Below are positions 1-64,000 of a stretch of DNA of 64,000 nucleotides, piece after piece. The notes beneath the pieces were generated by a model. The model made no database searches. It was not told the DNA's origin and saw nothing but the letters and a program-made list of their open reading frames with translations. Position 1 is the stretch's first letter. Every line of letters begins with the position of its first letter. A program made the position numbers and the translations under genes. This stretch comes from Tabrizicola sp. Lineage in GTDB: Bacteria > Pseudomonadota > Alphaproteobacteria > Rhodobacterales > Rhodobacteraceae. The DNA lies in contig NZ_JAEULO010000035.1 of the NCBI RefSeq assembly GCF_016793705.1, positions 186,001 through 250,000 on the forward strand. Direction: 5' to 3'.

Positions 1-553
1 CGGCAAAGGTGGCGCTGTCGCCCTCGTCGGCGTTGCAGACGATATACTTGCGGTCCGCCTTCGCCTCGCTAACGGTCTTCCACTTGATCCCCGTCGGGAA
101 ACCCGCGCCACCACGACCCCGCAAGCCGGAGTCCGTCACTTCGGCAACGATCTGTGCCTTGGTCATGGTTCGGGCCTTGTCCAGCCCTTCCAACCCGCCA
201 TGCGCCCGATACTCCGCCAGCGAAAGCGGGTCGATCACCCCCACGCGGGCAAAGGTCAGCCGGGTCTGGCCCTTCATCCAGCCCAGCTCCTCGACCGGAC
301 CCAGAGCCTTGGGATGCGCAGCCAGATCACCGAACAGGCCCGGCACATCCGCAAGCGTCATTGGCCCGAAGCCGTGCCGGACGCCGTTTACCTCCACCTC
401 GGCCAGCGGTTCCAGCCAGGCCATGCCACGGCTGCCGTTGCGGGTCAGTGTCACCTCGACCCCGCGCGCTTTCGCCTCGGCCAGGATGGCTCTGGCAACC
501 TCTTCACCGCCCATCGCCAGGGCGAAACTGTCAAGCGGAAGCCAGACCCTCAT
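1..553 (-). CDS. fdsB: NAD-dependent formate dehydrogenase beta subunit, FdsB (3' part beyond window)
   Basis: The first 184 residues are present and the rest lies past the left edge. FdsB is the NuoF-like flavoprotein subunit of the cytoplasmic NAD-dependent molybdenum formate dehydrogenase. It binds FMN, NADH and an Fe-S cluster and passes electrons from formate oxidation to NAD. The N-terminal ~100 residues form the extra thioredoxin-like domain seen in FdsB. They are followed by [13 protein letters not shown], the NADH/FMN-binding signature of the NuoF family, and CNADEGD. The ATG at 551-553 overlaps the fdsG stop as ATGA, so translation is probably coupled. The usual order is fdsGBACD, so fdsA and the accessory genes are expected to the left. 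Confidence 0.93.
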
Positions 554-1020
554 TTCTCCACCTCGTCGATCAGCTTTTCGACCGATTTCGGCGTCAGCAT
601 TCCCACCAGTCGACCATCTACCATCGCCGCCGGTCCGCAGGCGCAAAGACCCAGGCAGAACACCGGCTCCAGCGTCACCGCGCCATCTGGCGTCGTCTCG
701 TGCCAGTCGATGCCAAGCTTCTGCTTCGCCCGTTCCGCGACCGAGTTGCCAAAGGCCGCCTGACAGGCCTCGGCCCGACACAGCTTCAGCACATGCCGCC
801 CGGCAGGCCTCTCGCGGAAATCGTGGTAGAAGCTGATGACCCCATGCACTTCCGCCTTGGAAATCGTCAGCGCCGCCGCAATCTGCGGAATCGCGCTTTC
901 GGGCACATGGCCGAACTCTGCCTGGATCGCGTGGAGGATCGGTAGCAGCGGTCCCTCAAGCCCAATATGGGCCTCAAGGATTTCGGCAATTCGGTCGGAC
1001 TGGACGTGGGAATCGAGCAT
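550..1020 (-). CDS. fdsG: NAD-dependent formate dehydrogenase gamma subunit, FdsG
   Basis: A 156-residue NuoE-like protein with a thioredoxin-fold [2Fe-2S] cluster. It is the small electron-transfer subunit that works with FdsB in soluble NAD-linked formate dehydrogenase. The four cluster cysteines are visible as C81-x4-C86 and C122-x3-C126 (in CLGLCACGP). The length fits the FdsG/HoxE/NuoE group. It is the first structural gene of the operon, 86 bases downstream of a LysR gene on the same strand and overlapping fdsB by four bases. An AGAGG-like ribosome site lies about nine bases before the ATG. Two ATAGGC-bearing dyads sit in the gap before it and are the likely control region. Confidence 0.93.
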
Positions 1021-1058
1021 GCGGGCAACCTCTGGCTGGCATGCAAGGGTATACGCCG

Positions 1059-1110
1059 ATTGATAGGCGATTCAATCCAGATATGCCGTTGCTCAATAGG
1101 CCATGCCTAT
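1059..1110 (-). promoter_or_regulatory. Candidate LysR-type operator upstream of fdsG
   Basis: Two dyads lie between the LysR gene and fdsG. One is ATAGGC-CAT-GCCTAT at 1096-1110, a perfect inverted repeat of the ATAG-N7-CTAT type used by OxyR-like LysR proteins. The other is ATTGA-N8-TCAAT at 1059-1076, which holds another ATAGGC in its centre. The first dyad overlaps the LysR stop codon. Position and form suggest that the adjacent LysR protein acts on fdsG here. The assignment is inferred. Confidence 0.45.
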
Positions 1111-1988
1111 CGAAACAGCCGAACAGCCTCATCCACCAGCGCCTGCAAGACGGGCGTCTGCGGGTCGCGCCGCGCCGCGATCAGCCCGACGGTATGCTCC
1201 GCCTCCGGTTCGACAATGGGAATGGAATGCAAGCGCCCGTCCGCGACGAACATATCTGCCAGCTTCTTCGGCACCACCGACGCCCAGCGCCCGGTCAGCA
1301 CATGCGCCACCAGCGCCATCGTCGAGTTCGATTCGATCATCGGCGCCGCATCCACCCCGGCCTCGCCAAGGTGCTGATTGACGATCCTCCGGTTCTGCAT
1401 GTCAGAGGTCAGCAGGCACAGCGGAATCGCCGACAGGTCATGCCAGCTGATCTGCCGCCGCCCTGCAAGCTCCGACCCTGGCGCGATCAGCAGGCGGTAG
1501 AACTCGGTGTAGAGCGGTACTTGCGACACCCGGCCCAAGGGCTCGTTGTCGAGGTAGGTGACCCCGGCCTCCAGATCCAGCGCCTCGATCCCCGTCAGGA
1601 TTTCGACGCTGGTCCGCGACAGGATCGACACCCGCACATTCGGATGTTTCTGGGTGAACGGCCCGGTCAGGTCGGCCACCATCGGCAGCGCGGTGGGGAT
1701 CACCCCGATCCGCAGATTGCCCGAGAGGCCGGTGCGCACGACCCGCATCTCGTCCTTCAGGGCCCGCACGTCGCCGACGATGCCCAAGGCCCGGTCCAGC
1801 ACGCGCTGCCCCTCCGGCGTCAGGCCCTGGAAACGGCTGCCGCGGAACACCAGCTGCACGCCCAGCTGATCCTCCAGCTGCCGGATCGCACTTGATAGTG
1901 AGGGCTGCGTTACTCCGCACGCCTCCGCCGCCCGGCCGAAGTGCCGTTCCTTCGCCAGCGCGATGAACATTTCCAGCTTGTCGATCAT
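1107..1988 (-). CDS. LysR-family transcriptional regulator of the fds operon
   Basis: A 293-residue LysR-type regulator. The N-terminal winged helix-turn-helix (about residues 1-60) reads MIDKLEMFIALAKERHFGRA, then CGVTQPSLSSAIRQLEDQLG. An effector-binding domain follows. I chose the internal ATG at 1986-1988 rather than the longer frame because LysR proteins begin almost directly at this helix, and the extra 12 residues are arginine-rich and would run toward the divergent gene. It lies directly upstream of fdsG on the same strand, and LysR regulators commonly sit beside soluble formate dehydrogenase operons. The effector may be formate or a redox signal; the sequence does not say. Confidence 0.85.
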   Translation of the reverse strand: MIDKLEMFIALAKERHFGRAAEACGVTQPSLSSAIRQLEDQLGVQLVFRGSRFQGLTPEGQRVLDRALGIVGDVRALKDEMRVVRTGLSGNLRIGVIPTALPMVADLTGPFTQKHPNVRVSILSRTSVEILTGIEALDLEAGVTYLDNEPLGRVSQVPLYTEFYRLLIAPGSELAGRRQISWHDLSAIPLCLLTSDMQNRRIVNQHLGEAGVDAAPMIESNSTMALVAHVLTGRWASVVPKKLADMFVADGRLHSIPIVEPEAEHTVGLIAARRDPQTPVLQALVDEAVRLFR

Positions 1989-2049
1989 GCAGAAGACCCT
2001 GCCGCGCCCCGCCCTTGCCCGCAAGCCCTTCAGGCCTTACCTGTTGGCC

Positions 2050-2841
2050 ATGCGCCGCCTGATCCCCTTCCTGCCGAAACCGCCCGTCGTTCCGGTGATC
2101 CGCCTTTCGGGCACCATCGGCACCGGCACGCGTGGCCTGAACGACGAGGCCCTCGCTCCCCTGATCGAAAAGGCTTTCAAGCTGAAGCCCGTTGCCGTGG
2201 CGCTGGCGATCAACTCGCCGGGCGGCTCTGCCGTGCAGTCCTCGCTCATCGCCGCGCGCATCCGGCGGCTGGCGGACGAGAAGAAGATCCCCGTCCACGC
2301 CTTCGTCGAGGATGTGGCGGCTTCGGGCGGCTACTGGCTTTCCTGTGCGGCCGATGACATCTGGGTCGATCCCAGCAGCCTCGTCGGCTCCATCGGCGTG
2401 ATCTTCGCCTCGTTCGGCTTCCCCGAGCTGATGGCCCGACAGGGCGTCGAACGCCGCGTGGTCACGGCGGGCAAGTCCAAAAGCTTCGCCGACCCATTCC
2501 TGCCGCAGAAACCCGAAGACATCGACCGCCTCAAAGCGCTGCAAACCCCGATCCACCAAGCCTTCATCGATCATGTGAAGCACTCACGCGGGCAGCGCCT
2601 CAGCAAAACCGCAGATCTCTTCAACGCCGACATCTGGGTCGGCCAGCAGTCGGTCGATCTCGGTCTTGCCGACGGCATCGCCCACATGGTCCCCAAGCTG
2701 AAGGACCTGTACGGCGACAAGGTCAGGCTCCTCCCCCTCGGTCGCAAGCGCAGCCTCTTCCAGCGCCTCGGCCTTTCGGTCATCGACGAAACCCTCGGCG
2801 CGGTCGAGGATAGGGCGCTCTGGGCGCGATACGGGCTCTAG
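2050..2841 (+). CDS. S49-family serine peptidase (SppA-like)
   Basis: A 263-residue S49 peptidase, the short form of signal-peptide peptidase/SppA. It probably cleaves membrane-embedded or periplasmic peptides. SPGGSAVQSS and the nucleophile motif VAASGGYWLS (Ser about residue 92) are visible. The general-base lysine should be in GKSKSF near residue 142-144. There is no clear signal peptide or membrane helix, unlike long SppA. The frame is open upstream, but the ATG at 2050 gives the common start MRRLIPFLPKPPVVPV and avoids overlap with the divergent LysR gene. It abuts the next small gene with no gap and likely forms an operon with it and the SDR gene. Confidence 0.85.
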   Translation: MRRLIPFLPKPPVVPVIRLSGTIGTGTRGLNDEALAPLIEKAFKLKPVAVALAINSPGGSAVQSSLIAARIRRLADEKKIPVHAFVEDVAASGGYWLSCAADDIWVDPSSLVGSIGVIFASFGFPELMARQGVERRVVTAGKSKSFADPFLPQKPEDIDRLKALQTPIHQAFIDHVKHSRGQRLSKTADLFNADIWVGQQSVDLGLADGIAHMVPKLKDLYGDKVRLLPLGRKRSLFQRLGLSVIDETLGAVEDRALWARYGL

Positions 2842-3027
2842 ATGCTGGTCAAGGTCATCTTCCTCTTCCTGGCCGCGATGGTCCTTGTCGCCCTGGTCGG
2901 TCGCGCCCTTTTCCCCTCGTCGCTGCCCCGCATCCTGCGCAAACGCCAGGACCCTCCGCGCTGCGGCAAATGCGGGCGCTACCTGATCGGCCAGAAGACC
3001 TGCGCCTGCGGGGGCAAGGCCCGATGA
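2842..3027 (+). CDS. Small membrane protein with C-terminal zinc ribbon
   Basis: A 61-residue protein of unknown function. Residues about 3-22 form one hydrophobic helix (VIFLFLAAMVLVALVGRALF). A basic stretch and a compact cysteine cluster CGKCGRYLIGQKTCACGGK follow, with the look of a small zinc ribbon (CxxC...CxC). The ATG directly follows the stop codon of the S49 peptidase, and its own stop overlaps the next ATG as ATGA, so the three genes should be co-translated. The tight linkage to a membrane-type peptidase suggests a partner role, but that is inference only. Confidence 0.75.
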   Translation: MLVKVIFLFLAAMVLVALVGRALFPSSLPRILRKRQDPPRCGKCGRYLIGQKTCACGGKAR

Positions 3028-3797
3028 CCGCGCTGGTCACCGGCGCCGGAAAGCGGCTTGGCCGCGCGATGGCACTGTATCTGGCAGGGCGCGGCCACGA
3101 TGTCGCGGTGCACTACGCCACCTCTGCCGACGAGGCCGACACCACCGTCGCCGAAATCCGCGCCATGGGCCGCCGCGCCCGGGCCTTCCAGGCCGATCTT
3201 CTGGACGAGGCGCAGGTCCAGGCCCTGATCCCCGCCGCCGCCGCCGCGCTTGGCCCGCTGACCGTGCTGGTCAACAGCGCCTCGATCTTCGAATACGACC
3301 GGATCGACACCGCCACCCGCGAAAGCTGGGACCGCCACATCGAATCCAACCTCCGCGCGCCCTACGTCCTGACACAAGCATTCGCGCGCCAGTGCCCCCC
3401 CGCGACGGCAGACGAAACCGGCGAACCCCGTGCGCAGGGCCTGATCGTCAATATGATCGACCAACGCATCCTGAAGCTCACGCCCGAGTTTTCCACCTAC
3501 ACCATCGCCAAGATGGGCCTCTGGGCCTTGACCCAGACCGCCGCCCAGGGCCTTGCCCCGCATATCCGCGTCAACGCCATCGGCCCGGGCCCAACCCTGC
3601 GCGGCGCGCGGCAGTCCGGCGACCACTTCGCCCGCCAGCGTGCGGCGACCGTCCTGAAACGCGGCTCGAACCCCGAGGACATCACCGCAGCGCTGGGCTT
3701 CTTCCTCGACAGCCCTGGCGTGACCGGCCAGTTCATCGCGGTGGACGGAGGCCAGCATCTCGGCTGGAAAACGCCTGACGTTCTGGGCGTGGAATAG
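3024..3797 (+). CDS. Short-chain dehydrogenase, FolM/pteridine-reductase-like
   Basis: A 257-residue SDR with the N-terminal nucleotide motif TGAGKRLG (residues 6-13), NSAS near 84 and the catalytic pair Y159-x3-K163. Where classical SDRs have a catalytic serine, this protein has aspartate (VNMIDQ, D146). That substitution is characteristic of PTR1/FolM pteridine reductases, so a role in reducing dihydromonapterin or dihydrofolate with NADPH is plausible. The start at 3024 is set by the ATGA overlap with the small zinc-ribbon gene and by the motif lying six residues in. An unrelated SDR substrate remains possible. Confidence 0.75.
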   Translation: MTALVTGAGKRLGRAMALYLAGRGHDVAVHYATSADEADTTVAEIRAMGRRARAFQADLLDEAQVQALIPAAAAALGPLTVLVNSASIFEYDRIDTATRESWDRHIESNLRAPYVLTQAFARQCPPATADETGEPRAQGLIVNMIDQRILKLTPEFSTYTIAKMGLWALTQTAAQGLAPHIRVNAIGPGPTLRGARQSGDHFARQRAATVLKRGSNPEDITAALGFFLDSPGVTGQFIAVDGGQHLGWKTPDVLGVE

Positions 3798-3932
3798 GCT
3801 TTCCAGAACGACCCCGCGTCAACTTGTCCACTTCTCACGCATCCGTCACAAGACCGTCATGATTCAACTGGGATTTCAGGGATTTGCGACGAGATAGAAA
3901 ATCTTTTGTTTGGAATCAACGTGTTCCCAATG

Positions 3933-3949
3933 TGCCTAAAAAATAGGCA
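3933..3949. repeat. Dyad TGCCTA-N5-TAGGCA in an AT-rich gap before uvrC
   Basis: The 297-base gap at 3798-4094 between the SDR gene and uvrC is visibly less GC-rich than the flanks. It holds one perfect six-base inverted repeat around five adenines. I see no convincing ORF, terminator or -35/-10 pair. The dyad resembles the ATAGGC half-sites near fdsG, but six bases is too short to claim the same regulator. It may be part of the uvrC promoter. Confidence 0.3.
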
Positions 3950-4094
3950 ACTTCACGAACCGGCCCGAAAACAAGGGAAAATCCGCGCTCCTGAAATCTT
4001 CTCCGCAGAGTTATCCCCAGATTCCGTGGACAGCTTTGCTCTTGCCACCACCACCCGTTCAGTGCAGCCCTGACCAGAGAATCGACACCGCCAG

Positions 4095-5954
4095 ATGACC
4101 GACGAAAAACCCCGTACCGGACATGAGGTGATCCAGGATTACCTCCGCACGCTCGACGGTTCGCCGGGCGTCTACCGGATGCTGAACGCGGCCAGCGAAG
4201 TCCTTTACGTCGGCAAGGCGCGTAACCTGAAAGCAAGGGTGACGAACTACGCTCGTCCTGCAGGCCATTCCGGCCGCATCGCCCGGATGATCCACGAAAC
4301 CGCCTCGATGATGTTCCTGACCACGCGGACGGAGCTTGAGGCGCTGCTTCTGGAACAGAACCTCATCAAACAGCTGAAGCCGCGCTACAACGTGCTCCTG
4401 CGCGACGACAAGTCATTCCCGAACATCCTGATCTCTGCCGAACACCCCTTCCCGCAGATCAAGAAGCACCGCGGCAAGAAGTCCGAGAAGGGCGCCTATT
4501 TCGGCCCCTTCGCCAGCGCGGGCGCGGTGAACCGGACGCTGAACCAGTTGCAGAAGGTGTTCCTGCTGCGGAACTGCTCGGACAGCATGTTCGAAAGTCG
4601 CACCCGGCCCTGCCTGCAATACCAGATCAAGCGCTGCTCCGCCCCCTGCGTCGGCAAGATCAGCCAGGAGGGTTATGCCGAGCTGGTGGCCGATGCCGAA
4701 CGGTTCCTCGAAGGCAAGACCACCTCGGTCCAGGCCGACCTCGCCCGCGACATGGCCGCCGCCTCGGAAGCGATGGAATTCGAACGCGCCGCCGCCCTGC
4801 GCGACCGGATCAAGGCGCTGACCCAGATCCAGCAGAGCCAGGGCATCAACCCGCAGGGCGTGGCCGAGGCCGATGTGGTGGCCCTCCACCTCGAACACGG
4901 GCAGGCCTGCGTGCAGGTCTTCTTCATCCGCGCCAACCAAAGCTGGGGCAACCGTGACTTCTACCCCAAGACCGGCGCCGGGGCCGAGGCACCCGAGATC
5001 ATGGAGGCCTTCCTCACCCAGTTCTACGACGACAAGGAGCCGCCGCGGCTGATCCTGCTCTCCCATCCCGTCGACAACCCCGACCTCGTGACTGAGGCCC
5101 TGTCGATCCGGGCGGGACGCAAGGTGGAACTCGCCGTGCCGCAACGGGGCGAAAAGGCCGAGCTGGTGGAGAACGCGGTCCGCAACGCCCGCGAAAGCCT
5201 CGCCCGCCGGATGGCCGAATCCACCACCCAGAACAAGCTCCTCGCCGGTCTTGCCGAAGCCTTCGACCTCGATGCCCCGCCGCAGCGGATCGAGGTCTAT
5301 GACAACTCGCATATCCAGGGCGCCCATGCCGTCGGCGGGATGATCGTGGCGGGCGCCGAGGGCTTCCTGAAAAGCCAATACCGCAAGTTCAACATCCGCT
5401 CCGAGGCCGGGGCCAATTCCGACGACTTCGGCATGATGAAGGAAGTCCTGACCCGCCGGTTCGAGCGCCTCTTGAAGGAAGACCCCGACCGCAAGACCGA
5501 AATGTGGCCCGACCTCCTTTTGATCGACGGTGGCGCCGGGCAGGTCTCTGCCGTGGCGGGGATCATGGCGGAACTGGGGGTGGACGACATCGCCATGGTC
5601 GGGGTCGCCAAGGGCGTCGACCGCGACGCCGGGAAAGAGGAATTCCATCGCCCGGGCGAACGCCCCTTCGCCCTGCAAAGGAACGACCCCGTCCTCTACT
5701 TCATCCAGCGCCTGCGGGATGAAGCCCACCGCTGGGCTATCGGCGCGCATCGCGCCAAGCGGGCGAAGGCCGTCAGCCTGACCCCCCTCGACGATATCCC
5801 CGGCATCGGCGCTACCCGGAAACGCGCCCTTCTGCAACATTTCGGCAGCTCCAAGGCCGTCGCGCGGGCCGGGGTGGCAGACTTGCAGGCCGTGGACGGA
5901 ATTTCCGAGGCAATGGCCAAGACCATCGCGGACTACTTCTCGGCAAAGGGGTAA
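4095..5954 (+). CDS. uvrC: Excinuclease ABC subunit C, UvrC
   Basis: A 619-residue, full-length UvrC, the nuclease that makes both incisions around a bulky lesion with UvrB in nucleotide excision repair. The GIY-YIG nuclease domain is at about residues 22-105 ([22 protein letters not shown]). A cysteine-containing region follows ([15 protein letters not shown]). The UVR/UvrB-binding helix lies near 210-245, the RNase-H-like domain near 260-530 ([30 protein letters not shown]), and the C-terminal helix-hairpin-helix near 560-619 ([18 protein letters not shown]). It is transcribed alone from an AT-rich gap. Confidence 0.98.
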
Positions 5955-6114
5955 GCGGGCGCTTTTCTGTGCCAATCCACGTTGCAGGCCAAAGACGACC
6001 AGAGCCACGTCCAGAGATCGTGCCGGCCTGATTGATCGGGACGACGAGACGGCGACAAGAAAGGATCCGAGGCTCGACCCAAGGCTTCGTCCTGCCACGA
6101 CCGCTCGATGCCAA

Positions 6115-6133
6115 GCATTCTTATGTAGAATGC
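6115..6133. repeat. Hairpin GCATTCT-N5-AGAATGC between convergent genes
   Basis: The 228 bases between uvrC and the convergent lactonase gene hold this perfect seven-base inverted repeat, without a clear T-run. It could be a weak bidirectional terminator. A short direct repeat of TCGCCTTGGG also lies at about 6137-6170. No gene is evident in the gap. Confidence 0.35.
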
Positions 6134-6182
6134 ACCGGTCCCTTCGCCTTGGGTCATGTCGCCTTGGGATGACGGTCGACTA

Positions 6183-7016
6183 TCAGGTCTTGAACCAGAG
6201 CCGATCGGCATTGCCATTCAGGATGCCGTTACGCTCGTCCGGGGTGAGGTCAGACAACAAGGCCTGCGTGGCGGCGACCCATTCGGGCAGAGAGGATTGC
6301 AGGGTACAAACCGGGCTATCCGACCCCCAGACGACACGACCGGGGCCGAGCGCTTCGATCAGATGGCGCGTGTAGGGTTGCAATGTCTGCAAGGTCCAGT
6401 CCGGCGGGCCATAGGCGCTGATCCCGGAAAGCTTCGCGTTCACGTTCGGCCGTTCGGCAAGGCGACTGATCCAGCCTGCCCAGTCAGCGAAGGCGCCCGA
6501 TGCGATATCGGGCACACCGCAATGGTCCAGAATGAACATCGTGTCGGGGCAGGCATCCACCAGTGCAACCGCCAGCGAAAGCTGGCGTTGCAGCATGCAG
6601 ATGTCGAACGGCAGCCCCAACTGCCCAAGTTTCCGAAGATTCCGGCGAAAGCGCTCTTCCTGCGATACGGCATCGGGAACAACATGCAGCACCCGTCGCA
6701 CGCCCCGCACGACCCGTCGATCGACGCGGTCGAGCCAGGCCTCGAAACCGTCGGATTCGGGTCGGGCAGCACTGATCGCCCCGCGCAGCAGACTTCCTGG
6801 TCGCGCCATCAGCTCTGCGATCCAGGCAGTTTCCGCGTCGATGTCGGTTTCCGCGACATCAACCTCCATATGCAGGACGCTCGTGATCCCGACCCGCGCC
6901 GCGGTGGTTGCGTAGGAATCGAAATCCCAGTCACGATCCAGGGCCGGCACACCGGCCAGCCAAGGGTAGCTCAGTCGCGACCGGTCGATGAGGTGCAGGT
7001 GCGTGTCAAAGATCAT
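6183..7016 (-). CDS. Amidohydrolase-family sugar lactonase (L-fucono/rhamnono-lactonase type)
   Basis: A 277-residue amidohydrolase-2 (COG3618-type) TIM-barrel protein. FDTHLHLID near the N-terminus gives the metal-binding H6-x-H8. A conserved LDHCGVPD segment and WGSDSP (late Asp) follow. Members open aldono-lactones such as L-fucono-1,5-lactone and L-rhamnono-lactone. The ATG at 7014-7016 is preceded by GGGGGA and gives the family start; the longer frame adds a non-homologous leader. It is divergent from the sugar ABC transporter operon, which also encodes a mutarotase, a sugar-acid dehydratase, an SDR and an FAH hydrolase, so it fits the lactone-opening step. The exact substrate is not determinable. 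Confidence 0.8.
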   Translation of the reverse strand: MIFDTHLHLIDRSRLSYPWLAGVPALDRDWDFDSYATTAARVGITSVLHMEVDVAETDIDAETAWIAELMARPGSLLRGAISAARPESDGFEAWLDRVDRRVVRGVRRVLHVVPDAVSQEERFRRNLRKLGQLGLPFDICMLQRQLSLAVALVDACPDTMFILDHCGVPDIASGAFADWAGWISRLAERPNVNAKLSGISAYGPPDWTLQTLQPYTRHLIEALGPGRVVWGSDSPVCTLQSSLPEWVAATQALLSDLTPDERNGILNGNADRLWFKT

Positions 7017-7111
7017 TCCATCCCCCGGATTTCGCCTGCGCGGTGCACTGTCGCATCTAAACGCAGCTTGACGCAGTCTTTCAACTACATTTATACATGA
7101 AACATCGTTCC

Positions 7112-7122
7112 GGATATGAAAT
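7112..7122. promoter_or_regulatory. Candidate IclR-type operator in the divergent lactonase/ABC promoter
   Basis: GGATATGAAAT lies in the 164-base gap between the lactonase and the solute-binding gene. It matches ten of eleven bases of GGATTTGAAAT, the complement of part of 20371-20387 upstream of the IclR gene. The surrounding gap is AT-rich (TTTATACATGAAAC). This suggests one regulator acts at both ends of the island; it is inferred from similarity only. Confidence 0.35.
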
Positions 7123-7180
7123 TGATAGCGGTGCGAGGTGCGGTCGCCGACGGCACGGCACAAACCAGGGAGGAAATGCC

Positions 7181-8491
7181 ATGAAGACATTCGCGGCCAG
7201 CAGCGCGCTGGCACTTTTGGCGGGGCTTGGCCTGGCCTCGGGCGCGCTCGCCGATGGCGAGTATGCCGGGGTCACCATCGACGCCAAGCTGATCGGCGGG
7301 CAGCAGTACGAGGCGCTTTATGCCCGCATCCCGGAATGGGAGGCCAAGACCGGCGCCAAGGTGAACATCGTCAGCCAGAAGAACCACTTCGAGCTGGACA
7401 AGGAGTTCAAGGCCGACATCGCCGCCGGTGCAATCACCTGGTGCGTGGGGTCGAACCATTCCTCCTTCGCCCCGCAGTACCCGCAGCTTTACACCGACCT
7501 GACACCGCTTCTGCCCGCCGAGACGATCGCGGGCTTTGTCCCCGCGAACATCGAGGCGGCGACGCTGGACGGCAAGCTGGTGATGCTGCCGCGCGCCCAG
7601 TTCGACGTCTCGGCGCTGTATTACCAGAAGTCGCTTTACACCGACCCGGCCAAGGCCGAGGCGTTCAAGGCGAAGTATGGCTATGACCTGGCCGTGCCGG
7701 AGACCTGGGACCAGTTCCGCGACCAGGCAATGTTCTTCGCCGATCCGCCCAACTTCTACGGCACCCAGTACGCCGGCAAGGAAGAGGGCATTGCCGGTCG
7801 GTTCTACGAGATTGTCGTGGCCAATGGCGGCAAGATGTTCAACGACGACTTCTCGCCCGCCTTCAACTCGCCCGAGGGCAAGATGGCGCTGCAATGGTTC
7901 GTCGATCTCTACAAGGCGGGGGCCGTGCCGCCGGGGACCACCAACTATCTGTGGGATGACCTTGGCAACGGCTTTGCCTCGGGCACCATCGCGCTGAACC
8001 TGGACTGGCCGGGCTGGTCGGGCTTCTTCAACGATCCTGCGGCATCGAAGGTCGCCGGCAATGTAGGCGTGGCACCCGCGCCAAAGGGAGCCGCGGGCGT
8101 GCGCACGGGCTGGTCAGGCTTCCACGGATTTTCCGTCACCGAAGCCTGCGCAAACAAGGAGGCCGCCGCGTCGCTGGTCGACTTCCTGACCAACGAGGAC
8201 AGCCAGGCGCTGGAATCCGCTGCCGGACCGCTGCCGACGCGGACGGCCGTCTGGGACAAGGTGATCGCCGACGCCGCATCCGACCCCTACAAGGCCGAAG
8301 TGCTGGCCGCCTTCCAGGAAACCGCGAAGACCGCCTTCCCGGTGCCGAAGACTCCTTACTGGATCGAGGCGACGAACCTGATCTACCCGGAACTTCAGGC
8401 GGCCATCCTGGGCGACAAGACGGTGGACGAGGCATTGCAGACCGCCTCTGACGCCGTGGACAGCCTGATGCGCGAGAACGGGGTCTATTGA
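7181..8491 (+). CDS. Sugar ABC transporter solute-binding protein (CUT1 type)
   Basis: A 436-residue periplasmic extracellular-solute-binding family 1 protein. A Sec signal peptide MKTFAASSALALLAGLGLAS...ALA ends at about residue 24. The mature part has the cluster-B fold pattern (TWDQFRDQAMFF, GTIALNLDWPGWSGFF, SLVDFLTNEDSQA). It should deliver a sugar or sugar acid to the two permeases downstream. The start at 7181 is fixed by a strong GGGAGGAA site 5-12 bases upstream and by the signal peptide. A 12-bp hairpin between this gene and the first permease would favour higher levels of the binding protein. Confidence 0.88.
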   Translation: MKTFAASSALALLAGLGLASGALADGEYAGVTIDAKLIGGQQYEALYARIPEWEAKTGAKVNIVSQKNHFELDKEFKADIAAGAITWCVGSNHSSFAPQYPQLYTDLTPLLPAETIAGFVPANIEAATLDGKLVMLPRAQFDVSALYYQKSLYTDPAKAEAFKAKYGYDLAVPETWDQFRDQAMFFADPPNFYGTQYAGKEEGIAGRFYEIVVANGGKMFNDDFSPAFNSPEGKMALQWFVDLYKAGAVPPGTTNYLWDDLGNGFASGTIALNLDWPGWSGFFNDPAASKVAGNVGVAPAPKGAAGVRTGWSGFHGFSVTEACANKEAAASLVDFLTNEDSQALESAAGPLPTRTAVWDKVIADAASDPYKAEVLAAFQETAKTAFPVPKTPYWIEATNLIYPELQAAILGDKTVDEALQTASDAVDSLMRENGVY

Positions 8492-8510
8492 TCCTGTCCT
8501 GAACCTGAAT

Positions 8511-8541
8511 GGAAGCGGCGCCCTTCGCTGGCGCCGCTTCC
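8511..8541 (+). promoter_or_regulatory. Strong intercistronic stem-loop in the sugar ABC operon
   Basis: A perfect 12-bp inverted repeat GGAAGCGGCGCC / GGCGCCGCTTCC with a seven-base loop lies between the solute-binding gene stop (8491) and the permease start (8566). No T-run follows. Such hairpins after binding-protein genes usually protect the upstream mRNA from 3' exonucleases or partly terminate transcription, giving excess binding protein. The role here is inferred. Confidence 0.65.
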
Positions 8542-8565
8542 AGCTTGCCTCGCGGAAGGACCCCG

Positions 8566-9462
8566 ATGTACCAGATGCGCCTACCCCCGTGGCTGGTCCT
8601 GTTGTTGCCGGCATTCGTGATCCTGCTTGCAGTGGTCGCGATTCCGCTGGTTCTCAGCCTCTATTCCAGTTTCACCGCCTTCCAGCTGACCCGGCCCGAG
8701 ACGATCACCCGCTGGATCGGGACTTTCAACTACGGGAAGGCGATGGGCGATGCTAACTTCTGGGCAGCGTTCGGGCGCGCGGTTCTTCTCCTGACGCTGG
8801 CCCTCAACCTTGAGATGCTACTGGGACTTGGCCTGGCGGTGATGGTCGCCAAGGTCACGCTCGGGCAGCGCCTGCTGCGCACGATGATGATGTTCCCGAT
8901 GATGTTCTCGCCCATCTTGGTGGGCTTCCAGTTCAAGTTCATCTTCAATGACAACGTGGGCCTTCTGAACAACGCCCTGCAATCGCTGGGACTGACCGAC
9001 GTGGCGATCCCCTGGCTGGTCGACGGCAACCTCGCCTTCCTGGCCATCGTGGCTGCCGAGGTCTGGACCTCGACCTCGGTCTTCGCAATCCTGATCCTTG
9101 CCGGCATTTTCGCGATCCCCCAGGATCCGGTCGAGGCAGCGCGGGTGGATGGCTGTACGCCCTGGCAGACCTTCCGCTATGTGACGCTGCCGTTCCTGAT
9201 GCCCTTCATCTATATCGCGATGGCGATCCGGTCGCTGGACGTGGCTCGGGCCTATGACATCGTGCAGGTGATGACCGCGGGCGGCCCCGCCCGCAGGACC
9301 GAACTTTTGTGGACGCTGATCGGGCGCACCGGCTATGTCGACGCGCGGATGGGATACGCCAATGCGATGGGGTACATCGCCATCCTGCTGTCGATCGTCT
9401 TCACCGTCTACTTCTTCCGCAAGCTGACCACGGCGCGGACCAGTCTTGGCATGGGGGACTGA
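8566..9462 (+). CDS. Sugar ABC transporter permease 1 (CUT1, MalF/UgpA type)
   Basis: A 298-residue inner-membrane protein with about six helices, starting with PWLVLLLPAFVILLAVVAIP. The cytoplasmic EAA loop is EAARVDGCTPWQTFRYVTLP, which couples to the ATPase. It pairs with the permease that follows. I chose the ATG at 8566 (MYQMRLPPW) because the longer frame would run back through the intercistronic hairpin. The gene ends at 9462, four bases before the next start. Confidence 0.88.
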   Translation: MYQMRLPPWLVLLLPAFVILLAVVAIPLVLSLYSSFTAFQLTRPETITRWIGTFNYGKAMGDANFWAAFGRAVLLLTLALNLEMLLGLGLAVMVAKVTLGQRLLRTMMMFPMMFSPILVGFQFKFIFNDNVGLLNNALQSLGLTDVAIPWLVDGNLAFLAIVAAEVWTSTSVFAILILAGIFAIPQDPVEAARVDGCTPWQTFRYVTLPFLMPFIYIAMAIRSLDVARAYDIVQVMTAGGPARRTELLWTLIGRTGYVDARMGYANAMGYIAILLSIVFTVYFFRKLTTARTSLGMGD

Positions 9463-9466
9463 CACC

Positions 9467-10333
9467 ATGGACCAAGGCCGCACGCACCGAATCCGCCGCC
9501 GACTGCTGAAGGGGGGCCATTTCCTTGGCCTATTCCTCGCGATGAGCATCATCTGTCTGCCCGGCCTCTGGGTCGTGCTGAACAGCTTCCGGCCCACGGT
9601 CGAGATCATGGCCAAGCCGCCGGTCTGGATTCCGACCGAGCTGAACCTCGACCACTACCGCGCGATGTTCGGCGGCGTCGGCGAGGGCGGTGTGCCGGTG
9701 CTGACCTACTTCTGGAACTCGATGATCATCTCGCTGACTTCCACCGCCATAGCGCTTTTGGTCGGCATGGCGGGCGGCTACGCCTTTGCGCGGCATCGCA
9801 TTCCCGGCAAGGCGGCAATCTTCGTCGGCCTGATGGTCACGCGGGCGGTGCCGGGGGTGGCGCTGTCGCTGCCGCTCTTCATCCTGTTCGGGCGGATTGG
9901 CATCATCGACACGCATTTCGGCATGATCCTCGTCTATGTCGCGCTGAACGTGCCTTTCACAATCTGGCTGATCGACGGTTTCTTTCGGCAGGTCCCGAAG
10001 GAACTGGCCGAGGCGGCCGAGATCGACGGCTGCACCCGCTGGCAGGCCTTCTGGAAAGTGGAATTCCCGGTGGCGCGGGCGGGCATCGCCAGCGCGGGGA
10101 TCTTCGCCTTCCTGACCTCGTGGAACGAATATGCGCTGGCCAGTCAGCTGACCCGGTCGCTCAACTCGAAGACCATGCCCGTCGGGCTCATGGACTTCAC
10201 CTCGCAGTTCACCCTCAACTGGGGCGGCATGTGTGCGCTGGCGGTGCTGATGATCATCCCCGCGCTGGTGCTGACCTTCCTTGTGCAGAAACACCTCATC
10301 GCCGGCCTGACCTTCGGCGGCGTGAAAGGATAA
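9467..10333 (+). CDS. Sugar ABC transporter permease 2 (CUT1, MalG/UgpE type)
   Basis: A 288-residue second permease with the EAA loop AEAAEIDGCTRWQAFWKVEF and a C-terminal segment typical of MalG/UgpE proteins (FLVQKHLIAGLTFGGVKG). A GGGGGA ribosome site lies in the end of the previous gene, and the ATG at 9467 follows its stop by four bases. It forms the transmembrane pore with permease 1. The ATPase gene begins three bases after its stop. Confidence 0.88.
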   Translation: MDQGRTHRIRRRLLKGGHFLGLFLAMSIICLPGLWVVLNSFRPTVEIMAKPPVWIPTELNLDHYRAMFGGVGEGGVPVLTYFWNSMIISLTSTAIALLVGMAGGYAFARHRIPGKAAIFVGLMVTRAVPGVALSLPLFILFGRIGIIDTHFGMILVYVALNVPFTIWLIDGFFRQVPKELAEAAEIDGCTRWQAFWKVEFPVARAGIASAGIFAFLTSWNEYALASQLTRSLNSKTMPVGLMDFTSQFTLNWGGMCALAVLMIIPALVLTFLVQKHLIAGLTFGGVKG

Positions 10334-10336
10334 GTC

Positions 10337-11422
<1,086 letters not shown>

Positions 11423-11423
11423 C

Positions 11424-12536
11424 ATGGCGGTCATCGAACGGGCCGAGGCCTTCCTTGTCGATCTGGTGCCCAAGGTCAAACGCACCGACGCGATCCAGAG
11501 CTTCAAGAGCCAGGAGACGATCTTCGTCACCCTGACCGACGCCGAGGGCGCGACCGGCAGGGGCTATTCCTACACCATCGGCGACGGCGGGCCTTCGGTC
11601 CTGGCGCTCTTGCATCACACGCTTTTGCCCGCGTTGATGGGACGCGAGGGCGCGATGATCGAAGCGATCTGGCGCGATCTTCTGTTCACGAGCCATGCCA
11701 CGGCGGTCGGGCCGATCATGTCGCTGGCGCTCGCCGCCATCGACACCGCCTTGTGGGATCTGCGCGGCAAGCGGACCGGACTGCCGCTGCACGTACTGGC
11801 GGGCGGGGCGAAGCCGCGGGTGCCGATGTATTCGACCGAAGGTGGCTGGTTGCATCTGGAACCGGCGGCCCTTGTCGAAGATGCGCTGGCCATGCGCGCC
11901 CAGGGCTTCCTGGGGTCGAAGATCAAGATCGGCAAGCCGACGGTCGCAGGCGATGCCGCGCGGCTGACGGCGGTGCGGACCGCCCTTGGCCCGGATTACG
12001 AGATCATGACCGACGCCAACCAGTCGATGACCGGGCCGGAAGCCGCGCGCCGCCTGCCGCTGCTGGAATCGCTGAACATCGGCTGGTTCGAGGAACCCCT
12101 TCCCGCCGATGACATCGCCGGCCATGCCCGCCTGGCCCGCCAGTCGCGGGTGCCCATCGCGCTGGGGGAAAGCCTTTACTCTCCCGGCCAGTTCGCCGAT
12201 TACATCGCGGCCGGGGCTTGCGGGATCGTGCAGGCCGATGTGGCACGGGTGGGCGGCATCACCCCCTGGCTCAAGGTCGCGCATATGGCCGAGGCGCATA
12301 ACCTGGCGATCTGCCCGCATTTCCTGATGGAGCTTCACGTCAGCCTGGTGTGCGCCGTGCCGAACGCGCCCTGGCTGGAATATATCCCGCAACTGGACGA
12401 GATCGCCGCCCCCATGGCGCGCGAGGGTGGCTATGCGCTGGCCCCCAAGGCTCCGGGTATCGGGATCGACTGGGACGAAGCCGCATTGCAGGCCCGCATG
12501 TCCGAAGGCAGCCAGTTTGAAGTGAGGCCCGCATGA
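11424..12536 (+). CDS. Mandelate-racemase/enolase superfamily sugar-acid dehydratase
   Basis: A 370-residue enolase-superfamily protein of the mandelate racemase subgroup. The catalytic lysine pair is K166-x-K168 (GSKIKIGK). Metal ligands are D197 (MTDANQ), E223 (WFEEP) and E249 (GES). The His-Asp dyad is D272 (QADVARVGG) and H299 (CPHF). Such enzymes dehydrate aldonates such as L-fuconate or L-rhamnonate to 2-keto-3-deoxy acids. In this operon it would act after the lactonase and before the SDR at 15854. Its stop overlaps the mutarotase ATG. The exact substrate is uncertain, since this subgroup also has racemases. Confidence 0.82.
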   Translation: MAVIERAEAFLVDLVPKVKRTDAIQSFKSQETIFVTLTDAEGATGRGYSYTIGDGGPSVLALLHHTLLPALMGREGAMIEAIWRDLLFTSHATAVGPIMSLALAAIDTALWDLRGKRTGLPLHVLAGGAKPRVPMYSTEGGWLHLEPAALVEDALAMRAQGFLGSKIKIGKPTVAGDAARLTAVRTALGPDYEIMTDANQSMTGPEAARRLPLLESLNIGWFEEPLPADDIAGHARLARQSRVPIALGESLYSPGQFADYIAAGACGIVQADVARVGGITPWLKVAHMAEAHNLAICPHFLMELHVSLVCAVPNAPWLEYIPQLDEIAAPMAREGGYALAPKAPGIGIDWDEAALQARMSEGSQFEVRPA

Positions 12537-12862
12537 AGCGCTATGGTTCCGTCATCGGCCTGTCGGAAGAGGGCAAGGCCGAATACCGCAAGCTGCACGC
12601 GGCCGTCTGGCCTAGCGTGCTCGCCAAGATCGCGGAGTGCAATATCCGCAACTACTCGATCTTTCTGAAAGAGCCGGAGAACTTGATGTTCTCCTACTTC
12701 GAATACCACGGCACCGACTTTGCCGCCGATATGATGAAGATGGCCGCAGACCCCGAGACGCAGCGCTGGTGGGCGGTCAACATGCCATTGCAGCGCCCGC
12801 TGGACAGCCGGAAGGATGGCGAGTGGTGGGCCGAGATGACGGAAGTCTTCCATGTCGACTGA
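12533..12862 (+). CDS. L-rhamnose mutarotase-like protein (RhaM family)
   Basis: A 109-residue ferredoxin-like protein of the RhaM/DUF718 family, which interconverts the anomers of 6-deoxy-sugars. The residues that act in E. coli RhaM are present at the same positions (Y18 and H22 in EYRKLHAAVW). The substrate-stacking tryptophan pair is in QRWW near 79-80. The ATGA overlap with the dehydratase gene implies coupled translation. It points to a 6-deoxyhexose such as L-fucose or L-rhamnose, or a related pyranose, as the transported substrate. Confidence 0.85.
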   Translation: MKRYGSVIGLSEEGKAEYRKLHAAVWPSVLAKIAECNIRNYSIFLKEPENLMFSYFEYHGTDFAADMMKMAADPETQRWWAVNMPLQRPLDSRKDGEWWAEMTEVFHVD

Positions 12863-13913
12863 GCTGCGGCAAACCATTCTCCTGCCGAAGACCTCGCTGC
12901 CCCTGGTGATTTTCGGGGCCGGGTCCATCGTCACCGACGCACATCTGCCGGCCTATGCCCGGCTGGGGTTCAAGATCGCCGGGATCTACGATCCCGATCT
13001 GGCGAAGGCGGAGGCGGTGGCCGCAAAGGCAGGCACCCGCGCGTTTGCCAGCGTCGCGGAGGCCACCGCGCCTGGACTGGGCGCGGTCTACGATCTTGCC
13101 ACCCCGCCCGCCGCGCATCCGGCCCTTCTGGAGGCGCTGCCGGACGGTGCCGTCTGCATCATGCAGAAGCCGATGGGCTCGGACATGGCCGAGGCTGACC
13201 GCATCATCCGCATCTGCCGGGCGAAGGGGCTGAAGGCGGCGGTCAACTTCCAGCTTCGGTTCGCGCCGGCCCTTCTGGCGTTGAAGGATGCCATCGACCG
13301 GGGCCTTCTGGGGCAGGTCGTCGATATCGACGGGCTCTTGGCCGTGGACACGCCGTGGCATCTGTGGGCCTTCCTGGCCAATCTGCCGAGGGTGGAGATC
13401 CTGCTGCACTCCATCCACTACCTCGACGCGATCCGCGACCTTCTGGGCAATCCGCTCGGTGTGCATGCCCGGACCCTTGGCCATCCCTCCTCGACCGTGT
13501 CGAACACCCGCTCGGCGATGATCCTCGACTACGGACCAGAGGTGCGCTGCGCCCTGTCGATCAATCACAACCACAGCTTCGGTCGGCAATTCCAGGCCTG
13601 CGAGTTCCGCATTTGCGGCACCCGGGGGGCGGCCTATGTGAAGCTGGGGGTGAACCTCGACTATCCGAAGGGAGAACCCGACGAGCTGTGGCTGAACACC
13701 GGCGCAGGGTGGGAGCAGGTGTCGCTGGCGGGCAACTGGTTCATCGAGGCCTTCCTCGGCCGCTTCACCCAAGTGATGCGTTTCGCGGTGGGCGAGGACG
13801 ACAACCTGCAAGGCAGCGCCGAGGACGCCTGGCATACGATGGCGCTGGTCGAAGCGGCCTATGACAGCGCGGCCCTGCCCGCACATCCGATCAAGGGGGC
13901 ACCCGATGCTTGA
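12852..13913 (+). CDS. Gfo/Idh/MocA-family sugar dehydrogenase
   Basis: A 353-residue NAD(P)-dependent oxidoreductase. The N-terminal Rossmann fold reads VIFGAGSIVTDAHLPAY, and the family EKP-like motif is MQKPMGSDMAEAD. The C-terminal half is the beta-sheet substrate domain. It overlaps the mutarotase gene by 11 bases. The likely role is oxidation of the mutarotated sugar at C1 to the lactone hydrolysed by the 6183-7016 product, which would otherwise lack a source. No separate sugar 1-dehydrogenase is seen in the island. This is inference from context. Confidence 0.8.
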   Translation: MSTELRQTILLPKTSLPLVIFGAGSIVTDAHLPAYARLGFKIAGIYDPDLAKAEAVAAKAGTRAFASVAEATAPGLGAVYDLATPPAAHPALLEALPDGAVCIMQKPMGSDMAEADRIIRICRAKGLKAAVNFQLRFAPALLALKDAIDRGLLGQVVDIDGLLAVDTPWHLWAFLANLPRVEILLHSIHYLDAIRDLLGNPLGVHARTLGHPSSTVSNTRSAMILDYGPEVRCALSINHNHSFGRQFQACEFRICGTRGAAYVKLGVNLDYPKGEPDELWLNTGAGWEQVSLAGNWFIEAFLGRFTQVMRFAVGEDDNLQGSAEDAWHTMALVEAAYDSAALPAHPIKGAPDA

Positions 13914-14352
13914 ACAGGTGAAATACTACGAGGACTTCGTCGTGGGCGAAGGCCGTGAAACCACGGGCCGCACCATCACCGAGACGGATTTCGTCGTCCA
14001 TGCCGGCCATTCCGGCGACTTCTTCCCGCATCATCTGGATGTCGAGTTCTGCAAGACGTTGCCATTCGGCCAGCGCATCGCGCATGGAACCATGGTCTTC
14101 ACCATTGGCGTCGGTTTGACTGCGACCATCATCAATCCGGTCGCCTTCTCTTACGGCTATGACAGGTTGCGCTTTGTGAAGCCGGTTTTCATCGGCGACA
14201 CGATCCGGTCGCGGGTCGAGATCATCGCGGTCGAGCCGATGGAGAAGCGCCCCGGCTTCGGCCGCGTGACCGAACGGCTGACCGTCGCCAACCAGCAGGG
14301 CGATACGGTGCTCGTCGCCGATCATATCTACATGGTGGAGCGTCGCCCATGA
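13906..14352 (+). CDS. MaoC-family (hot-dog) dehydratase with intact active site
   Basis: A 148-residue single hot-dog domain. The R-hydratase motif is complete as SGDFFPHHLD, with catalytic D38 and H43. MaoC proteins hydrate or dehydrate enoyl-CoA thioesters. The C-terminal part [19 protein letters not shown] is nearly identical to the second MaoC protein at 17463-18032. The ATG lies inside the end of the Gfo/Idh gene (8-base overlap), and its stop forms ATGA with the SAF-domain gene. A CoA-type enzyme is unexpected in a free-acid sugar pathway, so its substrate is unclear. The CoA-transferase across the island may supply the thioester. Confidence 0.85.
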   Translation: MLEQVKYYEDFVVGEGRETTGRTITETDFVVHAGHSGDFFPHHLDVEFCKTLPFGQRIAHGTMVFTIGVGLTATIINPVAFSYGYDRLRFVKPVFIGDTIRSRVEIIAVEPMEKRPGFGRVTERLTVANQQGDTVLVADHIYMVERRP

Positions 14353-14651
14353 CCGGACCTTTCCTGCTCTTGCACCCGGACGACAACGTCCTGGTCGCCC
14401 GCGCCACTGCACCGGAAGGCACCGAGGTCGCGCTTGAAACCGGCGCTGTCCGGCTGTCGCAGTCGATCCCGATGGCCCACAAGATCGCTCGCCAGCCCAT
14501 CGCGGCGGGCGACACCGTCCGCAAGTATGGCATGCCCATCGGCATCGCCACCGCCGATATCGCTGCCGGGTCGCATGTCCACGTCCACAACCTCCGCTCC
14601 GGCTATACGCCAAGCGTGGTTCTTCAGGATGCCGACGGGAGGACAGGCTGA
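14349..14651 (+). CDS. UxaA-family dehydratase small subunit (SAF domain)
   Basis: A 100-residue SAF domain, equivalent to the N-terminal part of altronate/galactarate dehydratases and to the small subunit SuyA of (R)-sulfolactate sulfo-lyase. It has the usual pattern IPMAHKIARQPIAAGDTVRK and YGMPIGIATADIAAGSHVHV. It must act with the large subunit encoded next, whose start overlaps its stop as TGATG. The split into two genes is as in SuyAB and some L-/D-galactarate-type lyases. The substrate cannot be read from the sequence. Confidence 0.85.
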   Translation: MTGPFLLLHPDDNVLVARATAPEGTEVALETGAVRLSQSIPMAHKIARQPIAAGDTVRKYGMPIGIATADIAAGSHVHVHNLRSGYTPSVVLQDADGRTG

Positions 14652-15844
14652 TGCAGGGCTGGCTACGCGCCGACGGGCGCAAGGGTATCCGCAACACGGT
14701 GGTCGTGGCCTATCTGGTGGAATGCGCGCATTTCGTCGCGTCGGAGATCGTGGCGGGCTTCCGCGGCCGGGATGTGCAGTTGATCGGGTTCCCGGGGTGT
14801 TTCCCAAACGAATACGCCGCCCGGATGATGGAACGGCTCTGCACGCACCCGAACGTGGGTGCGGTTCTCTTCGTCTCGCTTGGCTGTGAGAGCTTTGACA
14901 AGGTGCGGGCAAGCAATGCGGTCGAAGCCTCGGGCCGCCCGGTCAAGACGCTGGTGATCCAGAAGGCGGGGGGAACCCGGGCCACGGTCAAGGCGGGGCA
15001 GGACTGGGTGGAAGGCGCGCTGGCCGAGATCGCCACCGCCGTGCGGGTGCCGATGGCTGCAAGCGATCTGGTGATCGGCACGGTTTGCGGTGGCTCGGAC
15101 GGCACCAGCGGCATCTCTGGCAATCCGGCGGCGGGGCGGGCCTTCGACCTGCTTGTCAGTGAAGGCGCTGCGTGTATCTTCGAGGAAACCGGCGAGTTGA
15201 TCGGCTGCGAGGAGATCATGGCCTCGCGCGCCGTCACTCCGGAGCTAGGCCAGCTTCTGCGCGACAGCGTGCAGAAGGCGGAGCGTTACTACGCGACGCT
15301 GGGCTATGGCAGTTTTGCCGCCGGCAATGCCGCGGGCGGGCTTTCGACCATCGAGGAGAAATCGCTGGGGGCCTACGTAAAATCCGGTGACAGTCCGATT
15401 TCCGGCATCATCAAGCCCGGCGACCTGCCGCCGCGCGGCGGGCTTTACCTGATGGATGTGGTCCCCGACGGCGAGGTGCGCTTCGGCTTCCCGAACATCA
15501 GCGACAATGCCGAGATCGTCGAGATGATCGCCTCGGGCGCGCATCTGACGCTGTTCGTCACCGGGCGTGGCTCGGTTGTTGGCTCGGCGATTTCGCCGGT
15601 CATCAAGATCTGCGCCAACCCCGACACCTTCCGCGCGCTGGCTGAGGACATGGACGTCAACGCAGGCGACATCATCGAGGGCCGCCGCAGCATCGATGAG
15701 GTGGGTCGCGAGATCCGGGATCTGGTGCTTGCGGTCGCCGGCGGACGTCAGACCGCCTCCGAGACGCTGGGGCACCGGGAGTTCATCCTGACCTACAAGA
15801 GCTTTGACCCGATTGGCCCGGCCTGCCTGCCGGCCAGCGCATAA
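14651..15844 (+). CDS. UxaA-family dehydratase/lyase large subunit
   Basis: A 397-residue protein matching the C-terminal catalytic part of UxaA/GarD iron-dependent dehydratases and of SuyB. Typical motifs are RNTVVVAYLVEC, FPGCFPNEYA, SLGCESFD, CGGSDGTSGISGNPAAG, IFEETGELIG and GHREFILTYKSFDPIGPAC. It probably eliminates water (or another group) from a hydroxy acid. The operon already has an enolase-type dehydratase, so this may act on a second substrate or stereoisomer. It is directly coupled to the SAF subunit gene, and the SDR gene follows after nine bases. Confidence 0.85.
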   Translation: MQGWLRADGRKGIRNTVVVAYLVECAHFVASEIVAGFRGRDVQLIGFPGCFPNEYAARMMERLCTHPNVGAVLFVSLGCESFDKVRASNAVEASGRPVKTLVIQKAGGTRATVKAGQDWVEGALAEIATAVRVPMAASDLVIGTVCGGSDGTSGISGNPAAGRAFDLLVSEGAACIFEETGELIGCEEIMASRAVTPELGQLLRDSVQKAERYYATLGYGSFAAGNAAGGLSTIEEKSLGAYVKSGDSPISGIIKPGDLPPRGGLYLMDVVPDGEVRFGFPNISDNAEIVEMIASGAHLTLFVTGRGSVVGSAISPVIKICANPDTFRALAEDMDVNAGDIIEGRRSIDEVGREIRDLVLAVAGGRQTASETLGHREFILTYKSFDPIGPACLPASA

Positions 15845-15853
15845 GGACATCAG

Positions 15854-16591
15854 ATGGAACGACTGACCGGAAAGACCGCATTGATCACGGCCGCGGGGCA
15901 GGGCATTGGCCGCGCCACCGCCGAGCGTATGGCGCTCGAAGGCGCGACCGTGATCGCGACCGATGTGAACGATGCCGCACTGGCCGAGCTGGCACAGGTG
16001 CCGGGCATCGTGGCACGCAGGCTGAATGTGCTGGACGCCGCCGCCATTGCGGCCTGCGCGAAGGAGGTCGGAGCCATCGACATCCTGTTCAACTGCGCGG
16101 GCGTGGTCCACAACGGCACGGTGATGGAAGCATCAGAGAGCGACTGGGACTTTGCTTTCGACCTGAACGCCAAGGCGCAGTTCCGCATGATCCGCGCCTT
16201 CCTGCCGGGGATGCTGGCAAAGGGGGGCGGTTCCATCATCAACATGTCCTCGGTCGCGGGACCGAAGAAGGGGCCGGTCAACCGCGCGGTCTATTCGGCA
16301 TCGAAAGCGGCGGTGGTGGGGCTGACGCGAGCGGTCGCGGCGGACTACGTGACGCAAGGCATCCGCTGCAACGCGATCTGTCCCGGGACGGTGGACAGCC
16401 CAAGCCTGCACGAGCGGCTGCGCGCCACGGGCGACTATGACGGCGCGCTCAAGGCGTTCATCGCGCGGCAGGCCATGGGACGGCTGGGCCGCGCCGAGGA
16501 GGTTGCGGCGCTGGTCTGCTACCTGGCCTCGGACGAGGCCGCCTTTACCACCGGAACCGAGCATGTCATCGATGGCGGCTGGACGACCTGA
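15854..16591 (+). CDS. SDR, 2-keto-3-deoxy-L-fuconate dehydrogenase type
   Basis: A 245-residue NAD-dependent SDR. The nucleotide motif is TAAGQGIG (residues 12-19). The catalytic set is NMSS (131-133), Y147 and K151. The segment RCNAICPGTVDSPSLHERL is the hallmark of the subfamily that holds bacterial 2-keto-3-deoxy-L-fuconate dehydrogenase and animal DHRS6. It should oxidise the C4 hydroxyl of 2-keto-3-deoxy-L-fuconate (or rhamnonate) to the 2,4-diketo acid, which the FAH-family product of the next gene cleaves. This subfamily match is the strongest clue to the pathway. Confidence 0.88.
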   Translation: MERLTGKTALITAAGQGIGRATAERMALEGATVIATDVNDAALAELAQVPGIVARRLNVLDAAAIAACAKEVGAIDILFNCAGVVHNGTVMEASESDWDFAFDLNAKAQFRMIRAFLPGMLAKGGGSIINMSSVAGPKKGPVNRAVYSASKAAVVGLTRAVAADYVTQGIRCNAICPGTVDSPSLHERLRATGDYDGALKAFIARQAMGRLGRAEEVAALVCYLASDEAAFTTGTEHVIDGGWTT

Positions 16592-16601
16592 GGAGATCAC
16601 G

Positions 16602-17441
16602 ATGAAACTTGTGCGATATGGAGCGCGGGGCGCCGAGAAGCCCGGGATGCTGGATGCGGACGGTCGCCTGCGCGATCTGTCGGCGCATGTGCCCGATATC
16701 GCGGGTGCGGTGCTGGCCGACCTTGCCCCGTTGCAGGCACTTGACCCGGAAAGCCTGCCGCTTGTCCCCGGCACCCCGCGGATCGGCGCCGCAGTGGGCC
16801 AGATCGGCAAGTTCATCTGCATCGGGCTGAACTATTCCGACCACGCGGCCGAGTCCGGCATGGCGGTCCCGCCAGAACCGGTGATCTTTGCCAAGTACAC
16901 CTCGGCGGTCTGCGGGCCGGATGATCCGATCATCATCCCGCGCGGTTCGGAAAAGACCGACTGGGAGGTTGAGCTGGCCTTCGTCATCGGCAAGTCCGGC
17001 AAGTACATCGCTGAGGCCGATGCGATGGACCACGTGGCCGGGTTCATGGTCTGCAATGACGTGTCGGAGCGGGCTTATCAGACCGAGCGTTCCGGCCAAT
17101 GGTCAAAGGGCAAGTCCAGCGACAACTTCGGCCCCATCGGCCCCTGGCTGGTCACGCGGGACGAGGTGCCGGACCCGGGCAAGCTGCGCATGTGGCTGGA
17201 CGTGAACGGCAAGCGGATGCAGGACGGCAGCACCGCGACAATGGTCTACAAGGTGCCCTTCCTCGTGTCCTACCTGTCGCAGTTCTTCACCCTGCATCCG
17301 GGCGACGTGGTCAGCACCGGGACGCCTCCGGGGGTCGGGCTGGGGATGAAGCCGCCGCAGTATCTGAAGCCGGGCGACGTGGTGGAGCTTGGGATCGAAG
17401 GGCTGGGCCGACAACGTCAGGTCTGCATCGCCGACAGCTGA
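16602..17441 (+). CDS. FAH-family 2,4-diketo-3-deoxy-L-fuconate hydrolase type
   Basis: A 279-residue fumarylacetoacetase-family protein. The metal ligands are E122 and E124 (DWEVELAFVIG) and D153 (CNDVSERAYQ). SSDNFGPIGPWLV and STGTPPGVGLGMKPP are typical of the group that cleaves 2,4-diketo-3-deoxy-L-fuconate or rhamnonate to pyruvate and L-lactate. The start is set by AGGAG at 16591-16595, inside the previous stop region. Together with the preceding SDR it completes the non-phosphorylating 6-deoxyhexose route. It is the last gene of the plus-strand operon, and a terminator follows. Confidence 0.88.
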   Translation: MKLVRYGARGAEKPGMLDADGRLRDLSAHVPDIAGAVLADLAPLQALDPESLPLVPGTPRIGAAVGQIGKFICIGLNYSDHAAESGMAVPPEPVIFAKYTSAVCGPDDPIIIPRGSEKTDWEVELAFVIGKSGKYIAEADAMDHVAGFMVCNDVSERAYQTERSGQWSKGKSSDNFGPIGPWLVTRDEVPDPGKLRMWLDVNGKRMQDGSTATMVYKVPFLVSYLSQFFTLHPGDVVSTGTPPGVGLGMKPPQYLKPGDVVELGIEGLGRQRQVCIADS

Positions 17442-17444
17442 CTG

Positions 17445-17480
17445 AAAGGGTCCCGTGGCTGATCAGCTGCGGGACTTTTC
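17445..17480. terminator. Probable bidirectional terminator between converging operons
   Basis: A GTCCCG / CGGGAC stem is extended by A/T and wobble pairs (AAAGG ahead, TTTTCC after). It lies between the FAH gene stop and the end of the opposing MaoC gene, and partly overlaps the latter. The A-run and T-run on either side would allow termination in both directions. Confidence 0.5.
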
Positions 17481-18032
17481 CTTTGCCGCCATCCTTTCCC
17501 GCGCCTCTTGGGCGAACGGGGCGGGATCGCGGTAAAGCGCCGTCAGCAGGTGTTCGGCGTAAAGCACCAGTTCGCCCTCGGCCTTGTAGACGGAATAGCT
17601 GACCTTGAGCTTGCCCATCGTCTTGTTGTGGACCTCTTTCGACAGGTTCTCGCGGATCGTGTAGATCGTGTCGCCGATGAACACCGGCTTGATGAAGCGC
17701 AGCCGGTCATAGCCGTAGCTGAACGAATTCAGGCAGTTCGTCGCCGCAAGCCCAAGGCCCAGCGAAAAGACGAAGGCTCCCGCCACCAGCCTGCGCCCGA
17801 AGACGCCTTCCTCGCGGGCGAAGGTCTCGTCGCTGACATAGGGATGGTGGTCCATGACGAGGCTGTTGAACAGCATCGACTCGCCTTCGGCGATGGTGCG
17901 GCGGATCGAACGGATCCTGTCACCAATCGCGAAGTCCTCGAAATACCAGTCCTCGGAGTTCCAGACCGGGATCGCCGCATGGTCCTGCGGCAGACCCGCC
18001 ATCGCACGCGCATGAACGCCGATCTCAGCCAT
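17463..18032 (-). CDS. Second MaoC-like hot-dog protein, catalytic His replaced
   Basis: A 189-residue MaoC-type protein with a 30-residue N-terminal and a charged C-terminal extension. It shares [19 protein letters not shown] with the other MaoC of this island. At the R-hydratase motif it reads [11 protein letters not shown]61 is kept, but the histidine position holds V66. It may therefore not be a normal enoyl-CoA hydratase, and may instead bind a partner or use other residues. It is three bases downstream of the CoA-transferase gene and convergent with the FAH gene. Confidence 0.8.
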
Positions 18033-18035
18033 GGC

Positions 18036-19175
18036 TCAGGTCCATCCCTTTGAAAGAAGCGCATTTGCATCGCCTAGGGCAGGGGCGGCCTTTGGGGCTG
18101 CGGGACGCTGTCCGTCGAATTTGATCGGCAGCCGGGTGGTCTTCAGCCGCACGTCTCCGCGTTCGACCTCCTGCAGCATGTCCAGCGTTTCCATCATGTC
18201 CATCGCGGCCAGCTCGCGCCAGTCCAGCACCGGCGCGGCCCAGATGTCGGCGGCGACGAAGGCCTCCATCCATTCGGCGCTTGGTTTCGTGGCGAGCGAT
18301 GCCGCCAGTCCGGCCTTGATGCGATCGCGCGCGGTGAAGGGGTCGAGCGAGGCGGTTTCCCTGTCCAGTCCGGTGATCCCGGCCAGAATATCCAGCTTGC
18401 CCATCGCGATGGCGATATGACCATCCGCTGTCGCATAGACCCCGTAGGGGGCCGCCAGATAGGCATGCGCAGGGTTCTGTGCCGACCGCCGGGGCGTCCG
18501 CCCGCCGTCGTTCAGCCAGGTGGTCAGCAACTCGAACTGAAGGTCGGCCAAGACTTCCATCAGCGAGGTTTCGACCAACCCGCCGATCCCATGGCGTTCG
18601 CGGCGGAAGAGGAGCGCCAGCACACCATGCGCCAGCGCAGCACCCGCGAGCACGTCGGCGATGGGCAGGCCGACGGCAACCGGCCCGTCTTCCGCGCCGC
18701 CCGTCAGCCACATCATGCCCGACCGGGCCTGCGCCAGCAGATCCTGGCCGGGCAGGTCCACCCAAGGACCCTCGGTGCCGTAGCCGGTGACCGAGCCGTA
18801 GACCACTTTCGGGTTGATAGCGCGGACAGCCTCGTATCCGAACCCCAGCCGGTCCATCACGCCGGGCCGGAAGTTCTGCAACACCACATCCGCGCCGCGC
18901 ACAAGATCGCGGATCGCCGCGCGGTCGGTTTCGGACTTCATGTCCACGGCAACCGACCGCTTGTTGCGGTTGATCGCGTGGAAGATCGTGCTTTCCCCGC
19001 CGATCCTCGTGTCGGTGAGGTACAGGTGGCGCGACAGATCGCCAGTGCCGATCCGCTCGACCTTGACGACATCGGCACCCATGTCGGCCAGCTTCAGCGC
19101 GGCATAGGGCCCGGCCAGGAACTGGCTGAAGTCGAGGACGCGCAGGCCCTCAAGCGGCAGGGGGGCGGTCGTCAT
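18036..19175 (-). CDS. Class III CoA-transferase (CaiB/BaiF family)
   Basis: A 379-residue family III CoA-transferase. It has GLRVLDFSQFLAGPYAALKLADMGADVVKVE at its N-terminus (residues 10-40), NFRPGVMDRLG near 101-111, GYGTEGPW, and the catalytic aspartate D145 in GQDLLAQARSG. It should move CoA between carboxylic acids, giving a thioester for a MaoC-type enzyme. The CoA donor and acceptor are unknown. Its ATG overlaps the stop of the leaderless solute-binding-like gene, and the second MaoC gene follows, so the three form one operon opposite the sugar pathway genes. Confidence 0.9.
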   Translation of the reverse strand: MTTAPLPLEGLRVLDFSQFLAGPYAALKLADMGADVVKVERIGTGDLSRHLYLTDTRIGGESTIFHAINRNKRSVAVDMKSETDRAAIRDLVRGADVVLQNFRPGVMDRLGFGYEAVRAINPKVVYGSVTGYGTEGPWVDLPGQDLLAQARSGMMWLTGGAEDGPVAVGLPIADVLAGAALAHGVLALLFRRERHGIGGLVETSLMEVLADLQFELLTTWLNDGGRTPRRSAQNPAHAYLAAPYGVYATADGHIAIAMGKLDILAGITGLDRETASLDPFTARDRIKAGLAASLATKPSAEWMEAFVAADIWAAPVLDWRELAAMDMMETLDMLQEVERGDVRLKTTRLPIKFDGQRPAAPKAAPALGDANALLSKGWT

Positions 19176-20311
19176 TCCGGGAAGCTCTCGATGAAGCGTC
19201 GGTCCAGCGCGTCCAGCGCCGCAGCGTGCGAGGTGCGGCCGGTGATCGCATCAAGAACGATATGGCTGCCCGTCTCCTGGAAGGCCATGTAACCCTTGTG
19301 GCGCGGTCGCAGCCAGGCGCACTCATGCGTCAGGCGGGTGTCGGCGTAAGCATTGCCCACGGCGGAGTTCACGGAAGCATCGCCCCAGGCGCGGGCGTTG
19401 CCGGGCTGCCCGTTGTGCTTTGTATAGAGCCCGCGCTGCACCGTCGCCGAGGCGAGCCAGACCGCGAAGCGGGTGCAAAGCTCGGGCTGGGCGGTCCGGG
19501 CCGAGACGGCGATCCCGGTCCCACCGAGGGCCGACCCGATGGGACCGCCATGGCCAATGGCGGGCATGTCGTGGAAGGCGATGCGGTTGGACCGATAGCC
19601 CTCTCGCGCGTAGGGCGCATAAAGGTAGGTCAGCGGGATGATCCGGCTCCGGGAGCTTTCGGCCAAGGCGTTCAGCGCGGCAATCGGGTCCATCTTTTGG
19701 CAGGCCGGATCGACCAGCTCGGCCAGCGCTTGAAGCGCCGACAGCACGGCAAGGCCGGTTCTGCGGTCGACCAGCGGCCCCTTGGTCACCGCACAGGGAT
19801 CGCCCAGGTTGGCGGCGAGGGTGAAGAAGCCCATCAGGACATGCGGTGGTCGCAGCGGCCAGAGGACGGCCCCGTCGCGCGCGGCGGACATGACCTGATC
19901 CCAGCGCAGGGCCGGCGTCGGTTGCAGGTCGGGCCGGATCGCCTGGACCTGCGTCGCCGCGTCGATCGGCAGGGCCCATTGCCGTCCAGCCAGCCGGTAG
20001 GAAGCGAAGCTCTTGCCCACGGTGTCGGCCTCGAGCTGCAACAGGCTGTCGGCATCGGCATGCAGGTCGAGCGGCAAGAGGCACCCGTCGGCCACCACGG
20101 CGCCGACATGGGGATGGTCGATCACCATGAGGTCATAGGCTGCAGCAAGTTCATCCACCGGGGTGGATTCGAACCCTTGAAGCGACCGCTTGTCCCAGTC
20201 GATGCGGACACCGGGATGCAGCCTGGCAAACTCCGCCGCCGCCGCCACGACCGGATCATAGCCCCGTGGATCGGACCAAGTCATGCCCTTCAGGACGATT
20301 TCCGTTGCCAA
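19172..20311 (-). CDS. Leaderless solute-binding-protein-like protein
   Basis: A 379-residue protein with the fold pattern of family 1 extracellular solute-binding proteins (WSDPRGYDPVVAAAAEFAR, DLMVIDHPHVGAV, LPIDAATQV, FAVWLASATVQRGLY). It has no signal peptide or lipobox; the N-terminus is MATEIVLKGMTWSDP. The start is a TTG at 20309-20311 with GGAGG seven bases upstream. Codons further upstream do not encode a leader. It is therefore probably cytoplasmic, where it could bind the pathway substrate or a metabolite for the CoA-transferase encoded four bases into its end. No permease accompanies it. Its function is unknown. Confidence 0.8.
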   Translation of the reverse strand: MATEIVLKGMTWSDPRGYDPVVAAAAEFARLHPGVRIDWDKRSLQGFESTPVDELAAAYDLMVIDHPHVGAVVADGCLLPLDLHADADSLLQLEADTVGKSFASYRLAGRQWALPIDAATQVQAIRPDLQPTPALRWDQVMSAARDGAVLWPLRPPHVLMGFFTLAANLGDPCAVTKGPLVDRRTGLAVLSALQALAELVDPACQKMDPIAALNALAESSRSRIIPLTYLYAPYAREGYRSNRIAFHDMPAIGHGGPIGSALGGTGIAVSARTAQPELCTRFAVWLASATVQRGLYTKHNGQPGNARAWGDASVNSAVGNAYADTRLTHECAWLRPRHKGYMAFQETGSHIVLDAITGRTSHAAALDALDRRFIESFPE

Positions 20312-20370
20312 ATCCGGTCCTCCACCTTCTGTCGCTTTGTAGCAAGATACAATTTACAAGTAAAACGTAT

Positions 20371-20414
20371 TTTCACATTTCAAATCCAGCGGCGGATTTG
20401 ATTTCACATTTGAA
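20371..20414. promoter_or_regulatory. Candidate IclR operator in the divergent promoter
   Basis: The 135-base AT-rich gap between the solute-binding-like gene and the IclR gene holds a perfect dyad CAAATCC-N6-GGATTTG (20381-20400). It is flanked by two direct copies of TTTCACATTT (20371-20380 and 20402-20411). Similar GGATATGAAAT occurs at 7112-7122. This is the likely autoregulatory and operon-control site of the adjacent IclR protein. Confidence 0.5.
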
Positions 20415-20446
20415 CCCATGCTATCGCTGGCGAAGGGAGAGACGGC

Positions 20447-21265
20447 ATGGCGCGCAGGGATGAGGACGACGACCAGTTCGACGAGGGCGAGGGTCCGGAA
20501 GACAAGTATCGGGCGCCGGCCCTGTCGAAAGGGCTCGACATCCTGGAACATCTGGCAAGCGAGGCCGAGGGCAAGACCCAGGCCGAGATTGCGAAGACGC
20601 TGGGGCGCACCACCTCCGAGATCTTCCGGATGCTGATGGTCCTGCGCAAACGCGGCTATGTGCATCTGAACGAGGAGGATGACCGTTACAGCCTGACGAC
20701 CAAGCTGTTCGAGATCGCCCATCGCCATCCGCCGGTGCGCCGCCTGACCAGCATCGCGGGCGAGGCGATGCAGAAGCTTGCCAACCGCATCAACCAGTCC
20801 ATGCACCTGGCGATCCTGCATTCGGGCAAGGTCCTGGTGATCGCGCAGGTGGACTGCAACGACAACAACATCACCGCAGTGCGTCTGGGCGCGCAGATAT
20901 CGCTGTACGACACGTCCTCCGGCCGCGTGCTTGCGGCCTGGATGGACGAGGACGCCCTCGCGGCTCTGCTGGTGGATGCGGGACCTGGCAGTGGGGACCG
21001 ACAGGCCGCCTTTATCACCGATCTGACTGCCGTTCGGTCAATGGGTTATGCCCAGAACGAGTCCTTCACCATCGCAGGTGTGACCAACATTTCCGCGCCC
21101 GTCCGTGACATGACAGGTCGCGTTGTTGCGGCGATCACCATTCCGTTCATCCGGCGCCTTTCGGGGACCAACACGGTATCGGTCGACGGAGCGAGAGAAG
21201 AGCTGCTCGTGATGGCTGCCACAGTGTCGAAGCGGTTGGGGGCCGGAGCAACAGGCACGACCTGA
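20447..21265 (+). CDS. IclR-family transcriptional regulator of the catabolic island
   Basis: A 272-residue IclR regulator. It has an acidic N-terminal tail (residues 1-22), a winged helix-turn-helix near 25-85 (GLDILEHLASEAEGKTQAEI, GRTTSEIFRMLMVLRKRGYV), and the IclR ligand domain (LYDTSSGRVLAAWM, NISAPVRDMTGRVVAAITI). The start is set by AAGGGAGAG upstream. It is divergent from the CoA-transferase operon across a dyad-rich gap. IclR proteins typically control such sugar-acid operons and respond to a pathway intermediate. Confidence 0.88.
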   Translation: MARRDEDDDQFDEGEGPEDKYRAPALSKGLDILEHLASEAEGKTQAEIAKTLGRTTSEIFRMLMVLRKRGYVHLNEEDDRYSLTTKLFEIAHRHPPVRRLTSIAGEAMQKLANRINQSMHLAILHSGKVLVIAQVDCNDNNITAVRLGAQISLYDTSSGRVLAAWMDEDALAALLVDAGPGSGDRQAAFITDLTAVRSMGYAQNESFTIAGVTNISAPVRDMTGRVVAAITIPFIRRLSGTNTVSVDGAREELLVMAATVSKRLGAGATGTT

Positions 21266-21298
21266 ACAGGGCCAAGGATCGAAGGATCGGCCTGGCGA

Positions 21299-22300
21299 CT
21301 ATTTCACCACGAACCCATGCGCAAACGGATCGCGGTCGTCGATGAAGATCGTGTTGATCCCCGTCTGCCGGGCCCAGCCGGCGATCGAGGGTACAATCGC
21401 CTCCCTCCCCGCCACCTTTGCCGCGGCCTCGACCCGGCCTTTGAAGATCGAGCCGATGATGCTCTCATGGTGGAACTCGTCCCCCACGGCCAGTTTCCCC
21501 TTCGCCGCCAACTGCGCCATCCGGGCCGAGGTCCCCGTCCCGCAGGGGCTGCGATCAATGGCTTTTTCCCCGTAAAACACGGCGTTACGGGCATGGGCGC
21601 CCGGCACCGTCGGCTTGCCGGTCCACAGGATATGGCTTAGCCCGGTGATCGCCGGATGCTCGGGATGCACGAACTCATACTTCGCATTCAGCGCGGTGCG
21701 AAGCTTCGGCGACCAGCCCACCAGCTCCCCCGCCGTATGGTCGGCCATGTCGCGGAAACACGTCTGCGGCTCGACGATGGCATAGAAGTTGCCTCCATAG
21801 GCGACGTCCACTACCACCTCGCCCAGACCCTCGACTTCTGCCGTAAGCCCTTCTGCATAAAGGAAACCCGGCACATTGGTCAGCCGCACCTCCTCGACGA
21901 ACCGCCCTTCCTGTATATACGAAACTTCCACCCGCCCAGCCGGAGCATCCACCGCCAGCCGACCCGGTTCGCGGGGCGTGATGAGGCCGTTTTCAAGGCC
22001 CATCGTCACCGTCCCGATCAGCCCATGCCCGCACATCGGCAGGCAACCGGAGGTCTCGATGAACAGCACCCCCACGTCGCAATCCGCCCGCGTCGGCGGG
22101 TAGAGGATCGAGCCCGACATCATGTCATGCCCCCGCGGCTCATACATCAGCCCGGTCCGTATCCAGTCGTAATCCTTCAGGAAATGCGCCCGGCGCTCCA
22201 GCATGGTCGCCCCCTCCAGCCGCGGTCCGCCGCCCGAGACCAGCCGCACAGGGTTGCCGCAGGTGTGGCCGTCGATGCAGGAGAACGTATATACAGCCAT
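21299..22300 (-). CDS. 4-hydroxyproline 2-epimerase (proline racemase family)
   Basis: A 333-residue proline-racemase-fold enzyme. The two catalytic cysteines are C90 (MCGHGLIG) and C253 (SPCGTGTSA), so it should be a Cys/Cys racemase or epimerase and not a Cys/Thr dehydratase. The usual product is cis-4-hydroxy-D-proline from trans-4-hydroxy-L-proline. The next genes on the strand encode the FAD oxidase and the DapA-like deaminase of the same pathway. The ATG is one base downstream of the oxidase stop. It is the last gene of the operon and converges with the IclR gene. Confidence 0.92.
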   Translation of the reverse strand: MAVYTFSCIDGHTCGNPVRLVSGGGPRLEGATMLERRAHFLKDYDWIRTGLMYEPRGHDMMSGSILYPPTRADCDVGVLFIETSGCLPMCGHGLIGTVTMGLENGLITPREPGRLAVDAPAGRVEVSYIQEGRFVEEVRLTNVPGFLYAEGLTAEVEGLGEVVVDVAYGGNFYAIVEPQTCFRDMADHTAGELVGWSPKLRTALNAKYEFVHPEHPAITGLSHILWTGKPTVPGAHARNAVFYGEKAIDRSPCGTGTSARMAQLAAKGKLAVGDEFHHESIIGSIFKGRVEAAAKVAGREAIVPSIAGWARQTGINTIFIDDRDPFAHGFVVK

Positions 22301-22301
22301 G

Positions 22302-23534
22302 TCAGAACCTTTGCGGGCTGAAGGAGGCCAGGTCCACTGGCGGGGTCCGGTCCGTGAGAAGATCGGCCACGATCCGGGCGGTCCCGGCGCATTGGGTCAG
22401 GCCCAGATGACCGTGACCGAAGGCATATACAATCTGTGGCGAAACTCGCGACCGCCCGATGGCGGGCAGACTGTCGGGAAGCGAGGGACGGAAGCCCATC
22501 CAACGCGTACCGCCCTCTGTAGTCAGGTCCGGCAGAAAAGCCTTTGCTTTCTGCAGCATGGCGTCTGACCGCCGGTAATTCGGTGGCAGCGAGAGCCCGC
22601 CCAGTTCTACCGCGCCACCGACTCGGATGCCGGAGGACAGGCGCGTGATGACGAAACCGTGGCCGCCGAAGGTGATTTGACAGCGGAGGTCCACCGCGCC
22701 CGGTGGCAGGGTGGTGTTGTAACCGCGCTCGGTCTCCAGCGGGATGCGCTCGCCCAGCGTCGCCGCGATCCGGTGCGAGAAGGCCCCCGCTGCCAGCACG
22801 ACCTTGTCGGCGAGAAGCAGTTCGCCCTTGGTGCGTATACACACACCCCTCTCCTGCGGCTCCAGGCCGGTCACCTCGGCGCGCAGGATCTCGCCGCCCT
22901 GCGCACGAAATCGCGCCGCCAGCGCAAGCATGTGCTCCAGGGGATCGGCAATGGAATACCAGCCGGGGGTGAAGGTGCCATGCGTGAAGCGGGGCGCGAG
23001 GCCGGGTTGCAGGCCCTGCATCTCCTCGGCCGTCAGATGCCGGAATTCGATCCCGTGCGCATCGCGCGCCCTCCAGCCGGGCAGCGATGCCCGAAACTCC
23101 GCCTCGCCTTCATAGACCTGGAGATTCCCATCCTTGCGCAACATCGGAAGCGTGCCGGTCGCCGCCAGGAACGGCTCCAGCTCGGCCTTTGAAAGGTCCA
23201 TCAGCGCTGTCTGCGCCGTGGTCGAGGCCGCGACGGCTCGGGGCGAACAGGCGCGCCAGAAGCGGTAGAGCCATGGAGCGATGCGTAGCGCATATGCGGG
23301 CGGGATTGTCAGCGGACCGAGCGGGTCCAGCAGCCATTTCGGCGCCTTTTTCAGGATGCCGGGCGAGGCCAGCGGCAGGATGTCGGTGAAGGCGAAGGCC
23401 CCGGCATTGCCTGCCGAGGCTCCTGCGGCGGGACCTTCGCGGTCCACCACCGTGACGGACAATCCCCGGGCCTGCGCCATCAGGGCAGTGGACAGCCCGA
23501 TAACCCCTGCGCCGATGACGACGATCCGTGTCAT
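22302..23534 (-). CDS. FAD-dependent D-hydroxyproline dehydrogenase/oxidase (DadA/DAAO-like)
   Basis: A 410-residue FAD oxidoreductase with the N-terminal dinucleotide motif VVIGAGVIGLSTALMAQ, then VVDREGPAAGASAGNAG. The C-terminal part is typical of DadA-like D-amino-acid dehydrogenases (GFRPSLPDSLPAIGRS, YAFGHGHLGLTQCAGTAR). Between the epimerase and deaminase genes it should oxidise cis-4-hydroxy-D-proline to 1-pyrroline-4-hydroxy-2-carboxylate. I chose the ATG at 23532-23534, which leaves one base after the upstream stop and starts five residues before the FAD motif. Confidence 0.88.
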   Translation of the reverse strand: MTRIVVIGAGVIGLSTALMAQARGLSVTVVDREGPAAGASAGNAGAFAFTDILPLASPGILKKAPKWLLDPLGPLTIPPAYALRIAPWLYRFWRACSPRAVAASTTAQTALMDLSKAELEPFLAATGTLPMLRKDGNLQVYEGEAEFRASLPGWRARDAHGIEFRHLTAEEMQGLQPGLAPRFTHGTFTPGWYSIADPLEHMLALAARFRAQGGEILRAEVTGLEPQERGVCIRTKGELLLADKVVLAAGAFSHRIAATLGERIPLETERGYNTTLPPGAVDLRCQITFGGHGFVITRLSSGIRVGGAVELGGLSLPPNYRRSDAMLQKAKAFLPDLTTEGGTRWMGFRPSLPDSLPAIGRSRVSPQIVYAFGHGHLGLTQCAGTARIVADLLTDRTPPVDLASFSPQRF

Positions 23535-23535
23535 G

Positions 23536-24495
23536 TCAGGCGGCGTATTTCCGCGCCTCCGGCTGCTTCGCCCAATCGGCATACCACGCGTCGAACATCC
23601 GAAGCTGCGCCTCGATGAAGCCCTTCTGGCTGGCCGACAGCTGATCTTCCGCGTTGAAATGGTGAGTATAGGCCGCTTCGCCGCGCATCACCATCATGTG
23701 CTTGAAGAACAGCACCAGATCAGGTCCGGCGTCGACTTCCGACAGCACCTGCATCGCCTGATCCAGCTCATAGGCCAGCCGCCGCGCCTCGGCATCGCCC
23801 TTCTGCGCAGCCTTGCAGAGCGAGACCAGATGCAGCACCTCGCGCGGGAGGACGTTGCCGATCCCGGTGATCGCGCCATCGGCGTTGCAGTTGACATAGC
23901 CGTGATAGACGGCGGTATCGACGCCGATCATCAGCTTCAGGTCCGGCGAAGCCCCGGTGATCGCGTTTGCGGCATAGGACAGGTCGTCATAGCCGCCGAA
24001 TTCCTTGAAGCCGACCAGGTTCGGATGCTCGGCCCTGAGCTGGAAGAACAGGTCGGCCTTGGTGGAATAGCCGTAATAGGGGCTGTTGTAGATCACCGCC
24101 GGAAGGGTCGGGGCAGCCGAGAGGACCGCCTTGAAATGCGCCCGCTGCGCCGCGACCACGGTGCCGCGCGACAGGAGGCGCGGGATCACCATCAAACCAT
24201 GCGCGCCGACCCTCTGGGCATGGGCGGCGATGGCGGCGGCGGTGGCGGTATTCACCGCGCCGGTGCCGACCACGACCTTGATCCCGGCCTTCACCAGCCG
24301 CTCCACCCCTTCCATCCGCTGCTCTGTGGTCAGGAGCGGCCAGTCGCCCATCGAGCCGCAATAGACCACGGCCGACATGCCGAGCCCGACCAGTTCCTTG
24401 GCCTTGGCGACAAGTGTTTCGAAATCGGGCGATCGGTCTGCCTTGCAGGGAGTCATCAGCGCCGGGATGGTACCCGAGAAGATTTCAGACTTCAT
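23536..24495 (-). CDS. 1-pyrroline-4-hydroxy-2-carboxylate deaminase (DapA family)
   Basis: A 319-residue DapA/KDG-aldolase superfamily TIM barrel. The Schiff-base lysine is K164 (VGFKEFGG) and the tyrosine motif is YNSPYYG near 137-142. It is longer than DapA and matches the deaminase that converts 1-pyrroline-4-hydroxy-2-carboxylate to 2-oxoglutarate semialdehyde. The ATG at 24495 has a perfect AGGAGG eight bases upstream. It is the first gene of the hydroxyproline operon, 114 bases downstream of the GntR gene. The semialdehyde dehydrogenase for the last step is not in this window. Confidence 0.87.
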   Translation of the reverse strand: MKSEIFSGTIPALMTPCKADRSPDFETLVAKAKELVGLGMSAVVYCGSMGDWPLLTTEQRMEGVERLVKAGIKVVVGTGAVNTATAAAIAAHAQRVGAHGLMVIPRLLSRGTVVAAQRAHFKAVLSAAPTLPAVIYNSPYYGYSTKADLFFQLRAEHPNLVGFKEFGGYDDLSYAANAITGASPDLKLMIGVDTAVYHGYVNCNADGAITGIGNVLPREVLHLVSLCKAAQKGDAEARRLAYELDQAMQVLSEVDAGPDLVLFFKHMMVMRGEAAYTHHFNAEDQLSASQKGFIEAQLRMFDAWYADWAKQPEARKYAA

Positions 24496-24559
24496 GATTG
24501 CAATCCTCCTATAGCGGCCGAATCCGCATCCTGATCCCAGCATATATCTTGCATTTTAT

Positions 24560-24569
24560 TTGTCGACAA
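24560..24569. promoter_or_regulatory. GntR operator candidate before the hydroxyproline operon
   Basis: A perfect ten-base palindrome TTGTCGACAA lies in an AT-rich region 65 bases upstream of the deaminase ATG. Nine of its bases (TTGTCGACA) recur just upstream of the gntR start at 25322-25330. Spacing and repetition fit a FadR-type GntR operator. Confidence 0.55.
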
Positions 24570-24609
24570 GATTTTTACATATAATTTCAATAGGAAAGGC
24601 GAAGTTGCC

Positions 24610-25311
24610 CTAGATCTCTATGTCCTGCCGAAGGTCGCGGGCCATCATCCCCTGGATTTGCCGGACGATCTTGTCGGCATGGTCCTTCGCCAGCCGGTCG
24701 CATGTATCTACATCCCGCGCCGCCACCGCTGCGATGATCGCCTCGTGCTCTTGTATATACGGGTGTGGCAGGCGCGGCTCGAAGGTCGGGTAATAGTAGA
24801 GCCGCAGGATGCGCCGCCCCTCGTCCAGAAGGCGCGAAAAGAGTTGCAGATAATAGGGGTTCCGCCCCGCCTCGGCGATGGCGACGTGGAAATCGCGGTT
24901 CAGCTGGATCATCCCCGCCGTATCGCCCGCCAGCACGGCTTCCGCAAAGACCGCCTGCCGGGCACGGATCGCCTGAAGGTCGGCCTCGTCATGGAACTGC
25001 GCCGCCAGCCTTGTGGTGACGCGGTACATCAGAGTCAGCGCGTCGAAAAAGTGATGCAGGTTCGGGAAGTCGATCTGCGAAACCACTGTTGAGCGGTTGG
25101 GCAACAGCGTCACCAGCCCGTCGCCCGCCAGCCGCACCAGCGCCTCGCGGACCGGGGTGCGTGACATGCTCAGCCGCTCGGCCAGGCCGATCTCGTCGAT
25201 CGGTTCACCGGGTTGCAGGACAAGGTTCAGGATCTCGTCCCGCAGCGTGTCATAGACGAAGCGCGCCCCGGTACCGCGCTTGCGTTCCTGCTGGTCATCC
25301 GCTTCGGTCAT
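24610..25311 (-). CDS. GntR/FadR-family regulator of hydroxyproline catabolism
   Basis: A 233-residue regulator. It has an N-terminal winged helix (residues about 15-80, with LAERLSMSRTPVREALVRL) and a C-terminal all-helical FCD ligand domain (LNRDFHVAIAEAG, HEAIIAAVAARD). The start at 25311 removes a leader that would run into the neighbouring promoter. It lies just upstream of the deaminase-oxidase-epimerase operon on the same strand, and near-identical palindromes precede both transcription units. It therefore probably represses both until hydroxyproline or an intermediate is present. Confidence 0.87.
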   Translation of the reverse strand: MTEADDQQERKRGTGARFVYDTLRDEILNLVLQPGEPIDEIGLAERLSMSRTPVREALVRLAGDGLVTLLPNRSTVVSQIDFPNLHHFFDALTLMYRVTTRLAAQFHDEADLQAIRARQAVFAEAVLAGDTAGMIQLNRDFHVAIAEAGRNPYYLQLFSRLLDEGRRILRLYYYPTFEPRLPHPYIQEHEAIIAAVAARDVDTCDRLAKDHADKIVRQIQGMMARDLRQDIEI

Positions 25312-25321
25312 GCCGCCCCGC

Positions 25322-25330
25322 TTGTCGACA
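25322..25330. promoter_or_regulatory. GntR operator candidate before gntR
   Basis: TTGTCGACA lies 11 bases upstream of the gntR start codon. It is identical to nine bases of the ten-base palindrome before the hydroxyproline operon. Binding here would block the ribosome-site region and suggests autorepression. Confidence 0.5.
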
Positions 25331-25364
25331 GAAGGAATACAGCACGCCGCCCATAGCGCAAGCG

Positions 25365-25784
25365 TCAGGGGTCGACACCCCCCAGCTGGCAGATGATCGC
25401 CCATTCCTCGTCACTGACCGGCTGCACCGATAGACGCGAGTTGTTGACCAGAACCATCTTCTCCAGCCCCGGCGTGACCTTGCATTCCTCGAGGCTGATC
25501 CCCCGCTTCAACGGCTTTACCGCCTTGATCCAGACGCAGTCCCAGCGCGAGTCGTCGGTGGTGCTGTCGGTGCTGCTTTCGCGGCAGACCTCGACGATCC
25601 CGACGATCTCTTTCCCGATGTTCGAGTGGTAGAAGAACCCCCGGTCGCCAATCTTCATCGCCCGCATGTTGTTGCGCGCCTGATAGTTGCGGACGCCGTG
25701 CCATTCCTCGCCCTGATCGCCCTTGGCGACCTGGTGGTCCCAGCCCCAGACATCGGGTTCCGACTTGAAAAGCCAATGGTTCAT
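25365..25784 (-). CDS. EVE-domain protein
   Basis: A 139-residue protein made of one EVE (PUA-like) domain, starting MNHWLFKSEP. It has the typical EEWHGVRNYQARNNMRAMKIGD and GFFYHSN segments. EVE domains bind modified nucleobases in DNA or RNA. The single-domain housekeeping form of proteobacteria is of unsettled function. The stop lies close to the hydroxyproline regulator, but its ATG overlaps the stop of the YCII gene (ATGA), so it belongs with the gpsA-tsaD group. I dropped six residues from the longest frame to begin at MNHW. Confidence 0.88.
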   Translation of the reverse strand: MNHWLFKSEPDVWGWDHQVAKGDQGEEWHGVRNYQARNNMRAMKIGDRGFFYHSNIGKEIVGIVEVCRESSTDSTTDDSRWDCVWIKAVKPLKRGISLEECKVTPGLEKMVLVNNSRLSVQPVSDEEWAIICQLGGVDP

Positions 25785-26053
25785 CCGATCACCCGTTTCC
25801 ATTCCTGAATCATTACGGACTGGAACAGCCCCGCCTTGGCATAGGGATCATCCGACGCCCAAGCTTCCGCGTCAGCCTTCGAGCCCACCCCAAGCACCAC
25901 CAAGCTCCCGCACATCTGCCCCGCCGCGTCGATGAACGGCCCGGCCTGCTCCACCACGCCGGTCTCCTGTATATACGCCAGATGCGCGGCGCGGTTGTCG
26001 ACCCTTGTTTGCAGGGCGTTGGGTTTGTCGAGGCAGATCAGTGCGTAACGCAT
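25781..26053 (-). CDS. YCII-family protein
   Basis: A 90-residue YciI-like ferredoxin-fold protein (RYALICLDKPN, HLAYIQETG, GVGSKADAEAWASDDPYAKAGLF). Family members are thought to be small enzymes or accessory proteins, and none of its own sequence settles a reaction. I chose the ATG at 26051-26053 because AGGA lies six bases before it. An ATG two codons upstream overlaps the gpsA stop as ATGA but has no room for a ribosome site. It sits between gpsA and the EVE gene in a compact operon. Confidence 0.82.
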   Translation of the reverse strand: MRYALICLDKPNALQTRVDNRAAHLAYIQETGVVEQAGPFIDAAGQMCGSLVVLGVGSKADAEAWASDDPYAKAGLFQSVMIQEWKRVIG

Positions 26054-26055
26054 TG

Positions 26056-27012
26056 TCATTCCTGTCTAAGGGGCCGGCTCATCAACTGGCCGATGGCATC
26101 ATTCAACGCGATCCGCCCAAGGGCAAGGGCATTGACCATCGTTGTGACCGGCATGTCGATTCCCTTTCCCTCGGCGAGCCGCACCACAGCGCGGGCGGTG
26201 GCGACGCCCTCGACCGTGACCTTGGGATCGAAAGCCTCACCCTTCCCCAAGGCGCAGCCGTAGCGGAAGTTGCGCGATTGGGCAGAGGTGCAGGTCAGCA
26301 CCAGGTCGCCAAAGCCCGACAGGCCCGCCAGCGTCTCGGCCCTTGCGCCTAGGGCTTCCGCCAGCCGTACCATCTCGGCATAACCCCGCGTCATCAGCGC
26401 CGCACGGGCGCTGTCGCCAAGTCCCGCGCCGATCACTGTTCCGGCGGCGATCGCGACGACATTCTTCAAGGCGCCACCAAGCTCTGCGCCGATCACGTCA
26501 TCGGTCCGGTAAAGCCGCAGGGTGGGAGTGGAGAGCAGTTCCTGCAATGCCTCGCCATCGCCGGTCGTTGCCAGCGTCAGGGCGGTGGGAAGGCCGCATG
26601 CGATGTCTGCCGCGAAGCTTGGCCCGGTCAGGATCGCCGCGGGCGCACCCGGTCGGCGTCCTTCGATCACCGCAACCGGACCGCGCAGGGTCGTCAGGTC
26701 GACGCCCTTGCAACAGGCCACCAACGGCTGCCGCCCGTCGATCTCTGGCGAAGCGTCCAGCGCCGCGCCCAGGGCCTGCATCGGCATGGCCAGCAACAGC
26801 GCCTGTCCGTGGGTCACTTCTCCGATCTGAGCGTGAACAGAGACGTTTTCCGGCAACGCGATCCCCGGCAAGGCTACCTCATTTCGCCCGGTTTCACGCA
26901 TCTGCCGCACCTGATCCGGGTCGCGGGCCCAGAGCCGCACCTCGCGCCCCCCTTTCGCCAAGGCCACCGCCAAAGCCGTCCCGAAAGCCCCCGCCCCCGC
27001 GATTCCGATCAT
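26056..27012 (-). CDS. gpsA: NAD(P)H-dependent glycerol-3-phosphate dehydrogenase
   Basis: A 318-residue GpsA that reduces dihydroxyacetone phosphate to sn-glycerol 3-phosphate for phospholipid synthesis. The N-terminal [10 protein letters not shown] nucleotide motif, [15 protein letters not shown], the catalytic-lysine region [13 protein letters not shown] and [16 protein letters not shown] are all present. The ATG overlaps the tsaD stop as ATGA. Linkage of tsaD and gpsA is common in alphaproteobacteria. Confidence 0.96.
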
Positions 27013-28094
27013 GCCTTGGCCCCCTTCTTGCCCGACCCGAGCAAGGCCGGGGCACGGTCATCCAGCGGCCAGCGCGGGCGCGCGACGAAATCGCTGGTGT
27101 GCGACAGACCGGTGCGCAGGCGCTCGATCCCCGCCCAGGCGATCATCGCTGCGTTGTCGGTGCAAAGCCGCAGCGGCGGAGCGAGGAACGGCAGGCCTGC
27201 GCGAGTCGAAACAGTCTCTAACATGGCCCGAATCGTAGTGTTCGCCGCCACGCCTCCCGCGACGGCGAGGGCTGTCAGCGGCCTCCCGGCGAGATCTATC
27301 GCGTGCGATGTTTTCTTTGCCAGCACCTCGGCCACCGCCGCCTGGAACCCCGCGCACAGGTCGCGGCGGTCCTGCACCGTGATCCCGCCCTTCTCCACCA
27401 CCAGCGCATCCCGCGCCCGCAAGAGCGCAGTCTTCAGGCCAGAGAAGGACATATCACACCCCTCTCGATCAAGCAGCGGCCGGGGGAACTGGAACCGCCC
27501 CGCATCGCCCAGCGCCGCCTCCTCTTCAACCGAGGGCCCCCCGGGTTGCGGCAGGCCCAGCAGTTTCGCGGTCTTGTCGAAAGCCTCGCCCGGCGCATCA
27601 TCAATGGTCCCGCCAAGACGCACGAAGCGATCCACGCCCTGAACCAGCAGGAACTGGCAATGCCCGCCAGAGACCAGCAACATCAGGTAGGGAAAGGGAA
27701 TTCCGTCGGTCAGCCGCGGCGTCAGCGCGTGACCGGCAAGGTGGTTCACCGGGACCAGCGGCAGGCCCTTCGCCGCCGCCAACCCCCGCGCCAGCATCAC
27801 GCCCGAAAGCACCCCGCCGATCAGCCCCGGCCCCGCCGTCACCGCAATCGCGTCGATCTGGTCCAGCGAGACCCCAGCCACCGCCAGCGCCTCCTCCACC
27901 ACCCCGTCCAGCCGCTCGGCATGGGCGCGCGCCGCGATCTCGGGCACCACGCCACCGAAGGCCTCGTGCAGCGCAGTTTGCCCCAGCACCTGCGACGACA
28001 GGATCTCCGGTCGTCCCGCATCCGCGCGCACCACCGCCGCCGCCGTATCGTCGCAGCTCGATTCGATGCCGAGAAGGGTCAGGGTCCGGTCCAT
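27009..28094 (-). CDS. tsaD: tRNA N6-threonylcarbamoyladenosine synthase subunit TsaD
   Basis: A 361-residue Kae1/Qri7-family protein. With TsaB and TsaE it transfers the threonylcarbamoyl group to A37 of ANN-decoding tRNAs. [14 protein letters not shown] is at the N-terminus. The iron-binding histidines are H118 and H122 (NHLAGH), and [20 protein letters not shown] and [12 protein letters not shown] are family motifs. I chose the ATG at 28094, nine residues before GIESSCDDT. It is divergent from hemD across 44 bases. Confidence 0.96.
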
Positions 28095-28138
28095 GGCAGC
28101 CGTTGCGCGAAGAGTTTTCGGCAGGTAACACCTTGCAC

Positions 28139-28873
28139 ATGGCGAGACAATCCGCACCGGCGACCCCTGTCCTCTTGACGCGCGCCCGGGCCGACGGCGA
28201 GGCCTTCGCCGCCGCGCTCACCGCCCGCTTCGGCGGGAAAGTGCGGCCCGTCGTCGCCCCCCTGATCGCCCCCCGCTTCCTGACCCCGGTGATTCCCGAC
28301 CGTGACTACGCCGCCGTGGTCTTCACCTCAGCCCAGGCCGTCGAAGCCGCCCGCCGCCTGGGGATTTCCTTGCCGAGCCTTGCCTGGTGCGTCGGCCGCA
28401 AGACCGCCGCCGCCGCCAGCGCTTCGGGGTTCCACGCACGATCGGCTGACGGAGATGCGAAGACCCTGGCAGACGCCATTCTGAAAAATCCGCCAGATGG
28501 CAGAATTCTGTATCTACATGGTGTAGATATACGCGGCAATCTTTTGGAAAAGCTGGAATTTGCTGGAATTGATATCGATGTTGCAATTGTATATGCGCAG
28601 GAACCCCGACCGCTCGCCGCCGAGGCTCTCGCGCTTGTCACGACGCCACACGACCTGATCGTTCCGCTGTTTTCTCCGCGCAGCGCCGACCTTTTCCGCG
28701 CGGCCCTGCCCCCCGACACCGCCGCCCGCCTGCACCTTGCCGCGATGAGCACCGCCGTTGCTGACGCGCTGGCCGGCCTGCCCCGCGCCGCGCTTGCCAT
28801 TGCCCGCCACCCCGACGCCCCGGCGATGCTGGAAGCGGTCGAAAGCTTGCTTGCCGCCCTGCCAGCGCCTTGA
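28139..28873 (+). CDS. hemD: Uroporphyrinogen-III synthase
   Basis: A 244-residue HemD, which cyclises hydroxymethylbilane with ring-D inversion in tetrapyrrole synthesis. The sequence is poorly conserved, as usual for HemD, but [52 protein letters not shown] and [18 protein letters not shown] are typical. It is followed by mic60 and hemY, a standard alphaproteobacterial order. Codons for about residues 116-155 (28485-28605) are strikingly AT-rich and use rare ATA, CTA and GTA, unlike the rest of the gene. Confidence 0.88.
28511..28529. repeat. Perfect dyad TATCTACA-N3-TGTAGATA inside hemD
   Basis: An eight-base inverted repeat with a three-base centre lies in the AT-rich patch of hemD. Its arms are extended copies of the GTATCTAC octamer seen in other genes of this window. 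It is encoded through rare CTA, GTA and ATA codons. Confidence 0.5.
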
Positions 28874-28926
28874 ACCCCTGGGCAGCGAATGCTTAGGTTA
28901 GAAGAAGGGATGGAAAGGGCCGCAGC

Positions 28927-30042
28927 ATGACCAGACGCAAGGACCCCCAACCGGAAAGCCTCCAGCCTGAACCCCCCCCGGTCGATCCCTTTGTGGCCGA
29001 GGTCGATCCCGTGTCCGCAGTCCCGCCCGCACCGCCCATCGAGGCCGAGCCGGTGTCGTCGCCGCAGTCCCCCCCACCCCGGCGCCCCGGCATCGCTGCG
29101 CCGCTCTTCGGCGGCGCACTTGCGGCTATCGGCGGCTTCGCTTTATCTCATTTCAATGTGTTGGGGCTGAGCACTGATCCCTCCGCACTGACCGTCCTTG
29201 ACGCCCGGCTGGACGAGACGGCAAATCAGCAGGCGACTGCCGCGCAGAAGCTTGGGACGGACCTTGCCGAACTTGCCGATCGGGTTGCAGCCCTTGAATC
29301 CGCGCCTGCCCCGGCGGCGGCCGATCTCTCCCGTCTCGACGCCCTCGACCAGCGCCTTGCCGCGTTGGAAGCGATCCCGACCGAGGGCAGCGCCTCGACC
29401 CCCGCGTTGACCGCAAAGGTCGCTGAACTGGAAAAACGTCTTGCCACCCTGCCTTCCGGTGCTGCCGACCCTGCCCTGCAACAGAAGCTGGACGACGCCC
29501 TCGCCCGTCTGACCGCCGCCGAATCCGCAGCCACCGCCCGCGCCGCCGAGGCCGAGGCGGCCACACGGTCCGCGGCCCGCGCCAAGGCGCTGGATGCGCT
29601 TGCCGCCGCCATCGAAACCGGCCTGCCCTTCACCGCCGAGCTTCAGGCGCTGAACGATCCGACCCTCGCCACAACACTCGCTCCGCTCGCAGAAGCTGGC
29701 GCGCCTTCCCTGACGCAGCTCCAATCCGCCTTCCCCGACGCAGCCCGCGAGGTGCTTCGCCTGTCCCGCGACTTGAGCACCGAAGACGGCTGGGGCGCCC
29801 GCCTGGTCGATTTCCTTGCCGCACAGACCGGCGCGCGCCCGCTGACTCCGCTGGAGGGGACCACGCCCGACGCAGTGCTCTCCCGCGCCGAATTCGCGCT
29901 GTCCGAGGGCCGCGTCACCAACGCGCTGGCCGAACTCGACGCGCTAGACTCAGCCGTGAAAGCCCCGCTCGATCCGTGGATTGCACAGGCGAAAGCCCAT
30001 CTTGCGGCCATTGCGGCCCTGCAAGCCGCACGGGGGGAATGA
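28927..30042 (+). CDS. Alphaproteobacterial Mic60/mitofilin homologue
   Basis: A 371-residue inner-membrane protein. It has a proline-rich cytoplasmic N-terminus (residues 1-55), one transmembrane helix near 58-78 (FGGALAAIGGFALSHF), a long alanine/glutamate-rich coiled-coil region near 90-225, and a C-terminal mitofilin-like domain. Bacterial Mic60, the ancestor of the mitochondrial MICOS subunit, bends inner membranes and makes contact with the outer membrane. Its place between hemD and hemY is the conserved genomic context of this family. Its stop overlaps the hemY start. Confidence 0.85.
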   Translation: MTRRKDPQPESLQPEPPPVDPFVAEVDPVSAVPPAPPIEAEPVSSPQSPPPRRPGIAAPLFGGALAAIGGFALSHFNVLGLSTDPSALTVLDARLDETANQQATAAQKLGTDLAELADRVAALESAPAPAAADLSRLDALDQRLAALEAIPTEGSASTPALTAKVAELEKRLATLPSGAADPALQQKLDDALARLTAAESAATARAAEAEAATRSAARAKALDALAAAIETGLPFTAELQALNDPTLATTLAPLAEAGAPSLTQLQSAFPDAAREVLRLSRDLSTEDGWGARLVDFLAAQTGARPLTPLEGTTPDAVLSRAEFALSEGRVTNALAELDALDSAVKAPLDPWIAQAKAHLAAIAALQAARGE

Positions 30043-31493
30043 TGCTCTGGTCGCTTACAAAGGTCGTACTCTTCGTCATCATCATTGGCGCACTGGCCCT
30101 CGGCGCCGGGCTCCTGTCGGAAACCGGTGAAGCGCTGCGGATCGTGGTCGCGGGATGGGAGTTCACCATCGGCCCCGTCCAGGCGGTCGTGCTGGGCGTG
30201 CTTCTCTTCCTCGCGGTATGGCTGGCGCTGCGTATTCTTGGCCTCCTCGCCGCCACCTTCCGCTTTCTGAACGGCGACGAGACCGCGATCTCGCGCTATT
30301 TCGACCGCAACCGCGAACGCAAGGGCTATCGCGCGCTGTCCGAAGGCATGATGGCGCTGGCCTCGGGCGAACCGCGGCTCGCGCTTAACCGTGCGCAGAA
30401 TGCCGAGCGTTTGCTCGGAAAGCCGGAGCTCACCACGCTGCTCGTCGCGCAGGCCGCGGAAGCCGCCGGAGACCGCAAGCGTGCAACCGAGGCCTACAAG
30501 ACCCTGTTGAAAGACGATGCCACCCGCTTCGTCGGCGTGCGCGGTCTGCTGCAGCAGAAGCTCGCCGAGGGCGACCGCGAGGTCGCGCTGAAGCTGGCGG
30601 AGAAGGCCTTCGAGCTGCGGCCCCGCCATGCGGAGACGCAGGACGTCCTGTTGCAACTGCAATCCGACGCAGGCGACTGGTCCGGTGCACGCACGACACT
30701 TGGGGCGAAGCTGAAGGCCGGGACCCTGCCCAAGGATGTCTATCGCCGCCGCGATGCCGTTCTCGCCCTGCAACAGGCGCGCACGGTGATCGACGATGCG
30801 TCCAGCATCGAGGCACGCGAGGCCGCCATCGAGGCGAACAAGCTGTCGCCCGATCTGATTCCCGCCGCAGCCATGGCCGCGCGCGGCTATCTCGCCAAGG
30901 GCGACCGCAAGAATGCCACGCGTGTTCTCAAGAAGGCATGGGAGGTTCTGCCCCATCCCGACCTCGCCGCCGCCTTCGCCGATATCGAACCCGATGAGAC
31001 ACCGCAGGAACGGCTGAAACGTTTCCGCACGCTGACCAACGCCAGGCCGGATGCCGACGAGTCGAAGATGCTCCTGGCGGAGCTTCTACTGGCGACCGAG
31101 GATTTCCCCACCGCCCGGCGTGCCCTGGATGATGTGGCCACCCGTGCGCCAACCCAGCGTTCGCTGGCCATCCTGGCGGCCATCGCACGGGGCGAGGGCG
31201 AGGACGATTCAGTCGTGCGCGATATTGTCGCTCGCGCCATAGCTGCGCCCCGCGGCCCGCAATGGGTCTGCGACAAATGCCATGCGATCCACGACGGCTG
31301 GCAGCCGGTCTGCGACAATTGCGGCAGTTTCGACACCCTGTCCTGGAAGACGCCTCCGGCGACGACAACTGCCTCCCCCGCGCTGGCCGAGCTTCTTCCA
31401 CTGATGGAGGCGCGCCCCGAACCAGAACCGGAAGCCCCTCCGCCGGAGGAGGAACCCCTCCCGCTGGACGAGATCGCGCGGCGCGCAAATTAG
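30042..31493 (+). CDS. HemY-family membrane TPR protein with C-terminal zinc ribbon
   Basis: A 483-residue protein. Two N-terminal transmembrane helices (about residues 4-24 and 42-66) and a HemY_N domain are followed by TPR-like helical repeats. It is not the oxygen-dependent oxidase also called HemY. The C-terminal part contains CDKCHAIHDGWQPVCDNCG, a rubredoxin-like zinc ribbon absent from E. coli HemY, and an acidic proline-rich tail. The family is linked to haem synthesis mostly by position, and here it follows hemD and mic60. Two tandem ATGs (30039 and 30042) are possible starts; the second has slightly better spacing from GGGGGG. Confidence 0.85.
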   Translation: MLWSLTKVVLFVIIIGALALGAGLLSETGEALRIVVAGWEFTIGPVQAVVLGVLLFLAVWLALRILGLLAATFRFLNGDETAISRYFDRNRERKGYRALSEGMMALASGEPRLALNRAQNAERLLGKPELTTLLVAQAAEAAGDRKRATEAYKTLLKDDATRFVGVRGLLQQKLAEGDREVALKLAEKAFELRPRHAETQDVLLQLQSDAGDWSGARTTLGAKLKAGTLPKDVYRRRDAVLALQQARTVIDDASSIEAREAAIEANKLSPDLIPAAAMAARGYLAKGDRKNATRVLKKAWEVLPHPDLAAAFADIEPDETPQERLKRFRTLTNARPDADESKMLLAELLLATEDFPTARRALDDVATRAPTQRSLAILAAIARGEGEDDSVVRDIVARAIAAPRGPQWVCDKCHAIHDGWQPVCDNCGSFDTLSWKTPPATTTASPALAELLPLMEARPEPEPEAPPPEEEPLPLDEIARRAN

Positions 31494-31543
31494 GGCTACA
31501 CAGTCCCCTTGGGCGATGCTAAGAGCCGCGCGCAGGGAAGAAT

Positions 31544-31619
31544 GCCGGTGTAGCTCAGCTGGTAGAGCACGTCATTCGTAATGATGGGGTCGGGGGTTCG
31601 AGTCCCTTCACCGGCACCA
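31544..31619 (+). tRNA. tRNA-Thr(CGT)
   Basis: A 76-base cloverleaf with encoded CCA. The acceptor arms are GCCGGTG / CACCGGC, the D arm is GCTC...GAGC, and the anticodon stem is CGTCA / TGATG around the loop TTCGTAA, giving anticodon CGT for ACG threonine codons. TTCGAGT forms the T loop, with G-T wobbles in its stem. A rho-independent terminator follows 20 bases later. Confidence 0.95.
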
Positions 31620-31638
31620 TTCTTCTCCAAACGACGCA

Positions 31639-31669
31639 AAAGCCGCCGGTGCTCAGACACGGCGGCTTT
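31639..31669 (+). terminator. Rho-independent terminator after tRNA-Thr
   Basis: Perfect nine-base arms AAAGCCGCC / GGCGGCTTT with a 13-base loop and a T-rich end lie between the tRNA and the end of the opposing helicase gene. The A-run on the left would also allow termination from the right. Confidence 0.85.
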
Positions 31670-31733
31670 GCTGTTTCTGGCATCTCAGCCCTCCTTCCCT
31701 CCCAGGCAAGGGGACGGGGCTCTCGCCACAGTA

Positions 31734-34214
31734 TCAGCGTTTCGGCCCCTTGGGCGGCACGAACCGCTTCGAGGTATCGCGCGCGTCTGCCTTCGGCTTT
31801 TCCGCCCGCGGCTTGTCGAAGGGTTTCTTGCCGCCCGCCGCATGGCTCTTGAATCCGCCAGCCTTGGCCGCGCCCTCGCGTTTCACGAAGGGACGCGCCT
31901 CGTCACCCTTCCCGGCATAGGTCTTCTTCGGACGGTCGCCATCCTCACGCGGACGGAAGCCTTCGCCCTTCGGCGCATAGGGTTTCTTCGGACGATCCCC
32001 GTCTTCCCGGGGCTTGTACTCACCTCTCGGCTTGTAACTTTCTGATTTCCCGGCATAGGGCTTCCGCGCCGGGCGCTCGCCGTCCTCACGCGCAGCAAGG
32101 CCCTCGCCGCGTGGCTTGTAGCCTTCAGACTTGCCGGCATAGGGTTTGCGCGCCGGACGGTCGCCTTCCTCCCGCGGCTTGAAACCATCCTCGCGGCGCC
32201 TGAACCCTTCCGCCGCATGACTCTTGTAGCCCGCCGCCCGGCCTGGCCCATCCGACGACCCACCGTGGCTCCTGAATCCGGCCGAACGCGGAGCCGCCTT
32301 CTGGTCCGGCGACCATCGCGGCTTGCGGGGGCGGTCATCCGCCTCAGCCTCGTCACGCGGGGCACGGTCTTCGTTGGGTTTCCGCGCGGGACGCTCGCCC
32401 TTCCAGTCGGGCTTGCGGTCGGATTTCCAGTCGGGTCGCGCCTCGGCCGGTGTCACGCGCGGACGCTCGTCGTACTTCGCTTTCGGCTTCGGCGCGGGGT
32501 CAGCAGCGGCTTCACCCTCGTCCTCGACCACGCGCGGCGGCTTCGGCGCATAGGCGGGTTTCTCCCGCCGCTCGGGCCGGTCCGGTCGCGCCGGGCGTTC
32601 GGGACGCTTGTCGAACCGCGGACGGTCGAAGTCCGGCTCGCCCTCCAGCCGGTCCATCAGCAGGCCCTTGTCGAGGTCGATCTGCTGCCGGAACTTGCCC
32701 GCCACCGCTTCGGCGATCTGTACGAAGGTTTCATCTTCGCGCACCCGGATCGCTCCGATGCTGTCCTTCGCAATGCTCCCGGCATCACAGATCTTCGGCA
32801 AAAGCCAACGCGCCTCGGCCCGGCCGGCCCGGCCCACATTGATCCGGAACCAGACCGACGGCCCGAATTCCCCCCGTTCGCGGGGCGCGGCGGGCGCAGG
32901 CATCGCCGCATCCGTCGACAGCACCTCCGGTGCGGATCGTCCCTCGCGCCACAGCCGCACGAAGGCCGCCGCCAGCGCCTCTGCGCCGAACTGCTCCAGC
33001 AGGTCGCCTGCGATCCCTGCCTCGTCGCCGATGGGGGCTGTCAGGGCCGGATGCTCCAGAATACGGAGATCGTCCTTTGCCTGCACGTCATCCGCGCCGG
33101 GCGCTCCGCTCCATTCCGCCACGACCTTGGCCGAAGCCAGAATCCGCTGCGCCTTCTTGAACTCCGCCGGGGTGACGATCAGCGCAGAAACGCCCTTCTT
33201 CCCCGCCCGACCCGTCCGGCCCGACCGATGCAGCAGCGTCTCCGGGTTCGAGGGCAGGTCGGCATGGACCACCAGCTCCAGCCCCGGCAGGTCGATCCCC
33301 CGCGCGGCCACGTCCGTGGCGATACACACCCGCGCGCGTCCATCACGCAGCGCCTGCAACGCATGTGTGCGCTCCTGCTGCGACAACTCGCCCGACAGCG
33401 CGACGACCTGGAAGCCCCGGTTGCCCATCCGGGCAAGCAGGTGGTTCACATTCGCCCGCGTCTTGCAGAAGACGATGGCGGTCCGCGCCTCGTAGAAGCG
33501 CAGCACGTTGAAGATCGCATGTTCGCGGTCGCGCACCGCGACCGAGTAAGCCTTGTACTCGATGTCGACGTGCTGCTTCGCTTCCCCTTGAGCGACGATC
33601 CGCAGCGCGTCCTTCTGGAATTCCCCGGCCAGCTTCTCGATCTCCTTCGGCACGGTGGCCGAGAACATCAGCGTCCGGCGTTCGGGCGGAGCCGCTGCCA
33701 GGATGAACTCCAGATCCTCGGCAAAGCCCAGGTCCAGCATCTCGTCCGCTTCGTCCAGCACCACGGCCCGGACGCCCGACAGGTCCAGCGAGCCGCGCTC
33801 GATATGGTCGCGCAACCGGCCGGGAGTGCCGACGACGATATGCGCGCCCCGCTCCAGCGCTCTCCGCTCTGTCCGGTAGTCCATCCCGCCAACGCAGGTG
33901 GCCAGCTTTGCGTGCGCGCCTGCATACAGCCATTCCAGCTCGCGCGCGACCTGCAAGGCCAGTTCACGCGTCGGCGCGATGGCCAGGGCAATAGGCTTGT
34001 CGGCGTAAAGCAGCACCTCCTGGCCGCCCAGGATTTCCGGCGCGACAGCAAGGCCGAAGGCCACCGTCTTGCCCGAGCCCGTCTGCGCCGACACCAGCGC
34101 ATCGCGGCCCGCGACGCCTTCGGCCAGCACCGCCTCCTGCACCGAGGTCAGCGTCTCATAGCCCTTGTCGGCCAAGGCCTGCGCCAGCGGCGCGGCCACG
34201 TTTTCAATCGTCAT
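31734..34214 (-). CDS. DEAD-box RNA helicase with DbpA-type domain and long repetitive tail
   Basis: An 826-residue helicase. Motifs are Walker A AQTGSGKT (43-50), PTRELALQVARELEWLY, DEAD at 154-157 (VVLDEADEMLD), SAT at 185-187, and HRSGRTGRAG in the second RecA lobe. A DbpA-like RNA-binding domain follows at about 455-520 (FRINVGRAGRAEARWLLPKI). The last ~290 residues are a disordered, charged tail rich in Arg, Lys, Gly and Pro, with repeats of RKPYAGKSEGYKPRGE. It probably unwinds rRNA or structured mRNA during ribosome assembly or cold adaptation (CsdA/DbpA-like). The start at 34214 gives MTIENVAAPLAQ, near the Q motif. Confidence 0.92.
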   Translation of the reverse strand: MTIENVAAPLAQALADKGYETLTSVQEAVLAEGVAGRDALVSAQTGSGKTVAFGLAVAPEILGGQEVLLYADKPIALAIAPTRELALQVARELEWLYAGAHAKLATCVGGMDYRTERRALERGAHIVVGTPGRLRDHIERGSLDLSGVRAVVLDEADEMLDLGFAEDLEFILAAAPPERRTLMFSATVPKEIEKLAGEFQKDALRIVAQGEAKQHVDIEYKAYSVAVRDREHAIFNVLRFYEARTAIVFCKTRANVNHLLARMGNRGFQVVALSGELSQQERTHALQALRDGRARVCIATDVAARGIDLPGLELVVHADLPSNPETLLHRSGRTGRAGKKGVSALIVTPAEFKKAQRILASAKVVAEWSGAPGADDVQAKDDLRILEHPALTAPIGDEAGIAGDLLEQFGAEALAAAFVRLWREGRSAPEVLSTDAAMPAPAAPRERGEFGPSVWFRINVGRAGRAEARWLLPKICDAGSIAKDSIGAIRVREDETFVQIAEAVAGKFRQQIDLDKGLLMDRLEGEPDFDRPRFDKRPERPARPDRPERREKPAYAPKPPRVVEDEGEAAADPAPKPKAKYDERPRVTPAEARPDWKSDRKPDWKGERPARKPNEDRAPRDEAEADDRPRKPRWSPDQKAAPRSAGFRSHGGSSDGPGRAAGYKSHAAEGFRRREDGFKPREEGDRPARKPYAGKSEGYKPRGEGLAAREDGERPARKPYAGKSESYKPRGEYKPREDGDRPKKPYAPKGEGFRPREDGDRPKKTYAGKGDEARPFVKREGAAKAGGFKSHAAGGKKPFDKPRAEKPKADARDTSKRFVPPKGPKR
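31911..32180 (-). repeat. Tandem imperfect repeats in the helicase C-terminal tail
   Basis: Four to five imperfect copies of a ~24-codon unit encode variants of DGDRPARKPYAGKSEGYKPR. At the DNA level the plus strand shows CCGGCATAGGG-type blocks followed by CGGTCGCC. The unit number is likely to vary between strains. The tail may promote RNA binding or condensation. Confidence 0.65.
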
Positions 34215-34358
34215 CGATGTCTTTTCCAAAGGGGGGCGAAGCCAGCGCCCATACAAGCCAAACGGCCCTCGTCCCTTTGGTGCGGGCCTCCTCGCCCGCA
34301 GTCCCGGAATCTCGACCGTAGCGGGCCAGTACCCCAGATCGGCAGGGGTGTATAGCCC

Positions 34359-35138
34359 TCAAGCCCCAGTCAATCGTGCCAGCGCCTCGGCATGCGGTCC
34401 CTGCGGCAGCGCGAGGACCCCGGCAGCCAAAGCCGTCGGTGTATTGAACCGCAGCGCGGCGCCCGTCATGTCCGTCACCACGGCCCCGGCCCGCTCCGCG
34501 ATCAGGCTTCCGGCGGCGATGTCCCATTCCCACGCGTTGCGCAGATTCAGCATCCCGTCGAACCGCCCCTCCGCCGCCAGACACATCCGGTAGGCCAGCG
34601 AGGCGCGAAAACTTCTGGTGAACTCCGGCACCCCGCCCGGCCACTTCTCTGGCGCGAGATTGGCCTTGGTTGTCAGAATGTTGGCGCCCTCAAGCCGCTC
34701 CCGACTGCTGGCACGGATCACCTCGCCATCCCGCATCGGCGGCGAGGCGTCCGAGGCCACGTATATACGGTCGAGGGCCGGCAGGTACACGACCCCCGCC
34801 GTCACACACCCCTTGTGCGCCACAGCCAGCGAATGCGCCCAGGTCTCCTCCCCCGCCACAAAGGCCCGTGTGCCGTCGATTGGGTCGACTATGAACAGTG
34901 TATCTACAGCCAGACGGTCGGCGCTGTCCGGCGTCTCCTCGGACAGCCAGCCATAATCCGGCCGCGCACCCAGAAGCCGCGCTTTCAGCATGTCGTTCAC
35001 CGCAAGGTCGGCCTCTGTCACCGGCCCGTGCTCGCCGCCCTTGTCCCAGACCTGCGGGCTTTTCCGCCAGTAGCGCAGGGCGATCCGCCCCGCCTCGCGC
35101 GCGGCTTCGGTCAGGAGGGCCAGGTCACGCGCCGGCAA
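34359..35138 (-). CDS. Inositol-monophosphatase-family phosphatase, CysQ-like
   Basis: A 259-residue Mg-dependent phosphatase of the IMPase/CysQ superfamily. Its motifs are GPVTEADLAVNDM, WLSEETPDS, the metal site DPIDGTRAFV and the late WEWDIAAGSLI. CysQ removes the 3'-phosphate from adenosine 3',5'-bisphosphate made in sulfate assimilation. The EET and DPIDGTRAF pattern fits 3'(2'),5'-bisphosphate nucleotidases, though an inositol or histidinol phosphatase role cannot be excluded. Its start overlaps the pmbA end by 14 bases. It contains copies of GTATATAC and GTATCTAC. Confidence 0.85.
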   Translation of the reverse strand: MPARDLALLTEAAREAGRIALRYWRKSPQVWDKGGEHGPVTEADLAVNDMLKARLLGARPDYGWLSEETPDSADRLAVDTLFIVDPIDGTRAFVAGEETWAHSLAVAHKGCVTAGVVYLPALDRIYVASDASPPMRDGEVIRASSRERLEGANILTTKANLAPEKWPGGVPEFTRSFRASLAYRMCLAAEGRFDGMLNLRNAWEWDIAAGSLIAERAGAVVTDMTGAALRFNTPTALAAGVLALPQGPHAEALARLTGA

Positions 35139-36468
35139 GGGTCATCCCGTCAATCAGGATCGAGGGTACGCGGGTCGACAAATGCGCCCGCGCGTCATTC
35201 GCCGGGACAATCCGCAAAAGCATGCCGCGCAGGTTCCCGGCGATGGTGCATTCATGGACCGGATAGGCCAATTCGCCATTCTCCACCCAGAAGCCCGAGG
35301 CCCCGCGCGAATAGTCCCCGGTCGTCGGGTTGATTGTCGAGCCGATCATCGAGGTGACCAGAAGCCCCGTACCCATATGCTTCAGCAGGTCTTCCCGCCT
35401 GACCATCCCCTGCGTCAGGTCGATGTTCGTCGTCGAGGGTGAAGGCGGCGCCGACGTCCCGCGCGAGGCATTGCCGGTCGAGGTCATCCCCAGCTTCCGC
35501 CCGGTCGCGAGGTCCAGCACCCAGCCGGTCAGCACCCCATCCGCCACGATCTCCCGCCGCTTCGTCGGCAACCCCTCGCCATCGAAGGGCCGCGACGAAC
35601 CGATCCGCGCCCGGTGCGGGTCTTCCACCAGTGACAGACCAGCAGGCAGCACGTGCCTGCCAAGCAAGTCCCGCGCCCAGCTGGACCCTCGCGCAATCGA
35701 GGTCCCGTTGATCGCCGACAACAGATGCCCGACCAGCGAGGCCGCCACCCGCTCGTCATAGACCACCGGATAGGTCCCGGTCTTCGGCTTCACCGACCCC
35801 ACGCGCTGCAACGTCCGCTCTGCCGCCAGCCGCCCGATCTCTTCCGGCGACGGCATGTCAGTGGTGTATATACGCCCCTCTCCCGCATAATCGCGTTGCA
35901 TATCCATGCCTTGCCCGGTGAAGGCCACCGCCGACAGCGAGGTCGAGGTCCGTCCATAGCCCCCCGTGAATCCGTTCGTCGCCGCCATGTGGATCGCCCG
36001 CTGACTGTAGGCGGCAGAGGCCTCGACCTGGGTGATCCCCTGTGTCTCAAGCGCCGCCGCCTCGACGGCCCGCGCGCTGGCCTCCAGCACCGCCGCCCCC
36101 GGTTCCCCGGCCGGATCGGCCAGGTCCAGGGCGGCCAAGTCCCAGCCCGAAGCCAACTGCCCGGCCTCCGCCAGCCCCGCCGTCGCATCCTCCGGCGCCT
36201 CGCGCGCCATCGCCACAGCCCGTTCCGCCAGGGCCTGAATCGTCGCGCGCGATGTATCCGAAGCCGACACACAGGCCTGACGCCGCCCGATCAGCACCCG
36301 CAACCCGATTTCCACGCCCTCGGACCGTTCGGCCTGTTCCAGGGCGCCCTTTCGGATTTCAATGGAAAGCGCCGCACCTGACACCGCCAGCGCATCGGCG
36401 CTTTCCGCCCCGGCCTTGCGGGCGGCGTCAAGAAGAGAATGGCTCAGGTCAGAGAGGCTGGGGGTCAT
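35125..36468 (-). CDS. pmbA: TldD/PmbA-family protein (PmbA/TldE type)
   Basis: A 447-residue member of the U62 family. TldD-TldE/PmbA heterodimers are periplasm-independent metalloproteases that trim unfolded peptides, such as microcin B17 precursor and the CcdA antitoxin. This protein has the PmbA-type C-terminus (NPTTGDYSRGASGFWVENGE) and no HExxxH, so it would be the non-metal partner subunit. No tldD is in this window. It is followed by the overlapping CysQ-like gene. Confidence 0.9.
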   Translation of the reverse strand: MTPSLSDLSHSLLDAARKAGAESADALAVSGAALSIEIRKGALEQAERSEGVEIGLRVLIGRRQACVSASDTSRATIQALAERAVAMAREAPEDATAGLAEAGQLASGWDLAALDLADPAGEPGAAVLEASARAVEAAALETQGITQVEASAAYSQRAIHMAATNGFTGGYGRTSTSLSAVAFTGQGMDMQRDYAGEGRIYTTDMPSPEEIGRLAAERTLQRVGSVKPKTGTYPVVYDERVAASLVGHLLSAINGTSIARGSSWARDLLGRHVLPAGLSLVEDPHRARIGSSRPFDGEGLPTKRREIVADGVLTGWVLDLATGRKLGMTSTGNASRGTSAPPSPSTTNIDLTQGMVRREDLLKHMGTGLLVTSMIGSTINPTTGDYSRGASGFWVENGELAYPVHECTIAGNLRGMLLRIVPANDARAHLSTRVPSILIDGMTLAGA

Positions 36469-36545
36469 TGCACGGTCCCTGTGATCACCGCGATGAGGTA
36501 GTCCCCGCAGCCCCCAGGCGCAAGTCCGGGCGCCGGCGCACCCGG

Positions 36546-38054
36546 CTATTGCATCCGCATTCCGTTGGCGAAGAATCCGCCCTCCTTGAACTCGATCTCG
36601 GACACCAGTTCATCCGGCCCTGCCCCCGGCCGCGCGAACATCGCCAGCCCCATCCGGAAGCCCATCGCGTCGTCCTCGGTCAGGAGGCCCAGCGCGATCA
36701 GGTTTTCGACCAGCTTCGTCACGCCCTTGATGTTGACCGTCACCTTCCCGTCCGGCCGCGGCACGCCACCGAAGGTCGCAAGGTCCGCGTTGTCGAAGGT
36801 CAGCGCTCCCGTTGCGGAAACCTCGGCCCCCGCCGCCTTGGCCAGCACCTGCGTCAAGTCCAGGCTATGCAATTCACCCGGAGGTTCCATCTCGTCCATC
36901 TGCACCTCGGGGTCCATGATGTCCTTGGTCCAGAACCCCGTGCCCTTCAGGTCGACGATGAAGGTCGCCGGTTCACGCGACAGCGATCCCGCCGGGTCGA
37001 AAAGACCCCAGACATCCTCGGACACGGTGAAATCCACCAGCTTCGTCAGGTAAGAGAAATCCTGCGGGCTGTCCGACTTTGTCACCGGCATCATCACGTT
37101 GAACGCGCTTTCCGCGAAGGCCACTTCCACCTGTGGGAAGGGGATTTCCGCCCCCGACATGACGAATCTGGCCCCGTCCAGCGAGGTGCCATAGGTCATC
37201 TTGTCCTTGTTCATCGCCAGCGCGAAGCCACCGCGCGCGGCATTGGCAGTCAGCTTGGTCGGTCCCGCGGCCTCTACGATGTCGAAATCCATCGTGACCG
37301 CCCCGAAGCCCAGGCTCGCATCCATGGTGAAGCCGGCGTTCAGCGCCGCCGCCATGTTCGCCATCAGCTCCGGGTTCAGGAAATTGCCCTTCGTCGCACC
37401 CGTCACGTCGGCGAAGCTGACCTTGACCGTGCCGGACCCACCTCCGTCGCTTTCCGACCCCGACAGATCCAGCACCGCGGACTTGGCCGCGAAGTTCGAA
37501 TCGAGCCCCATCGTCTCGCCGGTGGTCGTCATCGTGTAGCCGCCGGTCATCTCGGTCAGCACGAGATCGGCCTTGGTATCCAAGGCCTTGCCGCTCTGGT
37601 CGCTGATCTCGTCCAGGGTGATCGTCGTCTGCGGCGCGGTGATCTTGTAGCTCGTCTCCGTCGCGCTTCCGTCGGCGATGATCGCTGCCCCCGGCTGGCT
37701 GACCGTCAGCTTCAGAGATCCGGGGCCGTCGTCCTGTTTGGGAAACGCCATCTGGATCGGGTAGCTCTCCGGCATCGTCACCGTTACCGTTCCGTCGCCG
37801 TTATCCTTGAAGGTCAGCCTGTCGAAGGTGACCGAGGCGCTGCCCCCCATCGCGTCCTTGTAGGTCACTGCCAACTCTGTCACCTCCACCCCGTCGGGCG
37901 TCGAGGTGGTGTTGCCGATGGTCAGTTCCTGCCCGGCCGAGGTCATCATCGCCTGCCAGCTTTCCCAAACTTCCCGCGGCGTCACGTCGGCGCTGGCACC
38001 AGTGGCAAGCAAAGCAAGGGCAATCGCCGAGGAGCAGGTCAGGGCGCGGGTCAT
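36546..38054 (-). CDS. DUF2125-domain secreted protein
   Basis: A 502-residue protein with a Sec signal peptide (MTRALTCSSAIALALLATGA, cleavage after about residue 22). A long beta-rich DUF2125 region with repeated aspartate/threonine-rich segments follows. It is found in alphaproteobacteria and presumably lies in the periplasm or the outer-membrane face; the function is unknown. The frame stays open for 230 codons upstream, but the signal peptide and GAAAGG spacing place the start at 38054. Confidence 0.82.
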   Translation of the reverse strand: MTRALTCSSAIALALLATGASADVTPREVWESWQAMMTSAGQELTIGNTTSTPDGVEVTELAVTYKDAMGGSASVTFDRLTFKDNGDGTVTVTMPESYPIQMAFPKQDDGPGSLKLTVSQPGAAIIADGSATETSYKITAPQTTITLDEISDQSGKALDTKADLVLTEMTGGYTMTTTGETMGLDSNFAAKSAVLDLSGSESDGGGSGTVKVSFADVTGATKGNFLNPELMANMAAALNAGFTMDASLGFGAVTMDFDIVEAAGPTKLTANAARGGFALAMNKDKMTYGTSLDGARFVMSGAEIPFPQVEVAFAESAFNVMMPVTKSDSPQDFSYLTKLVDFTVSEDVWGLFDPAGSLSREPATFIVDLKGTGFWTKDIMDPEVQMDEMEPPGELHSLDLTQVLAKAAGAEVSATGALTFDNADLATFGGVPRPDGKVTVNIKGVTKLVENLIALGLLTEDDAMGFRMGLAMFARPGAGPDELVSEIEFKEGGFFANGMRMQ

Positions 38055-38159
38055 GGCATGTGCCTTTCGGGTTGAATTCGTCGCCACAACCTTTCTATCT
38101 CGTCCGCGGGGCGTCAAGGGATTCCCCTGTCGCAGTGGGGAAGGCCGGAGGGTGCCGTC

Positions 38160-38786
38160 ATGATCAAGGTCCAGACCGCAGGAGACTGCTGCACGATCAC
38201 GCTCGCCCGCCCGGACAAGGCCAATGCGCTGACCGAAACCATGCTGGAAGCGCTCGCCTTGGCTGCGACCGAAGCTGCAACCAACGGGGCGAAGGTCCTG
38301 ATCCTGACTGGCGAAGGCAAGGTCTTCTCCGCCGGGGCCGACCTTGACGGGATGAAGGCGGGCCTCGGCCTCTCGCCCGCCTGGGAGGCTGCCTCCACCG
38401 CCATCGCCGCCTTCCCCGGCCTCTCCATCGCCGCGCTGAACGGTACGCTGGCGGGCGGCGCGATGGGCGTGGCGCTGGCCTGCGACCTGCGCATCGCCGT
38501 GCCCTCGGCGAATTTCTTCTACCCCGTCATGCGGTTGGGCTACCGCCCGCAGCCCTCCGACCCCGGACGCCTCACCGCGCTGGTCGGTCCTTCGCGGGCG
38601 AAGATGATCCTGCTCGCCGCCCAGCGCATCGACGCCGAGACCGCGCTGTCTTGGGGTCTGATCGACCGCATCTGTGCCCCCGAAGCCCTGACCGACACCG
38701 CCATGTCGCTGGCAGAGGCGGCACTGGCCGCCGATCCGTTGCATGTCAGGACGCTGAAACGCATGACCAACGGGGAAACGCCATGA
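38160..38786 (+). CDS. Short enoyl-CoA hydratase/isomerase-family protein lacking the usual glutamates
   Basis: A 208-residue crotonase-fold protein, shorter than the usual 250-270. The oxyanion-hole segments KVFSAGADLDGM (residues 54-65) and NGTLAGGAMGVALACDLRIA (94-113) are present. Of the two catalytic glutamates of enoyl-CoA hydratase, the first is replaced by G103 and the second (normally in a PE pair) by V123. It may catalyse another crotonase-type reaction, such as thioester hydrolysis or isomerisation. It overlaps the ureohydrolase gene as ATGA. Confidence 0.8.
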   Translation: MIKVQTAGDCCTITLARPDKANALTETMLEALALAATEAATNGAKVLILTGEGKVFSAGADLDGMKAGLGLSPAWEAASTAIAAFPGLSIAALNGTLAGGAMGVALACDLRIAVPSANFFYPVMRLGYRPQPSDPGRLTALVGPSRAKMILLAAQRIDAETALSWGLIDRICAPEALTDTAMSLAEAALAADPLHVRTLKRMTNGETP

Positions 38787-39727
38787 CGAACGCTTACGAC
38801 AAAGGCCGCCTGAACCTGCCCTTCGTCGGCATTTCCACCTTCGGCAAGAACCCCTACCAGCCCGACTGGTCGAAGATCGACGCCGATTTCGCCATTCTCG
38901 GCGCGCCCTTCGACTTCGGCACCCAATTCCGCGCCGGAGCCCGCTTCGGCCCGCGTTCGATCCGCGAGGCCTCCACCCTCTTCTCCTTCGGCCACGGCGG
39001 CGCCTACGACCACGAGGACGACGTGACCTATCTGGAAGGCGTCCGCATCCTGGACATCGGCGATGCCGACATTGTCCATACCGACACCGAGACCTCCCAC
39101 GCCAACATCGAGACCGGCGTCCGCACCATCCTCGCCGCCGGAGCCGTGCCGGTGGTCCTCGGCGGCGACCACTCGATCAACATCCCCTGCATCCGCGCCT
39201 TCGAAAGCCGCCCGCTGCACATCGTCCAGATCGACGCCCATCTCGATTTCGTCGACGTGCGCCACGGCGTCCGCCACGGCCACGGCAACCCGATGCGCCG
39301 CGCGGCGGAACAGGACCACGTCAAGGGCATCACCGCCTTGGGCATCCGTAACGTCTCCTCCACCGCCAAGGACGGCTACGACGCGGCGCGCAGGATGGGC
39401 GACGACATCCTCTCTGTCCGCCAGATGCGCAAGCTGGGGGTCGAGGCCACCCTCGCCCGCATCCCGAAAGGCGTAGACTATTACCTGACCCTCGACATCG
39501 ACGGCTTCGACCCCTCCATCGCCCCCGGCACCGGCACCCCCTCGCATGGCGGCTTCCTGTATTACGAGGTGCTGGAGGTGATCGACGGCCTGACCAAGCA
39601 GGGCAACATCATCGGCATCGACCTGGTGGAAGTGGCCCCCGACTACGACCATTCCGGCATGACCGCGATCCTCGCCGCGCAGATCCTGCTCAACACCATC
39701 GGGCGCATCGCCCACAATCGGAGCTAA
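38783..39727 (+). CDS. Ureohydrolase family protein (agmatinase-like)
   Basis: A 314-residue binuclear manganese ureohydrolase. Metal ligands are H130 (GGDHS), D151, H153 and D155 (DAHLD), and D238 and D240 (TLDIDGFDPS). It is agmatinase-like in length and in FGPRSIREASTLFS, and would release urea from a guanidino compound. Related enzymes act on guanidinobutyrate, guanidinopropionate or guanidine, and the sequence alone does not choose. It lies between the short crotonase gene and mscS, with four-base spacing on either side. Confidence 0.88.
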   Translation: MTNAYDKGRLNLPFVGISTFGKNPYQPDWSKIDADFAILGAPFDFGTQFRAGARFGPRSIREASTLFSFGHGGAYDHEDDVTYLEGVRILDIGDADIVHTDTETSHANIETGVRTILAAGAVPVVLGGDHSINIPCIRAFESRPLHIVQIDAHLDFVDVRHGVRHGHGNPMRRAAEQDHVKGITALGIRNVSSTAKDGYDAARRMGDDILSVRQMRKLGVEATLARIPKGVDYYLTLDIDGFDPSIAPGTGTPSHGGFLYYEVLEVIDGLTKQGNIIGIDLVEVAPDYDHSGMTAILAAQILLNTIGRIAHNRS

Positions 39728-39730
39728 GGC

Positions 39731-41023
39731 GTGGAACGTCTTCAGGACTGGCTGCAACAGGCCTCCGACACCGCCCTCGGCTGGCTCTCCTCGCCCGCCG
39801 CCCTGTCGCAATTCGCGCTGCTGATCCTCGCCTATTTCGCCGCCCGCCTGCTGGCCGCCCGTATTGCGCCGGTGCTTGAACGCACCCTGACCCCGAAGCC
39901 CGAGGCGCTGCACCTGATCGCCCGCCTCCGCCGCTTCGCGCTCCTTTTCCTGCCGCTCCTCCTCCCCCTCCTTGCCTACGCCCTGACCGCAGTCGGCGAA
40001 GGCCTGACCCGCGCCACTTTCGGCAGCGGCGAGGTCATCGCCTTCGGCAAGCGTGTCTTCCTCCTCCTTGCCGCCGTCGAGTTCGTCCGCAAGGTCCTGC
40101 CGTCCGGCTTCCTGAAGCTGATGGGCCGCTACATCCTGCTGCCCGTCGCGGCGCTCTATGCCGTCGGCCTTCTCGACGAAGTCACCGATTACCTGAACTC
40201 GGCCCAGGTCAACCTCGGCAACATCCAGTTCACCGCGCTGGCTCTGATCCGCGGCCTCATCGCAGGGTCGCTGCTCTTCTGGCTCGGCAGTTGGTCGAAC
40301 CGCCAGTCCACCGGCTACCTCAAGTCGCAACCCGACCTCCGCCCCGCCACCCGCGAACTGGCGATCAAGGCCAGCGAAGTCGCCATCTTCGGCGCGGCCT
40401 TCCTGCTCCTCATGTCGATCATGGGCATCGACCTGACCGCCGTCGCCGTCCTCGGCGGTGCCTTGGGCGTCGGCATCGGCCTCGGCCTGCAACAGATCGC
40501 GGCCAACTTCGTCTCGGGCATCATCCTTTTGCTCGAAGGGCAGACCACCGTCGGCGACTACGTCGAACTCGACGGCGGCGAGAAAGGCACCATCGTCAAG
40601 ATGACCGCCCGCGCCTGCATTCTGGAAACCTTCGACGGCAAATGGATCGTCGTCCCGAACGAACATTTCATCACCACCCGCGTGGTGAACTACTCCGACC
40701 AGGGCAGCGCCAACCGCTATGAAGCTTTGTTTTCAGTCTCTTACGAAACTGATATTAATATCGTGCCCGATCTGATCGAGCACGCTGTATCGAAGCTCCC
40801 CTTCGTTCTGACCGAACCTGATGGCCCGGATTGCGAGCTTCGCGGCTTCGGCGAGTCGAGCGTCGACTTCGCCGTGGAATACTGGGTTTCCGGCATCGAC
40901 GACGGCAAGAATAAATACGGCTCCCCCGTCCTCTTTGCGATCTGGAATGCGCTGAAGGAGGCCGGGATCGGCATGCCCTATCCGCATCGCGTTGTCGAAC
41001 TGCGCAATGCCCCCGGCACCTGA
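39731..41023 (+). CDS. MscS-family mechanosensitive ion channel
   Basis: A 430-residue inner-membrane protein with about five transmembrane helices. The pore helix and MscS domain lie near residues 220-310 (AVLGGALGVGIGLGLQQIAANFVSGIILLLEGQ, VGDYVELDGGEKGTIVKM, VVPNEHFITTRVVNYS). It should open under membrane tension during hypo-osmotic shock. The start is GTG at 39731, three bases after the ureohydrolase stop. A stretch at 40728-40762 uses AT-rich codons unlike the rest. The next gene begins 17 bases inside its end. Confidence 0.92.
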   Translation: MERLQDWLQQASDTALGWLSSPAALSQFALLILAYFAARLLAARIAPVLERTLTPKPEALHLIARLRRFALLFLPLLLPLLAYALTAVGEGLTRATFGSGEVIAFGKRVFLLLAAVEFVRKVLPSGFLKLMGRYILLPVAALYAVGLLDEVTDYLNSAQVNLGNIQFTALALIRGLIAGSLLFWLGSWSNRQSTGYLKSQPDLRPATRELAIKASEVAIFGAAFLLLMSIMGIDLTAVAVLGGALGVGIGLGLQQIAANFVSGIILLLEGQTTVGDYVELDGGEKGTIVKMTARACILETFDGKWIVVPNEHFITTRVVNYSDQGSANRYEALFSVSYETDINIVPDLIEHAVSKLPFVLTEPDGPDCELRGFGESSVDFAVEYWVSGIDDGKNKYGSPVLFAIWNALKEAGIGMPYPHRVVELRNAPGT

Positions 41024-42176
41024 GGCCCCCGAAGCCCTCGTCATCGGCGCCGGTCCCGCCGGGTTGATGGCGGCGGAAGAGCTTGCAAAGGCCGGGGTGC
41101 AAGTGCTTGTCGTCGAGGCCAAACCCACGGTTGCCCGCAAATTCCTGATGGCCGGGAAATCCGGCCTGAACGTCACCAAGGACGAGCCCTGGGACACTTT
41201 CGCCACCCGCTACGACACGCCCCGCCTCCGCCCCATCCTCTCGGCTTTCGGCCCCATGGAAGTTCAGGACTGGTGCCGCGCCCTTGGTCATGACGTATAT
41301 ACAGGCTCGTCCGGGCGAGTCTTTCCCGTTGAAATGAAGGCCTCTCCTCTGCTCAGAAGTTGGCTGCAACGCCTGATCACACAGGGTGTTGAACTCCGCA
41401 CCCGCTGGCGCTGGGCCGGCTTCGAAGGTGCCGCCTTCCGCTTCGACACGCCCTCCGGCCCGCAGACCCTGACACCGAAAGTCACCATCCTCGCCCTCGG
41501 CGGCGCGAGCTGGCAGCGCCTTGGGTCAGATGGCTCCTGGGTCCCCCGGCTGCGTGAAAAGGGCGTCCAGATCACCGCCTGGCAACCCGCCAACATGGGC
41601 TTCCACGTCGACTGGTCGACCCACATGACGCCATTTTTCGGCAGCCCAGTCAAAGGCATAGCCCTCATGGCCGGTCCACACCGTGAACGCGGCGAGTTCG
41701 TCATATCGGCGAAAGGCGTCGAGGGCGGCGGTATCTACAGTATATACAAGTATCTACGCGACGGCGCACAGCTTGCCCTCGACCTCCTCCCCGACCTCGG
41801 CCAGGACGAGATCCCCCGCCGCCTTGCCAGAATGAAACCCGGCGAAAGCACCGCCAATCGACTGCGCAAGCTCGGCCTCGACCGCGCGCAGACCGCCCTG
41901 GTGATGGAATTCGCCCGCGCCGAACCCTTCGCCCATCTCAAGCACCTGCCGATTCCGCTGCAAGGCCCACGCCCGCTGGGCGAAGCCATCTCCGTTGCAG
42001 GGGGTGTCGCCTGGGAGGCCCTGACCGACGAGCTTGAACTGAAAGCCCTGCCCGGAACCTTCGCCGCCGGGGAAATGCTTGACTGGGAAGCCCCGACCGG
42101 CGGCTATCTTCTCACCGCCTCATGGGCCACAGGTCGTTGGGCCGGACAGGCCGCGGCCCGCCGGATTCGTCTCTAA
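41007..42176 (+). CDS. BaiN/HI0933-like FAD flavoprotein (TIGR03862 type)
   Basis: A 389-residue FAD-binding protein. The N-terminal motif is VIGAGPAGLMAAEELAKAG, then GKSGLNVTKDE, and the C-terminal FAD segment is GTFAAGEMLDWEAPTGGYLL. Members are of unknown physiological role; relatives reduce steroid or other double bonds. An in-frame TTG at 40992 is possible, but the ATG at 41007 is preferred. The gene holds four octamers of the GTATATAC/GTATCTAC type, three of them in tandem at 41731-41757. Its stop overlaps the convergent gene by four bases. Confidence 0.85.
   Translation: MPPAPEAPEALVIGAGPAGLMAAEELAKAGVQVLVVEAKPTVARKFLMAGKSGLNVTKDEPWDTFATRYDTPRLRPILSAFGPMEVQDWCRALGHDVYTGSSGRVFPVEMKASPLLRSWLQRLITQGVELRTRWRWAGFEGAAFRFDTPSGPQTLTPKVTILALGGASWQRLGSDGSWVPRLREKGVQITAWQPANMGFHVDWSTHMTPFFGSPVKGIALMAGPHRERGEFVISAKGVEGGGIYSIYKYLRDGAQLALDLLPDLGQDEIPRRLARMKPGESTANRLRKLGLDRAQTALVMEFARAEPFAHLKHLPIPLQGPRPLGEAISVAGGVAWEALTDELELKALPGTFAAGEMLDWEAPTGGYLLTASWATGRWAGQAAARRIRL
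41731..41757. repeat. Three tandem GTATCTAC/GTATATAC octamers
   Basis: GTATCTAC, GTATATAC and GTATCTAC start at 41731, 41740 and 41750, about one helical turn apart, inside the flavoprotein gene. The encoded peptide GIYSIYKYLR needs rare ATA and CTA codons. This is the densest cluster of a motif that recurs from 21.9 to 41.8 kb. Confidence 0.6.
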
Positions 42177-42619
42177 TCCTGCCTAAAAAGCAGCGCCTCG
42201 AACCACGGCAGCACCTGTTCGCGCAGGATTCCCACCGCCATGTCCAGACACTCCGGCCGGTCCAGCACATCAATAAAGGCCAGCGTGCCCGGGTCGCGCT
42301 CCGCCTGCTCGAAGAAGTCGGCCAGCGTCACATCCTCGCCCCCCGGCCAGTCGGGATGGTCCGGCGCCTCGCCCTCCGGCGTGACGAACCGCAGCACGAT
42401 CCGCACGTCCCAGCCATAGCGATCGCGCTGCAGATGCACCGCCGACTTCCCCGCCGCCGAGACCCGGCTCCAGGTCGTCCCGCTCAAGGCATATCCCTCG
42501 GGAGACAGAACCGAATCCAGCGCCAAGACAATCCGCCCCCAGGCCTCCTCCCGCCGCGCCGGAAAACCCGGATCATTCGCGGCCAGATGCTTGCGGGCGG
42601 AAAGGTCCGGGTCGTCCAT
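42173..42619 (-). CDS. Uncharacterised protein downstream of pheS
   Basis: A 148-residue soluble protein that I do not recognise with confidence. The central part (GTTWSRVSAAGKSAVHLQRD, YGWDVRIVLRFVTPEG) weakly recalls DUF4304-type proteins. There is no signal peptide or membrane helix. Its ATG directly follows the pheS stop (TGAATG), so it is translated with pheS. Its stop overlaps that of the convergent flavoprotein gene. Confidence 0.7.
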   Translation of the reverse strand: MDDPDLSARKHLAANDPGFPARREEAWGRIVLALDSVLSPEGYALSGTTWSRVSAAGKSAVHLQRDRYGWDVRIVLRFVTPEGEAPDHPDWPGGEDVTLADFFEQAERDPGTLAFIDVLDRPECLDMAVGILREQVLPWFEALLFRQD

Positions 42620-43702
42620 TCAGGCCGAGAGCCCCCCCGCCAGGTCCGGCACGTCCAGCGCCGAGAACCCATAGTGCCGTAGCCAGCGCAGGTCAGCCTC
42701 GAAGAAGGCCCGCAGATCCGGGATGCCGTATTTCAGCATGGCGATCCGGTCGATCCCCATGCCGAAGGCGAAACCCTGCCACTGGGTCGGGTCGACGCCA
42801 GCGGCGGAAAGCACCTTCGGATGCACCATGCCCGAGCCGAGGATCTCCATCCACTTGTCGCCGTCGCCGATCTTCAGCTGCCCGCCGACGTTGGAATAGC
42901 GGATGTCGACCTCCGCCGAAGGCTCGGTGAACGGGAAATGCGAGGCGCGGAAGCGCAGCTCAACCTTGTCCACCTCGAAGAAGGCCCGGCAGAACTCCTC
43001 CAGCGTCCACTTGAGGTTCGCCATCGAGATCGAACGATCAATCGCCAGCCCCTCGACCTGATGGAACATCGGCGTATGGGTCTGGTCCATGTCCATCCGG
43101 TACACCCGACCCGGCGCGATCACCCGGATCGGCGCGCCCTGATCCATCATCGCCCGGATCTGCACCGGCGAAGTATGCGTCCGCAGCACATGCGGCGGGC
43201 GGTTGTCGCCTTCCGCCCGCGCCATGAAGAACGTGTCATGCTCCTGCCGCGCGGGATGTTCGGGCGGGATGTTCAGCGCATCGAAGTTGTACCAGTCGCT
43301 CTCGACCTGCGGCCCCTCGGCGACCGAGAACCCCATGTCACCGAAGATCGCCGTCAGCTCTTCCATCACCTGGCTCACCGGATGGATCGTCCCCCGCGGG
43401 CGAGGCCGCCCCGGCAGCGTCACGTCCAGCCATTCGCTCTTCAGCCGCTCGTCCAGCGCCGCATCGCCCAGCGCCACCTTCCGCGCCCGAAGTGCTGCGT
43501 CGATCTCGTCCTTCAGTGCGTTCAGGCTCGCCCCCGCCGCCTTGCGCGCCTCGGGCTCCATCTTGCCCAGCCCCGCCATCAGCGCCGAAATCTCGCCCTT
43601 CTTGCCCAGCGCCCCGACGCGGACCTCTTCCAGCCCGGCCTCATCCGCCGCACCGGCCACCGCCGCCAGATACCTGGCCTTCAGCGTGTCGATCCCGTCC
43701 AT
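42620..43702 (-). CDS. pheS: Phenylalanyl-tRNA synthetase alpha subunit
   Basis: A 360-residue class II synthetase subunit, which charges tRNA-Phe as an alpha2-beta2 enzyme. It has an N-terminal coiled coil (residues 5-85), motif 1 around [35 protein letters not shown], motif 2 [15 protein letters not shown], and motif 3 [20 protein letters not shown]. The ATG at 43702 gives the usual N-terminus. pheT is not adjacent downstream in this window, where an uncharacterised gene follows. Confidence 0.97.
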
Positions 43703-43759
43703 CGCGCCTCTCCTGCAATCCGCCCCTCTGCTAAAGGCGAAGCCCCCGCGATGCAAGGT

Positions 43760-44470
43760 TCAGAAGATCGACCGCCGCCCCCGCACCTCCAGCATCCGGC
43801 GCGACCGGACCACCTGCCCGTTCTGTGCCGTGATCGCGACCGGCGCCTCCTTCAGCCGCTTCTGGATCACCACCAGCGAGTCGTGAAACCTGATCCCCCC
43901 GATCTCCCGCGCCAGCGGGTGCAGCGGGAAGCCCGCGTCATCCTCGGTATACCAGGAATGCATCCGGTCGATCAGGTCCTTGGCGAATTCGATGAAGCTC
44001 GCGGGCTCCCGCAGCCCCCCGCCGAACCCCGGCCAGTAGCTCGTATGCACGTCCTCGACGATATAGAGCCCCCGATCCGCCAGTTGCGGCCAGAGATGGC
44101 GGAAGCTGGCGATCTGCTGGTGCATCTGGTGCCCGCCGTCATCGACGATCAGGTCGAAAGGCCCATGTGCCCGGCCGATGCGGTCAAGGAACGCCGGGTC
44201 CGCCTGATCGCCGATCTCCACCACTGTCCCCGGCAGCGCCAGGGCGGCACAGGTCGGGTCGATGTCCAGAAACACCAGCCGCGACGCAGGGCCAAGAAAC
44301 CCCTGCCACATCGGCAGCGACCCGCCCTTGTAGACCCCGATCTCCAGGAAGGACACGTCCCGCCCCTGCCAGCCGCCCAGAAGCTCGTCGTAGAGTTCCA
44401 GGTAATGCTCCATCTTGAACAGCTTGCGGTCGCCCGTCCGGGCCGGATAGTCGCGGAAATAGCGGGTCAT
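43760..44470 (-). CDS. Class I SAM-dependent methyltransferase-like protein
   Basis: A 236-residue protein with the SAM-binding Rossmann pattern FLEIGVYKGGSLPMWQGFLG, then VFLDIDP and DLIVDDGGHQMHQQ. This is the signature of the group holding macrocin and rhamnosyl O-methyltransferases and the cephalosporin-hydroxylase-like proteins. It may methylate a glycoside or cell-surface sugar. Neighbours give no pathway context, and it is 57 bases upstream of pheS on the same strand. Confidence 0.8.
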   Translation of the reverse strand: MTRYFRDYPARTGDRKLFKMEHYLELYDELLGGWQGRDVSFLEIGVYKGGSLPMWQGFLGPASRLVFLDIDPTCAALALPGTVVEIGDQADPAFLDRIGRAHGPFDLIVDDGGHQMHQQIASFRHLWPQLADRGLYIVEDVHTSYWPGFGGGLREPASFIEFAKDLIDRMHSWYTEDDAGFPLHPLAREIGGIRFHDSLVVIQKRLKEAPVAITAQNGQVVRSRRMLEVRGRRSIF

Positions 44471-44521
44471 TGCTCACCTCTGGACGGAAGAAGCCTACAT
44501 CTCCCGTCCCCGCCCGCAATC

Positions 44522-45283
44522 CTACATCAACTTCGCATCCGTTGCGTCGAACACCACTGCGGGGGCGCCCGCAGCCCTGTCCAGGGTCCGGCTGGCGACA
44601 AGCCTTTGACTCCACAGCGTCTTTTGCTGTACGGGGTCCACCAGCCGAACCTTCAGCCAGGCTCGGTCCTCGTTCCACGCGCCTTCGACCTGAAGGTCGA
44701 GCCCCCCCGGCAGTCGGTCGCCCGTCAACCCATGCCTCTCACCCAGCAGGTATTCCGCCGCCAGCCGGGCGATCGCCGCCGCAAGGTCACGCGCAATCGC
44801 CGCCTCGGTGCCCTCCGGCAGATCGGCCAACCGCAGGGCAAAGGGAACCGGCGGACGCGGCTCGGCCAGTTCCGCCGCGACCCGCTGCCGCTCCTCGGCG
44901 AGCCAGAGGTTGAAGCCGGGGTCCAGGATGTCGATGCCCTCCAGGAACTCCCGCCCCTGCGCCAGCGCTTGCCGCGCCGCCGCCGGATCGGCCAGATCGC
45001 TGCCGAACCCCGCCAGCGCCACGCAATCACGGTCGCTTGTCAGCCGGTCGGCCAGCGGCCCCAGCGCCTTGCGCAACTCGGTCAGCGCCTGCCGCAGCGA
45101 CCCCGAGGCCTGCTCCTGCCCCCGGTCCGACCAGAGCCGCGCCTCCAGCCAGCGGCGCGGGCGGCGATGGCCCGGCGTCCGCGCCAGAAGCGCCAAGAGC
45201 GCCCGCGCCTTCGCGCCCCGGGGTGTGCGGTCCTTCCCCGCTTCGTCCCGCACCTCGAATACGCCGATCATCCGGATGAACAT
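44522..45283 (-). CDS. Short SARP/AfsR-type regulator
   Basis: A 253-residue protein. Its N-terminal ~85 residues look like an OmpR/SARP winged helix (FIRMIGVFEV, RGAKARALLALLAR, RWLEARLWSDRGQEQASGSLRQAL). The following part is a helical region resembling a shortened BTAD domain, without TPR or NB-ARC extensions. SARP regulators are best known as activators of biosynthetic genes. The start at 45283 is the first Met before the domain; the frame is open further upstream. It is divergent from the alpha-oxoamine-synthase-like gene, and phased CGTGAAA repeats lie between them. Confidence 0.72.
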   Translation of the reverse strand: MFIRMIGVFEVRDEAGKDRTPRGAKARALLALLARTPGHRRPRRWLEARLWSDRGQEQASGSLRQALTELRKALGPLADRLTSDRDCVALAGFGSDLADPAAARQALAQGREFLEGIDILDPGFNLWLAEERQRVAAELAEPRPPVPFALRLADLPEGTEAAIARDLAAAIARLAAEYLLGERHGLTGDRLPGGLDLQVEGAWNEDRAWLKVRLVDPVQQKTLWSQRLVASRTLDRAAGAPAVVFDATDAKLM

Positions 45284-45337
45284 TGTCGTCCCGCCTGTCC
45301 CTGCTTCGTCAACTTCGAGGCACCGTCGGACGGGCAG

Positions 45338-45406
45338 CGTGAAATTTGCGTCAATCGTCCGGCACGCAGCGTGAATCGTGCAAGTAAATCGTGAAATCGC
45401 GTGAAA
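45338..45406 (+). promoter_or_regulatory. Phased CGTGAAA direct repeats between the SARP-like and AOS-like genes
   Basis: The heptamer CGTGAAA/T starts at 45338, 45370, 45390 and 45400, with a one-mismatch copy at 45349. The steps (11, 21, 20, 10 bases) are whole helical turns. SARP and OmpR-type regulators bind such direct heptamers on one DNA face, so this is the likely site of the divergent regulator. The rest of the 287-base gap shows no gene. Confidence 0.55.
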
Positions 45407-45570
45407 GACCCGGTGTGGAATACGGCTGATTCCCCCGTTTCCGGCCTGCAAATCAAGGCCGCGGCGGGTTTCACGGGGAATTAACGCGCAATCTTCCCCC
45501 CTTGATCTATCCAGACCGCCCCTCGGTCCGGCTGTCCGCCACTGCGGGCGACACCAGGAAAGGTCACGCC

Positions 45571-46761
45571 ATGCCCCGGCCCGCCCCTGCCCTCGACACC
45601 GCACCTGCCCTCACGCTGGAGGAGCCGCTTTCAGGGCTGCTGGACACCAGCCCTCCCCCAGCAGACAGACCGCGCCTCGGGCTGGACTTCACGCGGCAGG
45701 ACTATCTCGGGCTCGCCACGCATCCCGCCGTCCGCTCCGCCGCCCTTGCCGCCCTGGGCCAGCACCCCCTCACCGCCTGTGATCCCGCACTGGTCGCCGT
45801 ACTGGAGGACCGCCTCGGCGCCTTCCTCCAGCTTCCCGGCGTCGTGACCTTCCGGTCAGGCACCGAGGCGATCCGCCGGACGCTCCGCGCGCTCCTGCGC
45901 CCCGGCGACCATGTCATCCTCGATTCCGCCGCCCATCCGGCCATGTTCGAGACGGTTTTTCTCGCCAAAGCCCGTCTCCACCGCAGCCCCGCCGGGTCCG
46001 TCGAAGCGGTGGAACGTCGCCTTACCCGCCTTGCCCGCCAACCCCGGCGCGGGCGGCTGATCATCGCGCTGCCCGCCATCTCGGCCTATGGCTCAAGGAT
46101 CGCCGACCTGGCCGAGCTCTCCGCCCTTTCCCGCCAGCACGGCGCGGTCCTCGTCGTCGATGTGACGCATGACTTTGGCGCGATGGCACCCAGGGGCGGC
46201 GGCGTGGCCGAGATTCAGGCCTGCTCCAGCCATATCGACATCCTGCTCGGCAGCCTGGCGAAAAGCTTCGGCGCGCCGGGTGGCTTCGCCGCCTTCCGCG
46301 ACCCCGGCCTGAAAGCCGCACTTCAGGACCGGCACACCGCCGCCCTGTCGCCGGTCAACGCCGCCGCCATCCTCGCCGCGCTTGACCTGATCGCGGGGAC
46401 CGAGGGCCATCGCCGCCGCCGCAACCTGCACGGGCTCTCGCTTCGCCTGCGCAATCACCTGATGGCCGACCGGATCAGGCCCATGGGCCAGTCCTCGCCC
46501 TTCGTGCCCATCCTGCTGCCCTTGATGACCGCGTTGCCGCGCGCCGCGCTTCTGGAAAGCGCCGGGCCGCGCGTGCCGCTTCTGCAAGCCCCGACCGTGC
46601 CCCTGCACGCGCCGCGCTGGCGCATCCAGTTGACCGCCGCCCACAGCCCCGCCGACATCGACGACCTGGCCGAGCTGATCCGCGACGTCAGCCGCGCCTT
46701 CGACCGGCGCTTCAGCCGACCCCGGGTCTCCGCCTACGCCTTGACGGAAGCCGTCACGTAG
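45571..46761 (+). CDS. PLP-dependent alpha-oxoamine-synthase-like enzyme
   Basis: A 396-residue fold-type I PLP enzyme related to KBL, BioF, ALA synthase and serine palmitoyltransferase. [30 protein letters not shown], the PLP-nitrogen segment [11 protein letters not shown] (D197, H200) and the Schiff-base segment [13 protein letters not shown] (K231) are visible. The usual DEAHS is altered to DVTHD. The acyl-CoA and amino-acid substrates are unknown. AGGAAAGG precedes the ATG at 45571. It is divergent from a SARP-like regulator, and its last 28 bases overlap the convergent ubiG. Confidence 0.78.
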
Positions 46762-47471
46762 TTGCAGCTCAGGTCGCGGTCCGAAAGGCTCCAGCGCCAT
46801 GACACCGGGTTGAAAACCATTCCCTTCCGGTCCACTGGCTTCAGCCCCGAATTTTCGATCAGCGCAAACAGCTCGTCCGGGGTGATGAACTTCGCCCAGT
46901 CATGCGTGCCCTTTGGCAACCAGCGCATCACCCATTCCGCCCCCACGATGGCCATCATGAACGATTTCGGGTTGCGGTTCAGCGTCGAGCAGATCATGAG
47001 GCCCCCCGGTTTCAGCAGCTGCTGGCAGGCCACCAGATAGGCCTGCGGGTCCGCCACATGCTCCACCACCTCCATGTTCAGCACCACGTCGAACCGCTCG
47101 CCTGCCGCCGCCAGCGCCTCGGCCGTCGTGTGACGATAGTCGATCGCCAGCCCCGACTGCCGGGCATGGGCCTCGGCCACCGGGATGTTGCGCTCGGCCG
47201 CATCCGCACCGACGACCTCTGCCCCCAGCCGTGCCATCGGTTCGCTGAGCAACCCCCCGCCGCAGCCGATATCCAGCACCCGCAACCCCTTGAACGGCAG
47301 CGGCGCCGCCAGATCGCGCCCGAACTCCGCCGCGATCTGCGACGTGATATAGTCCAGCCGACAAGGGTTCATCAGGTGCAGCGGCCTGAACTTGCCCTGC
47401 GGATCCCACCATTCCGCGGCCATCGCCTCGAACTTGGCCACCTCTGCCGGATCGACCGTATCCACCGCCAT
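46734..47471 (-). CDS. ubiG: Ubiquinone biosynthesis O-methyltransferase UbiG
   Basis: A 245-residue SAM-dependent methyltransferase that performs both O-methylations in ubiquinone synthesis. The N-terminal [22 protein letters not shown] and DYI segment, the SAM motif [19 protein letters not shown] and the late [17 protein letters not shown] are diagnostic. Its 3' end overlaps the opposing gene by 28 bases. It is divergent from the prolyl aminopeptidase gene. Confidence 0.96.
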
Positions 47472-47538
47472 CGCCGCCTCCTGCTGTCTCCCGAATGCCC
47501 TTCGACTCCGGGCTGTCCCGTGGCTATATAGGGGGAAT

Positions 47539-48510
47539 ATGGATCAGAGATCAGGTCAAAAGCGCGCAGTCGAATACCTCTACCCGCCGATCGACCCGTT
47601 CGATCAGCGGGTGATCGACATGGGCGACGGCCACCGGGTCTATGTCGAACAATGCGGCCACCCGAGCGGCCAGCCGGTCATCGTCTTTCACGGCGGCCCC
47701 GGTGGCGGCTGTTCCCCCGCCATGCGGCGCTACTTCGATCCCCGCCACTACCGCGTCGTTCTTTTCGACCAGCGCGGCTGCGGCCGGTCCCGCCCCCATG
47801 CCAGCGTCACGGCCAACACCACCTGGCATCTGGTGCAGGATGTCGAGACGATCCGCACCACCCTCGGCATCGACCGCTTCACGGCCTTCGGTGGCAGCTG
47901 GGGCGCGACGCTCGCCCTGATCTACGCGATCACCCATCCCGACCGCGTGGCGCATCTCGTCCTGCGGGGCGTCTTCCTGATGACCCGTGCCGAACTCGGC
48001 TGGTTCTATGGCGGCGGGGCCGGGGCCTTTTTCCCCGACCTCTGGTCCCGCTTCACCGAGGTCATCCCGCCCGAGGAACGCGCCGACCTCATCTCCGCCT
48101 ACCACCGCCGCCTCTTCTCCGGCAACCTGGTCGAGGAGACGCGCTATGGCCGCATCTGGGCCAACTGGGAAAACGCCCTCGCCTCGATCCAGAACGAGGG
48201 CGCGCTTGGCGAAAGCCCCTCCGACTACGCCCGCGCCTTCGCCCGGCTGGAAAACCACTACTTCCAGAACGCGGGCTTCCTTGACTGTGACGGCTGGATC
48301 CTGCGCGAGCGGCGCCATATCGAGCAAATCCCGGCCACCATCATCCAAGGCCGCTACGACATGATCTGCCCCCCGCAAGCCGCCTGGTCGCTGGCGCAGG
48401 GATGGGCCAACAGCGAGCTGAAAATGGTCCCGCTCGCAGGACATGCCTTGTCGGAGCCCGGGATCAGCGAGGCTCTGGTGCGGGTGATGGACAGCCTGCG
48501 GCGAATCTGA
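47539..48510 (+). CDS. pip: Prolyl aminopeptidase (proline iminopeptidase)
   Basis: A 323-residue alpha/beta hydrolase of peptidase family S33, which removes N-terminal proline from peptides. [18 protein letters not shown] gives the oxyanion region, the nucleophile is S120 ([10 protein letters not shown]), and [10 protein letters not shown] and AGHALSEP carry the acid and base. A GGGGGA site precedes the ATG at 47539. It is a cytoplasmic peptide-turnover enzyme and is transcribed alone. Confidence 0.94.
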
Positions 48511-48888
48511 CGGTCCGGCGTCGACCTGGATCTGTCGCGTGCTTTCCCGGTTGACGACTGTTTTGGTCGGCATCAGGACAGCGTCTTCGGCAGCAACCGC
48601 CGGACCGCAGACAGGCCAGATCGAATCTCTGCAGAAGGCAATGATCCGCCGTGCACGACCTGCCGGGCCTGTGCGACCGGGACCAAGGCCGCCTTCCTTC
48701 GGATGATGCAGGCGATGCGGCGCGGCCGGACCGACCTGGCGGGTGCAGCGGCGTCCCCGCCTCTCTTTCCCGGTCGGGCCACGAAACGCATCCGTGAATC
48801 GGTTGCGTTTTCCGACAGAAACCGTCAAGAAACGGCCCGGCTCAGCGCTGTTCCCTCGGTTTGCCAGGCCCTATGTCGCAGAAAGGTC
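48511..48888. other. 378-base gap with no supported gene
   Basis: Between pip and the AraC gene I find no convincing gene. An AAACGCA...TGCGTTTT inverted repeat at about 48782-48813 could be a weak terminator or operator. The AraC promoter and any iron-responsive site should lie here, but no clear Irr, Fur or RirA motif is visible to me. Confidence 0.5.
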
Positions 48889-49830
48889 ATGCCCGTGGGG
48901 TCCTTAGCAGATTTTCGGCCACGCATGCAGGCGCAGACCCGGGCGCTGCGGACGCTGGAGCCGCTGGCCTTTCGCCATCTGGCCGGTGCGGTGGCCGATG
49001 TCTGGTCGGTTCAGGGCGAGCGCGAGGGAGGCGGGCACTATGTCTCGCCCGATCCGCGCGTGGTGATCTTCCTGGACGATGCCCCGCCGCCCATCGCCTT
49101 TTCGACCGGGACGCCCGAGACCTCGGCGCGCATCGCCCGCGCCTTCTATGTGCCGCAGCACGTTCCGATGTGGAGCCGGATGCAGGCCGCCGCGCGGATG
49201 ACCCATCTGGATTTCCATCTCGACGCCGGGGTCTTGCAGCGGCGGCTGGCGGCGGGCGGGGTGCGGGCCGATCTGACGCGCCCGCGGTTCCTCGACTCCG
49301 GGGCAGAGATCGTCACCCTCGGGCAGCTGGCCGCCGCCGAAATCCGGCGCCCGGGCGGCAGTCCGATGCTGCTCGACGGGCTCCTAACCGCCACGCTGGC
49401 GGCGGTCTTTGCCGGACCGGAGACTGCGGCGACGGGCGGCACGGGCGGGCTGGCCCCCTGGCAGATGGCGGCGGTGGAACGGCTGGTGCGGCACCATCTG
49501 GCCCGGCCGGTGACGGTGGCCGAGATGGCCGCCGCCGCGCGCCTGTCGGAAAGCTGGTTCGCCCATGCCTTCCGGCGGCACACGGGCCAGACCCCGCAAA
49601 GCTGGCAGGCCGAGCTTCGCCTTTCCGCCGCGCGCGATCTGATCGCCGGGTCCGACCTGTCGCTGGCCGTGGTGGCGCAGGCGGCAGGCTTCGCCGACCA
49701 GGCGCATCTGTCGCGCCGCTTCCGCGCCCGGTTCGGCCAGACCCCGTCGGACTGGCGCCGGCAGCAATTCAGCAGTCCGGGACAAATTCCGGTAGCCGGG
49801 TTCAAGACGGGCACCGATTTTCAGAGTTAA
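48889..49830 (+). CDS. AraC-family regulator of siderophore uptake
   Basis: A 313-residue regulator with a C-terminal AraC double helix-turn-helix (residues about 205-300: VTVAEMAAAARLSESWFAHA, FRRHTGQTPQSW, then VAQAAGFADQAHLSRRFRAR and FGQTP). The N-terminal domain may sense ferri-siderophore, as in PchR/YbtA-like proteins encoded beside TonB receptors. The GAAAGG at 48881 supports the ATG at 48889. The TonB receptor gene starts 30 bases downstream on the same strand. Confidence 0.85.
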   Translation: MPVGSLADFRPRMQAQTRALRTLEPLAFRHLAGAVADVWSVQGEREGGGHYVSPDPRVVIFLDDAPPPIAFSTGTPETSARIARAFYVPQHVPMWSRMQAAARMTHLDFHLDAGVLQRRLAAGGVRADLTRPRFLDSGAEIVTLGQLAAAEIRRPGGSPMLLDGLLTATLAAVFAGPETAATGGTGGLAPWQMAAVERLVRHHLARPVTVAEMAAAARLSESWFAHAFRRHTGQTPQSWQAELRLSAARDLIAGSDLSLAVVAQAAGFADQAHLSRRFRARFGQTPSDWRRQQFSSPGQIPVAGFKTGTDFQS

Positions 49831-49860
49831 ACGCTCGGGATTTCTGGACCGGACCTGACC

Positions 49861-51981
49861 ATGACACGCACCTCTCCTTCCCGTCTCCTTCTTCTCGGCA
49901 CCAGCCTGATCGCGCTGGCGACCACCGGCGCGCTGGCGCAGGACCCCGACGACACCCGCCCGACTTTCCTTGGCGTGATCGCGCTTCAGGTCGGCGAGAA
50001 CCCGACAGCGCCGCTGGACGGCCCGCTGGCCAGTTCCGCCGCGACGATCAAGACCAGCACGCCGATTGCCGAGGTTCCGGCCTCGATCTCGGTGGTGCCG
50101 CGCGACCTGATCGAGAAGCAGGGCGCGACCAACCTGGCCGAGGCGCTGGCCTATTCCGCCGGGGTGATCACCGAAAACTACGGCGCCGACCCGCGCTTCG
50201 ACAGCCTCTATCTGCGCGGCTTCAACCTGGAGAACGACAAGTTCCTCGACGGGCTGCGGCTGATGCGCTCCACCCAGTATCCGACCAGCGCCCCCAGCTT
50301 CGAGCTTTACGGGATCGAGCGGGTCGAGGTGCTGCGCGGCCCGGCCTCGATGCTGTATGGCGCAGGCACTCCCGCCGGTCTGGTCAACATGGTGCAGAAA
50401 CGTGCGCAGGCCGACGGCGATTTCACCGAGCTGGGCTTCGGCTTCGACTCGAACGGGTCGGTCCATGTCTTCGGCGATGCGAACCGCGTGGTGGACGACC
50501 GCTTCGCCTATCGCGTCACCGGCAAGCTGGGCAATGCCCGCACCGATGTCCACGCCATCGACAACGAACGCGCCTATCTGGGCCTGTCGGCCAGCTATGC
50601 GCTGACCGGGGCGACCGAGCTGGAGTTCATGTTCAGCCGCCATGACGACGCGCCGATCTCTCCCACCGGGATTCCGAACGGCTTTGTCGGGCTCTACGAT
50701 CTGGATGCGCTGCGCGACTTCAACTTCGGCGACGAGGATTTCAACAGCAGCGACCGCAAGATGACCACGCTTTCCTTCGGCGTGACGCATGAATTCGACA
50801 ACGGCTGGAAGCTGAACGGCACCTTCCGCTACACCGATTTCGACTGGAGCTACGAGAACATCTACATCAGCGGCGACACTGGATCGGTGGTGAATCGCGG
50901 GCGGATCGACCAGGACGAGGATTTCGACAGCTTCGCCTTCGACCTGCGGCTGGCGGGCGAGGCTGTGACCGGCGCGGTCGAGCACAAGCTGACCTTCGGG
51001 CTGGATGCGCAGAAGTTCAAGGAATCGGCCTATACCGGATTTGCGGGCGTCGATTCCATCGACTACCTCGCTCCGGTCTATGGCGGGATCACCGTGGGCG
51101 CCACCACCTATGAGGCCGACAAGACGGTGGATGCCGAGCAATACGGTCTCTATGCACTGGACGAGATGTCCTTCGGCAACTGGCGCGCGACGCTGGGGGT
51201 GCGCCATGACTGGACCCGCCAGTCGGGTGGCAACGTCACCACCTTCGGCACCACCGACTTCGGCCGCAAGGATGCCGCGACCACCGGCCATGCCTCGCTC
51301 GGCTACGATTTCTATGGTGGCCCGAACGTCTATCTCGCCTATGCGACCTCGTTCCTGCCGCAGATCGGGGTGGATCAGGATGGCAACCTGCTGCGCCCGA
51401 CGCGGGGCAAACAGTGGGAGCTTGGCGTCAAATATGAGCCCGAAGCGTTCGACGGGCTGCTTACCGCCGCGATCTACGACCTGACCGAAACCGACCGCAC
51501 CACTGTGGTCGGCCCCGGCTTCCCGGCCCCGCTGGCGCAGACCGGCGAGGTGAACATCCGGGGGCTGGAACTGGAAGGGCTGGCGGTTCTCGGCAACGGC
51601 TGGACGATGAAGGGCGCGTATACCTATGCCAGCACGGAAATCAGCGGCGACAACGACGGCAACGAACTGGCCAACACGCCGCGCCATGCCCTGGCCCTGT
51701 GGCTGAGCCATGAAATGCAGGGCGGGCGGCTGGAAGGGCTGACCCTGTCGGGCGGGTTGCGCTACATCGGCGACCGCTGGTCCTCGGACGCGAACACCAC
51801 CGAGCTGGAAGCGGTGACGCTTCTCGATCTGGGCGCAAGCTATGTCTGGGACAACGGGCTGGAATTGCAGGTGAACCTGAACAACGTCACCGACGAGGCC
51901 TATATCTCGGCGGTGGGCTTCAGCTCCAGCTACATCGGCGACGGGCGCAATCTTCAGGCGAACCTCAGCTACAAATGGTGA
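49861..51981 (+). CDS. TonB-dependent siderophore receptor (hydroxamate type)
   Basis: A 706-residue outer-membrane receptor. It has a signal peptide (cleavage after about residue 26), a plug domain near 50-170 (TSTPIAEVPASISVVPRDLI, LRGFNLENDKF, GIERVEVLRGPASMLYG), and a 22-strand barrel ending in LQANLSYKW with the terminal aromatic residue. It resembles FhuA/FoxA receptors for ferrichrome or ferrioxamine. It is followed without gap by an FhuD-FhuB-FhuC uptake system, so it should bring ferric hydroxamate siderophores to the periplasm with TonB energy. Confidence 0.93.
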   Translation: MTRTSPSRLLLLGTSLIALATTGALAQDPDDTRPTFLGVIALQVGENPTAPLDGPLASSAATIKTSTPIAEVPASISVVPRDLIEKQGATNLAEALAYSAGVITENYGADPRFDSLYLRGFNLENDKFLDGLRLMRSTQYPTSAPSFELYGIERVEVLRGPASMLYGAGTPAGLVNMVQKRAQADGDFTELGFGFDSNGSVHVFGDANRVVDDRFAYRVTGKLGNARTDVHAIDNERAYLGLSASYALTGATELEFMFSRHDDAPISPTGIPNGFVGLYDLDALRDFNFGDEDFNSSDRKMTTLSFGVTHEFDNGWKLNGTFRYTDFDWSYENIYISGDTGSVVNRGRIDQDEDFDSFAFDLRLAGEAVTGAVEHKLTFGLDAQKFKESAYTGFAGVDSIDYLAPVYGGITVGATTYEADKTVDAEQYGLYALDEMSFGNWRATLGVRHDWTRQSGGNVTTFGTTDFGRKDAATTGHASLGYDFYGGPNVYLAYATSFLPQIGVDQDGNLLRPTRGKQWELGVKYEPEAFDGLLTAAIYDLTETDRTTVVGPGFPAPLAQTGEVNIRGLELEGLAVLGNGWTMKGAYTYASTEISGDNDGNELANTPRHALALWLSHEMQGGRLEGLTLSGGLRYIGDRWSSDANTTELEAVTLLDLGASYVWDNGLELQVNLNNVTDEAYISAVGFSSSYIGDGRNLQANLSYKW

Positions 51982-52832
51982 CGCGCCGCGCCCTTTTGGC
52001 GGCCATGGCGGGTGTCGTGGCTGCGGGGCCTGCCAGGGGCGCGACGGGTCCCCGGATCGCGGCAATCGACTGGGCCATGGCGGAAAGCGCCATGGCCCTT
52101 GGCCATCCACCGCTGGCCGTGGCCGAGTTGAAGGGCCTGCGCCGGGTCGCCGCCTCGTTGCCGGCCGAGACCACCATCGACCTCGGCCTGCGCGGGGCAC
52201 CGAACCTCGAGGCGCTGAGCCTGTCCGCGCCGGACCTGATCCTGTCGTCCAGCTATTACAGCTTCATCCAGCCGCAGCTGGAACGGATCGCCCCGGTGCT
52301 GTCGCAGGCGCTCTATGTGCCGGGAGAGGACCCGCTGCCGAAGCTTGTCGCGCTGCTGCCGGTTCTGGCCCAAGCGCTTGGCGATCCCGGCGCTGCCGCG
52401 CCTGTGCTGGCGGAGGCCGAAGCCAGTTTCGATGGGCTGGCGGGGCGGCTGGCCGGGCAGGAGAGGCCCTTCCTCCTGCTGGAAGTCGGCGATGCGCGCC
52501 ATGTCCGCATCTTCGGCGGTGACAGCCTGTTCGGCGGGACGCTGCACCGGCTGGGACGGGCGAATGCCTGGACCGATGGCACCCAGTTCGCCTTCCACGC
52601 GCCGGTGCCGATGGAGCGGCTGGCCGACTTCCCCGAAGCAGCTCTGGTGATCGCGGGCGAGGTGCCGGTGCAGGCCCGCCGGTCGCTGGAGCGGGGCGCG
52701 CTGTGGAACCGGCTGGCCCCGGTTGTGCGGGGCGATGTGTTGCAACTGCCGGAGATCAACGCCTTCGGCGGCCTGCCTTCGGCCCTGCGCTTCGCGCGCG
52801 AGCTTGTCCTGGCGGCGGAGGGCAGGGGATGA
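51975..52832 (+). CDS. Ferri-siderophore ABC binding protein (FhuD-like)
   Basis: A 285-residue periplasmic binding protein of the FhuD/BtuF type. The N-terminus has a twin-arginine-like signal (TRRALLAAMAGVVAAGP). Then come AAIDWAMAESAMALG, LSAPDLILSSSYYSF and a C-terminal NAFGGLPSALRFAREL. It should carry the hydroxamate siderophore to the FhuB permease. Its start overlaps the receptor gene end by seven bases, and its stop overlaps fhuB as ATGA. Confidence 0.88.
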   Translation: MVTRRALLAAMAGVVAAGPARGATGPRIAAIDWAMAESAMALGHPPLAVAELKGLRRVAASLPAETTIDLGLRGAPNLEALSLSAPDLILSSSYYSFIQPQLERIAPVLSQALYVPGEDPLPKLVALLPVLAQALGDPGAAAPVLAEAEASFDGLAGRLAGQERPFLLLEVGDARHVRIFGGDSLFGGTLHRLGRANAWTDGTQFAFHAPVPMERLADFPEAALVIAGEVPVQARRSLERGALWNRLAPVVRGDVLQLPEINAFGGLPSALRFARELVLAAEGRG

Positions 52833-54793
52833 AGCCCGCCCTTGCCGCCGCCGCGTTGGCCGTGGGTCTCTGGGCCTTCGCCGCGCTGTCTCTCCTGTCG
52901 CTGGCCGACTGGCCCGGCCTGCCGTGGCGGGCCGAGAGCCTGGGAATCGACCAGATCCTTCTGACCCACGGCCTGATGCCGCGCGGCGCGGTGGCGCTGC
53001 TCGCCGGGGCCTGCCTGGGCCTTGCGGGTGCCCTGATGCAGGCGGTGCTGCGCAATCCGCTGGCCGATCCCTCCACGCTGGGCACGGCGGCAGGCGCGCA
53101 GCTTGCGCTGGTGGCGGCGACGATCTTCGCCCCCGCGGCTCTGGCGAACGGCGCCCTGCCGGTGGCGCTGGCCGGAGCACTGGCCGTGACCCTGCCGGTT
53201 CTGGCGATCGGAGCGCGGCGCGGGTTTGCCCCGGTGACGGTGACGATCGCCGGGATGCTGGCGGGGATGCTCTGTGCCGCCGTCGCCACAGCGCTGACGC
53301 TGGCGCAGGGCCATTACCTGTTGTCGCTGGTGATCTGGAACGGCGGGGCTTTGAGCCAGCAGGATTGGAGCGGCGCGCGCAACCTCGCCCTCGCCCTTCT
53401 GCCCGCTCTGGCGCTTGCCGCCCTGCTCGCCCGCCCGCTGATGGTGCTGTCGCTCGGGGCGGAGGCGGCGCGGGGCCTGGGCCTGTCGCTTGCGCCGCTG
53501 CGGGCGGGGGCGATCCTTCTGGCGGTGGCGCTGTCGGCGCTGGTCTCGGCCGAGGTCGGGCTGGTCGGCTTCGTCGGCCTTGCCGCGCCCGCCATCGCCC
53601 GGGCGATGGGGGCCCGCAGCCTGAAGGCTCGCCTTCTTCTGTCGCCGCTGGCCGGAGCGCTGGTGCTGTCGCTGGCCGATGGTGTGCTGCTGACGCTGAA
53701 GGCGCTTGGTGGCCCCAGCCTGTCGACCGGCGCCATGACGGGGCTGATCGGCGGGCCGCTCCTCCTCTGGCTGCTGCCCCGCATGGCCGCCCAGGTTCCG
53801 CCGGGGGCCGAGGCGGGAGATGGCCGGTCATACCGCACCGCGCATCCGCGCCGGGTGCTGGCCCTGCTGCTGTCGGGCGTTGTCGCCCTGTCCCTCCTGA
53901 CCCTCTTCGGCGGACGCGGACCCGAGGGCTGGGGTGTCATCCCCGCCGCATTGCAGGGCACCTTCCTCCCCCTCCGCGCCACCACCATCACCGCCGCACT
54001 GGCTGCCGGGGCATTGCTCGCCGGATCCGGCGCGGTGCTGCAACGGCTGACCGCCAACCCGATGGCCGCGCCCGAAGTGCTCGGCGTCACCGGCGGCGCG
54101 GCGCTCGGCTATGCGGCGACGGTCTTCCTGATCCCGGCGCCGGGGCCTCTGGCGCTGGCCCTTGGCTCGGGCCTCGGTGGCGCCCTTGCGCTGACCGCGC
54201 TCACCGCGCTTGCGCTCCGCGCCGACCTCGCCCCCGCGCGCCTGTTGCTTGCGGGTCTGGCCATCGGTGCCTTCGCCTCCTCCGTCCTCGCCGCGATCAT
54301 GGCCTCCAGCGACCCGCGCGCCTGGGTGGTGCTGGGCTGGCTCGCCGGCAGCACCGCGCAGGTCACGCCCACTGGAGCCGCCATGCTGGCCGCCTTCGCG
54401 CTGATCTTCCTCGTCGCGCTGATTGCCGCCGCCCGCTGGCTGGAGATCCTGCCGCTCGGCGCCCCGGTCAGCCGCGCCCTCGGCCTGCCGCTCACCCCTC
54501 TGCGTCTGACGCTGATCCTCAGCGCGGGCCTTGCCACCGGGGCCGCAAGCCTGCTGGTCGGCCCGGTCAGCTTCATCGGCCTGATGGCCCCGCAGCTCGC
54601 CCGCGGCCTGGGACTGGTCCGCGCGGCATCTTTCGTCACCGGCAGCTGGCTGATCGGCGCGCTGCTGATGTGCATCGCCGCCTTCGGTGCCCGCACCGCG
54701 ACCTTCCCCTATGACCTGCCGCTCGGCCTTGTCGCCACCCTGGTCGGCGCGCCCTGGCTGTTCCTCACCCTCCTGCGCAGCACCGCAGCATGA
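52829..54793 (+). CDS. fhuB: Ferri-siderophore ABC permease, fused two-domain FhuB
   Basis: A 654-residue permease made of two FecCD-like halves in one chain, as in FhuB. The first half ends near residue 325 and the second starts near 345. Each half has LLAGACLGLAGALMQAVLRNPLA- or LLAGSGAVLQRLTANPMAAPE-type segments and a late VGLVGFVGLAAPAIAR or VGPVSFIGLMAPQLAR. About 20 transmembrane helices are expected. The fused form is typical of hydroxamate systems and supports the siderophore assignment. Confidence 0.93.
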   Translation: MKPALAAAALAVGLWAFAALSLLSLADWPGLPWRAESLGIDQILLTHGLMPRGAVALLAGACLGLAGALMQAVLRNPLADPSTLGTAAGAQLALVAATIFAPAALANGALPVALAGALAVTLPVLAIGARRGFAPVTVTIAGMLAGMLCAAVATALTLAQGHYLLSLVIWNGGALSQQDWSGARNLALALLPALALAALLARPLMVLSLGAEAARGLGLSLAPLRAGAILLAVALSALVSAEVGLVGFVGLAAPAIARAMGARSLKARLLLSPLAGALVLSLADGVLLTLKALGGPSLSTGAMTGLIGGPLLLWLLPRMAAQVPPGAEAGDGRSYRTAHPRRVLALLLSGVVALSLLTLFGGRGPEGWGVIPAALQGTFLPLRATTITAALAAGALLAGSGAVLQRLTANPMAAPEVLGVTGGAALGYAATVFLIPAPGPLALALGSGLGGALALTALTALALRADLAPARLLLAGLAIGAFASSVLAAIMASSDPRAWVVLGWLAGSTAQVTPTGAAMLAAFALIFLVALIAAARWLEILPLGAPVSRALGLPLTPLRLTLILSAGLATGAASLLVGPVSFIGLMAPQLARGLGLVRAASFVTGSWLIGALLMCIAAFGARTATFPYDLPLGLVATLVGAPWLFLTLLRSTAA

Positions 54794-55557
54794 GCCTTTT
54801 CTCCCTTGCCGATGTCAGCTTCGACGTACCGGGCCGCCGCCTGATCGACCACCTCTCGCTGGAGATCGCCGAGGGCGCGGTCACGGCGCTGGTCGGGCGC
54901 AATGGGTCGGGGAAGTCGACGCTGTTGAAACTGATCGCCGGGCAGAACCGCCCCGCCTCGGGCCGGATCGCCCATGCCGGACGCGCGCTGGCCGACTGGC
55001 CCCCGCGCGACCTGGCGCGGCAGATCGCCTATCTGCCGCAGGTGACGCCGGTGGCCGAGGGTATCCGGCTGGCCGAACTCGTGGCGCTGGGCCGCTATCC
55101 CTGGCGCGGCGCGCTTGGCCGGTTCCGGCCCGAGGATCATGCCGCCGTCTCCGACGCCATGCAGCGCTGCGGGTTGCGGCCCCTGGCCGACCGGCTGGTC
55201 GACACGCTGTCGGGCGGGGAACGTCAGCGCGGCTGGATCGCGATGATGCTGGCGCAAGGCGCGCGGACATTGCTGCTGGACGAGCCGACCTCGGCCTTGG
55301 ACATCGCGCATCAGGTCGAGGTGCTGGGCCTTGTGCAGACGATGAGCCGCGAGACGGGCCTTTCGGCGGTGATCGTCCTGCATGACGTGAACCTCGCCGC
55401 GCGCTACTGTGACCGGGTGGTCGCGCTGGACGGCGGGCGGCTGGCGCTGGACGGTCCGGTCCGGGACCTGATGACGCCCGAGGCGCTGGCCCGGGTCTAC
55501 GGTCTGCCGATGGAGGTCGTCCCGCGATCCGGCTATCCCTTCGCTGTGCCCCTCTGA
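54790..55557 (+). CDS. fhuC: Ferri-siderophore ABC ATP-binding protein (FhuC-like)
   Basis: A 255-residue ATPase with Walker A GRNGSGKST, LPQVTPVAEGIRLAELVALGRYPW, signature LSGGERQRGWIAMML, Walker B LLLDEPTSALD and the switch histidine in VLHDVNLAARY. It energises the FhuB permease, whose gene it overlaps by four bases. The signature-following residues GWIAMML differ slightly from the usual RAWIAMVL but keep the pattern. Confidence 0.93.
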   Translation: MSLFSLADVSFDVPGRRLIDHLSLEIAEGAVTALVGRNGSGKSTLLKLIAGQNRPASGRIAHAGRALADWPPRDLARQIAYLPQVTPVAEGIRLAELVALGRYPWRGALGRFRPEDHAAVSDAMQRCGLRPLADRLVDTLSGGERQRGWIAMMLAQGARTLLLDEPTSALDIAHQVEVLGLVQTMSRETGLSAVIVLHDVNLAARYCDRVVALDGGRLALDGPVRDLMTPEALARVYGLPMEVVPRSGYPFAVPL

Positions 55558-55590
55558 CCCTTCGTCCAAGGCCGAACCCAGGACCCTGCC

Positions 55591-57291
55591 ATGCTGCGCC
55601 AGTTCTTCGCCTACTACCGCCCGCACCAGCGCCTCTTCTGGCTCGACTTCGGCTCGGCCGTGCTCTCCGGCCTTCTGGAGCTGTGCTTCCCGCTGGCCAT
55701 CACCGCCTTCATCGACCATCTCCTGCCGATGGGCGACTGGACGCTCACGCTTCTCGCCGCCGTCGGCCTGCTGGTGGTCTATGCGCTGAACACCGGGCTG
55801 ATGATCGTGGTCATCTACTGGGGCCACATGCTGGGGATCGAGATCGAGACCGAGATGCGCGCCCGCGCCTTCGCCCATCTGACGCGCCTCTCCTGGCGCT
55901 GGTTCGACCACGCCCGCACCGGCAAGCTGGTCGCCCGCGTCACCCGCGACCTGGAGGAGATCGGCGAGGTCGCCCATCACGGCCCGGAGGACCTGTTCAT
56001 CGCGGTGATGACCTTCGCGGGTGCCTTCACCCTGATGTTCTGGATCCACCCGGTCCTGGCTTTGGCGATGTCGGTGATCGTGCCGCTGACGATCTGGCTG
56101 GTCGTGGTGCAGGGCGGGCGGATGACCCGGACCTGGCAGGAAATCTACGGCCGCGTCGGCCAGTTCAACGTCCGCCTGGAAGAGGCGCTCGGCGGCATCC
56201 GGGTGGTGCAGTCCTTTGCCAACGAGGCGCATGAAGAGCAACTGTTCGGGCGAGACAACCTGGCCTATCGCGCCACCAAGCTGGACGCCTACCGGATCAT
56301 GGCCAAGGCCACGGCGCTGCACTACATGGGCCTGCGCTTCGTGCAGGTCGTGGTCATGGTGCTGGGCGCGGGCTTCGTGCTGGACGGCAGCCTGACCACC
56401 GGCGGCTTCGTGGGCTTCCTGCTCTTGGTCGGCGTCTTCTTCCGCCCGCTGGAAAAGATCGCCGCCGTGATCGAGACCTATCCGCGCGGCATCGCGGGGT
56501 TCCGCCGCTACCTCGACCTGTTGTCGACCGAGCCCGGGGTGGCCGACCGGCCCGACTCCCGCCCCGCCCCGGCACTGCGCGGCGACATCGCGTTCCAGAA
56601 CGTGTCCTTCGCCTATGACGCCACCCGCCCGGTGCTGCGCGACGTGTCGCTGATGGTCCGCGCGGGGGAAACCATCGCCTTCGTCGGTCCCTCCGGCGCA
56701 GGGAAATCGACGCTTCTCTCGCTTCTCCCCCGCTTCTACGAACCAGATACGGGCACGATCACCATCGACGGCCTGCCGCTTTCCGCGATGACGCTGGACA
56801 GCCTGCGCAGCCAGATCGGGCTGGTCAGCCAGGACGTGTTCCTTTTCGGCAGCACGCTGCGCGAGAACATCGGCTATGGCCGCCTCGGCGCGACCGAGGC
56901 CGAGATCCTTGCCGCTGCCGAAGCCGCCAGCCTTGGCCCCCTGATCCGCAGCCTCCCGCAGGGGCTTGAAACGATGTGCGGCGAGCGCGGGGTGATGCTT
57001 TCGGGCGGGCAGAAGCAGCGCGTCGCCATCGCCCGCGCCTTCCTGAAGAACCCGCCGATCCTGATCCTGGACGAGGCGACCAGTGCGCTGGATAGCGAGA
57101 CCGAGCGCGACATTCAGGCCGCGCTGGACCGGCTGGCCGAGGGTCGCACGACGTTGGTCATCGCACACCGGCTGGGCACGATCCGCAACGCCGACCGCAT
57201 CGTGGTGATGGAGGGCGGCATGGTGCGCGAGATCGGCAACCACGGCACGCTCCTCGCCGGGGACGGCCTTTACGCCCGGTTGGCGGGGTGA
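55591..57291 (+). CDS. ABC exporter-type half-transporter in the siderophore operon
   Basis: A 566-residue fusion of a six-helix exporter domain (residues 1-310) and a nucleotide-binding domain (330-566). The motifs are Walker A GPSGAGKST, LSGGQKQRVAIARAFL, LILDEATSALD and IAHRLGTI. It forms a homodimer. Most relatives export lipids or drugs, but some in iron operons (YbtP/YbtQ, IrtAB) import siderophores. It lies between fhuC and a siderophore-interacting reductase gene, the latter overlapping as GTGA, so a role in siderophore handling or recycling is likely; the direction is unknown. Confidence 0.88.
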   Translation: MLRQFFAYYRPHQRLFWLDFGSAVLSGLLELCFPLAITAFIDHLLPMGDWTLTLLAAVGLLVVYALNTGLMIVVIYWGHMLGIEIETEMRARAFAHLTRLSWRWFDHARTGKLVARVTRDLEEIGEVAHHGPEDLFIAVMTFAGAFTLMFWIHPVLALAMSVIVPLTIWLVVVQGGRMTRTWQEIYGRVGQFNVRLEEALGGIRVVQSFANEAHEEQLFGRDNLAYRATKLDAYRIMAKATALHYMGLRFVQVVVMVLGAGFVLDGSLTTGGFVGFLLLVGVFFRPLEKIAAVIETYPRGIAGFRRYLDLLSTEPGVADRPDSRPAPALRGDIAFQNVSFAYDATRPVLRDVSLMVRAGETIAFVGPSGAGKSTLLSLLPRFYEPDTGTITIDGLPLSAMTLDSLRSQIGLVSQDVFLFGSTLRENIGYGRLGATEAEILAAAEAASLGPLIRSLPQGLETMCGERGVMLSGGQKQRVAIARAFLKNPPILILDEATSALDSETERDIQAALDRLAEGRTTLVIAHRLGTIRNADRIVVMEGGMVREIGNHGTLLAGDGLYARLAG

Positions 57292-58340
57292 GGTTGGGGG
57301 TACCGCAGATCACCGTCGCGGGCCGCCTCGCCCCGGTCGACTGGCCCGCGCTGGAGGCTTTCGCGCGCCTCCTGCGCGAATTCGCCAGTGTCCGGATCAC
57401 GCCCGGAAAGGTGATCAGCGCAAGCATGGAGGCCGGGACGATGAGGCTTGCCTGGGCCGGTGACGCAGCCGAAGTGCGGCTGGCGGCGCGCGATCCCTCT
57501 GCCGCGCAGAACCTGCGCGACACGCTTGGTCATCTTCTGGACAGCACGGCCAGAGGTCTGGCCGCCGGGCTGAGCTGGCCCGACGCGGGCGAGGGCAGCC
57601 TGCCGCCGAACTTCCGGCTGGCGCGAGTGGCGGGGGTGATGCGGCTCAGCCCCAACTTCCTGCGGCTGCGCCTTGAGGCCGAGAATATCTTTTTCATGGC
57701 CCGGACTGGTCTGCACCTGCGTTTGCTTCAACCGTGCGATCCGGGAAACCCGGTCTGGCCGCGCCTGTCGGTCACGGGGCGCACGGTCTGGCCCGGCCCC
57801 GGTCTTCTGCACATGCCGGTCTACACCATTCGCGCCATCGACCCGGTGGCAGGCTGGCTTGACGTGGACATCTACCTGCACGGCAACGGCCCGACCTGCG
57901 CCTGGGCGCGCGCGGCCCGGCCCGGCGACAGGATCGGCATCTCGGGCCCCGGCGGTGGCTGGCTGCCGCAGGCCGGGCGGCTGGTGCTCGGCGGGGACGA
58001 GACCGCACTGCCGGTGATCGCCCGCATTCTGGCGGAAGCCGCTTCCGACACGGTGGGCCATGCCGTGATCGCGTTGCAGAACCCCGCCGACCGGCAGGAG
58101 ATCGATGCTCCGGCAGGGGTGACGGTGGAATGGCTCGGCCCCGGCGAGCATGGCCGTCTGGCAGCCCGCTTCGAAGTCGCGGCTGCCGAAGCGCTCTCCG
58201 CTCCGGTTCCGGCGCAGGTCCTTTTCGGCGGCGAGCGCCGCGACGCCGAGGGCCTGCGGCGCAGGCTACGGGCGCGCTTCCCTTCCGCCGGCAGACAGCT
58301 GAGCGTCGCGGGCTACTGGGATGCAAGCGCCAAGGCCTGA
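57288..58340 (+). CDS. Siderophore-interacting FAD protein (ferric-siderophore reductase)
   Basis: A 350-residue protein. The first ~110 residues resemble a DUF2218-like domain. They are followed by a ViuB/SIP module with an FAD-binding barrel (HLRLLQPCDPGNPVWP, VYTIRAIDP, ISGPGGGWL) and a NAD(P)H domain (LVLGGDETALPVIARIL, GGERRDAEGLRRRLR, GYWDASAK). It should reduce ferric siderophore in the cytoplasm to release iron. The start is GTG, overlapping the exporter stop as GTGA. It is the last gene of the iron operon. The N-terminal extension may aid binding of the siderophore. Confidence 0.85.
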   Translation: MRLGVPQITVAGRLAPVDWPALEAFARLLREFASVRITPGKVISASMEAGTMRLAWAGDAAEVRLAARDPSAAQNLRDTLGHLLDSTARGLAAGLSWPDAGEGSLPPNFRLARVAGVMRLSPNFLRLRLEAENIFFMARTGLHLRLLQPCDPGNPVWPRLSVTGRTVWPGPGLLHMPVYTIRAIDPVAGWLDVDIYLHGNGPTCAWARAARPGDRIGISGPGGGWLPQAGRLVLGGDETALPVIARILAEAASDTVGHAVIALQNPADRQEIDAPAGVTVEWLGPGEHGRLAARFEVAAAEALSAPVPAQVLFGGERRDAEGLRRRLRARFPSAGRQLSVAGYWDASAKA

Positions 58341-58364
58341 CCGAACCGCGCTTGAGGACTGCTG

Positions 58365-58391
58365 CCGCAAGCCCCCGGCTAGAGCTTGCGG
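58365..58391. terminator. Stem-loop between the siderophore operon and the GNAT gene
   Basis: Perfect eight-base arms CCGCAAGC / GCTTGCGG with an 11-base loop lie at the convergent junction and overlap the GNAT stop codon. There is no clear T-run on either side, so it may be a rho-assisted or weak bidirectional terminator. Confidence 0.4.
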
Positions 58392-58828
58392 TTGTAGCGG
58401 ATGAACGGCGTCACCTGCGCGATCCGGTCGTAGAGCCGCCGGGCGGTTTCGTTGAAATCCTGGGTCAACCAGTAGACGGCGGGCGTGCCGTTCGCATCCG
58501 CAGCGGCATAGACGGCTTCGATCAGCGCCCGCCCGATACCCTGGCCGCGCACGGCCGGGTCGGCGTAAAGGTCTTGCAGGTAGCAGACATTCTCGATCTT
58601 CCAGCAGTGGCGGTGGAAGAGGTAGTGCACCAGCCCGACGGGGCGTCCGTCCAAGAGGGCGAGAAGACCGTTGAACTCTTGAGGGTCGTCGCCCAGGAGG
58701 CGGGCGAAGGTGCTGTCATATACCGCCTGCGGGACCGAGGTCTGGTAGTAGTCGAGGTAGCCCGTCCAGAGCCGCGCCCAGTCTGAACGGTCCTCGGCTT
58801 GCAGTGGGCGGATGGTGAGGGCGGACAT
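58379..58828 (-). CDS. GNAT-family N-acetyltransferase
   Basis: A 149-residue GNAT protein with the acetyl-CoA pyrophosphate-binding motif RGQGIGRALIEAV and the preceding LQDLYADPAV. The C-terminus YWLTQDFNETARRLYDRIA resembles GNATs that acetylate small amines. The target is unknown. The long open frame upstream does not continue the domain, and MSALTIRPLQAEDRSDW is the usual N-terminus. It is the last gene of the sugar ABC/Gfo operon, after a 53-base gap. Confidence 0.85.
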   Translation of the reverse strand: MSALTIRPLQAEDRSDWARLWTGYLDYYQTSVPQAVYDSTFARLLGDDPQEFNGLLALLDGRPVGLVHYLFHRHCWKIENVCYLQDLYADPAVRGQGIGRALIEAVYAAADANGTPAVYWLTQDFNETARRLYDRIAQVTPFIRYNRKL

Positions 58829-58881
58829 TGCAGGCTCCGTCAGGGTAGGGTTGGGGGCGGGCAGGCCGGGGACGCGGCGGG

Positions 58882-59991
58882 TCAGAGGGCGAGGCTGGTC
58901 GCGGCGCCAACCCGGACCGGCTTCCCGGTGCGGCGGGACTGGATGGCGGCGAAGGCGAGGGCGAGGCTGTCGAGGTTCTCCTCCGCGCCGTTCGCGGGTT
59001 CCGTGCCGTCCTCGATGGCGACGAGAAGCGCCCCCATCGCCCCCCGGAAGCCGTCGTTGAACCAGGTGCCTTCCAGCCGGGGCCGGGCGATCCCGCTGGC
59101 GGTGGTGAGGGTGACGGATTGCTGGCCAAGGTCCGGCCCGTCGCTCTGCAGGCTGCCCTTCGTTCCCGCAATGAAGGTGGTGTCGCGCGGCCCGTGCGGC
59201 GTGGCCCCGTCGAAAACCAGCGAGGCCTGGCCGCCTTCCATCTGCACCAGCACTTGTGCCAGCAACGGGGCCCTGGCGGTCTGGCCGGTGGCATGGGCGG
59301 CAGTGGCGAAGACAGTCCGTGCGCGGGGGCCGATCACGCTGCGCAGGAAGTCGAACCAGTGGATGCCGAAGTCGTAGAGGATCAGATCCTCGATCTTCTC
59401 GAACGGCGTTCCGGCGATCCAGCCGTGGCTCCAGTGGATGCCGACGTGGGCAGAGATGACCTCGCCGATCAGCCCCGCGCGGACGGCCTCGCGCATATAC
59501 GCCAGATGCGGTGCCCAGCGTCCGTTCTGGTTGACGGCAAGCCTGACCCCGTTCTCCCGGGCCAGAGCGACAAGGTGGCGGCCCTCGGCAAGGTCGAGGA
59601 CGAAGGGCTTCTGCGACAGGACATGCTTGCCCGCGCGGAGGGCGGCCTCGATGATCGGCAGCCGGTCGGCGGGATGGGGGGTGATGTCGACCACGTCGAT
59701 GGCGGGGTCGTTCAACACCTCTTCCCACCGATCCGTCACGCGGGCCTTCGGTGCGAACTCGGCGGCCTTGGCTTCGGCCTTCGCGAGCGTCCGGTTGCAG
59801 ATTGCGGCCACCTCCCACCCGGCAGTCCGGTAGGCGTCGAGATGGGCGCTGACGATCCCGCCCGCGCCAATCACGCCGATCCGGGGGCGGTAGCTGCGCG
59901 GCATGGGCGGCTGGTAGGGCAGGGCAGGGGCCGCGACCTCGGCCAGGGCGGCCGATTTCAGGGCATAGGTGTCGGCGTCGGGCTCGCTCAC
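58882..59991 (-). CDS. Gfo/Idh/MocA-family oxidoreductase A
   Basis: A 369-residue NAD(P)-dependent dehydrogenase. It has IGVIGAGGIVSAHLDAYRTAG near residue 35-55 and the family motif SQKPFVLDLAEGRHL, and a C-terminal substrate domain. The GTG at 59989-59991 overlaps the stop of the second Gfo/Idh gene as GTGA and is my chosen start; an ATG at 59904 would omit the 29-residue N-terminal extension. With a ribose-type ABC transporter in the operon it probably oxidises the imported sugar or cyclitol. The substrate is not identifiable. Confidence 0.85.
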   Translation of the reverse strand: MSEPDADTYALKSAALAEVAAPALPYQPPMPRSYRPRIGVIGAGGIVSAHLDAYRTAGWEVAAICNRTLAKAEAKAAEFAPKARVTDRWEEVLNDPAIDVVDITPHPADRLPIIEAALRAGKHVLSQKPFVLDLAEGRHLVALARENGVRLAVNQNGRWAPHLAYMREAVRAGLIGEVISAHVGIHWSHGWIAGTPFEKIEDLILYDFGIHWFDFLRSVIGPRARTVFATAAHATGQTARAPLLAQVLVQMEGGQASLVFDGATPHGPRDTTFIAGTKGSLQSDGPDLGQQSVTLTTASGIARPRLEGTWFNDGFRGAMGALLVAIEDGTEPANGAEENLDSLALAFAAIQSRRTGKPVRVGAATSLAL

Positions 59992-61064
59992 GGCAGCAAC
60001 GGCAGGCTGCGCTTTTCGCGGGCGGAGAGGGCGGCGGTGTCGACGATGCGCTGGCCGGTCAGGCTGACCTCGGGATCGAGCGGGCCGGTCAGAGGCTCGC
60101 CCCGCGAGATGCAACCGAGGACATATTCGATGGCATTGCGCCCCCCCGGAGGTAGCGGGTCGGCGGCGATCGGGTGCGGTTCCGGGTTGGCGCGGGTCTG
60201 CACCGTCACATGGTCGGCATAGTCCCAACTGGCGATGGTGCCCTCGGTCCCCACCAGGATGAACCCGCATTTCGGCTGCGGCTGGATCACCCAGGGGTCG
60301 GTGAAGGTACCCCAGCGCGTCTCCATCTTCGACAGGCCGGTCGCATAGCGGCAGACCACGATGGCGTGCTGGTCGACCTCTATCCCCGGAGTCTCGTCCG
60401 TGACGCAGGTGACTTCCAGCGGCGCCTCGCCATTGCGATACCAGGTGCCGAGCGTGGCACCATAGCCGAGATAGTCGAGCAGGCTGCCGCCCCCCGAGGC
60501 GCGCTTGTACCACCAGGAGGTGGGTTTCTGCCGCTCCACCTCCTCACGGCTGACCTCGATCTTGTCGGCAAGGTGATAGAGCGGCCCGCGGTTGCCGCCG
60601 TAGGAATGGATCTCGATCACCTCGCCGATCATGCCCTCGTCGACCAGCCGCTTGGCGGTGACGTGGGATTCCACCCAGCGCAGCGGCCAGTTGATCGCCA
60701 GATATTTGCCGGTGGGTTTCACGGCATCTATCATCGCGCGGGCGTCGGCGACGGAAGAGGCGAACGGTTTTTCCACGAAGACATGCACGCCGTAGGCCGC
60801 CAACCGCTTGGTGTAATCCGCATGGTTTGCGGTGGCGGCGCAGAGGATGGCGAGGTCGGGCTGCGTCGCCGTCATGCAGGCATCGAAGTCGGTGAAGACC
60901 CTGTCCTCGGGGATGCCGAACGTGTCGATGGCGCGCTGCATGGTGCTGCGGTCGGGGTCGAAGATACCCACGATCTCGGCCTCCGGGTGGTCATGGACGC
61001 AGCGCAAGAGGTCGCCCATGTGCATGTGGTCGAAGCTGATGCCGACGATGCGGAAGCGTGCCAT
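59988..61064 (-). CDS. Gfo/Idh/MocA-family oxidoreductase B
   Basis: A 358-residue oxidoreductase. It has FRIVGISFDHMHMGDLLRCV at the N-terminus, where the usual GxGxxG is loosened to GISFDHMH, VFVEKPFASSVADAR as the EKP motif, and a large substrate domain. HMHMGD replaces the usual glycine turn, so nucleotide binding may differ. It lies 11 bases downstream of a permease gene and overlaps oxidoreductase A. Paired Gfo/Idh enzymes often carry out oxidation and later reduction at different carbons of one sugar. Confidence 0.85.
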   Translation of the reverse strand: MARFRIVGISFDHMHMGDLLRCVHDHPEAEIVGIFDPDRSTMQRAIDTFGIPEDRVFTDFDACMTATQPDLAILCAATANHADYTKRLAAYGVHVFVEKPFASSVADARAMIDAVKPTGKYLAINWPLRWVESHVTAKRLVDEGMIGEVIEIHSYGGNRGPLYHLADKIEVSREEVERQKPTSWWYKRASGGGSLLDYLGYGATLGTWYRNGEAPLEVTCVTDETPGIEVDQHAIVVCRYATGLSKMETRWGTFTDPWVIQPQPKCGFILVGTEGTIASWDYADHVTVQTRANPEPHPIAADPLPPGGRNAIEYVLGCISRGEPLTGPLDPEVSLTGQRIVDTAALSAREKRSLPLLP

Positions 61065-61075
61065 GAAAAACCCTT

Positions 61076-62050
61076 TCAGCTGCGTTCGGTCAGGCGGATG
61101 AACAGCGCGGTGACGGCGAGGATGATCAGCCCGAAAAGGATGCGGCGGCCCCCCTCGGGGATCTGCATCAGGGTCAGCATCGAGGTCAGTACGGTCAGGA
61201 TCAGCGCGCCAACGATGGTGCCGCCGAACCCGCCCCGGCCCCCGAAGATCGAGGTGCCGCCGATGACGGCTGCGGCGACCGAGGGCAGGTCGAGGGGCAG
61301 CGCAAGCGACAGCGAAGCGGTCTTGATCTGGCCGAGGTAGAGGAGGCCCGTGACCCCGGCGATCAGGCTGGAAAGCGTGTAAAGCGTCAGGTGAACCTGC
61401 CAGACGCGCACTCCCGACAGCCGCGCGGCCGCCTCGTTCGCGCCGATGGCATAGAGGAGCCGTCCGAACCCGCTGCGGCGCTGCGCCCAGATGACCAGCG
61501 CCGCGAAGGGGATGAACAGGACCAGGCTGTTCGGCAGGCCGAAACTGCGCCCGGTGCCGAGCCAGATCAGGAAGTCCGGGATCAGCACCCCGGTCGCGAT
61601 GACATAGCGCTGGTAGACCAGCAGGCAGCCGGTGGCGATCAGCGCGGTGCCAAGCGTCATGATCAACGGATGCACCCGGCAGATGGCGACGCCGAAGCCG
61701 TTGACAAGGCCGATCACCACGGCGGAGGCGAGCGCGATGGCGATGGCCGGGGGCACCCCGGTCATGGGGGCGAGGGTGGCAGTCAGGTAGGCGGCGATGG
61801 TGGCGGCGGTGCCGACCGACAGGTCGATGCCCCCGGTCAGCATGGTCAGCGTCTGGCAGGCCGCCAGCATCGCCAGCGGGATGGCGATCTTGATGGTGTT
61901 GCCCGCCCAGAACATGCTGAGGACGCCGGGGTTCAGCACGGCCAGGATCGCGACCAGCAGGATCAAGAGGCCGATCAGCGGCAAGAGCGGCTGGTCGACC
62001 ATCAGGCGGCCGAGGCGGTTCAGCGGGGTGGGGGTATCCGTCATCGTCAT
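61076..62050 (-). CDS. Ribose-type sugar ABC permease 1 (RbsC family)
   Basis: A 324-residue permease of the carbohydrate uptake 2 family with about eight to ten helices. LTGGIDLSVGTAATIAAYL, NGFGVAICRVHPLIMTLGT, YAIGANEAAARLSGV and VIGGTSIFGGRGG are standard motifs. Its first ATG overlaps the stop of permease 2 (ATGA); a second ATG lies two codons in. It works with permease 2 and the ATPase. The periplasmic binding protein must lie beyond the right edge. Confidence 0.9.
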   Translation of the reverse strand: MTMTDTPTPLNRLGRLMVDQPLLPLIGLLILLVAILAVLNPGVLSMFWAGNTIKIAIPLAMLAACQTLTMLTGGIDLSVGTAATIAAYLTATLAPMTGVPPAIAIALASAVVIGLVNGFGVAICRVHPLIMTLGTALIATGCLLVYQRYVIATGVLIPDFLIWLGTGRSFGLPNSLVLFIPFAALVIWAQRRSGFGRLLYAIGANEAAARLSGVRVWQVHLTLYTLSSLIAGVTGLLYLGQIKTASLSLALPLDLPSVAAAVIGGTSIFGGRGGFGGTIVGALILTVLTSMLTLMQIPEGGRRILFGLIILAVTALFIRLTERS

Positions 62051-63000
62051 GTTTTGCGTCCCCGTGTCGCCAGAACCGCGCCGAACATCACCACGGCGAC
62101 CATGATCGTGCCCTCGACGATGGCGGCCACATTGGGGTCAACGGAAAGGAGGGTCAGGTCCATCCGCACGGTGCGCAGGATGAAGACGGCGAGGATCGGC
62201 CCAAGAAGCCCGCCGCGCCCGCCTCCCAGCACGACCCCGCCCAGCACCACGGCGGCGACCGAGGCGAGGAGGTAGGGGCCGGGGATCGGCTCGCCGATGC
62301 CGGTGCCCATGGTGACGGAAAGCCCGCCAAGTGCTGCGAAGAGACCGCAGAGCGCATAGGCGATGACGCGGGTCTGCCCGACGGGGACACCAGAGCGGAA
62401 GGCGGCCAGCGCGTCCGAGCCGATGGCATAGAGGCGAAGGCCGAGCTTGGAGCGGCGGATCGGCAGCCAGATCAGCGCGGTGACGACGGCGAGGAAGACG
62501 ATGGCGCGGGGAAGGATGTCGAGACCTGGGAAATTGCCCGTCGTGAGGGCGCGAAGCCAGGGTGCGGCGGCACCTCCCGGCGCGTTGAGGATAAGAAGCG
62601 CGACACCCTGCCAGACGAAGAGCATGGCGAGGGTGACGACGATGTCGGGGACCTTCGAGACGACGATGAGGAAGCCGTTGATCGCCCCCATCGCCAGGCC
62701 GAGGAGGAGGACGCCAAGCACAATCCCCACGGATTGCAAATCCGTTGCGCCCTGCATCAGCACGGCTCCGGTCACGCTGGCGACGGCCATCATCGCTGCG
62801 ATGGAGAGGTCGATGCCCCCGGCGAGGACGACGATGGCCATTCCGACGGTGGCAAGCGCAAAGGGCAGCGCGGCGCGGGCCAGGCTGTCGAGGCCGGAGG
62901 CGCCGAAACCGGGCTGGATCAGTTTGGTGGCGAGGAGGAGCGCCGCGAGCAGGACGGCAAGGCCGAGCGTCCAGGAATTTGCTTCGATCCAGCGCTTCAT
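62047..63000 (-). CDS. Ribose-type sugar ABC permease 2 (RbsC family)
   Basis: A 317-residue permease with LAGGIDLSIAAMMAVASVTG, NGFLIVVSKVPDIVVTLAML, YAIGSDALAAFRSGVPV and VLGGVVLGGGRGG. Two different RbsC-type permeases in one system suggest a heterodimeric pore, as in YtfT-YjfF and similar importers. Its ATG overlaps the ATPase stop. Confidence 0.9.
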   Translation of the reverse strand: MKRWIEANSWTLGLAVLLAALLLATKLIQPGFGASGLDSLARAALPFALATVGMAIVVLAGGIDLSIAAMMAVASVTGAVLMQGATDLQSVGIVLGVLLLGLAMGAINGFLIVVSKVPDIVVTLAMLFVWQGVALLILNAPGGAAAPWLRALTTGNFPGLDILPRAIVFLAVVTALIWLPIRRSKLGLRLYAIGSDALAAFRSGVPVGQTRVIAYALCGLFAALGGLSVTMGTGIGEPIPGPYLLASVAAVVLGGVVLGGGRGGLLGPILAVFILRTVRMDLTLLSVDPNVAAIVEGTIMVAVVMFGAVLATRGRKT

Positions 63001-64000
63001 GCCGGGGCCTTTTCGGTCAGCCCGTAGGCAGCGCGCATCAGGGTCGCCTCATCCGCATCCTTCGCGTCGATCACGTCCACCACCCGCCCGTTGAAGATCA
63101 CCACGGCGCGGTCGCAGGCGAGGCGGATCTCGGCGAGTTCGGAGGTGTAGAACAGCACCGCCGCCCCCTGGTCGGCCAGGTCGCGGACCAGCGCGTAGAT
63201 CTGTCGCTTGGTTCGGATGTCGATGCCCCGCGTCGGGTCGAAGAGGAGGAGCGTCTGCACCCCCTTGGCGATCCAGCGGGCGATCGTCACCTTCTGCTGG
63301 TTGCCACCGGAGAGCCTGCGGACTTCCCCCTGGGCGCGGGTGTCGATCTGGAGCGTCTCGATGGCGGCGCTGACCTTCGCGGCCTCGTCCCCCATGCGGA
63401 TGGCACCCCAGTTGCGGGCGCGGGCAAGGAGGGGGGCGGCAATGTTCTCGCGGACGGAGCGCGACATGAACAAAGCATGGGCGCGGTCGCCGGGGACCAG
63501 GGTCAGCCCGGCGGCGATGGCGTCGGCGGGGTGATGGAAGCTTCGGGCGGTGCCGTCCACCTCGACGGTCCCGGCGCTGGCCTTGCGGTTCCCCGCCAGC
63601 ACGTCGAACAACTCGTCCTGCCCCTGGCCTTCCAGCGCGACGACGCCCAAGACCTCGCCCTTGTGCAGGTCGAAGGAGACGTCGGTCAGGCGGGTGCCGG
63701 TCTTCAGGCCCCTGACCCGCAGTCGTGGCATGTCGGCGGGAACGGGCTTCACCGGCCGTTCCTCGGCCACGGCAGCGGCGACGGCCCCGCCGAGCATCAT
63801 CTCGACGATGCGCTCCTCGATCCCCGGCTCGATGGGCAGGTCGCCCACGGTCAGCCCGTCGCGCAACACGGTCGCGCGGTCGCAGATCGCGGCGATCTCG
63901 GTGAAACGGTGCGAGATGTAGATCACCGACCGCCCGGCATCGGCCTGCGCCCGGACGACCTTCAGCACGCGGTCGACAAGGTCGGTCGGCAGGGCGGCGG
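62997..64000 (-). CDS. Ribose-type sugar ABC ATPase (RbsA/MglA family), N-terminal part beyond window
   Basis: The C-terminal ~334 residues of a double ATPase of the CUT2 family. The fragment begins just after Walker B of the first nucleotide-binding domain, with the switch segment VIYISHRFTEIAAICDRATV. The second domain has a degenerate Walker A (EGQGQDELF), the signature RLSGGNQQKVTIARW and LLFDPTRGIDI, as usual for RbsA. The start codon lies to the right of the window. It leads the operon of two permeases and two Gfo/Idh enzymes. Confidence 0.92.
   Translation of the reverse strand, partial: AALPTDLVDRVLKVVRAQADAGRSVIYISHRFTEIAAICDRATVLRDGLTVGDLPIEPGIEERIVEMMLGGAVAAAVAEERPVKPVPADMPRLRVRGLKTGTRLTDVSFDLHKGEVLGVVALEGQGQDELFDVLAGNRKASAGTVEVDGTARSFHHPADAIAAGLTLVPGDRAHALFMSRSVRENIAAPLLARARNWGAIRMGDEAAKVSAAIETLQIDTRAQGEVRRLSGGNQQKVTIARWIAKGVQTLLLFDPTRGIDIRTKRQIYALVRDLADQGAAVLFYTSELAEIRLACDRAVVIFNGRVVDVIDAKDADEATLMRAAYGLTEKAPA

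What the first reader, a model, noticed from the sequence alone, without database searches (positions are those of the whole stretch)
6183..21265. Catabolic island joining an L-fucose-type pathway to CoA chemistry
The lactonase, enolase-type dehydratase, KDF-dehydrogenase-type SDR and FAH hydrolase make a full non-phosphorylating 6-deoxyhexose route. The same plus-strand operon also carries a MaoC and a split UxaA dehydratase. An opposing operon under the same IclR control region has a class III CoA-transferase, a second MaoC and a leaderless binding protein. No known L-fucose or L-rhamnose pathway needs CoA thioesters or a UxaA lyase. The island may serve a different or additional substrate, for example a branched or sulfonated sugar acid.
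Basis: partly seen in the sequence, partly recalled or inferred. Interest (0 to 1): 0.7.

Follow-up and report, generated by a model that had tools for sequence, protein, structure and literature searches.

The report
Fucose operon with CoA-linked sugar chemistry
A bacterial gene island for burning fucose-like sugars is real and conserved in many relatives, and it carries a little-noticed module, a CoA-transferase paired with a sugar-binding protein that seems to stay inside the cell plus a hydratase, which suggests that some bacteria break down sugar acids while they are attached to coenzyme A.

Summary
One argument falls: split UxaA proteins have been proposed as L-fuconate dehydratases (Watanabe 2019, PMC6336799), and in relatives the pair alternates with the enolase-type FucD. 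The CoA-transferase is paired with a solute-binding protein without export signal (0 of 119 loci, against 65 of 68 importer proteins from the same loci). In 39 loci drawn without regard to neighbours, a CoA-transferase lies within 10 kb in 35 and a MaoC or crotonase hydratase in 35; within 1.5 kb of 30 ordinary binding-protein genes there were none. The trio also sits in other sugar clusters, where crotonase replaces MaoC. A FucD homologue elsewhere in this genome, and separate fucose-type genes in several others, hint at an additional substrate. Most likely the trio makes CoA thioesters of a sugar acid and eliminates a group at C3, as CaiB and CaiD do for carnitine. Substrate and activity are not shown. 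No description of the trio turned up in the literature searches.

The parts
6183..7016 (-). COG3618-type amidohydrolase, likely sugar lactonase (L-fucono-lactonase family)
   Evidence: Pfam Amidohydro_2 4.6e-52; NCBIfam FuconLaconase 72 bits, below the cut-off of 400
7181..8491 (+). exported solute-binding protein of a sugar ABC importer
   Evidence: no Pfam match at 0.001, but phmmer to MalE3 5.8e-33; signal sequence seen by eye
8509..9462 (+). ABC permease 1
   Evidence: Pfam BPD_transp_1 4.6e-15
9446..10333 (+). ABC permease 2
   Evidence: Pfam BPD_transp_1 8.1e-20
10337..11422 (+). ABC ATPase (MalK/UgpC type)
   Evidence: Pfam ABC_tran 2.6e-33 and OB_MalK 1.8e-11
11424..12536 (+). MR_MLE enolase-superfamily protein; acid-sugar dehydratase, epimerase or cycloisomerase of unknown substrate
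   Evidence: Pfam MR_MLE_C 8.7e-64; K166, K168, D197, E223, E249, D272, H299 invariant in 64 of 64 distinct homologues of 45% identity or more; closest solved protein by phmmer 3,6-anhydro-L-galactonate cycloisomerase
12533..12862 (+). RhaM-family 6-deoxyhexose mutarotase
   Evidence: Pfam rhaM 5e-31
12852..13913 (+). Gfo/Idh/MocA dehydrogenase, likely aldose 1-dehydrogenase
   Evidence: Pfam GFO_IDH_MocA 3.8e-13; K106, H186, H189, D192 invariant in 70 of 70
13906..14352 (+). MaoC-A, hydratase/dehydratase with intact catalytic Asp and His
   Evidence: Pfam 9e-22; D38 and H43 in 72 of 72; closest solved structure 4ffu
14349..14651 (+). UxaA small subunit (SAF domain)
   Evidence: Pfam SAF 1.8e-8
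14651..15844 (+). UxaA large subunit, likely heteromeric L-fuconate dehydratase
   Evidence: Pfam GD_AH_C 5.8e-79; 63-69% identical to large subunits in fucose-type clusters
15854..16591 (+). SDR, likely L-2-keto-3-deoxyfuconate 4-dehydrogenase
   Evidence: Pfam adh_short_C2 9.6e-58; function from position in the cluster
16602..17441 (+). FAH-family hydrolase of a 2,4-diketo-3-deoxy-6-deoxyhexonate
   Evidence: NCBIfam DhyDRhmHlse 404 bits (cut-off 500) and Pfam FAA_hydrolase 7.1e-73
17463..18032 (-). MaoC-B, hotdog protein lacking the catalytic His; possible non-catalytic partner
   Evidence: Pfam 9.3e-13; Val in place of His in 51 of 51
18036..19175 (-). class III CoA-transferase
   Evidence: Pfam CoA_transf_3 2.8e-102; Asp145 in 119 of 119 distinct homologues of 45% identity or more
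19172..20311 (-). leaderless (cytosolic) solute-binding protein; its stop overlaps the CoA-transferase start (ATGA)
   Evidence: Pfam SBP_bac_1 5.2e-7; AlphaFold model pLDDT 93.3, TM about 0.8 to sugar-binding proteins; no signal peptide by a simple rule in 119 of 119 homologous loci; overlap
20371..20414 (.). two boxes TTTCACATTT(C/G)AA, candidate IclR operator
   Evidence: kept with at most one changed base per box in the three relatives aligned; the only exact copies in the window, although looser matches in the whole window are no more than chance
20447..21265 (+). IclR-family regulator
   Evidence: Pfam IclR_C 1.9e-23

Best explanation
The island is an L-fucose-type (6-deoxyhexose) oxidative catabolic locus joined to a CoA module. 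Shared front end: the ABC importer brings in the sugar, the RhaM-type mutarotase supplies the right anomer, the Gfo/Idh/MocA enzyme oxidises C1, and the amidohydrolase opens the lactone to an aldonate. Branch 1, known chemistry: the split UxaA enzyme dehydrates L-fuconate to 2-keto-3-deoxyfuconate, the SDR oxidises C4, and the FAH enzyme cleaves the diketo acid to pyruvate and lactate. Branch 2, inferred: the class III CoA-transferase, working with the cytosolic solute-binding protein as its sugar-acid-binding partner, transfers CoA to an aldonate that the ordinary dehydratases do not take (another stereoisomer, or one with a substituent such as O-methyl at C3). MaoC-A, perhaps paired with the catalytically incomplete MaoC-B, eliminates the C3 group from the thioester. 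The transferase then passes CoA on to the next substrate, and the released keto acid joins branch 1. Shown: the genes, their catalytic residues, the predicted fold and missing leader of the binding protein, the tight coupling of the transferase and binding-protein genes, and co-conservation. Inferred: every substrate and reaction of branch 2, the substrates of branch 1 in this organism, and any contact between the binding protein and the transferase.
For: Gene set conserved: of 80 genome-contig loci (at most 10 kb flanks, many contigs cut, so lower bounds) 77 have CoAT, 72 MaoC, 74 IclR, 45 GFO, 45 RhaM, 44 MR_MLE. In 39 fetched of 42 distinct places from two genome samples: CoAT within 10 kb 35 of 39 (adjacent on the same strand 29), MaoC or ECH 35 of 39; control, 30 ordinary SBP_bac_1 loci with 1.5 kb flanks: 0 of 30. 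105 same-strand CoAT/SBP-like neighbour pairs in 119 loci, median 5 nt from stop to hit start, in both orders (73 and 32). Leader: 0 of 119 against 65 of 68. Sugar-binding-protein fold predicted intact. Catalytic residues invariant. The smallest locus, L111, reads IclR-lactonase-RhaM-GFO-CoAT-SBP-like-MaoC. Crotonase takes the place of MaoC in other sugar clusters. A FucD homologue lies elsewhere in the own genome, and several other genomes with the module have separate fucose-type gene groups.
Against: No assay, expression or mutant data for these genes was seen. By my own recalled stereochemistry L-fuconate fits an R-specific MaoC at C3, but its C2 configuration does not fit a syn elimination without prior epimerisation. 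14 of 19 fucose-type loci also hold an MR_MLE/UxaA/FucD/ManD-family gene, so a further dehydratase is not needed on counting grounds. 4 of 39 loci lack a CoA-transferase within 10 kb and 4 lack a hydratase; the Microvirga locus has the binding protein beside mannonate dehydratases with no CoA-transferase. The second FucD in the own genome stands beside an SDR but no other island homologue was recognised in 20 kb around it. Of eight genomes or records asked, G245, G036 and the Streptomyces plasmid have neither a close UxaA pair nor a close FucD. No CoAT/SBP-like fusion was found.
Confidence: 0.42

Rival explanations
1. The island is a plain L-fucose operon. The CoA-transferase and MaoC proteins handle a downstream or side product (for example lactate or another short hydroxy acid), and the cytosolic binding protein is a regulator or sensor acting with IclR.
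For: iclR lies next to, or one gene away from, the binding-protein gene in many loci. Each step of the known non-phosphorylating route III has a candidate without the CoA genes.
Against: The CoAT/SBP-like/hydratase trio recurs with a LacI regulator and other sugar genes. The binding-protein gene is coupled to CoAT in both gene orders. The minimal locus L111 keeps mutarotase, dehydrogenase and lactonase and shows no SDR or FAH match.
Confidence: 0.2
2. The CoA module serves an unrelated acid, such as a plant or algal hydroxy acid, that only co-occurs with fucose in the same polymer or glycoside.
For: In Croceibacterium the module sits inside a polysaccharide locus with fucosidases and galactosidases; a Methylobacterium relative sits beside an AMP-binding protein.
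Against: Dehydrogenases (GFO/SDR/ADH families, 28 of 39), mutarotases (17 of 39) and lactonases (14 of 39) are frequent within 10 kb (SDR matches are unspecific), and the binding protein has a sugar-binding-protein fold.
Confidence: 0.18
3. The split UxaA pair is a sulfolactate-type sulfo-lyase and the island degrades a sulfonated sugar.
For: SuyAB is heteromeric like this pair (stated in PMC6336799, passage).
Against: Related UxaA pairs sit with FucP, aldo/keto reductase or lactonase genes, and the pair alternates with FucD in otherwise similar clusters (15 UxaA, 4 FucD, 5 neither, 0 both). No sulfonate gene was recognised in the island.
Confidence: 0.03

Closest known systems
Non-phosphorylating L-fucose pathway, route III (Watanabe and co-workers; passages of PMC6336799 and PMC11199699 seen)
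   Same: Mutarotase, lactonase, L-fuconate dehydratase (UxaA heteromer or FucD), KDF 4-dehydrogenase, diketo-acid hydrolase, ABC importer
   Different: C1 dehydrogenase would be a Gfo/Idh/MocA enzyme; extra MR_MLE enolase, CoA-transferase, two MaoC proteins and a cytosolic binding protein
CaiB/CaiD carnitine system (class III CoA-transferase plus crotonase; recalled)
   Same: Same logic: CoA is moved onto a 3-hydroxy acid, a hydratase removes water from the thioester, CoA is recycled
   Different: Sugar context, a cytosolic solute-binding protein beside the transferase, MaoC or crotonase as hydratase
Itaconate RipA/RipB and mesaconyl-CoA systems (class III CoA-transferase plus MaoC; recalled)
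   Same: CoA-transferase with MaoC hydratase encoded together
   Different: No CitE-type lyase recognised in the island; sugar transporter and sugar dehydrogenases instead
Sugar-binding proteins of ABC importers (LpqY, trehalose/maltose-binding protein, SmoF)
   Same: Two-domain fold, TM about 0.8
   Different: No signal peptide by a simple rule in 119 of 119 loci; coupled to a CoA-transferase gene, not to permeases

Membership tests
Non-phosphorylating L-fucose route III | L-fuconate dehydratase present | tested here: inconclusive
   UxaA pair related (63-69%) to pairs in fucose-type clusters; a 75% relative in Rhizobium sp. 11515TR lies in a cluster where no lactonase or FAH was recognised; no assay
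Non-phosphorylating L-fucose route III | 2,4-diketo-3-deoxy acid hydrolase (FAH) | tested here: inconclusive
   NCBIfam DhyDRhmHlse 404 bits, cut-off 500
Non-phosphorylating L-fucose route III | L-fucono-lactonase | tested here: inconclusive
   FuconLaconase 72 bits, cut-off 400; Amidohydro_2 4.6e-52
Non-phosphorylating L-fucose route III | aldo/keto-reductase type dehydrogenase of the kind in the Sphingomonas cluster | tested here: not met
   best own-genome match 30% over residues 4-247 of 341, E 2.3e-9; a Gfo enzyme is the candidate in the island, an SDR beside the second FucD another
Non-phosphorylating L-fucose route III | growth on, or induction by, L-fucose | not testable with these tools
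   no culture data
Heteromeric UxaA-type L-fuconate dehydratase | separate SAF and GD_AH C-terminal subunits, adjacent genes | tested here: met
Heteromeric UxaA-type L-fuconate dehydratase | identity to the P. mimosarum pair A19U_RS0100650/655 | not tested
   sequence not fetched; a Caballeronia relative beside AKR, lactonase-like and FAH genes is 67% identical
SuyAB sulfo-lyase | sequence closer to SuyAB than to UxaA | not tested
   no SuyB sequence was compared
Class III CoA-transferase | fold family and catalytic Asp (position recalled) | tested here: met
   Pfam 2.8e-102; Asp145 119 of 119
R-specific enoyl-CoA hydratase (MaoC) | catalytic Asp and His of the GDxxPxH motif (motif recalled) | tested here: met
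   MaoC-A: 72 of 72
R-specific enoyl-CoA hydratase (MaoC) | the same motif in MaoC-B | tested here: not met
   His replaced by Val in 51 of 51
ABC-importer solute-binding protein | export signal | tested here: not met
   0 of 119 loci by a simple hydrophobicity rule, against 65 of 68 importer proteins
ABC-importer solute-binding protein | two-domain binding-protein fold | tested here: met
   predicted model

The most novel reading that the evidence does not exclude
A family of catabolic modules, not found described in the searches made, works on sugar acids as CoA thioesters: a solute-binding protein that lost its export signal became the substrate-binding partner of a class III CoA-transferase, and a MaoC or crotonase hydratase, chosen by the C3 stereochemistry of the sugar, carries out the elimination. 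It would be a further, CoA-dependent way to dehydrate or demodify sugar acids beside the metal-dependent enolase, IlvD/EDD and UxaA families.
Probability: 0.33. Interest if true: 0.85.

Novelty: new variant of a known kind. Interest (0 to 1): 0.66.

Why it matters
Sugar catabolism is normally taught as phosphate or free-acid chemistry. A conserved module that binds sugar acids inside the cell and puts them on CoA would explain how bacteria use modified 6-deoxyhexoses from plants and algae, and would suggest functions for MaoC and CoA-transferase genes that now carry only family names (MaoC-A has a solved relative, 4ffu, listed only as 'oxidase'). I know of no other case (recall) of an ABC-type binding protein recruited as an enzyme partner in the cytosol. 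It is directly testable in laboratory rhizobia.

Tried and rejected
Considered and dropped: (a) that the CoA genes are passengers: they are co-conserved. (b) That UxaA is unexplained: literature and context suggest L-fuconate. (c) A shared IclR box upstream of the plus-strand operon: no match near 7.1 kb; in the alignment of that upstream region the fourth row was a wrong stretch and only three rows count. (d) A CoAT/SBP-like fusion as direct proof of contact: none in 119 loci. (e) That the trio is simply the missing aldonate dehydratase: only partly tenable, because 14 of 19 fucose-type loci hold another dehydratase-family gene; of 15 loci of the other types 4 do. ILVD/EDD and MR_MLE genes were searched in 8 genomes; reading the coordinates, none lies within 10 kb of their nine non-fucose-type binding-protein genes. 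(f) Papers: asked for the trio or its chemistry and for fucose, UxaA and mutant-fitness work (open-access library only); some returned nothing, and the listings of 78 and 104 showed no relevant title. Of the papers, passages only were read; the Mol. Microbiol. 2019 paper of Watanabe on the altronate dehydratase family was seen only in a reference list. (g) The S. meliloti cluster is recalled as SMb21101-21113 with L-fucose mutant phenotypes; no call confirmed this (one search showed no annotation, no paper). [quoted passage not shown] meliloti is SMc02774 of another transporter (PMC3454389).

Control flanks (1.5 kb) are shorter than the 10 kb of the samples, though 30 of 39 sample loci have CoAT within about 1.1 kb. 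The 30 control loci were those the tool handed out of 190 matches in 8 genomes; one (L185) lies in a module locus. In one search a further control (17 of 29; one cut locus dropped) took the longest ORF, which is not always the binding protein. Residue counts used distinct homologues of at least 45% identity and 85% coverage, and hits with internal stops were dropped. In one search L034 is counted as 'neither' although one search shows a UxaA small-subunit match there, and L113, whose FucD lies further away, is not counted. Three of 42 distinct places were not fetched (the partial second G112 hit, G401:C1, G397:C17).


Full report
What is there. The region 6183-21265 holds a plus-strand operon (importer binding protein, two permeases, ATPase, MR_MLE enolase, RhaM mutarotase, Gfo/Idh/MocA dehydrogenase, MaoC-A, UxaA small and large subunits, SDR, FAH hydrolase), a divergent lactonase at its start, a facing minus-strand operon (leaderless binding protein, class III CoA-transferase, MaoC-B) and iclR. 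The CoA-transferase start overlaps the stop of the binding-protein gene as ATGA.

Conservation. A search with a profile of the leaderless binding protein returned its best 80 loci (of 533 relatives, itself a capped list) from genome contigs. Within at most 10 kb of flank, often cut by contig ends, 77 of 80 have a CoA-transferase, 72 MaoC, 74 IclR, 63 a permease of the importer type, 51 the lactonase, 45 GFO, 45 RhaM and 44 MR_MLE. The binding protein is patchy within the genus: six of 31 other same-genus genomes match it. Full copies of the island lie in two of them, G029 and G023, and G013 holds a broken version.

The UxaA puzzle. In Shinella, Labrenzia, Nitratireductor and a Roseateles-labelled plasmid the same cluster contains a gene annotated L-fuconate dehydratase (FucD) and no UxaA pair. 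Among 24 clusters (some of them the same genome in two collections) with at least 4.8 kb behind MaoC-A, 15 carry UxaA, 4 FucD, 5 neither and none both. Watanabe et al. 2019 (PMC6336799, passages) assign such a pair in Paraburkholderia mimosarum to L-fuconate dehydration from gene context, and report that the L-fucose cluster there is induced by L-fucose and not by D-arabinose. So UxaA here is of a known kind.

The CoA puzzle. To avoid choosing loci by their neighbours I took places from two genome samples: 18 of 292 genomes of the order and 21 of 397 of the phylum (the own genome included in both) match the binding-protein profile at E 1e-30 or better. Of 42 distinct places outside the window's own genome, 39 were fetched. 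A CoA-transferase lies within 10 kb in 35 of 39, directly adjacent on the same strand in 29; a MaoC or crotonase (ECH) hydratase within 10 kb in 35 (MaoC 22, ECH 15, two with both). Beside 30 ordinary SBP_bac_1 genes of eight of these genomes (1.5 kb flanks) none of the three was found. Over 119 loci (80 plus 39) there are 105 same-strand neighbour pairs of CoA-transferase and binding protein, median 5 nt apart, in both gene orders (73 and 32).

The binding protein is cytosolic by sequence. With one simple rule for signal peptides, 0 of 119 loci pass, against 65 of 68 importer binding proteins from the same loci. The AlphaFold model (pLDDT 93.3, pTM 0.90) is a complete two-domain binding protein, nearest to LpqY, a trehalose/maltose-binding protein and the sulfoquinovose binder SmoF. 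So it still looks able to bind a sugar-like ligand, but in the cell interior.

The enzymes look active. Among distinct homologues of at least 45% identity, the class III Asp is kept in 119 of 119, the MaoC-A Asp and His in 72 of 72, the GFO Lys/His/Asp set in 70 of 70, the MR_MLE set in 64 of 64. MaoC-B has Val in place of the catalytic His in 51 of 51 and may be a non-catalytic partner.

The trio is a module. It recurs with other sugar genes: with GFO, an isomerase-like TIM barrel, aldose epimerase, SDR, crotonase and a sugar importer in Sinorhizobium; with crotonase, TRAP transporter, SDR and ADH in Jannaschia; with MaoC, a large FAH protein related to 2-keto-3-deoxy-D-arabinonate dehydratase and an NADP aldehyde dehydrogenase in Streptomyces; with fucosidases and galactosidases in Croceibacterium. 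The nearest hydratase follows the clade of the binding protein: of 24 fucose-type binding proteins 19 have MaoC, 2 ECH and 3 none; of the 15 of other types 13 have ECH, 1 MaoC and 1 none. Since the two hydratase families act on opposite C3 configurations of CoA thioesters (recalled), this exchange suggests that the module acts on 3-hydroxyacyl-CoA compounds whose stereochemistry depends on the sugar. The smallest locus, in Rhodospirillaceae bacterium R-7, reads IclR-lactonase-RhaM-GFO-CoAT-SBP-like-MaoC.

Is it for ordinary L-fucose? Eight genomes or records with the module were asked for close relatives of the UxaA large subunit and of FucD. G708 (R-7), G526, G584 and G596 have FucD at 63-82% identity, G561 and G596 a UxaA large subunit at 68-69%, all more than 100 kb from the module or on another contig; G245, G036 and the Streptomyces plasmid have neither. 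Around these second dehydratases lie FucD-FAH-SDR-AKR in G708, fucosidase-FucP-AKR-UxaA-RhaM in G561, FucD-RhaM-AKR-FucP-AH in G526, FAH-SDR-AKR-UxaA in G596, and only a lactonase beside FucD in G584. The window's genome has a FucD homologue, 75% identical to the Shinella one, beside an SDR on another contig, with no other island homologue recognised within that 20 kb stretch. The module may therefore extend the range to another stereoisomer or a substituted 6-deoxyhexose. Which one is unknown; an O-methyl group at C3 is my guess, because its elimination from a thioester would give 2-keto-3-deoxyfuconate and join the known route.

Limits. No activity, expression or mutant phenotype was seen. 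Substrate specificity cannot be read from these sequences. Four of 39 sampled loci have no CoA-transferase within 10 kb and four no hydratase, and a distant relative (Microvirga) has the binding protein without a CoA-transferase. The C2 stereochemistry of L-fuconate (recalled) does not fit a simple syn elimination by MaoC. Lactonase, hydrolase and enolase scores are below the NCBIfam cut-offs for named enzymes.

Noticed in passing
window 21299-25404 (-): Neighbouring operon of proline-racemase family protein, DAO oxidoreductase, DHDPS-family protein and GntR regulator; looks like a hydroxyproline catabolic cluster (function by recall).
   Followed up: no
L029 (G013:C2:92000-110500): A same-genus relative carries a decayed copy of the island: binding-protein gene in pieces with a stop, several genes only partly matched.
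   Followed up: no
L024, L026, L141, L143, L144: Rhodobacterales variant with a second enolase-superfamily gene and an RraA-like match (about 30%) between RhaM and UxaA; in L024, L141, L143 and L144 MaoC-B lies directly beside the binding protein.
   Followed up: no
L117 (Microvirga ossetica plasmid) 11998-13170: Leaderless binding protein without CoA-transferase, between a mannonate dehydratase and an SMP-30 lactonase; suggests that the cytosolic binding protein can also serve other sugar-acid enzymes.
   Followed up: no
L148-L151, L176, L116: Related module with crotonase, in several cases two CoA-transferases, ADH and SDR, often ALDH, in other Alphaproteobacteria; substrate unknown.
   Followed up: partly
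window 17463-18032 (-): MaoC-B has invariant His63 and Tyr65 near the missing catalytic His; it may have another activity rather than none.
   Followed up: no
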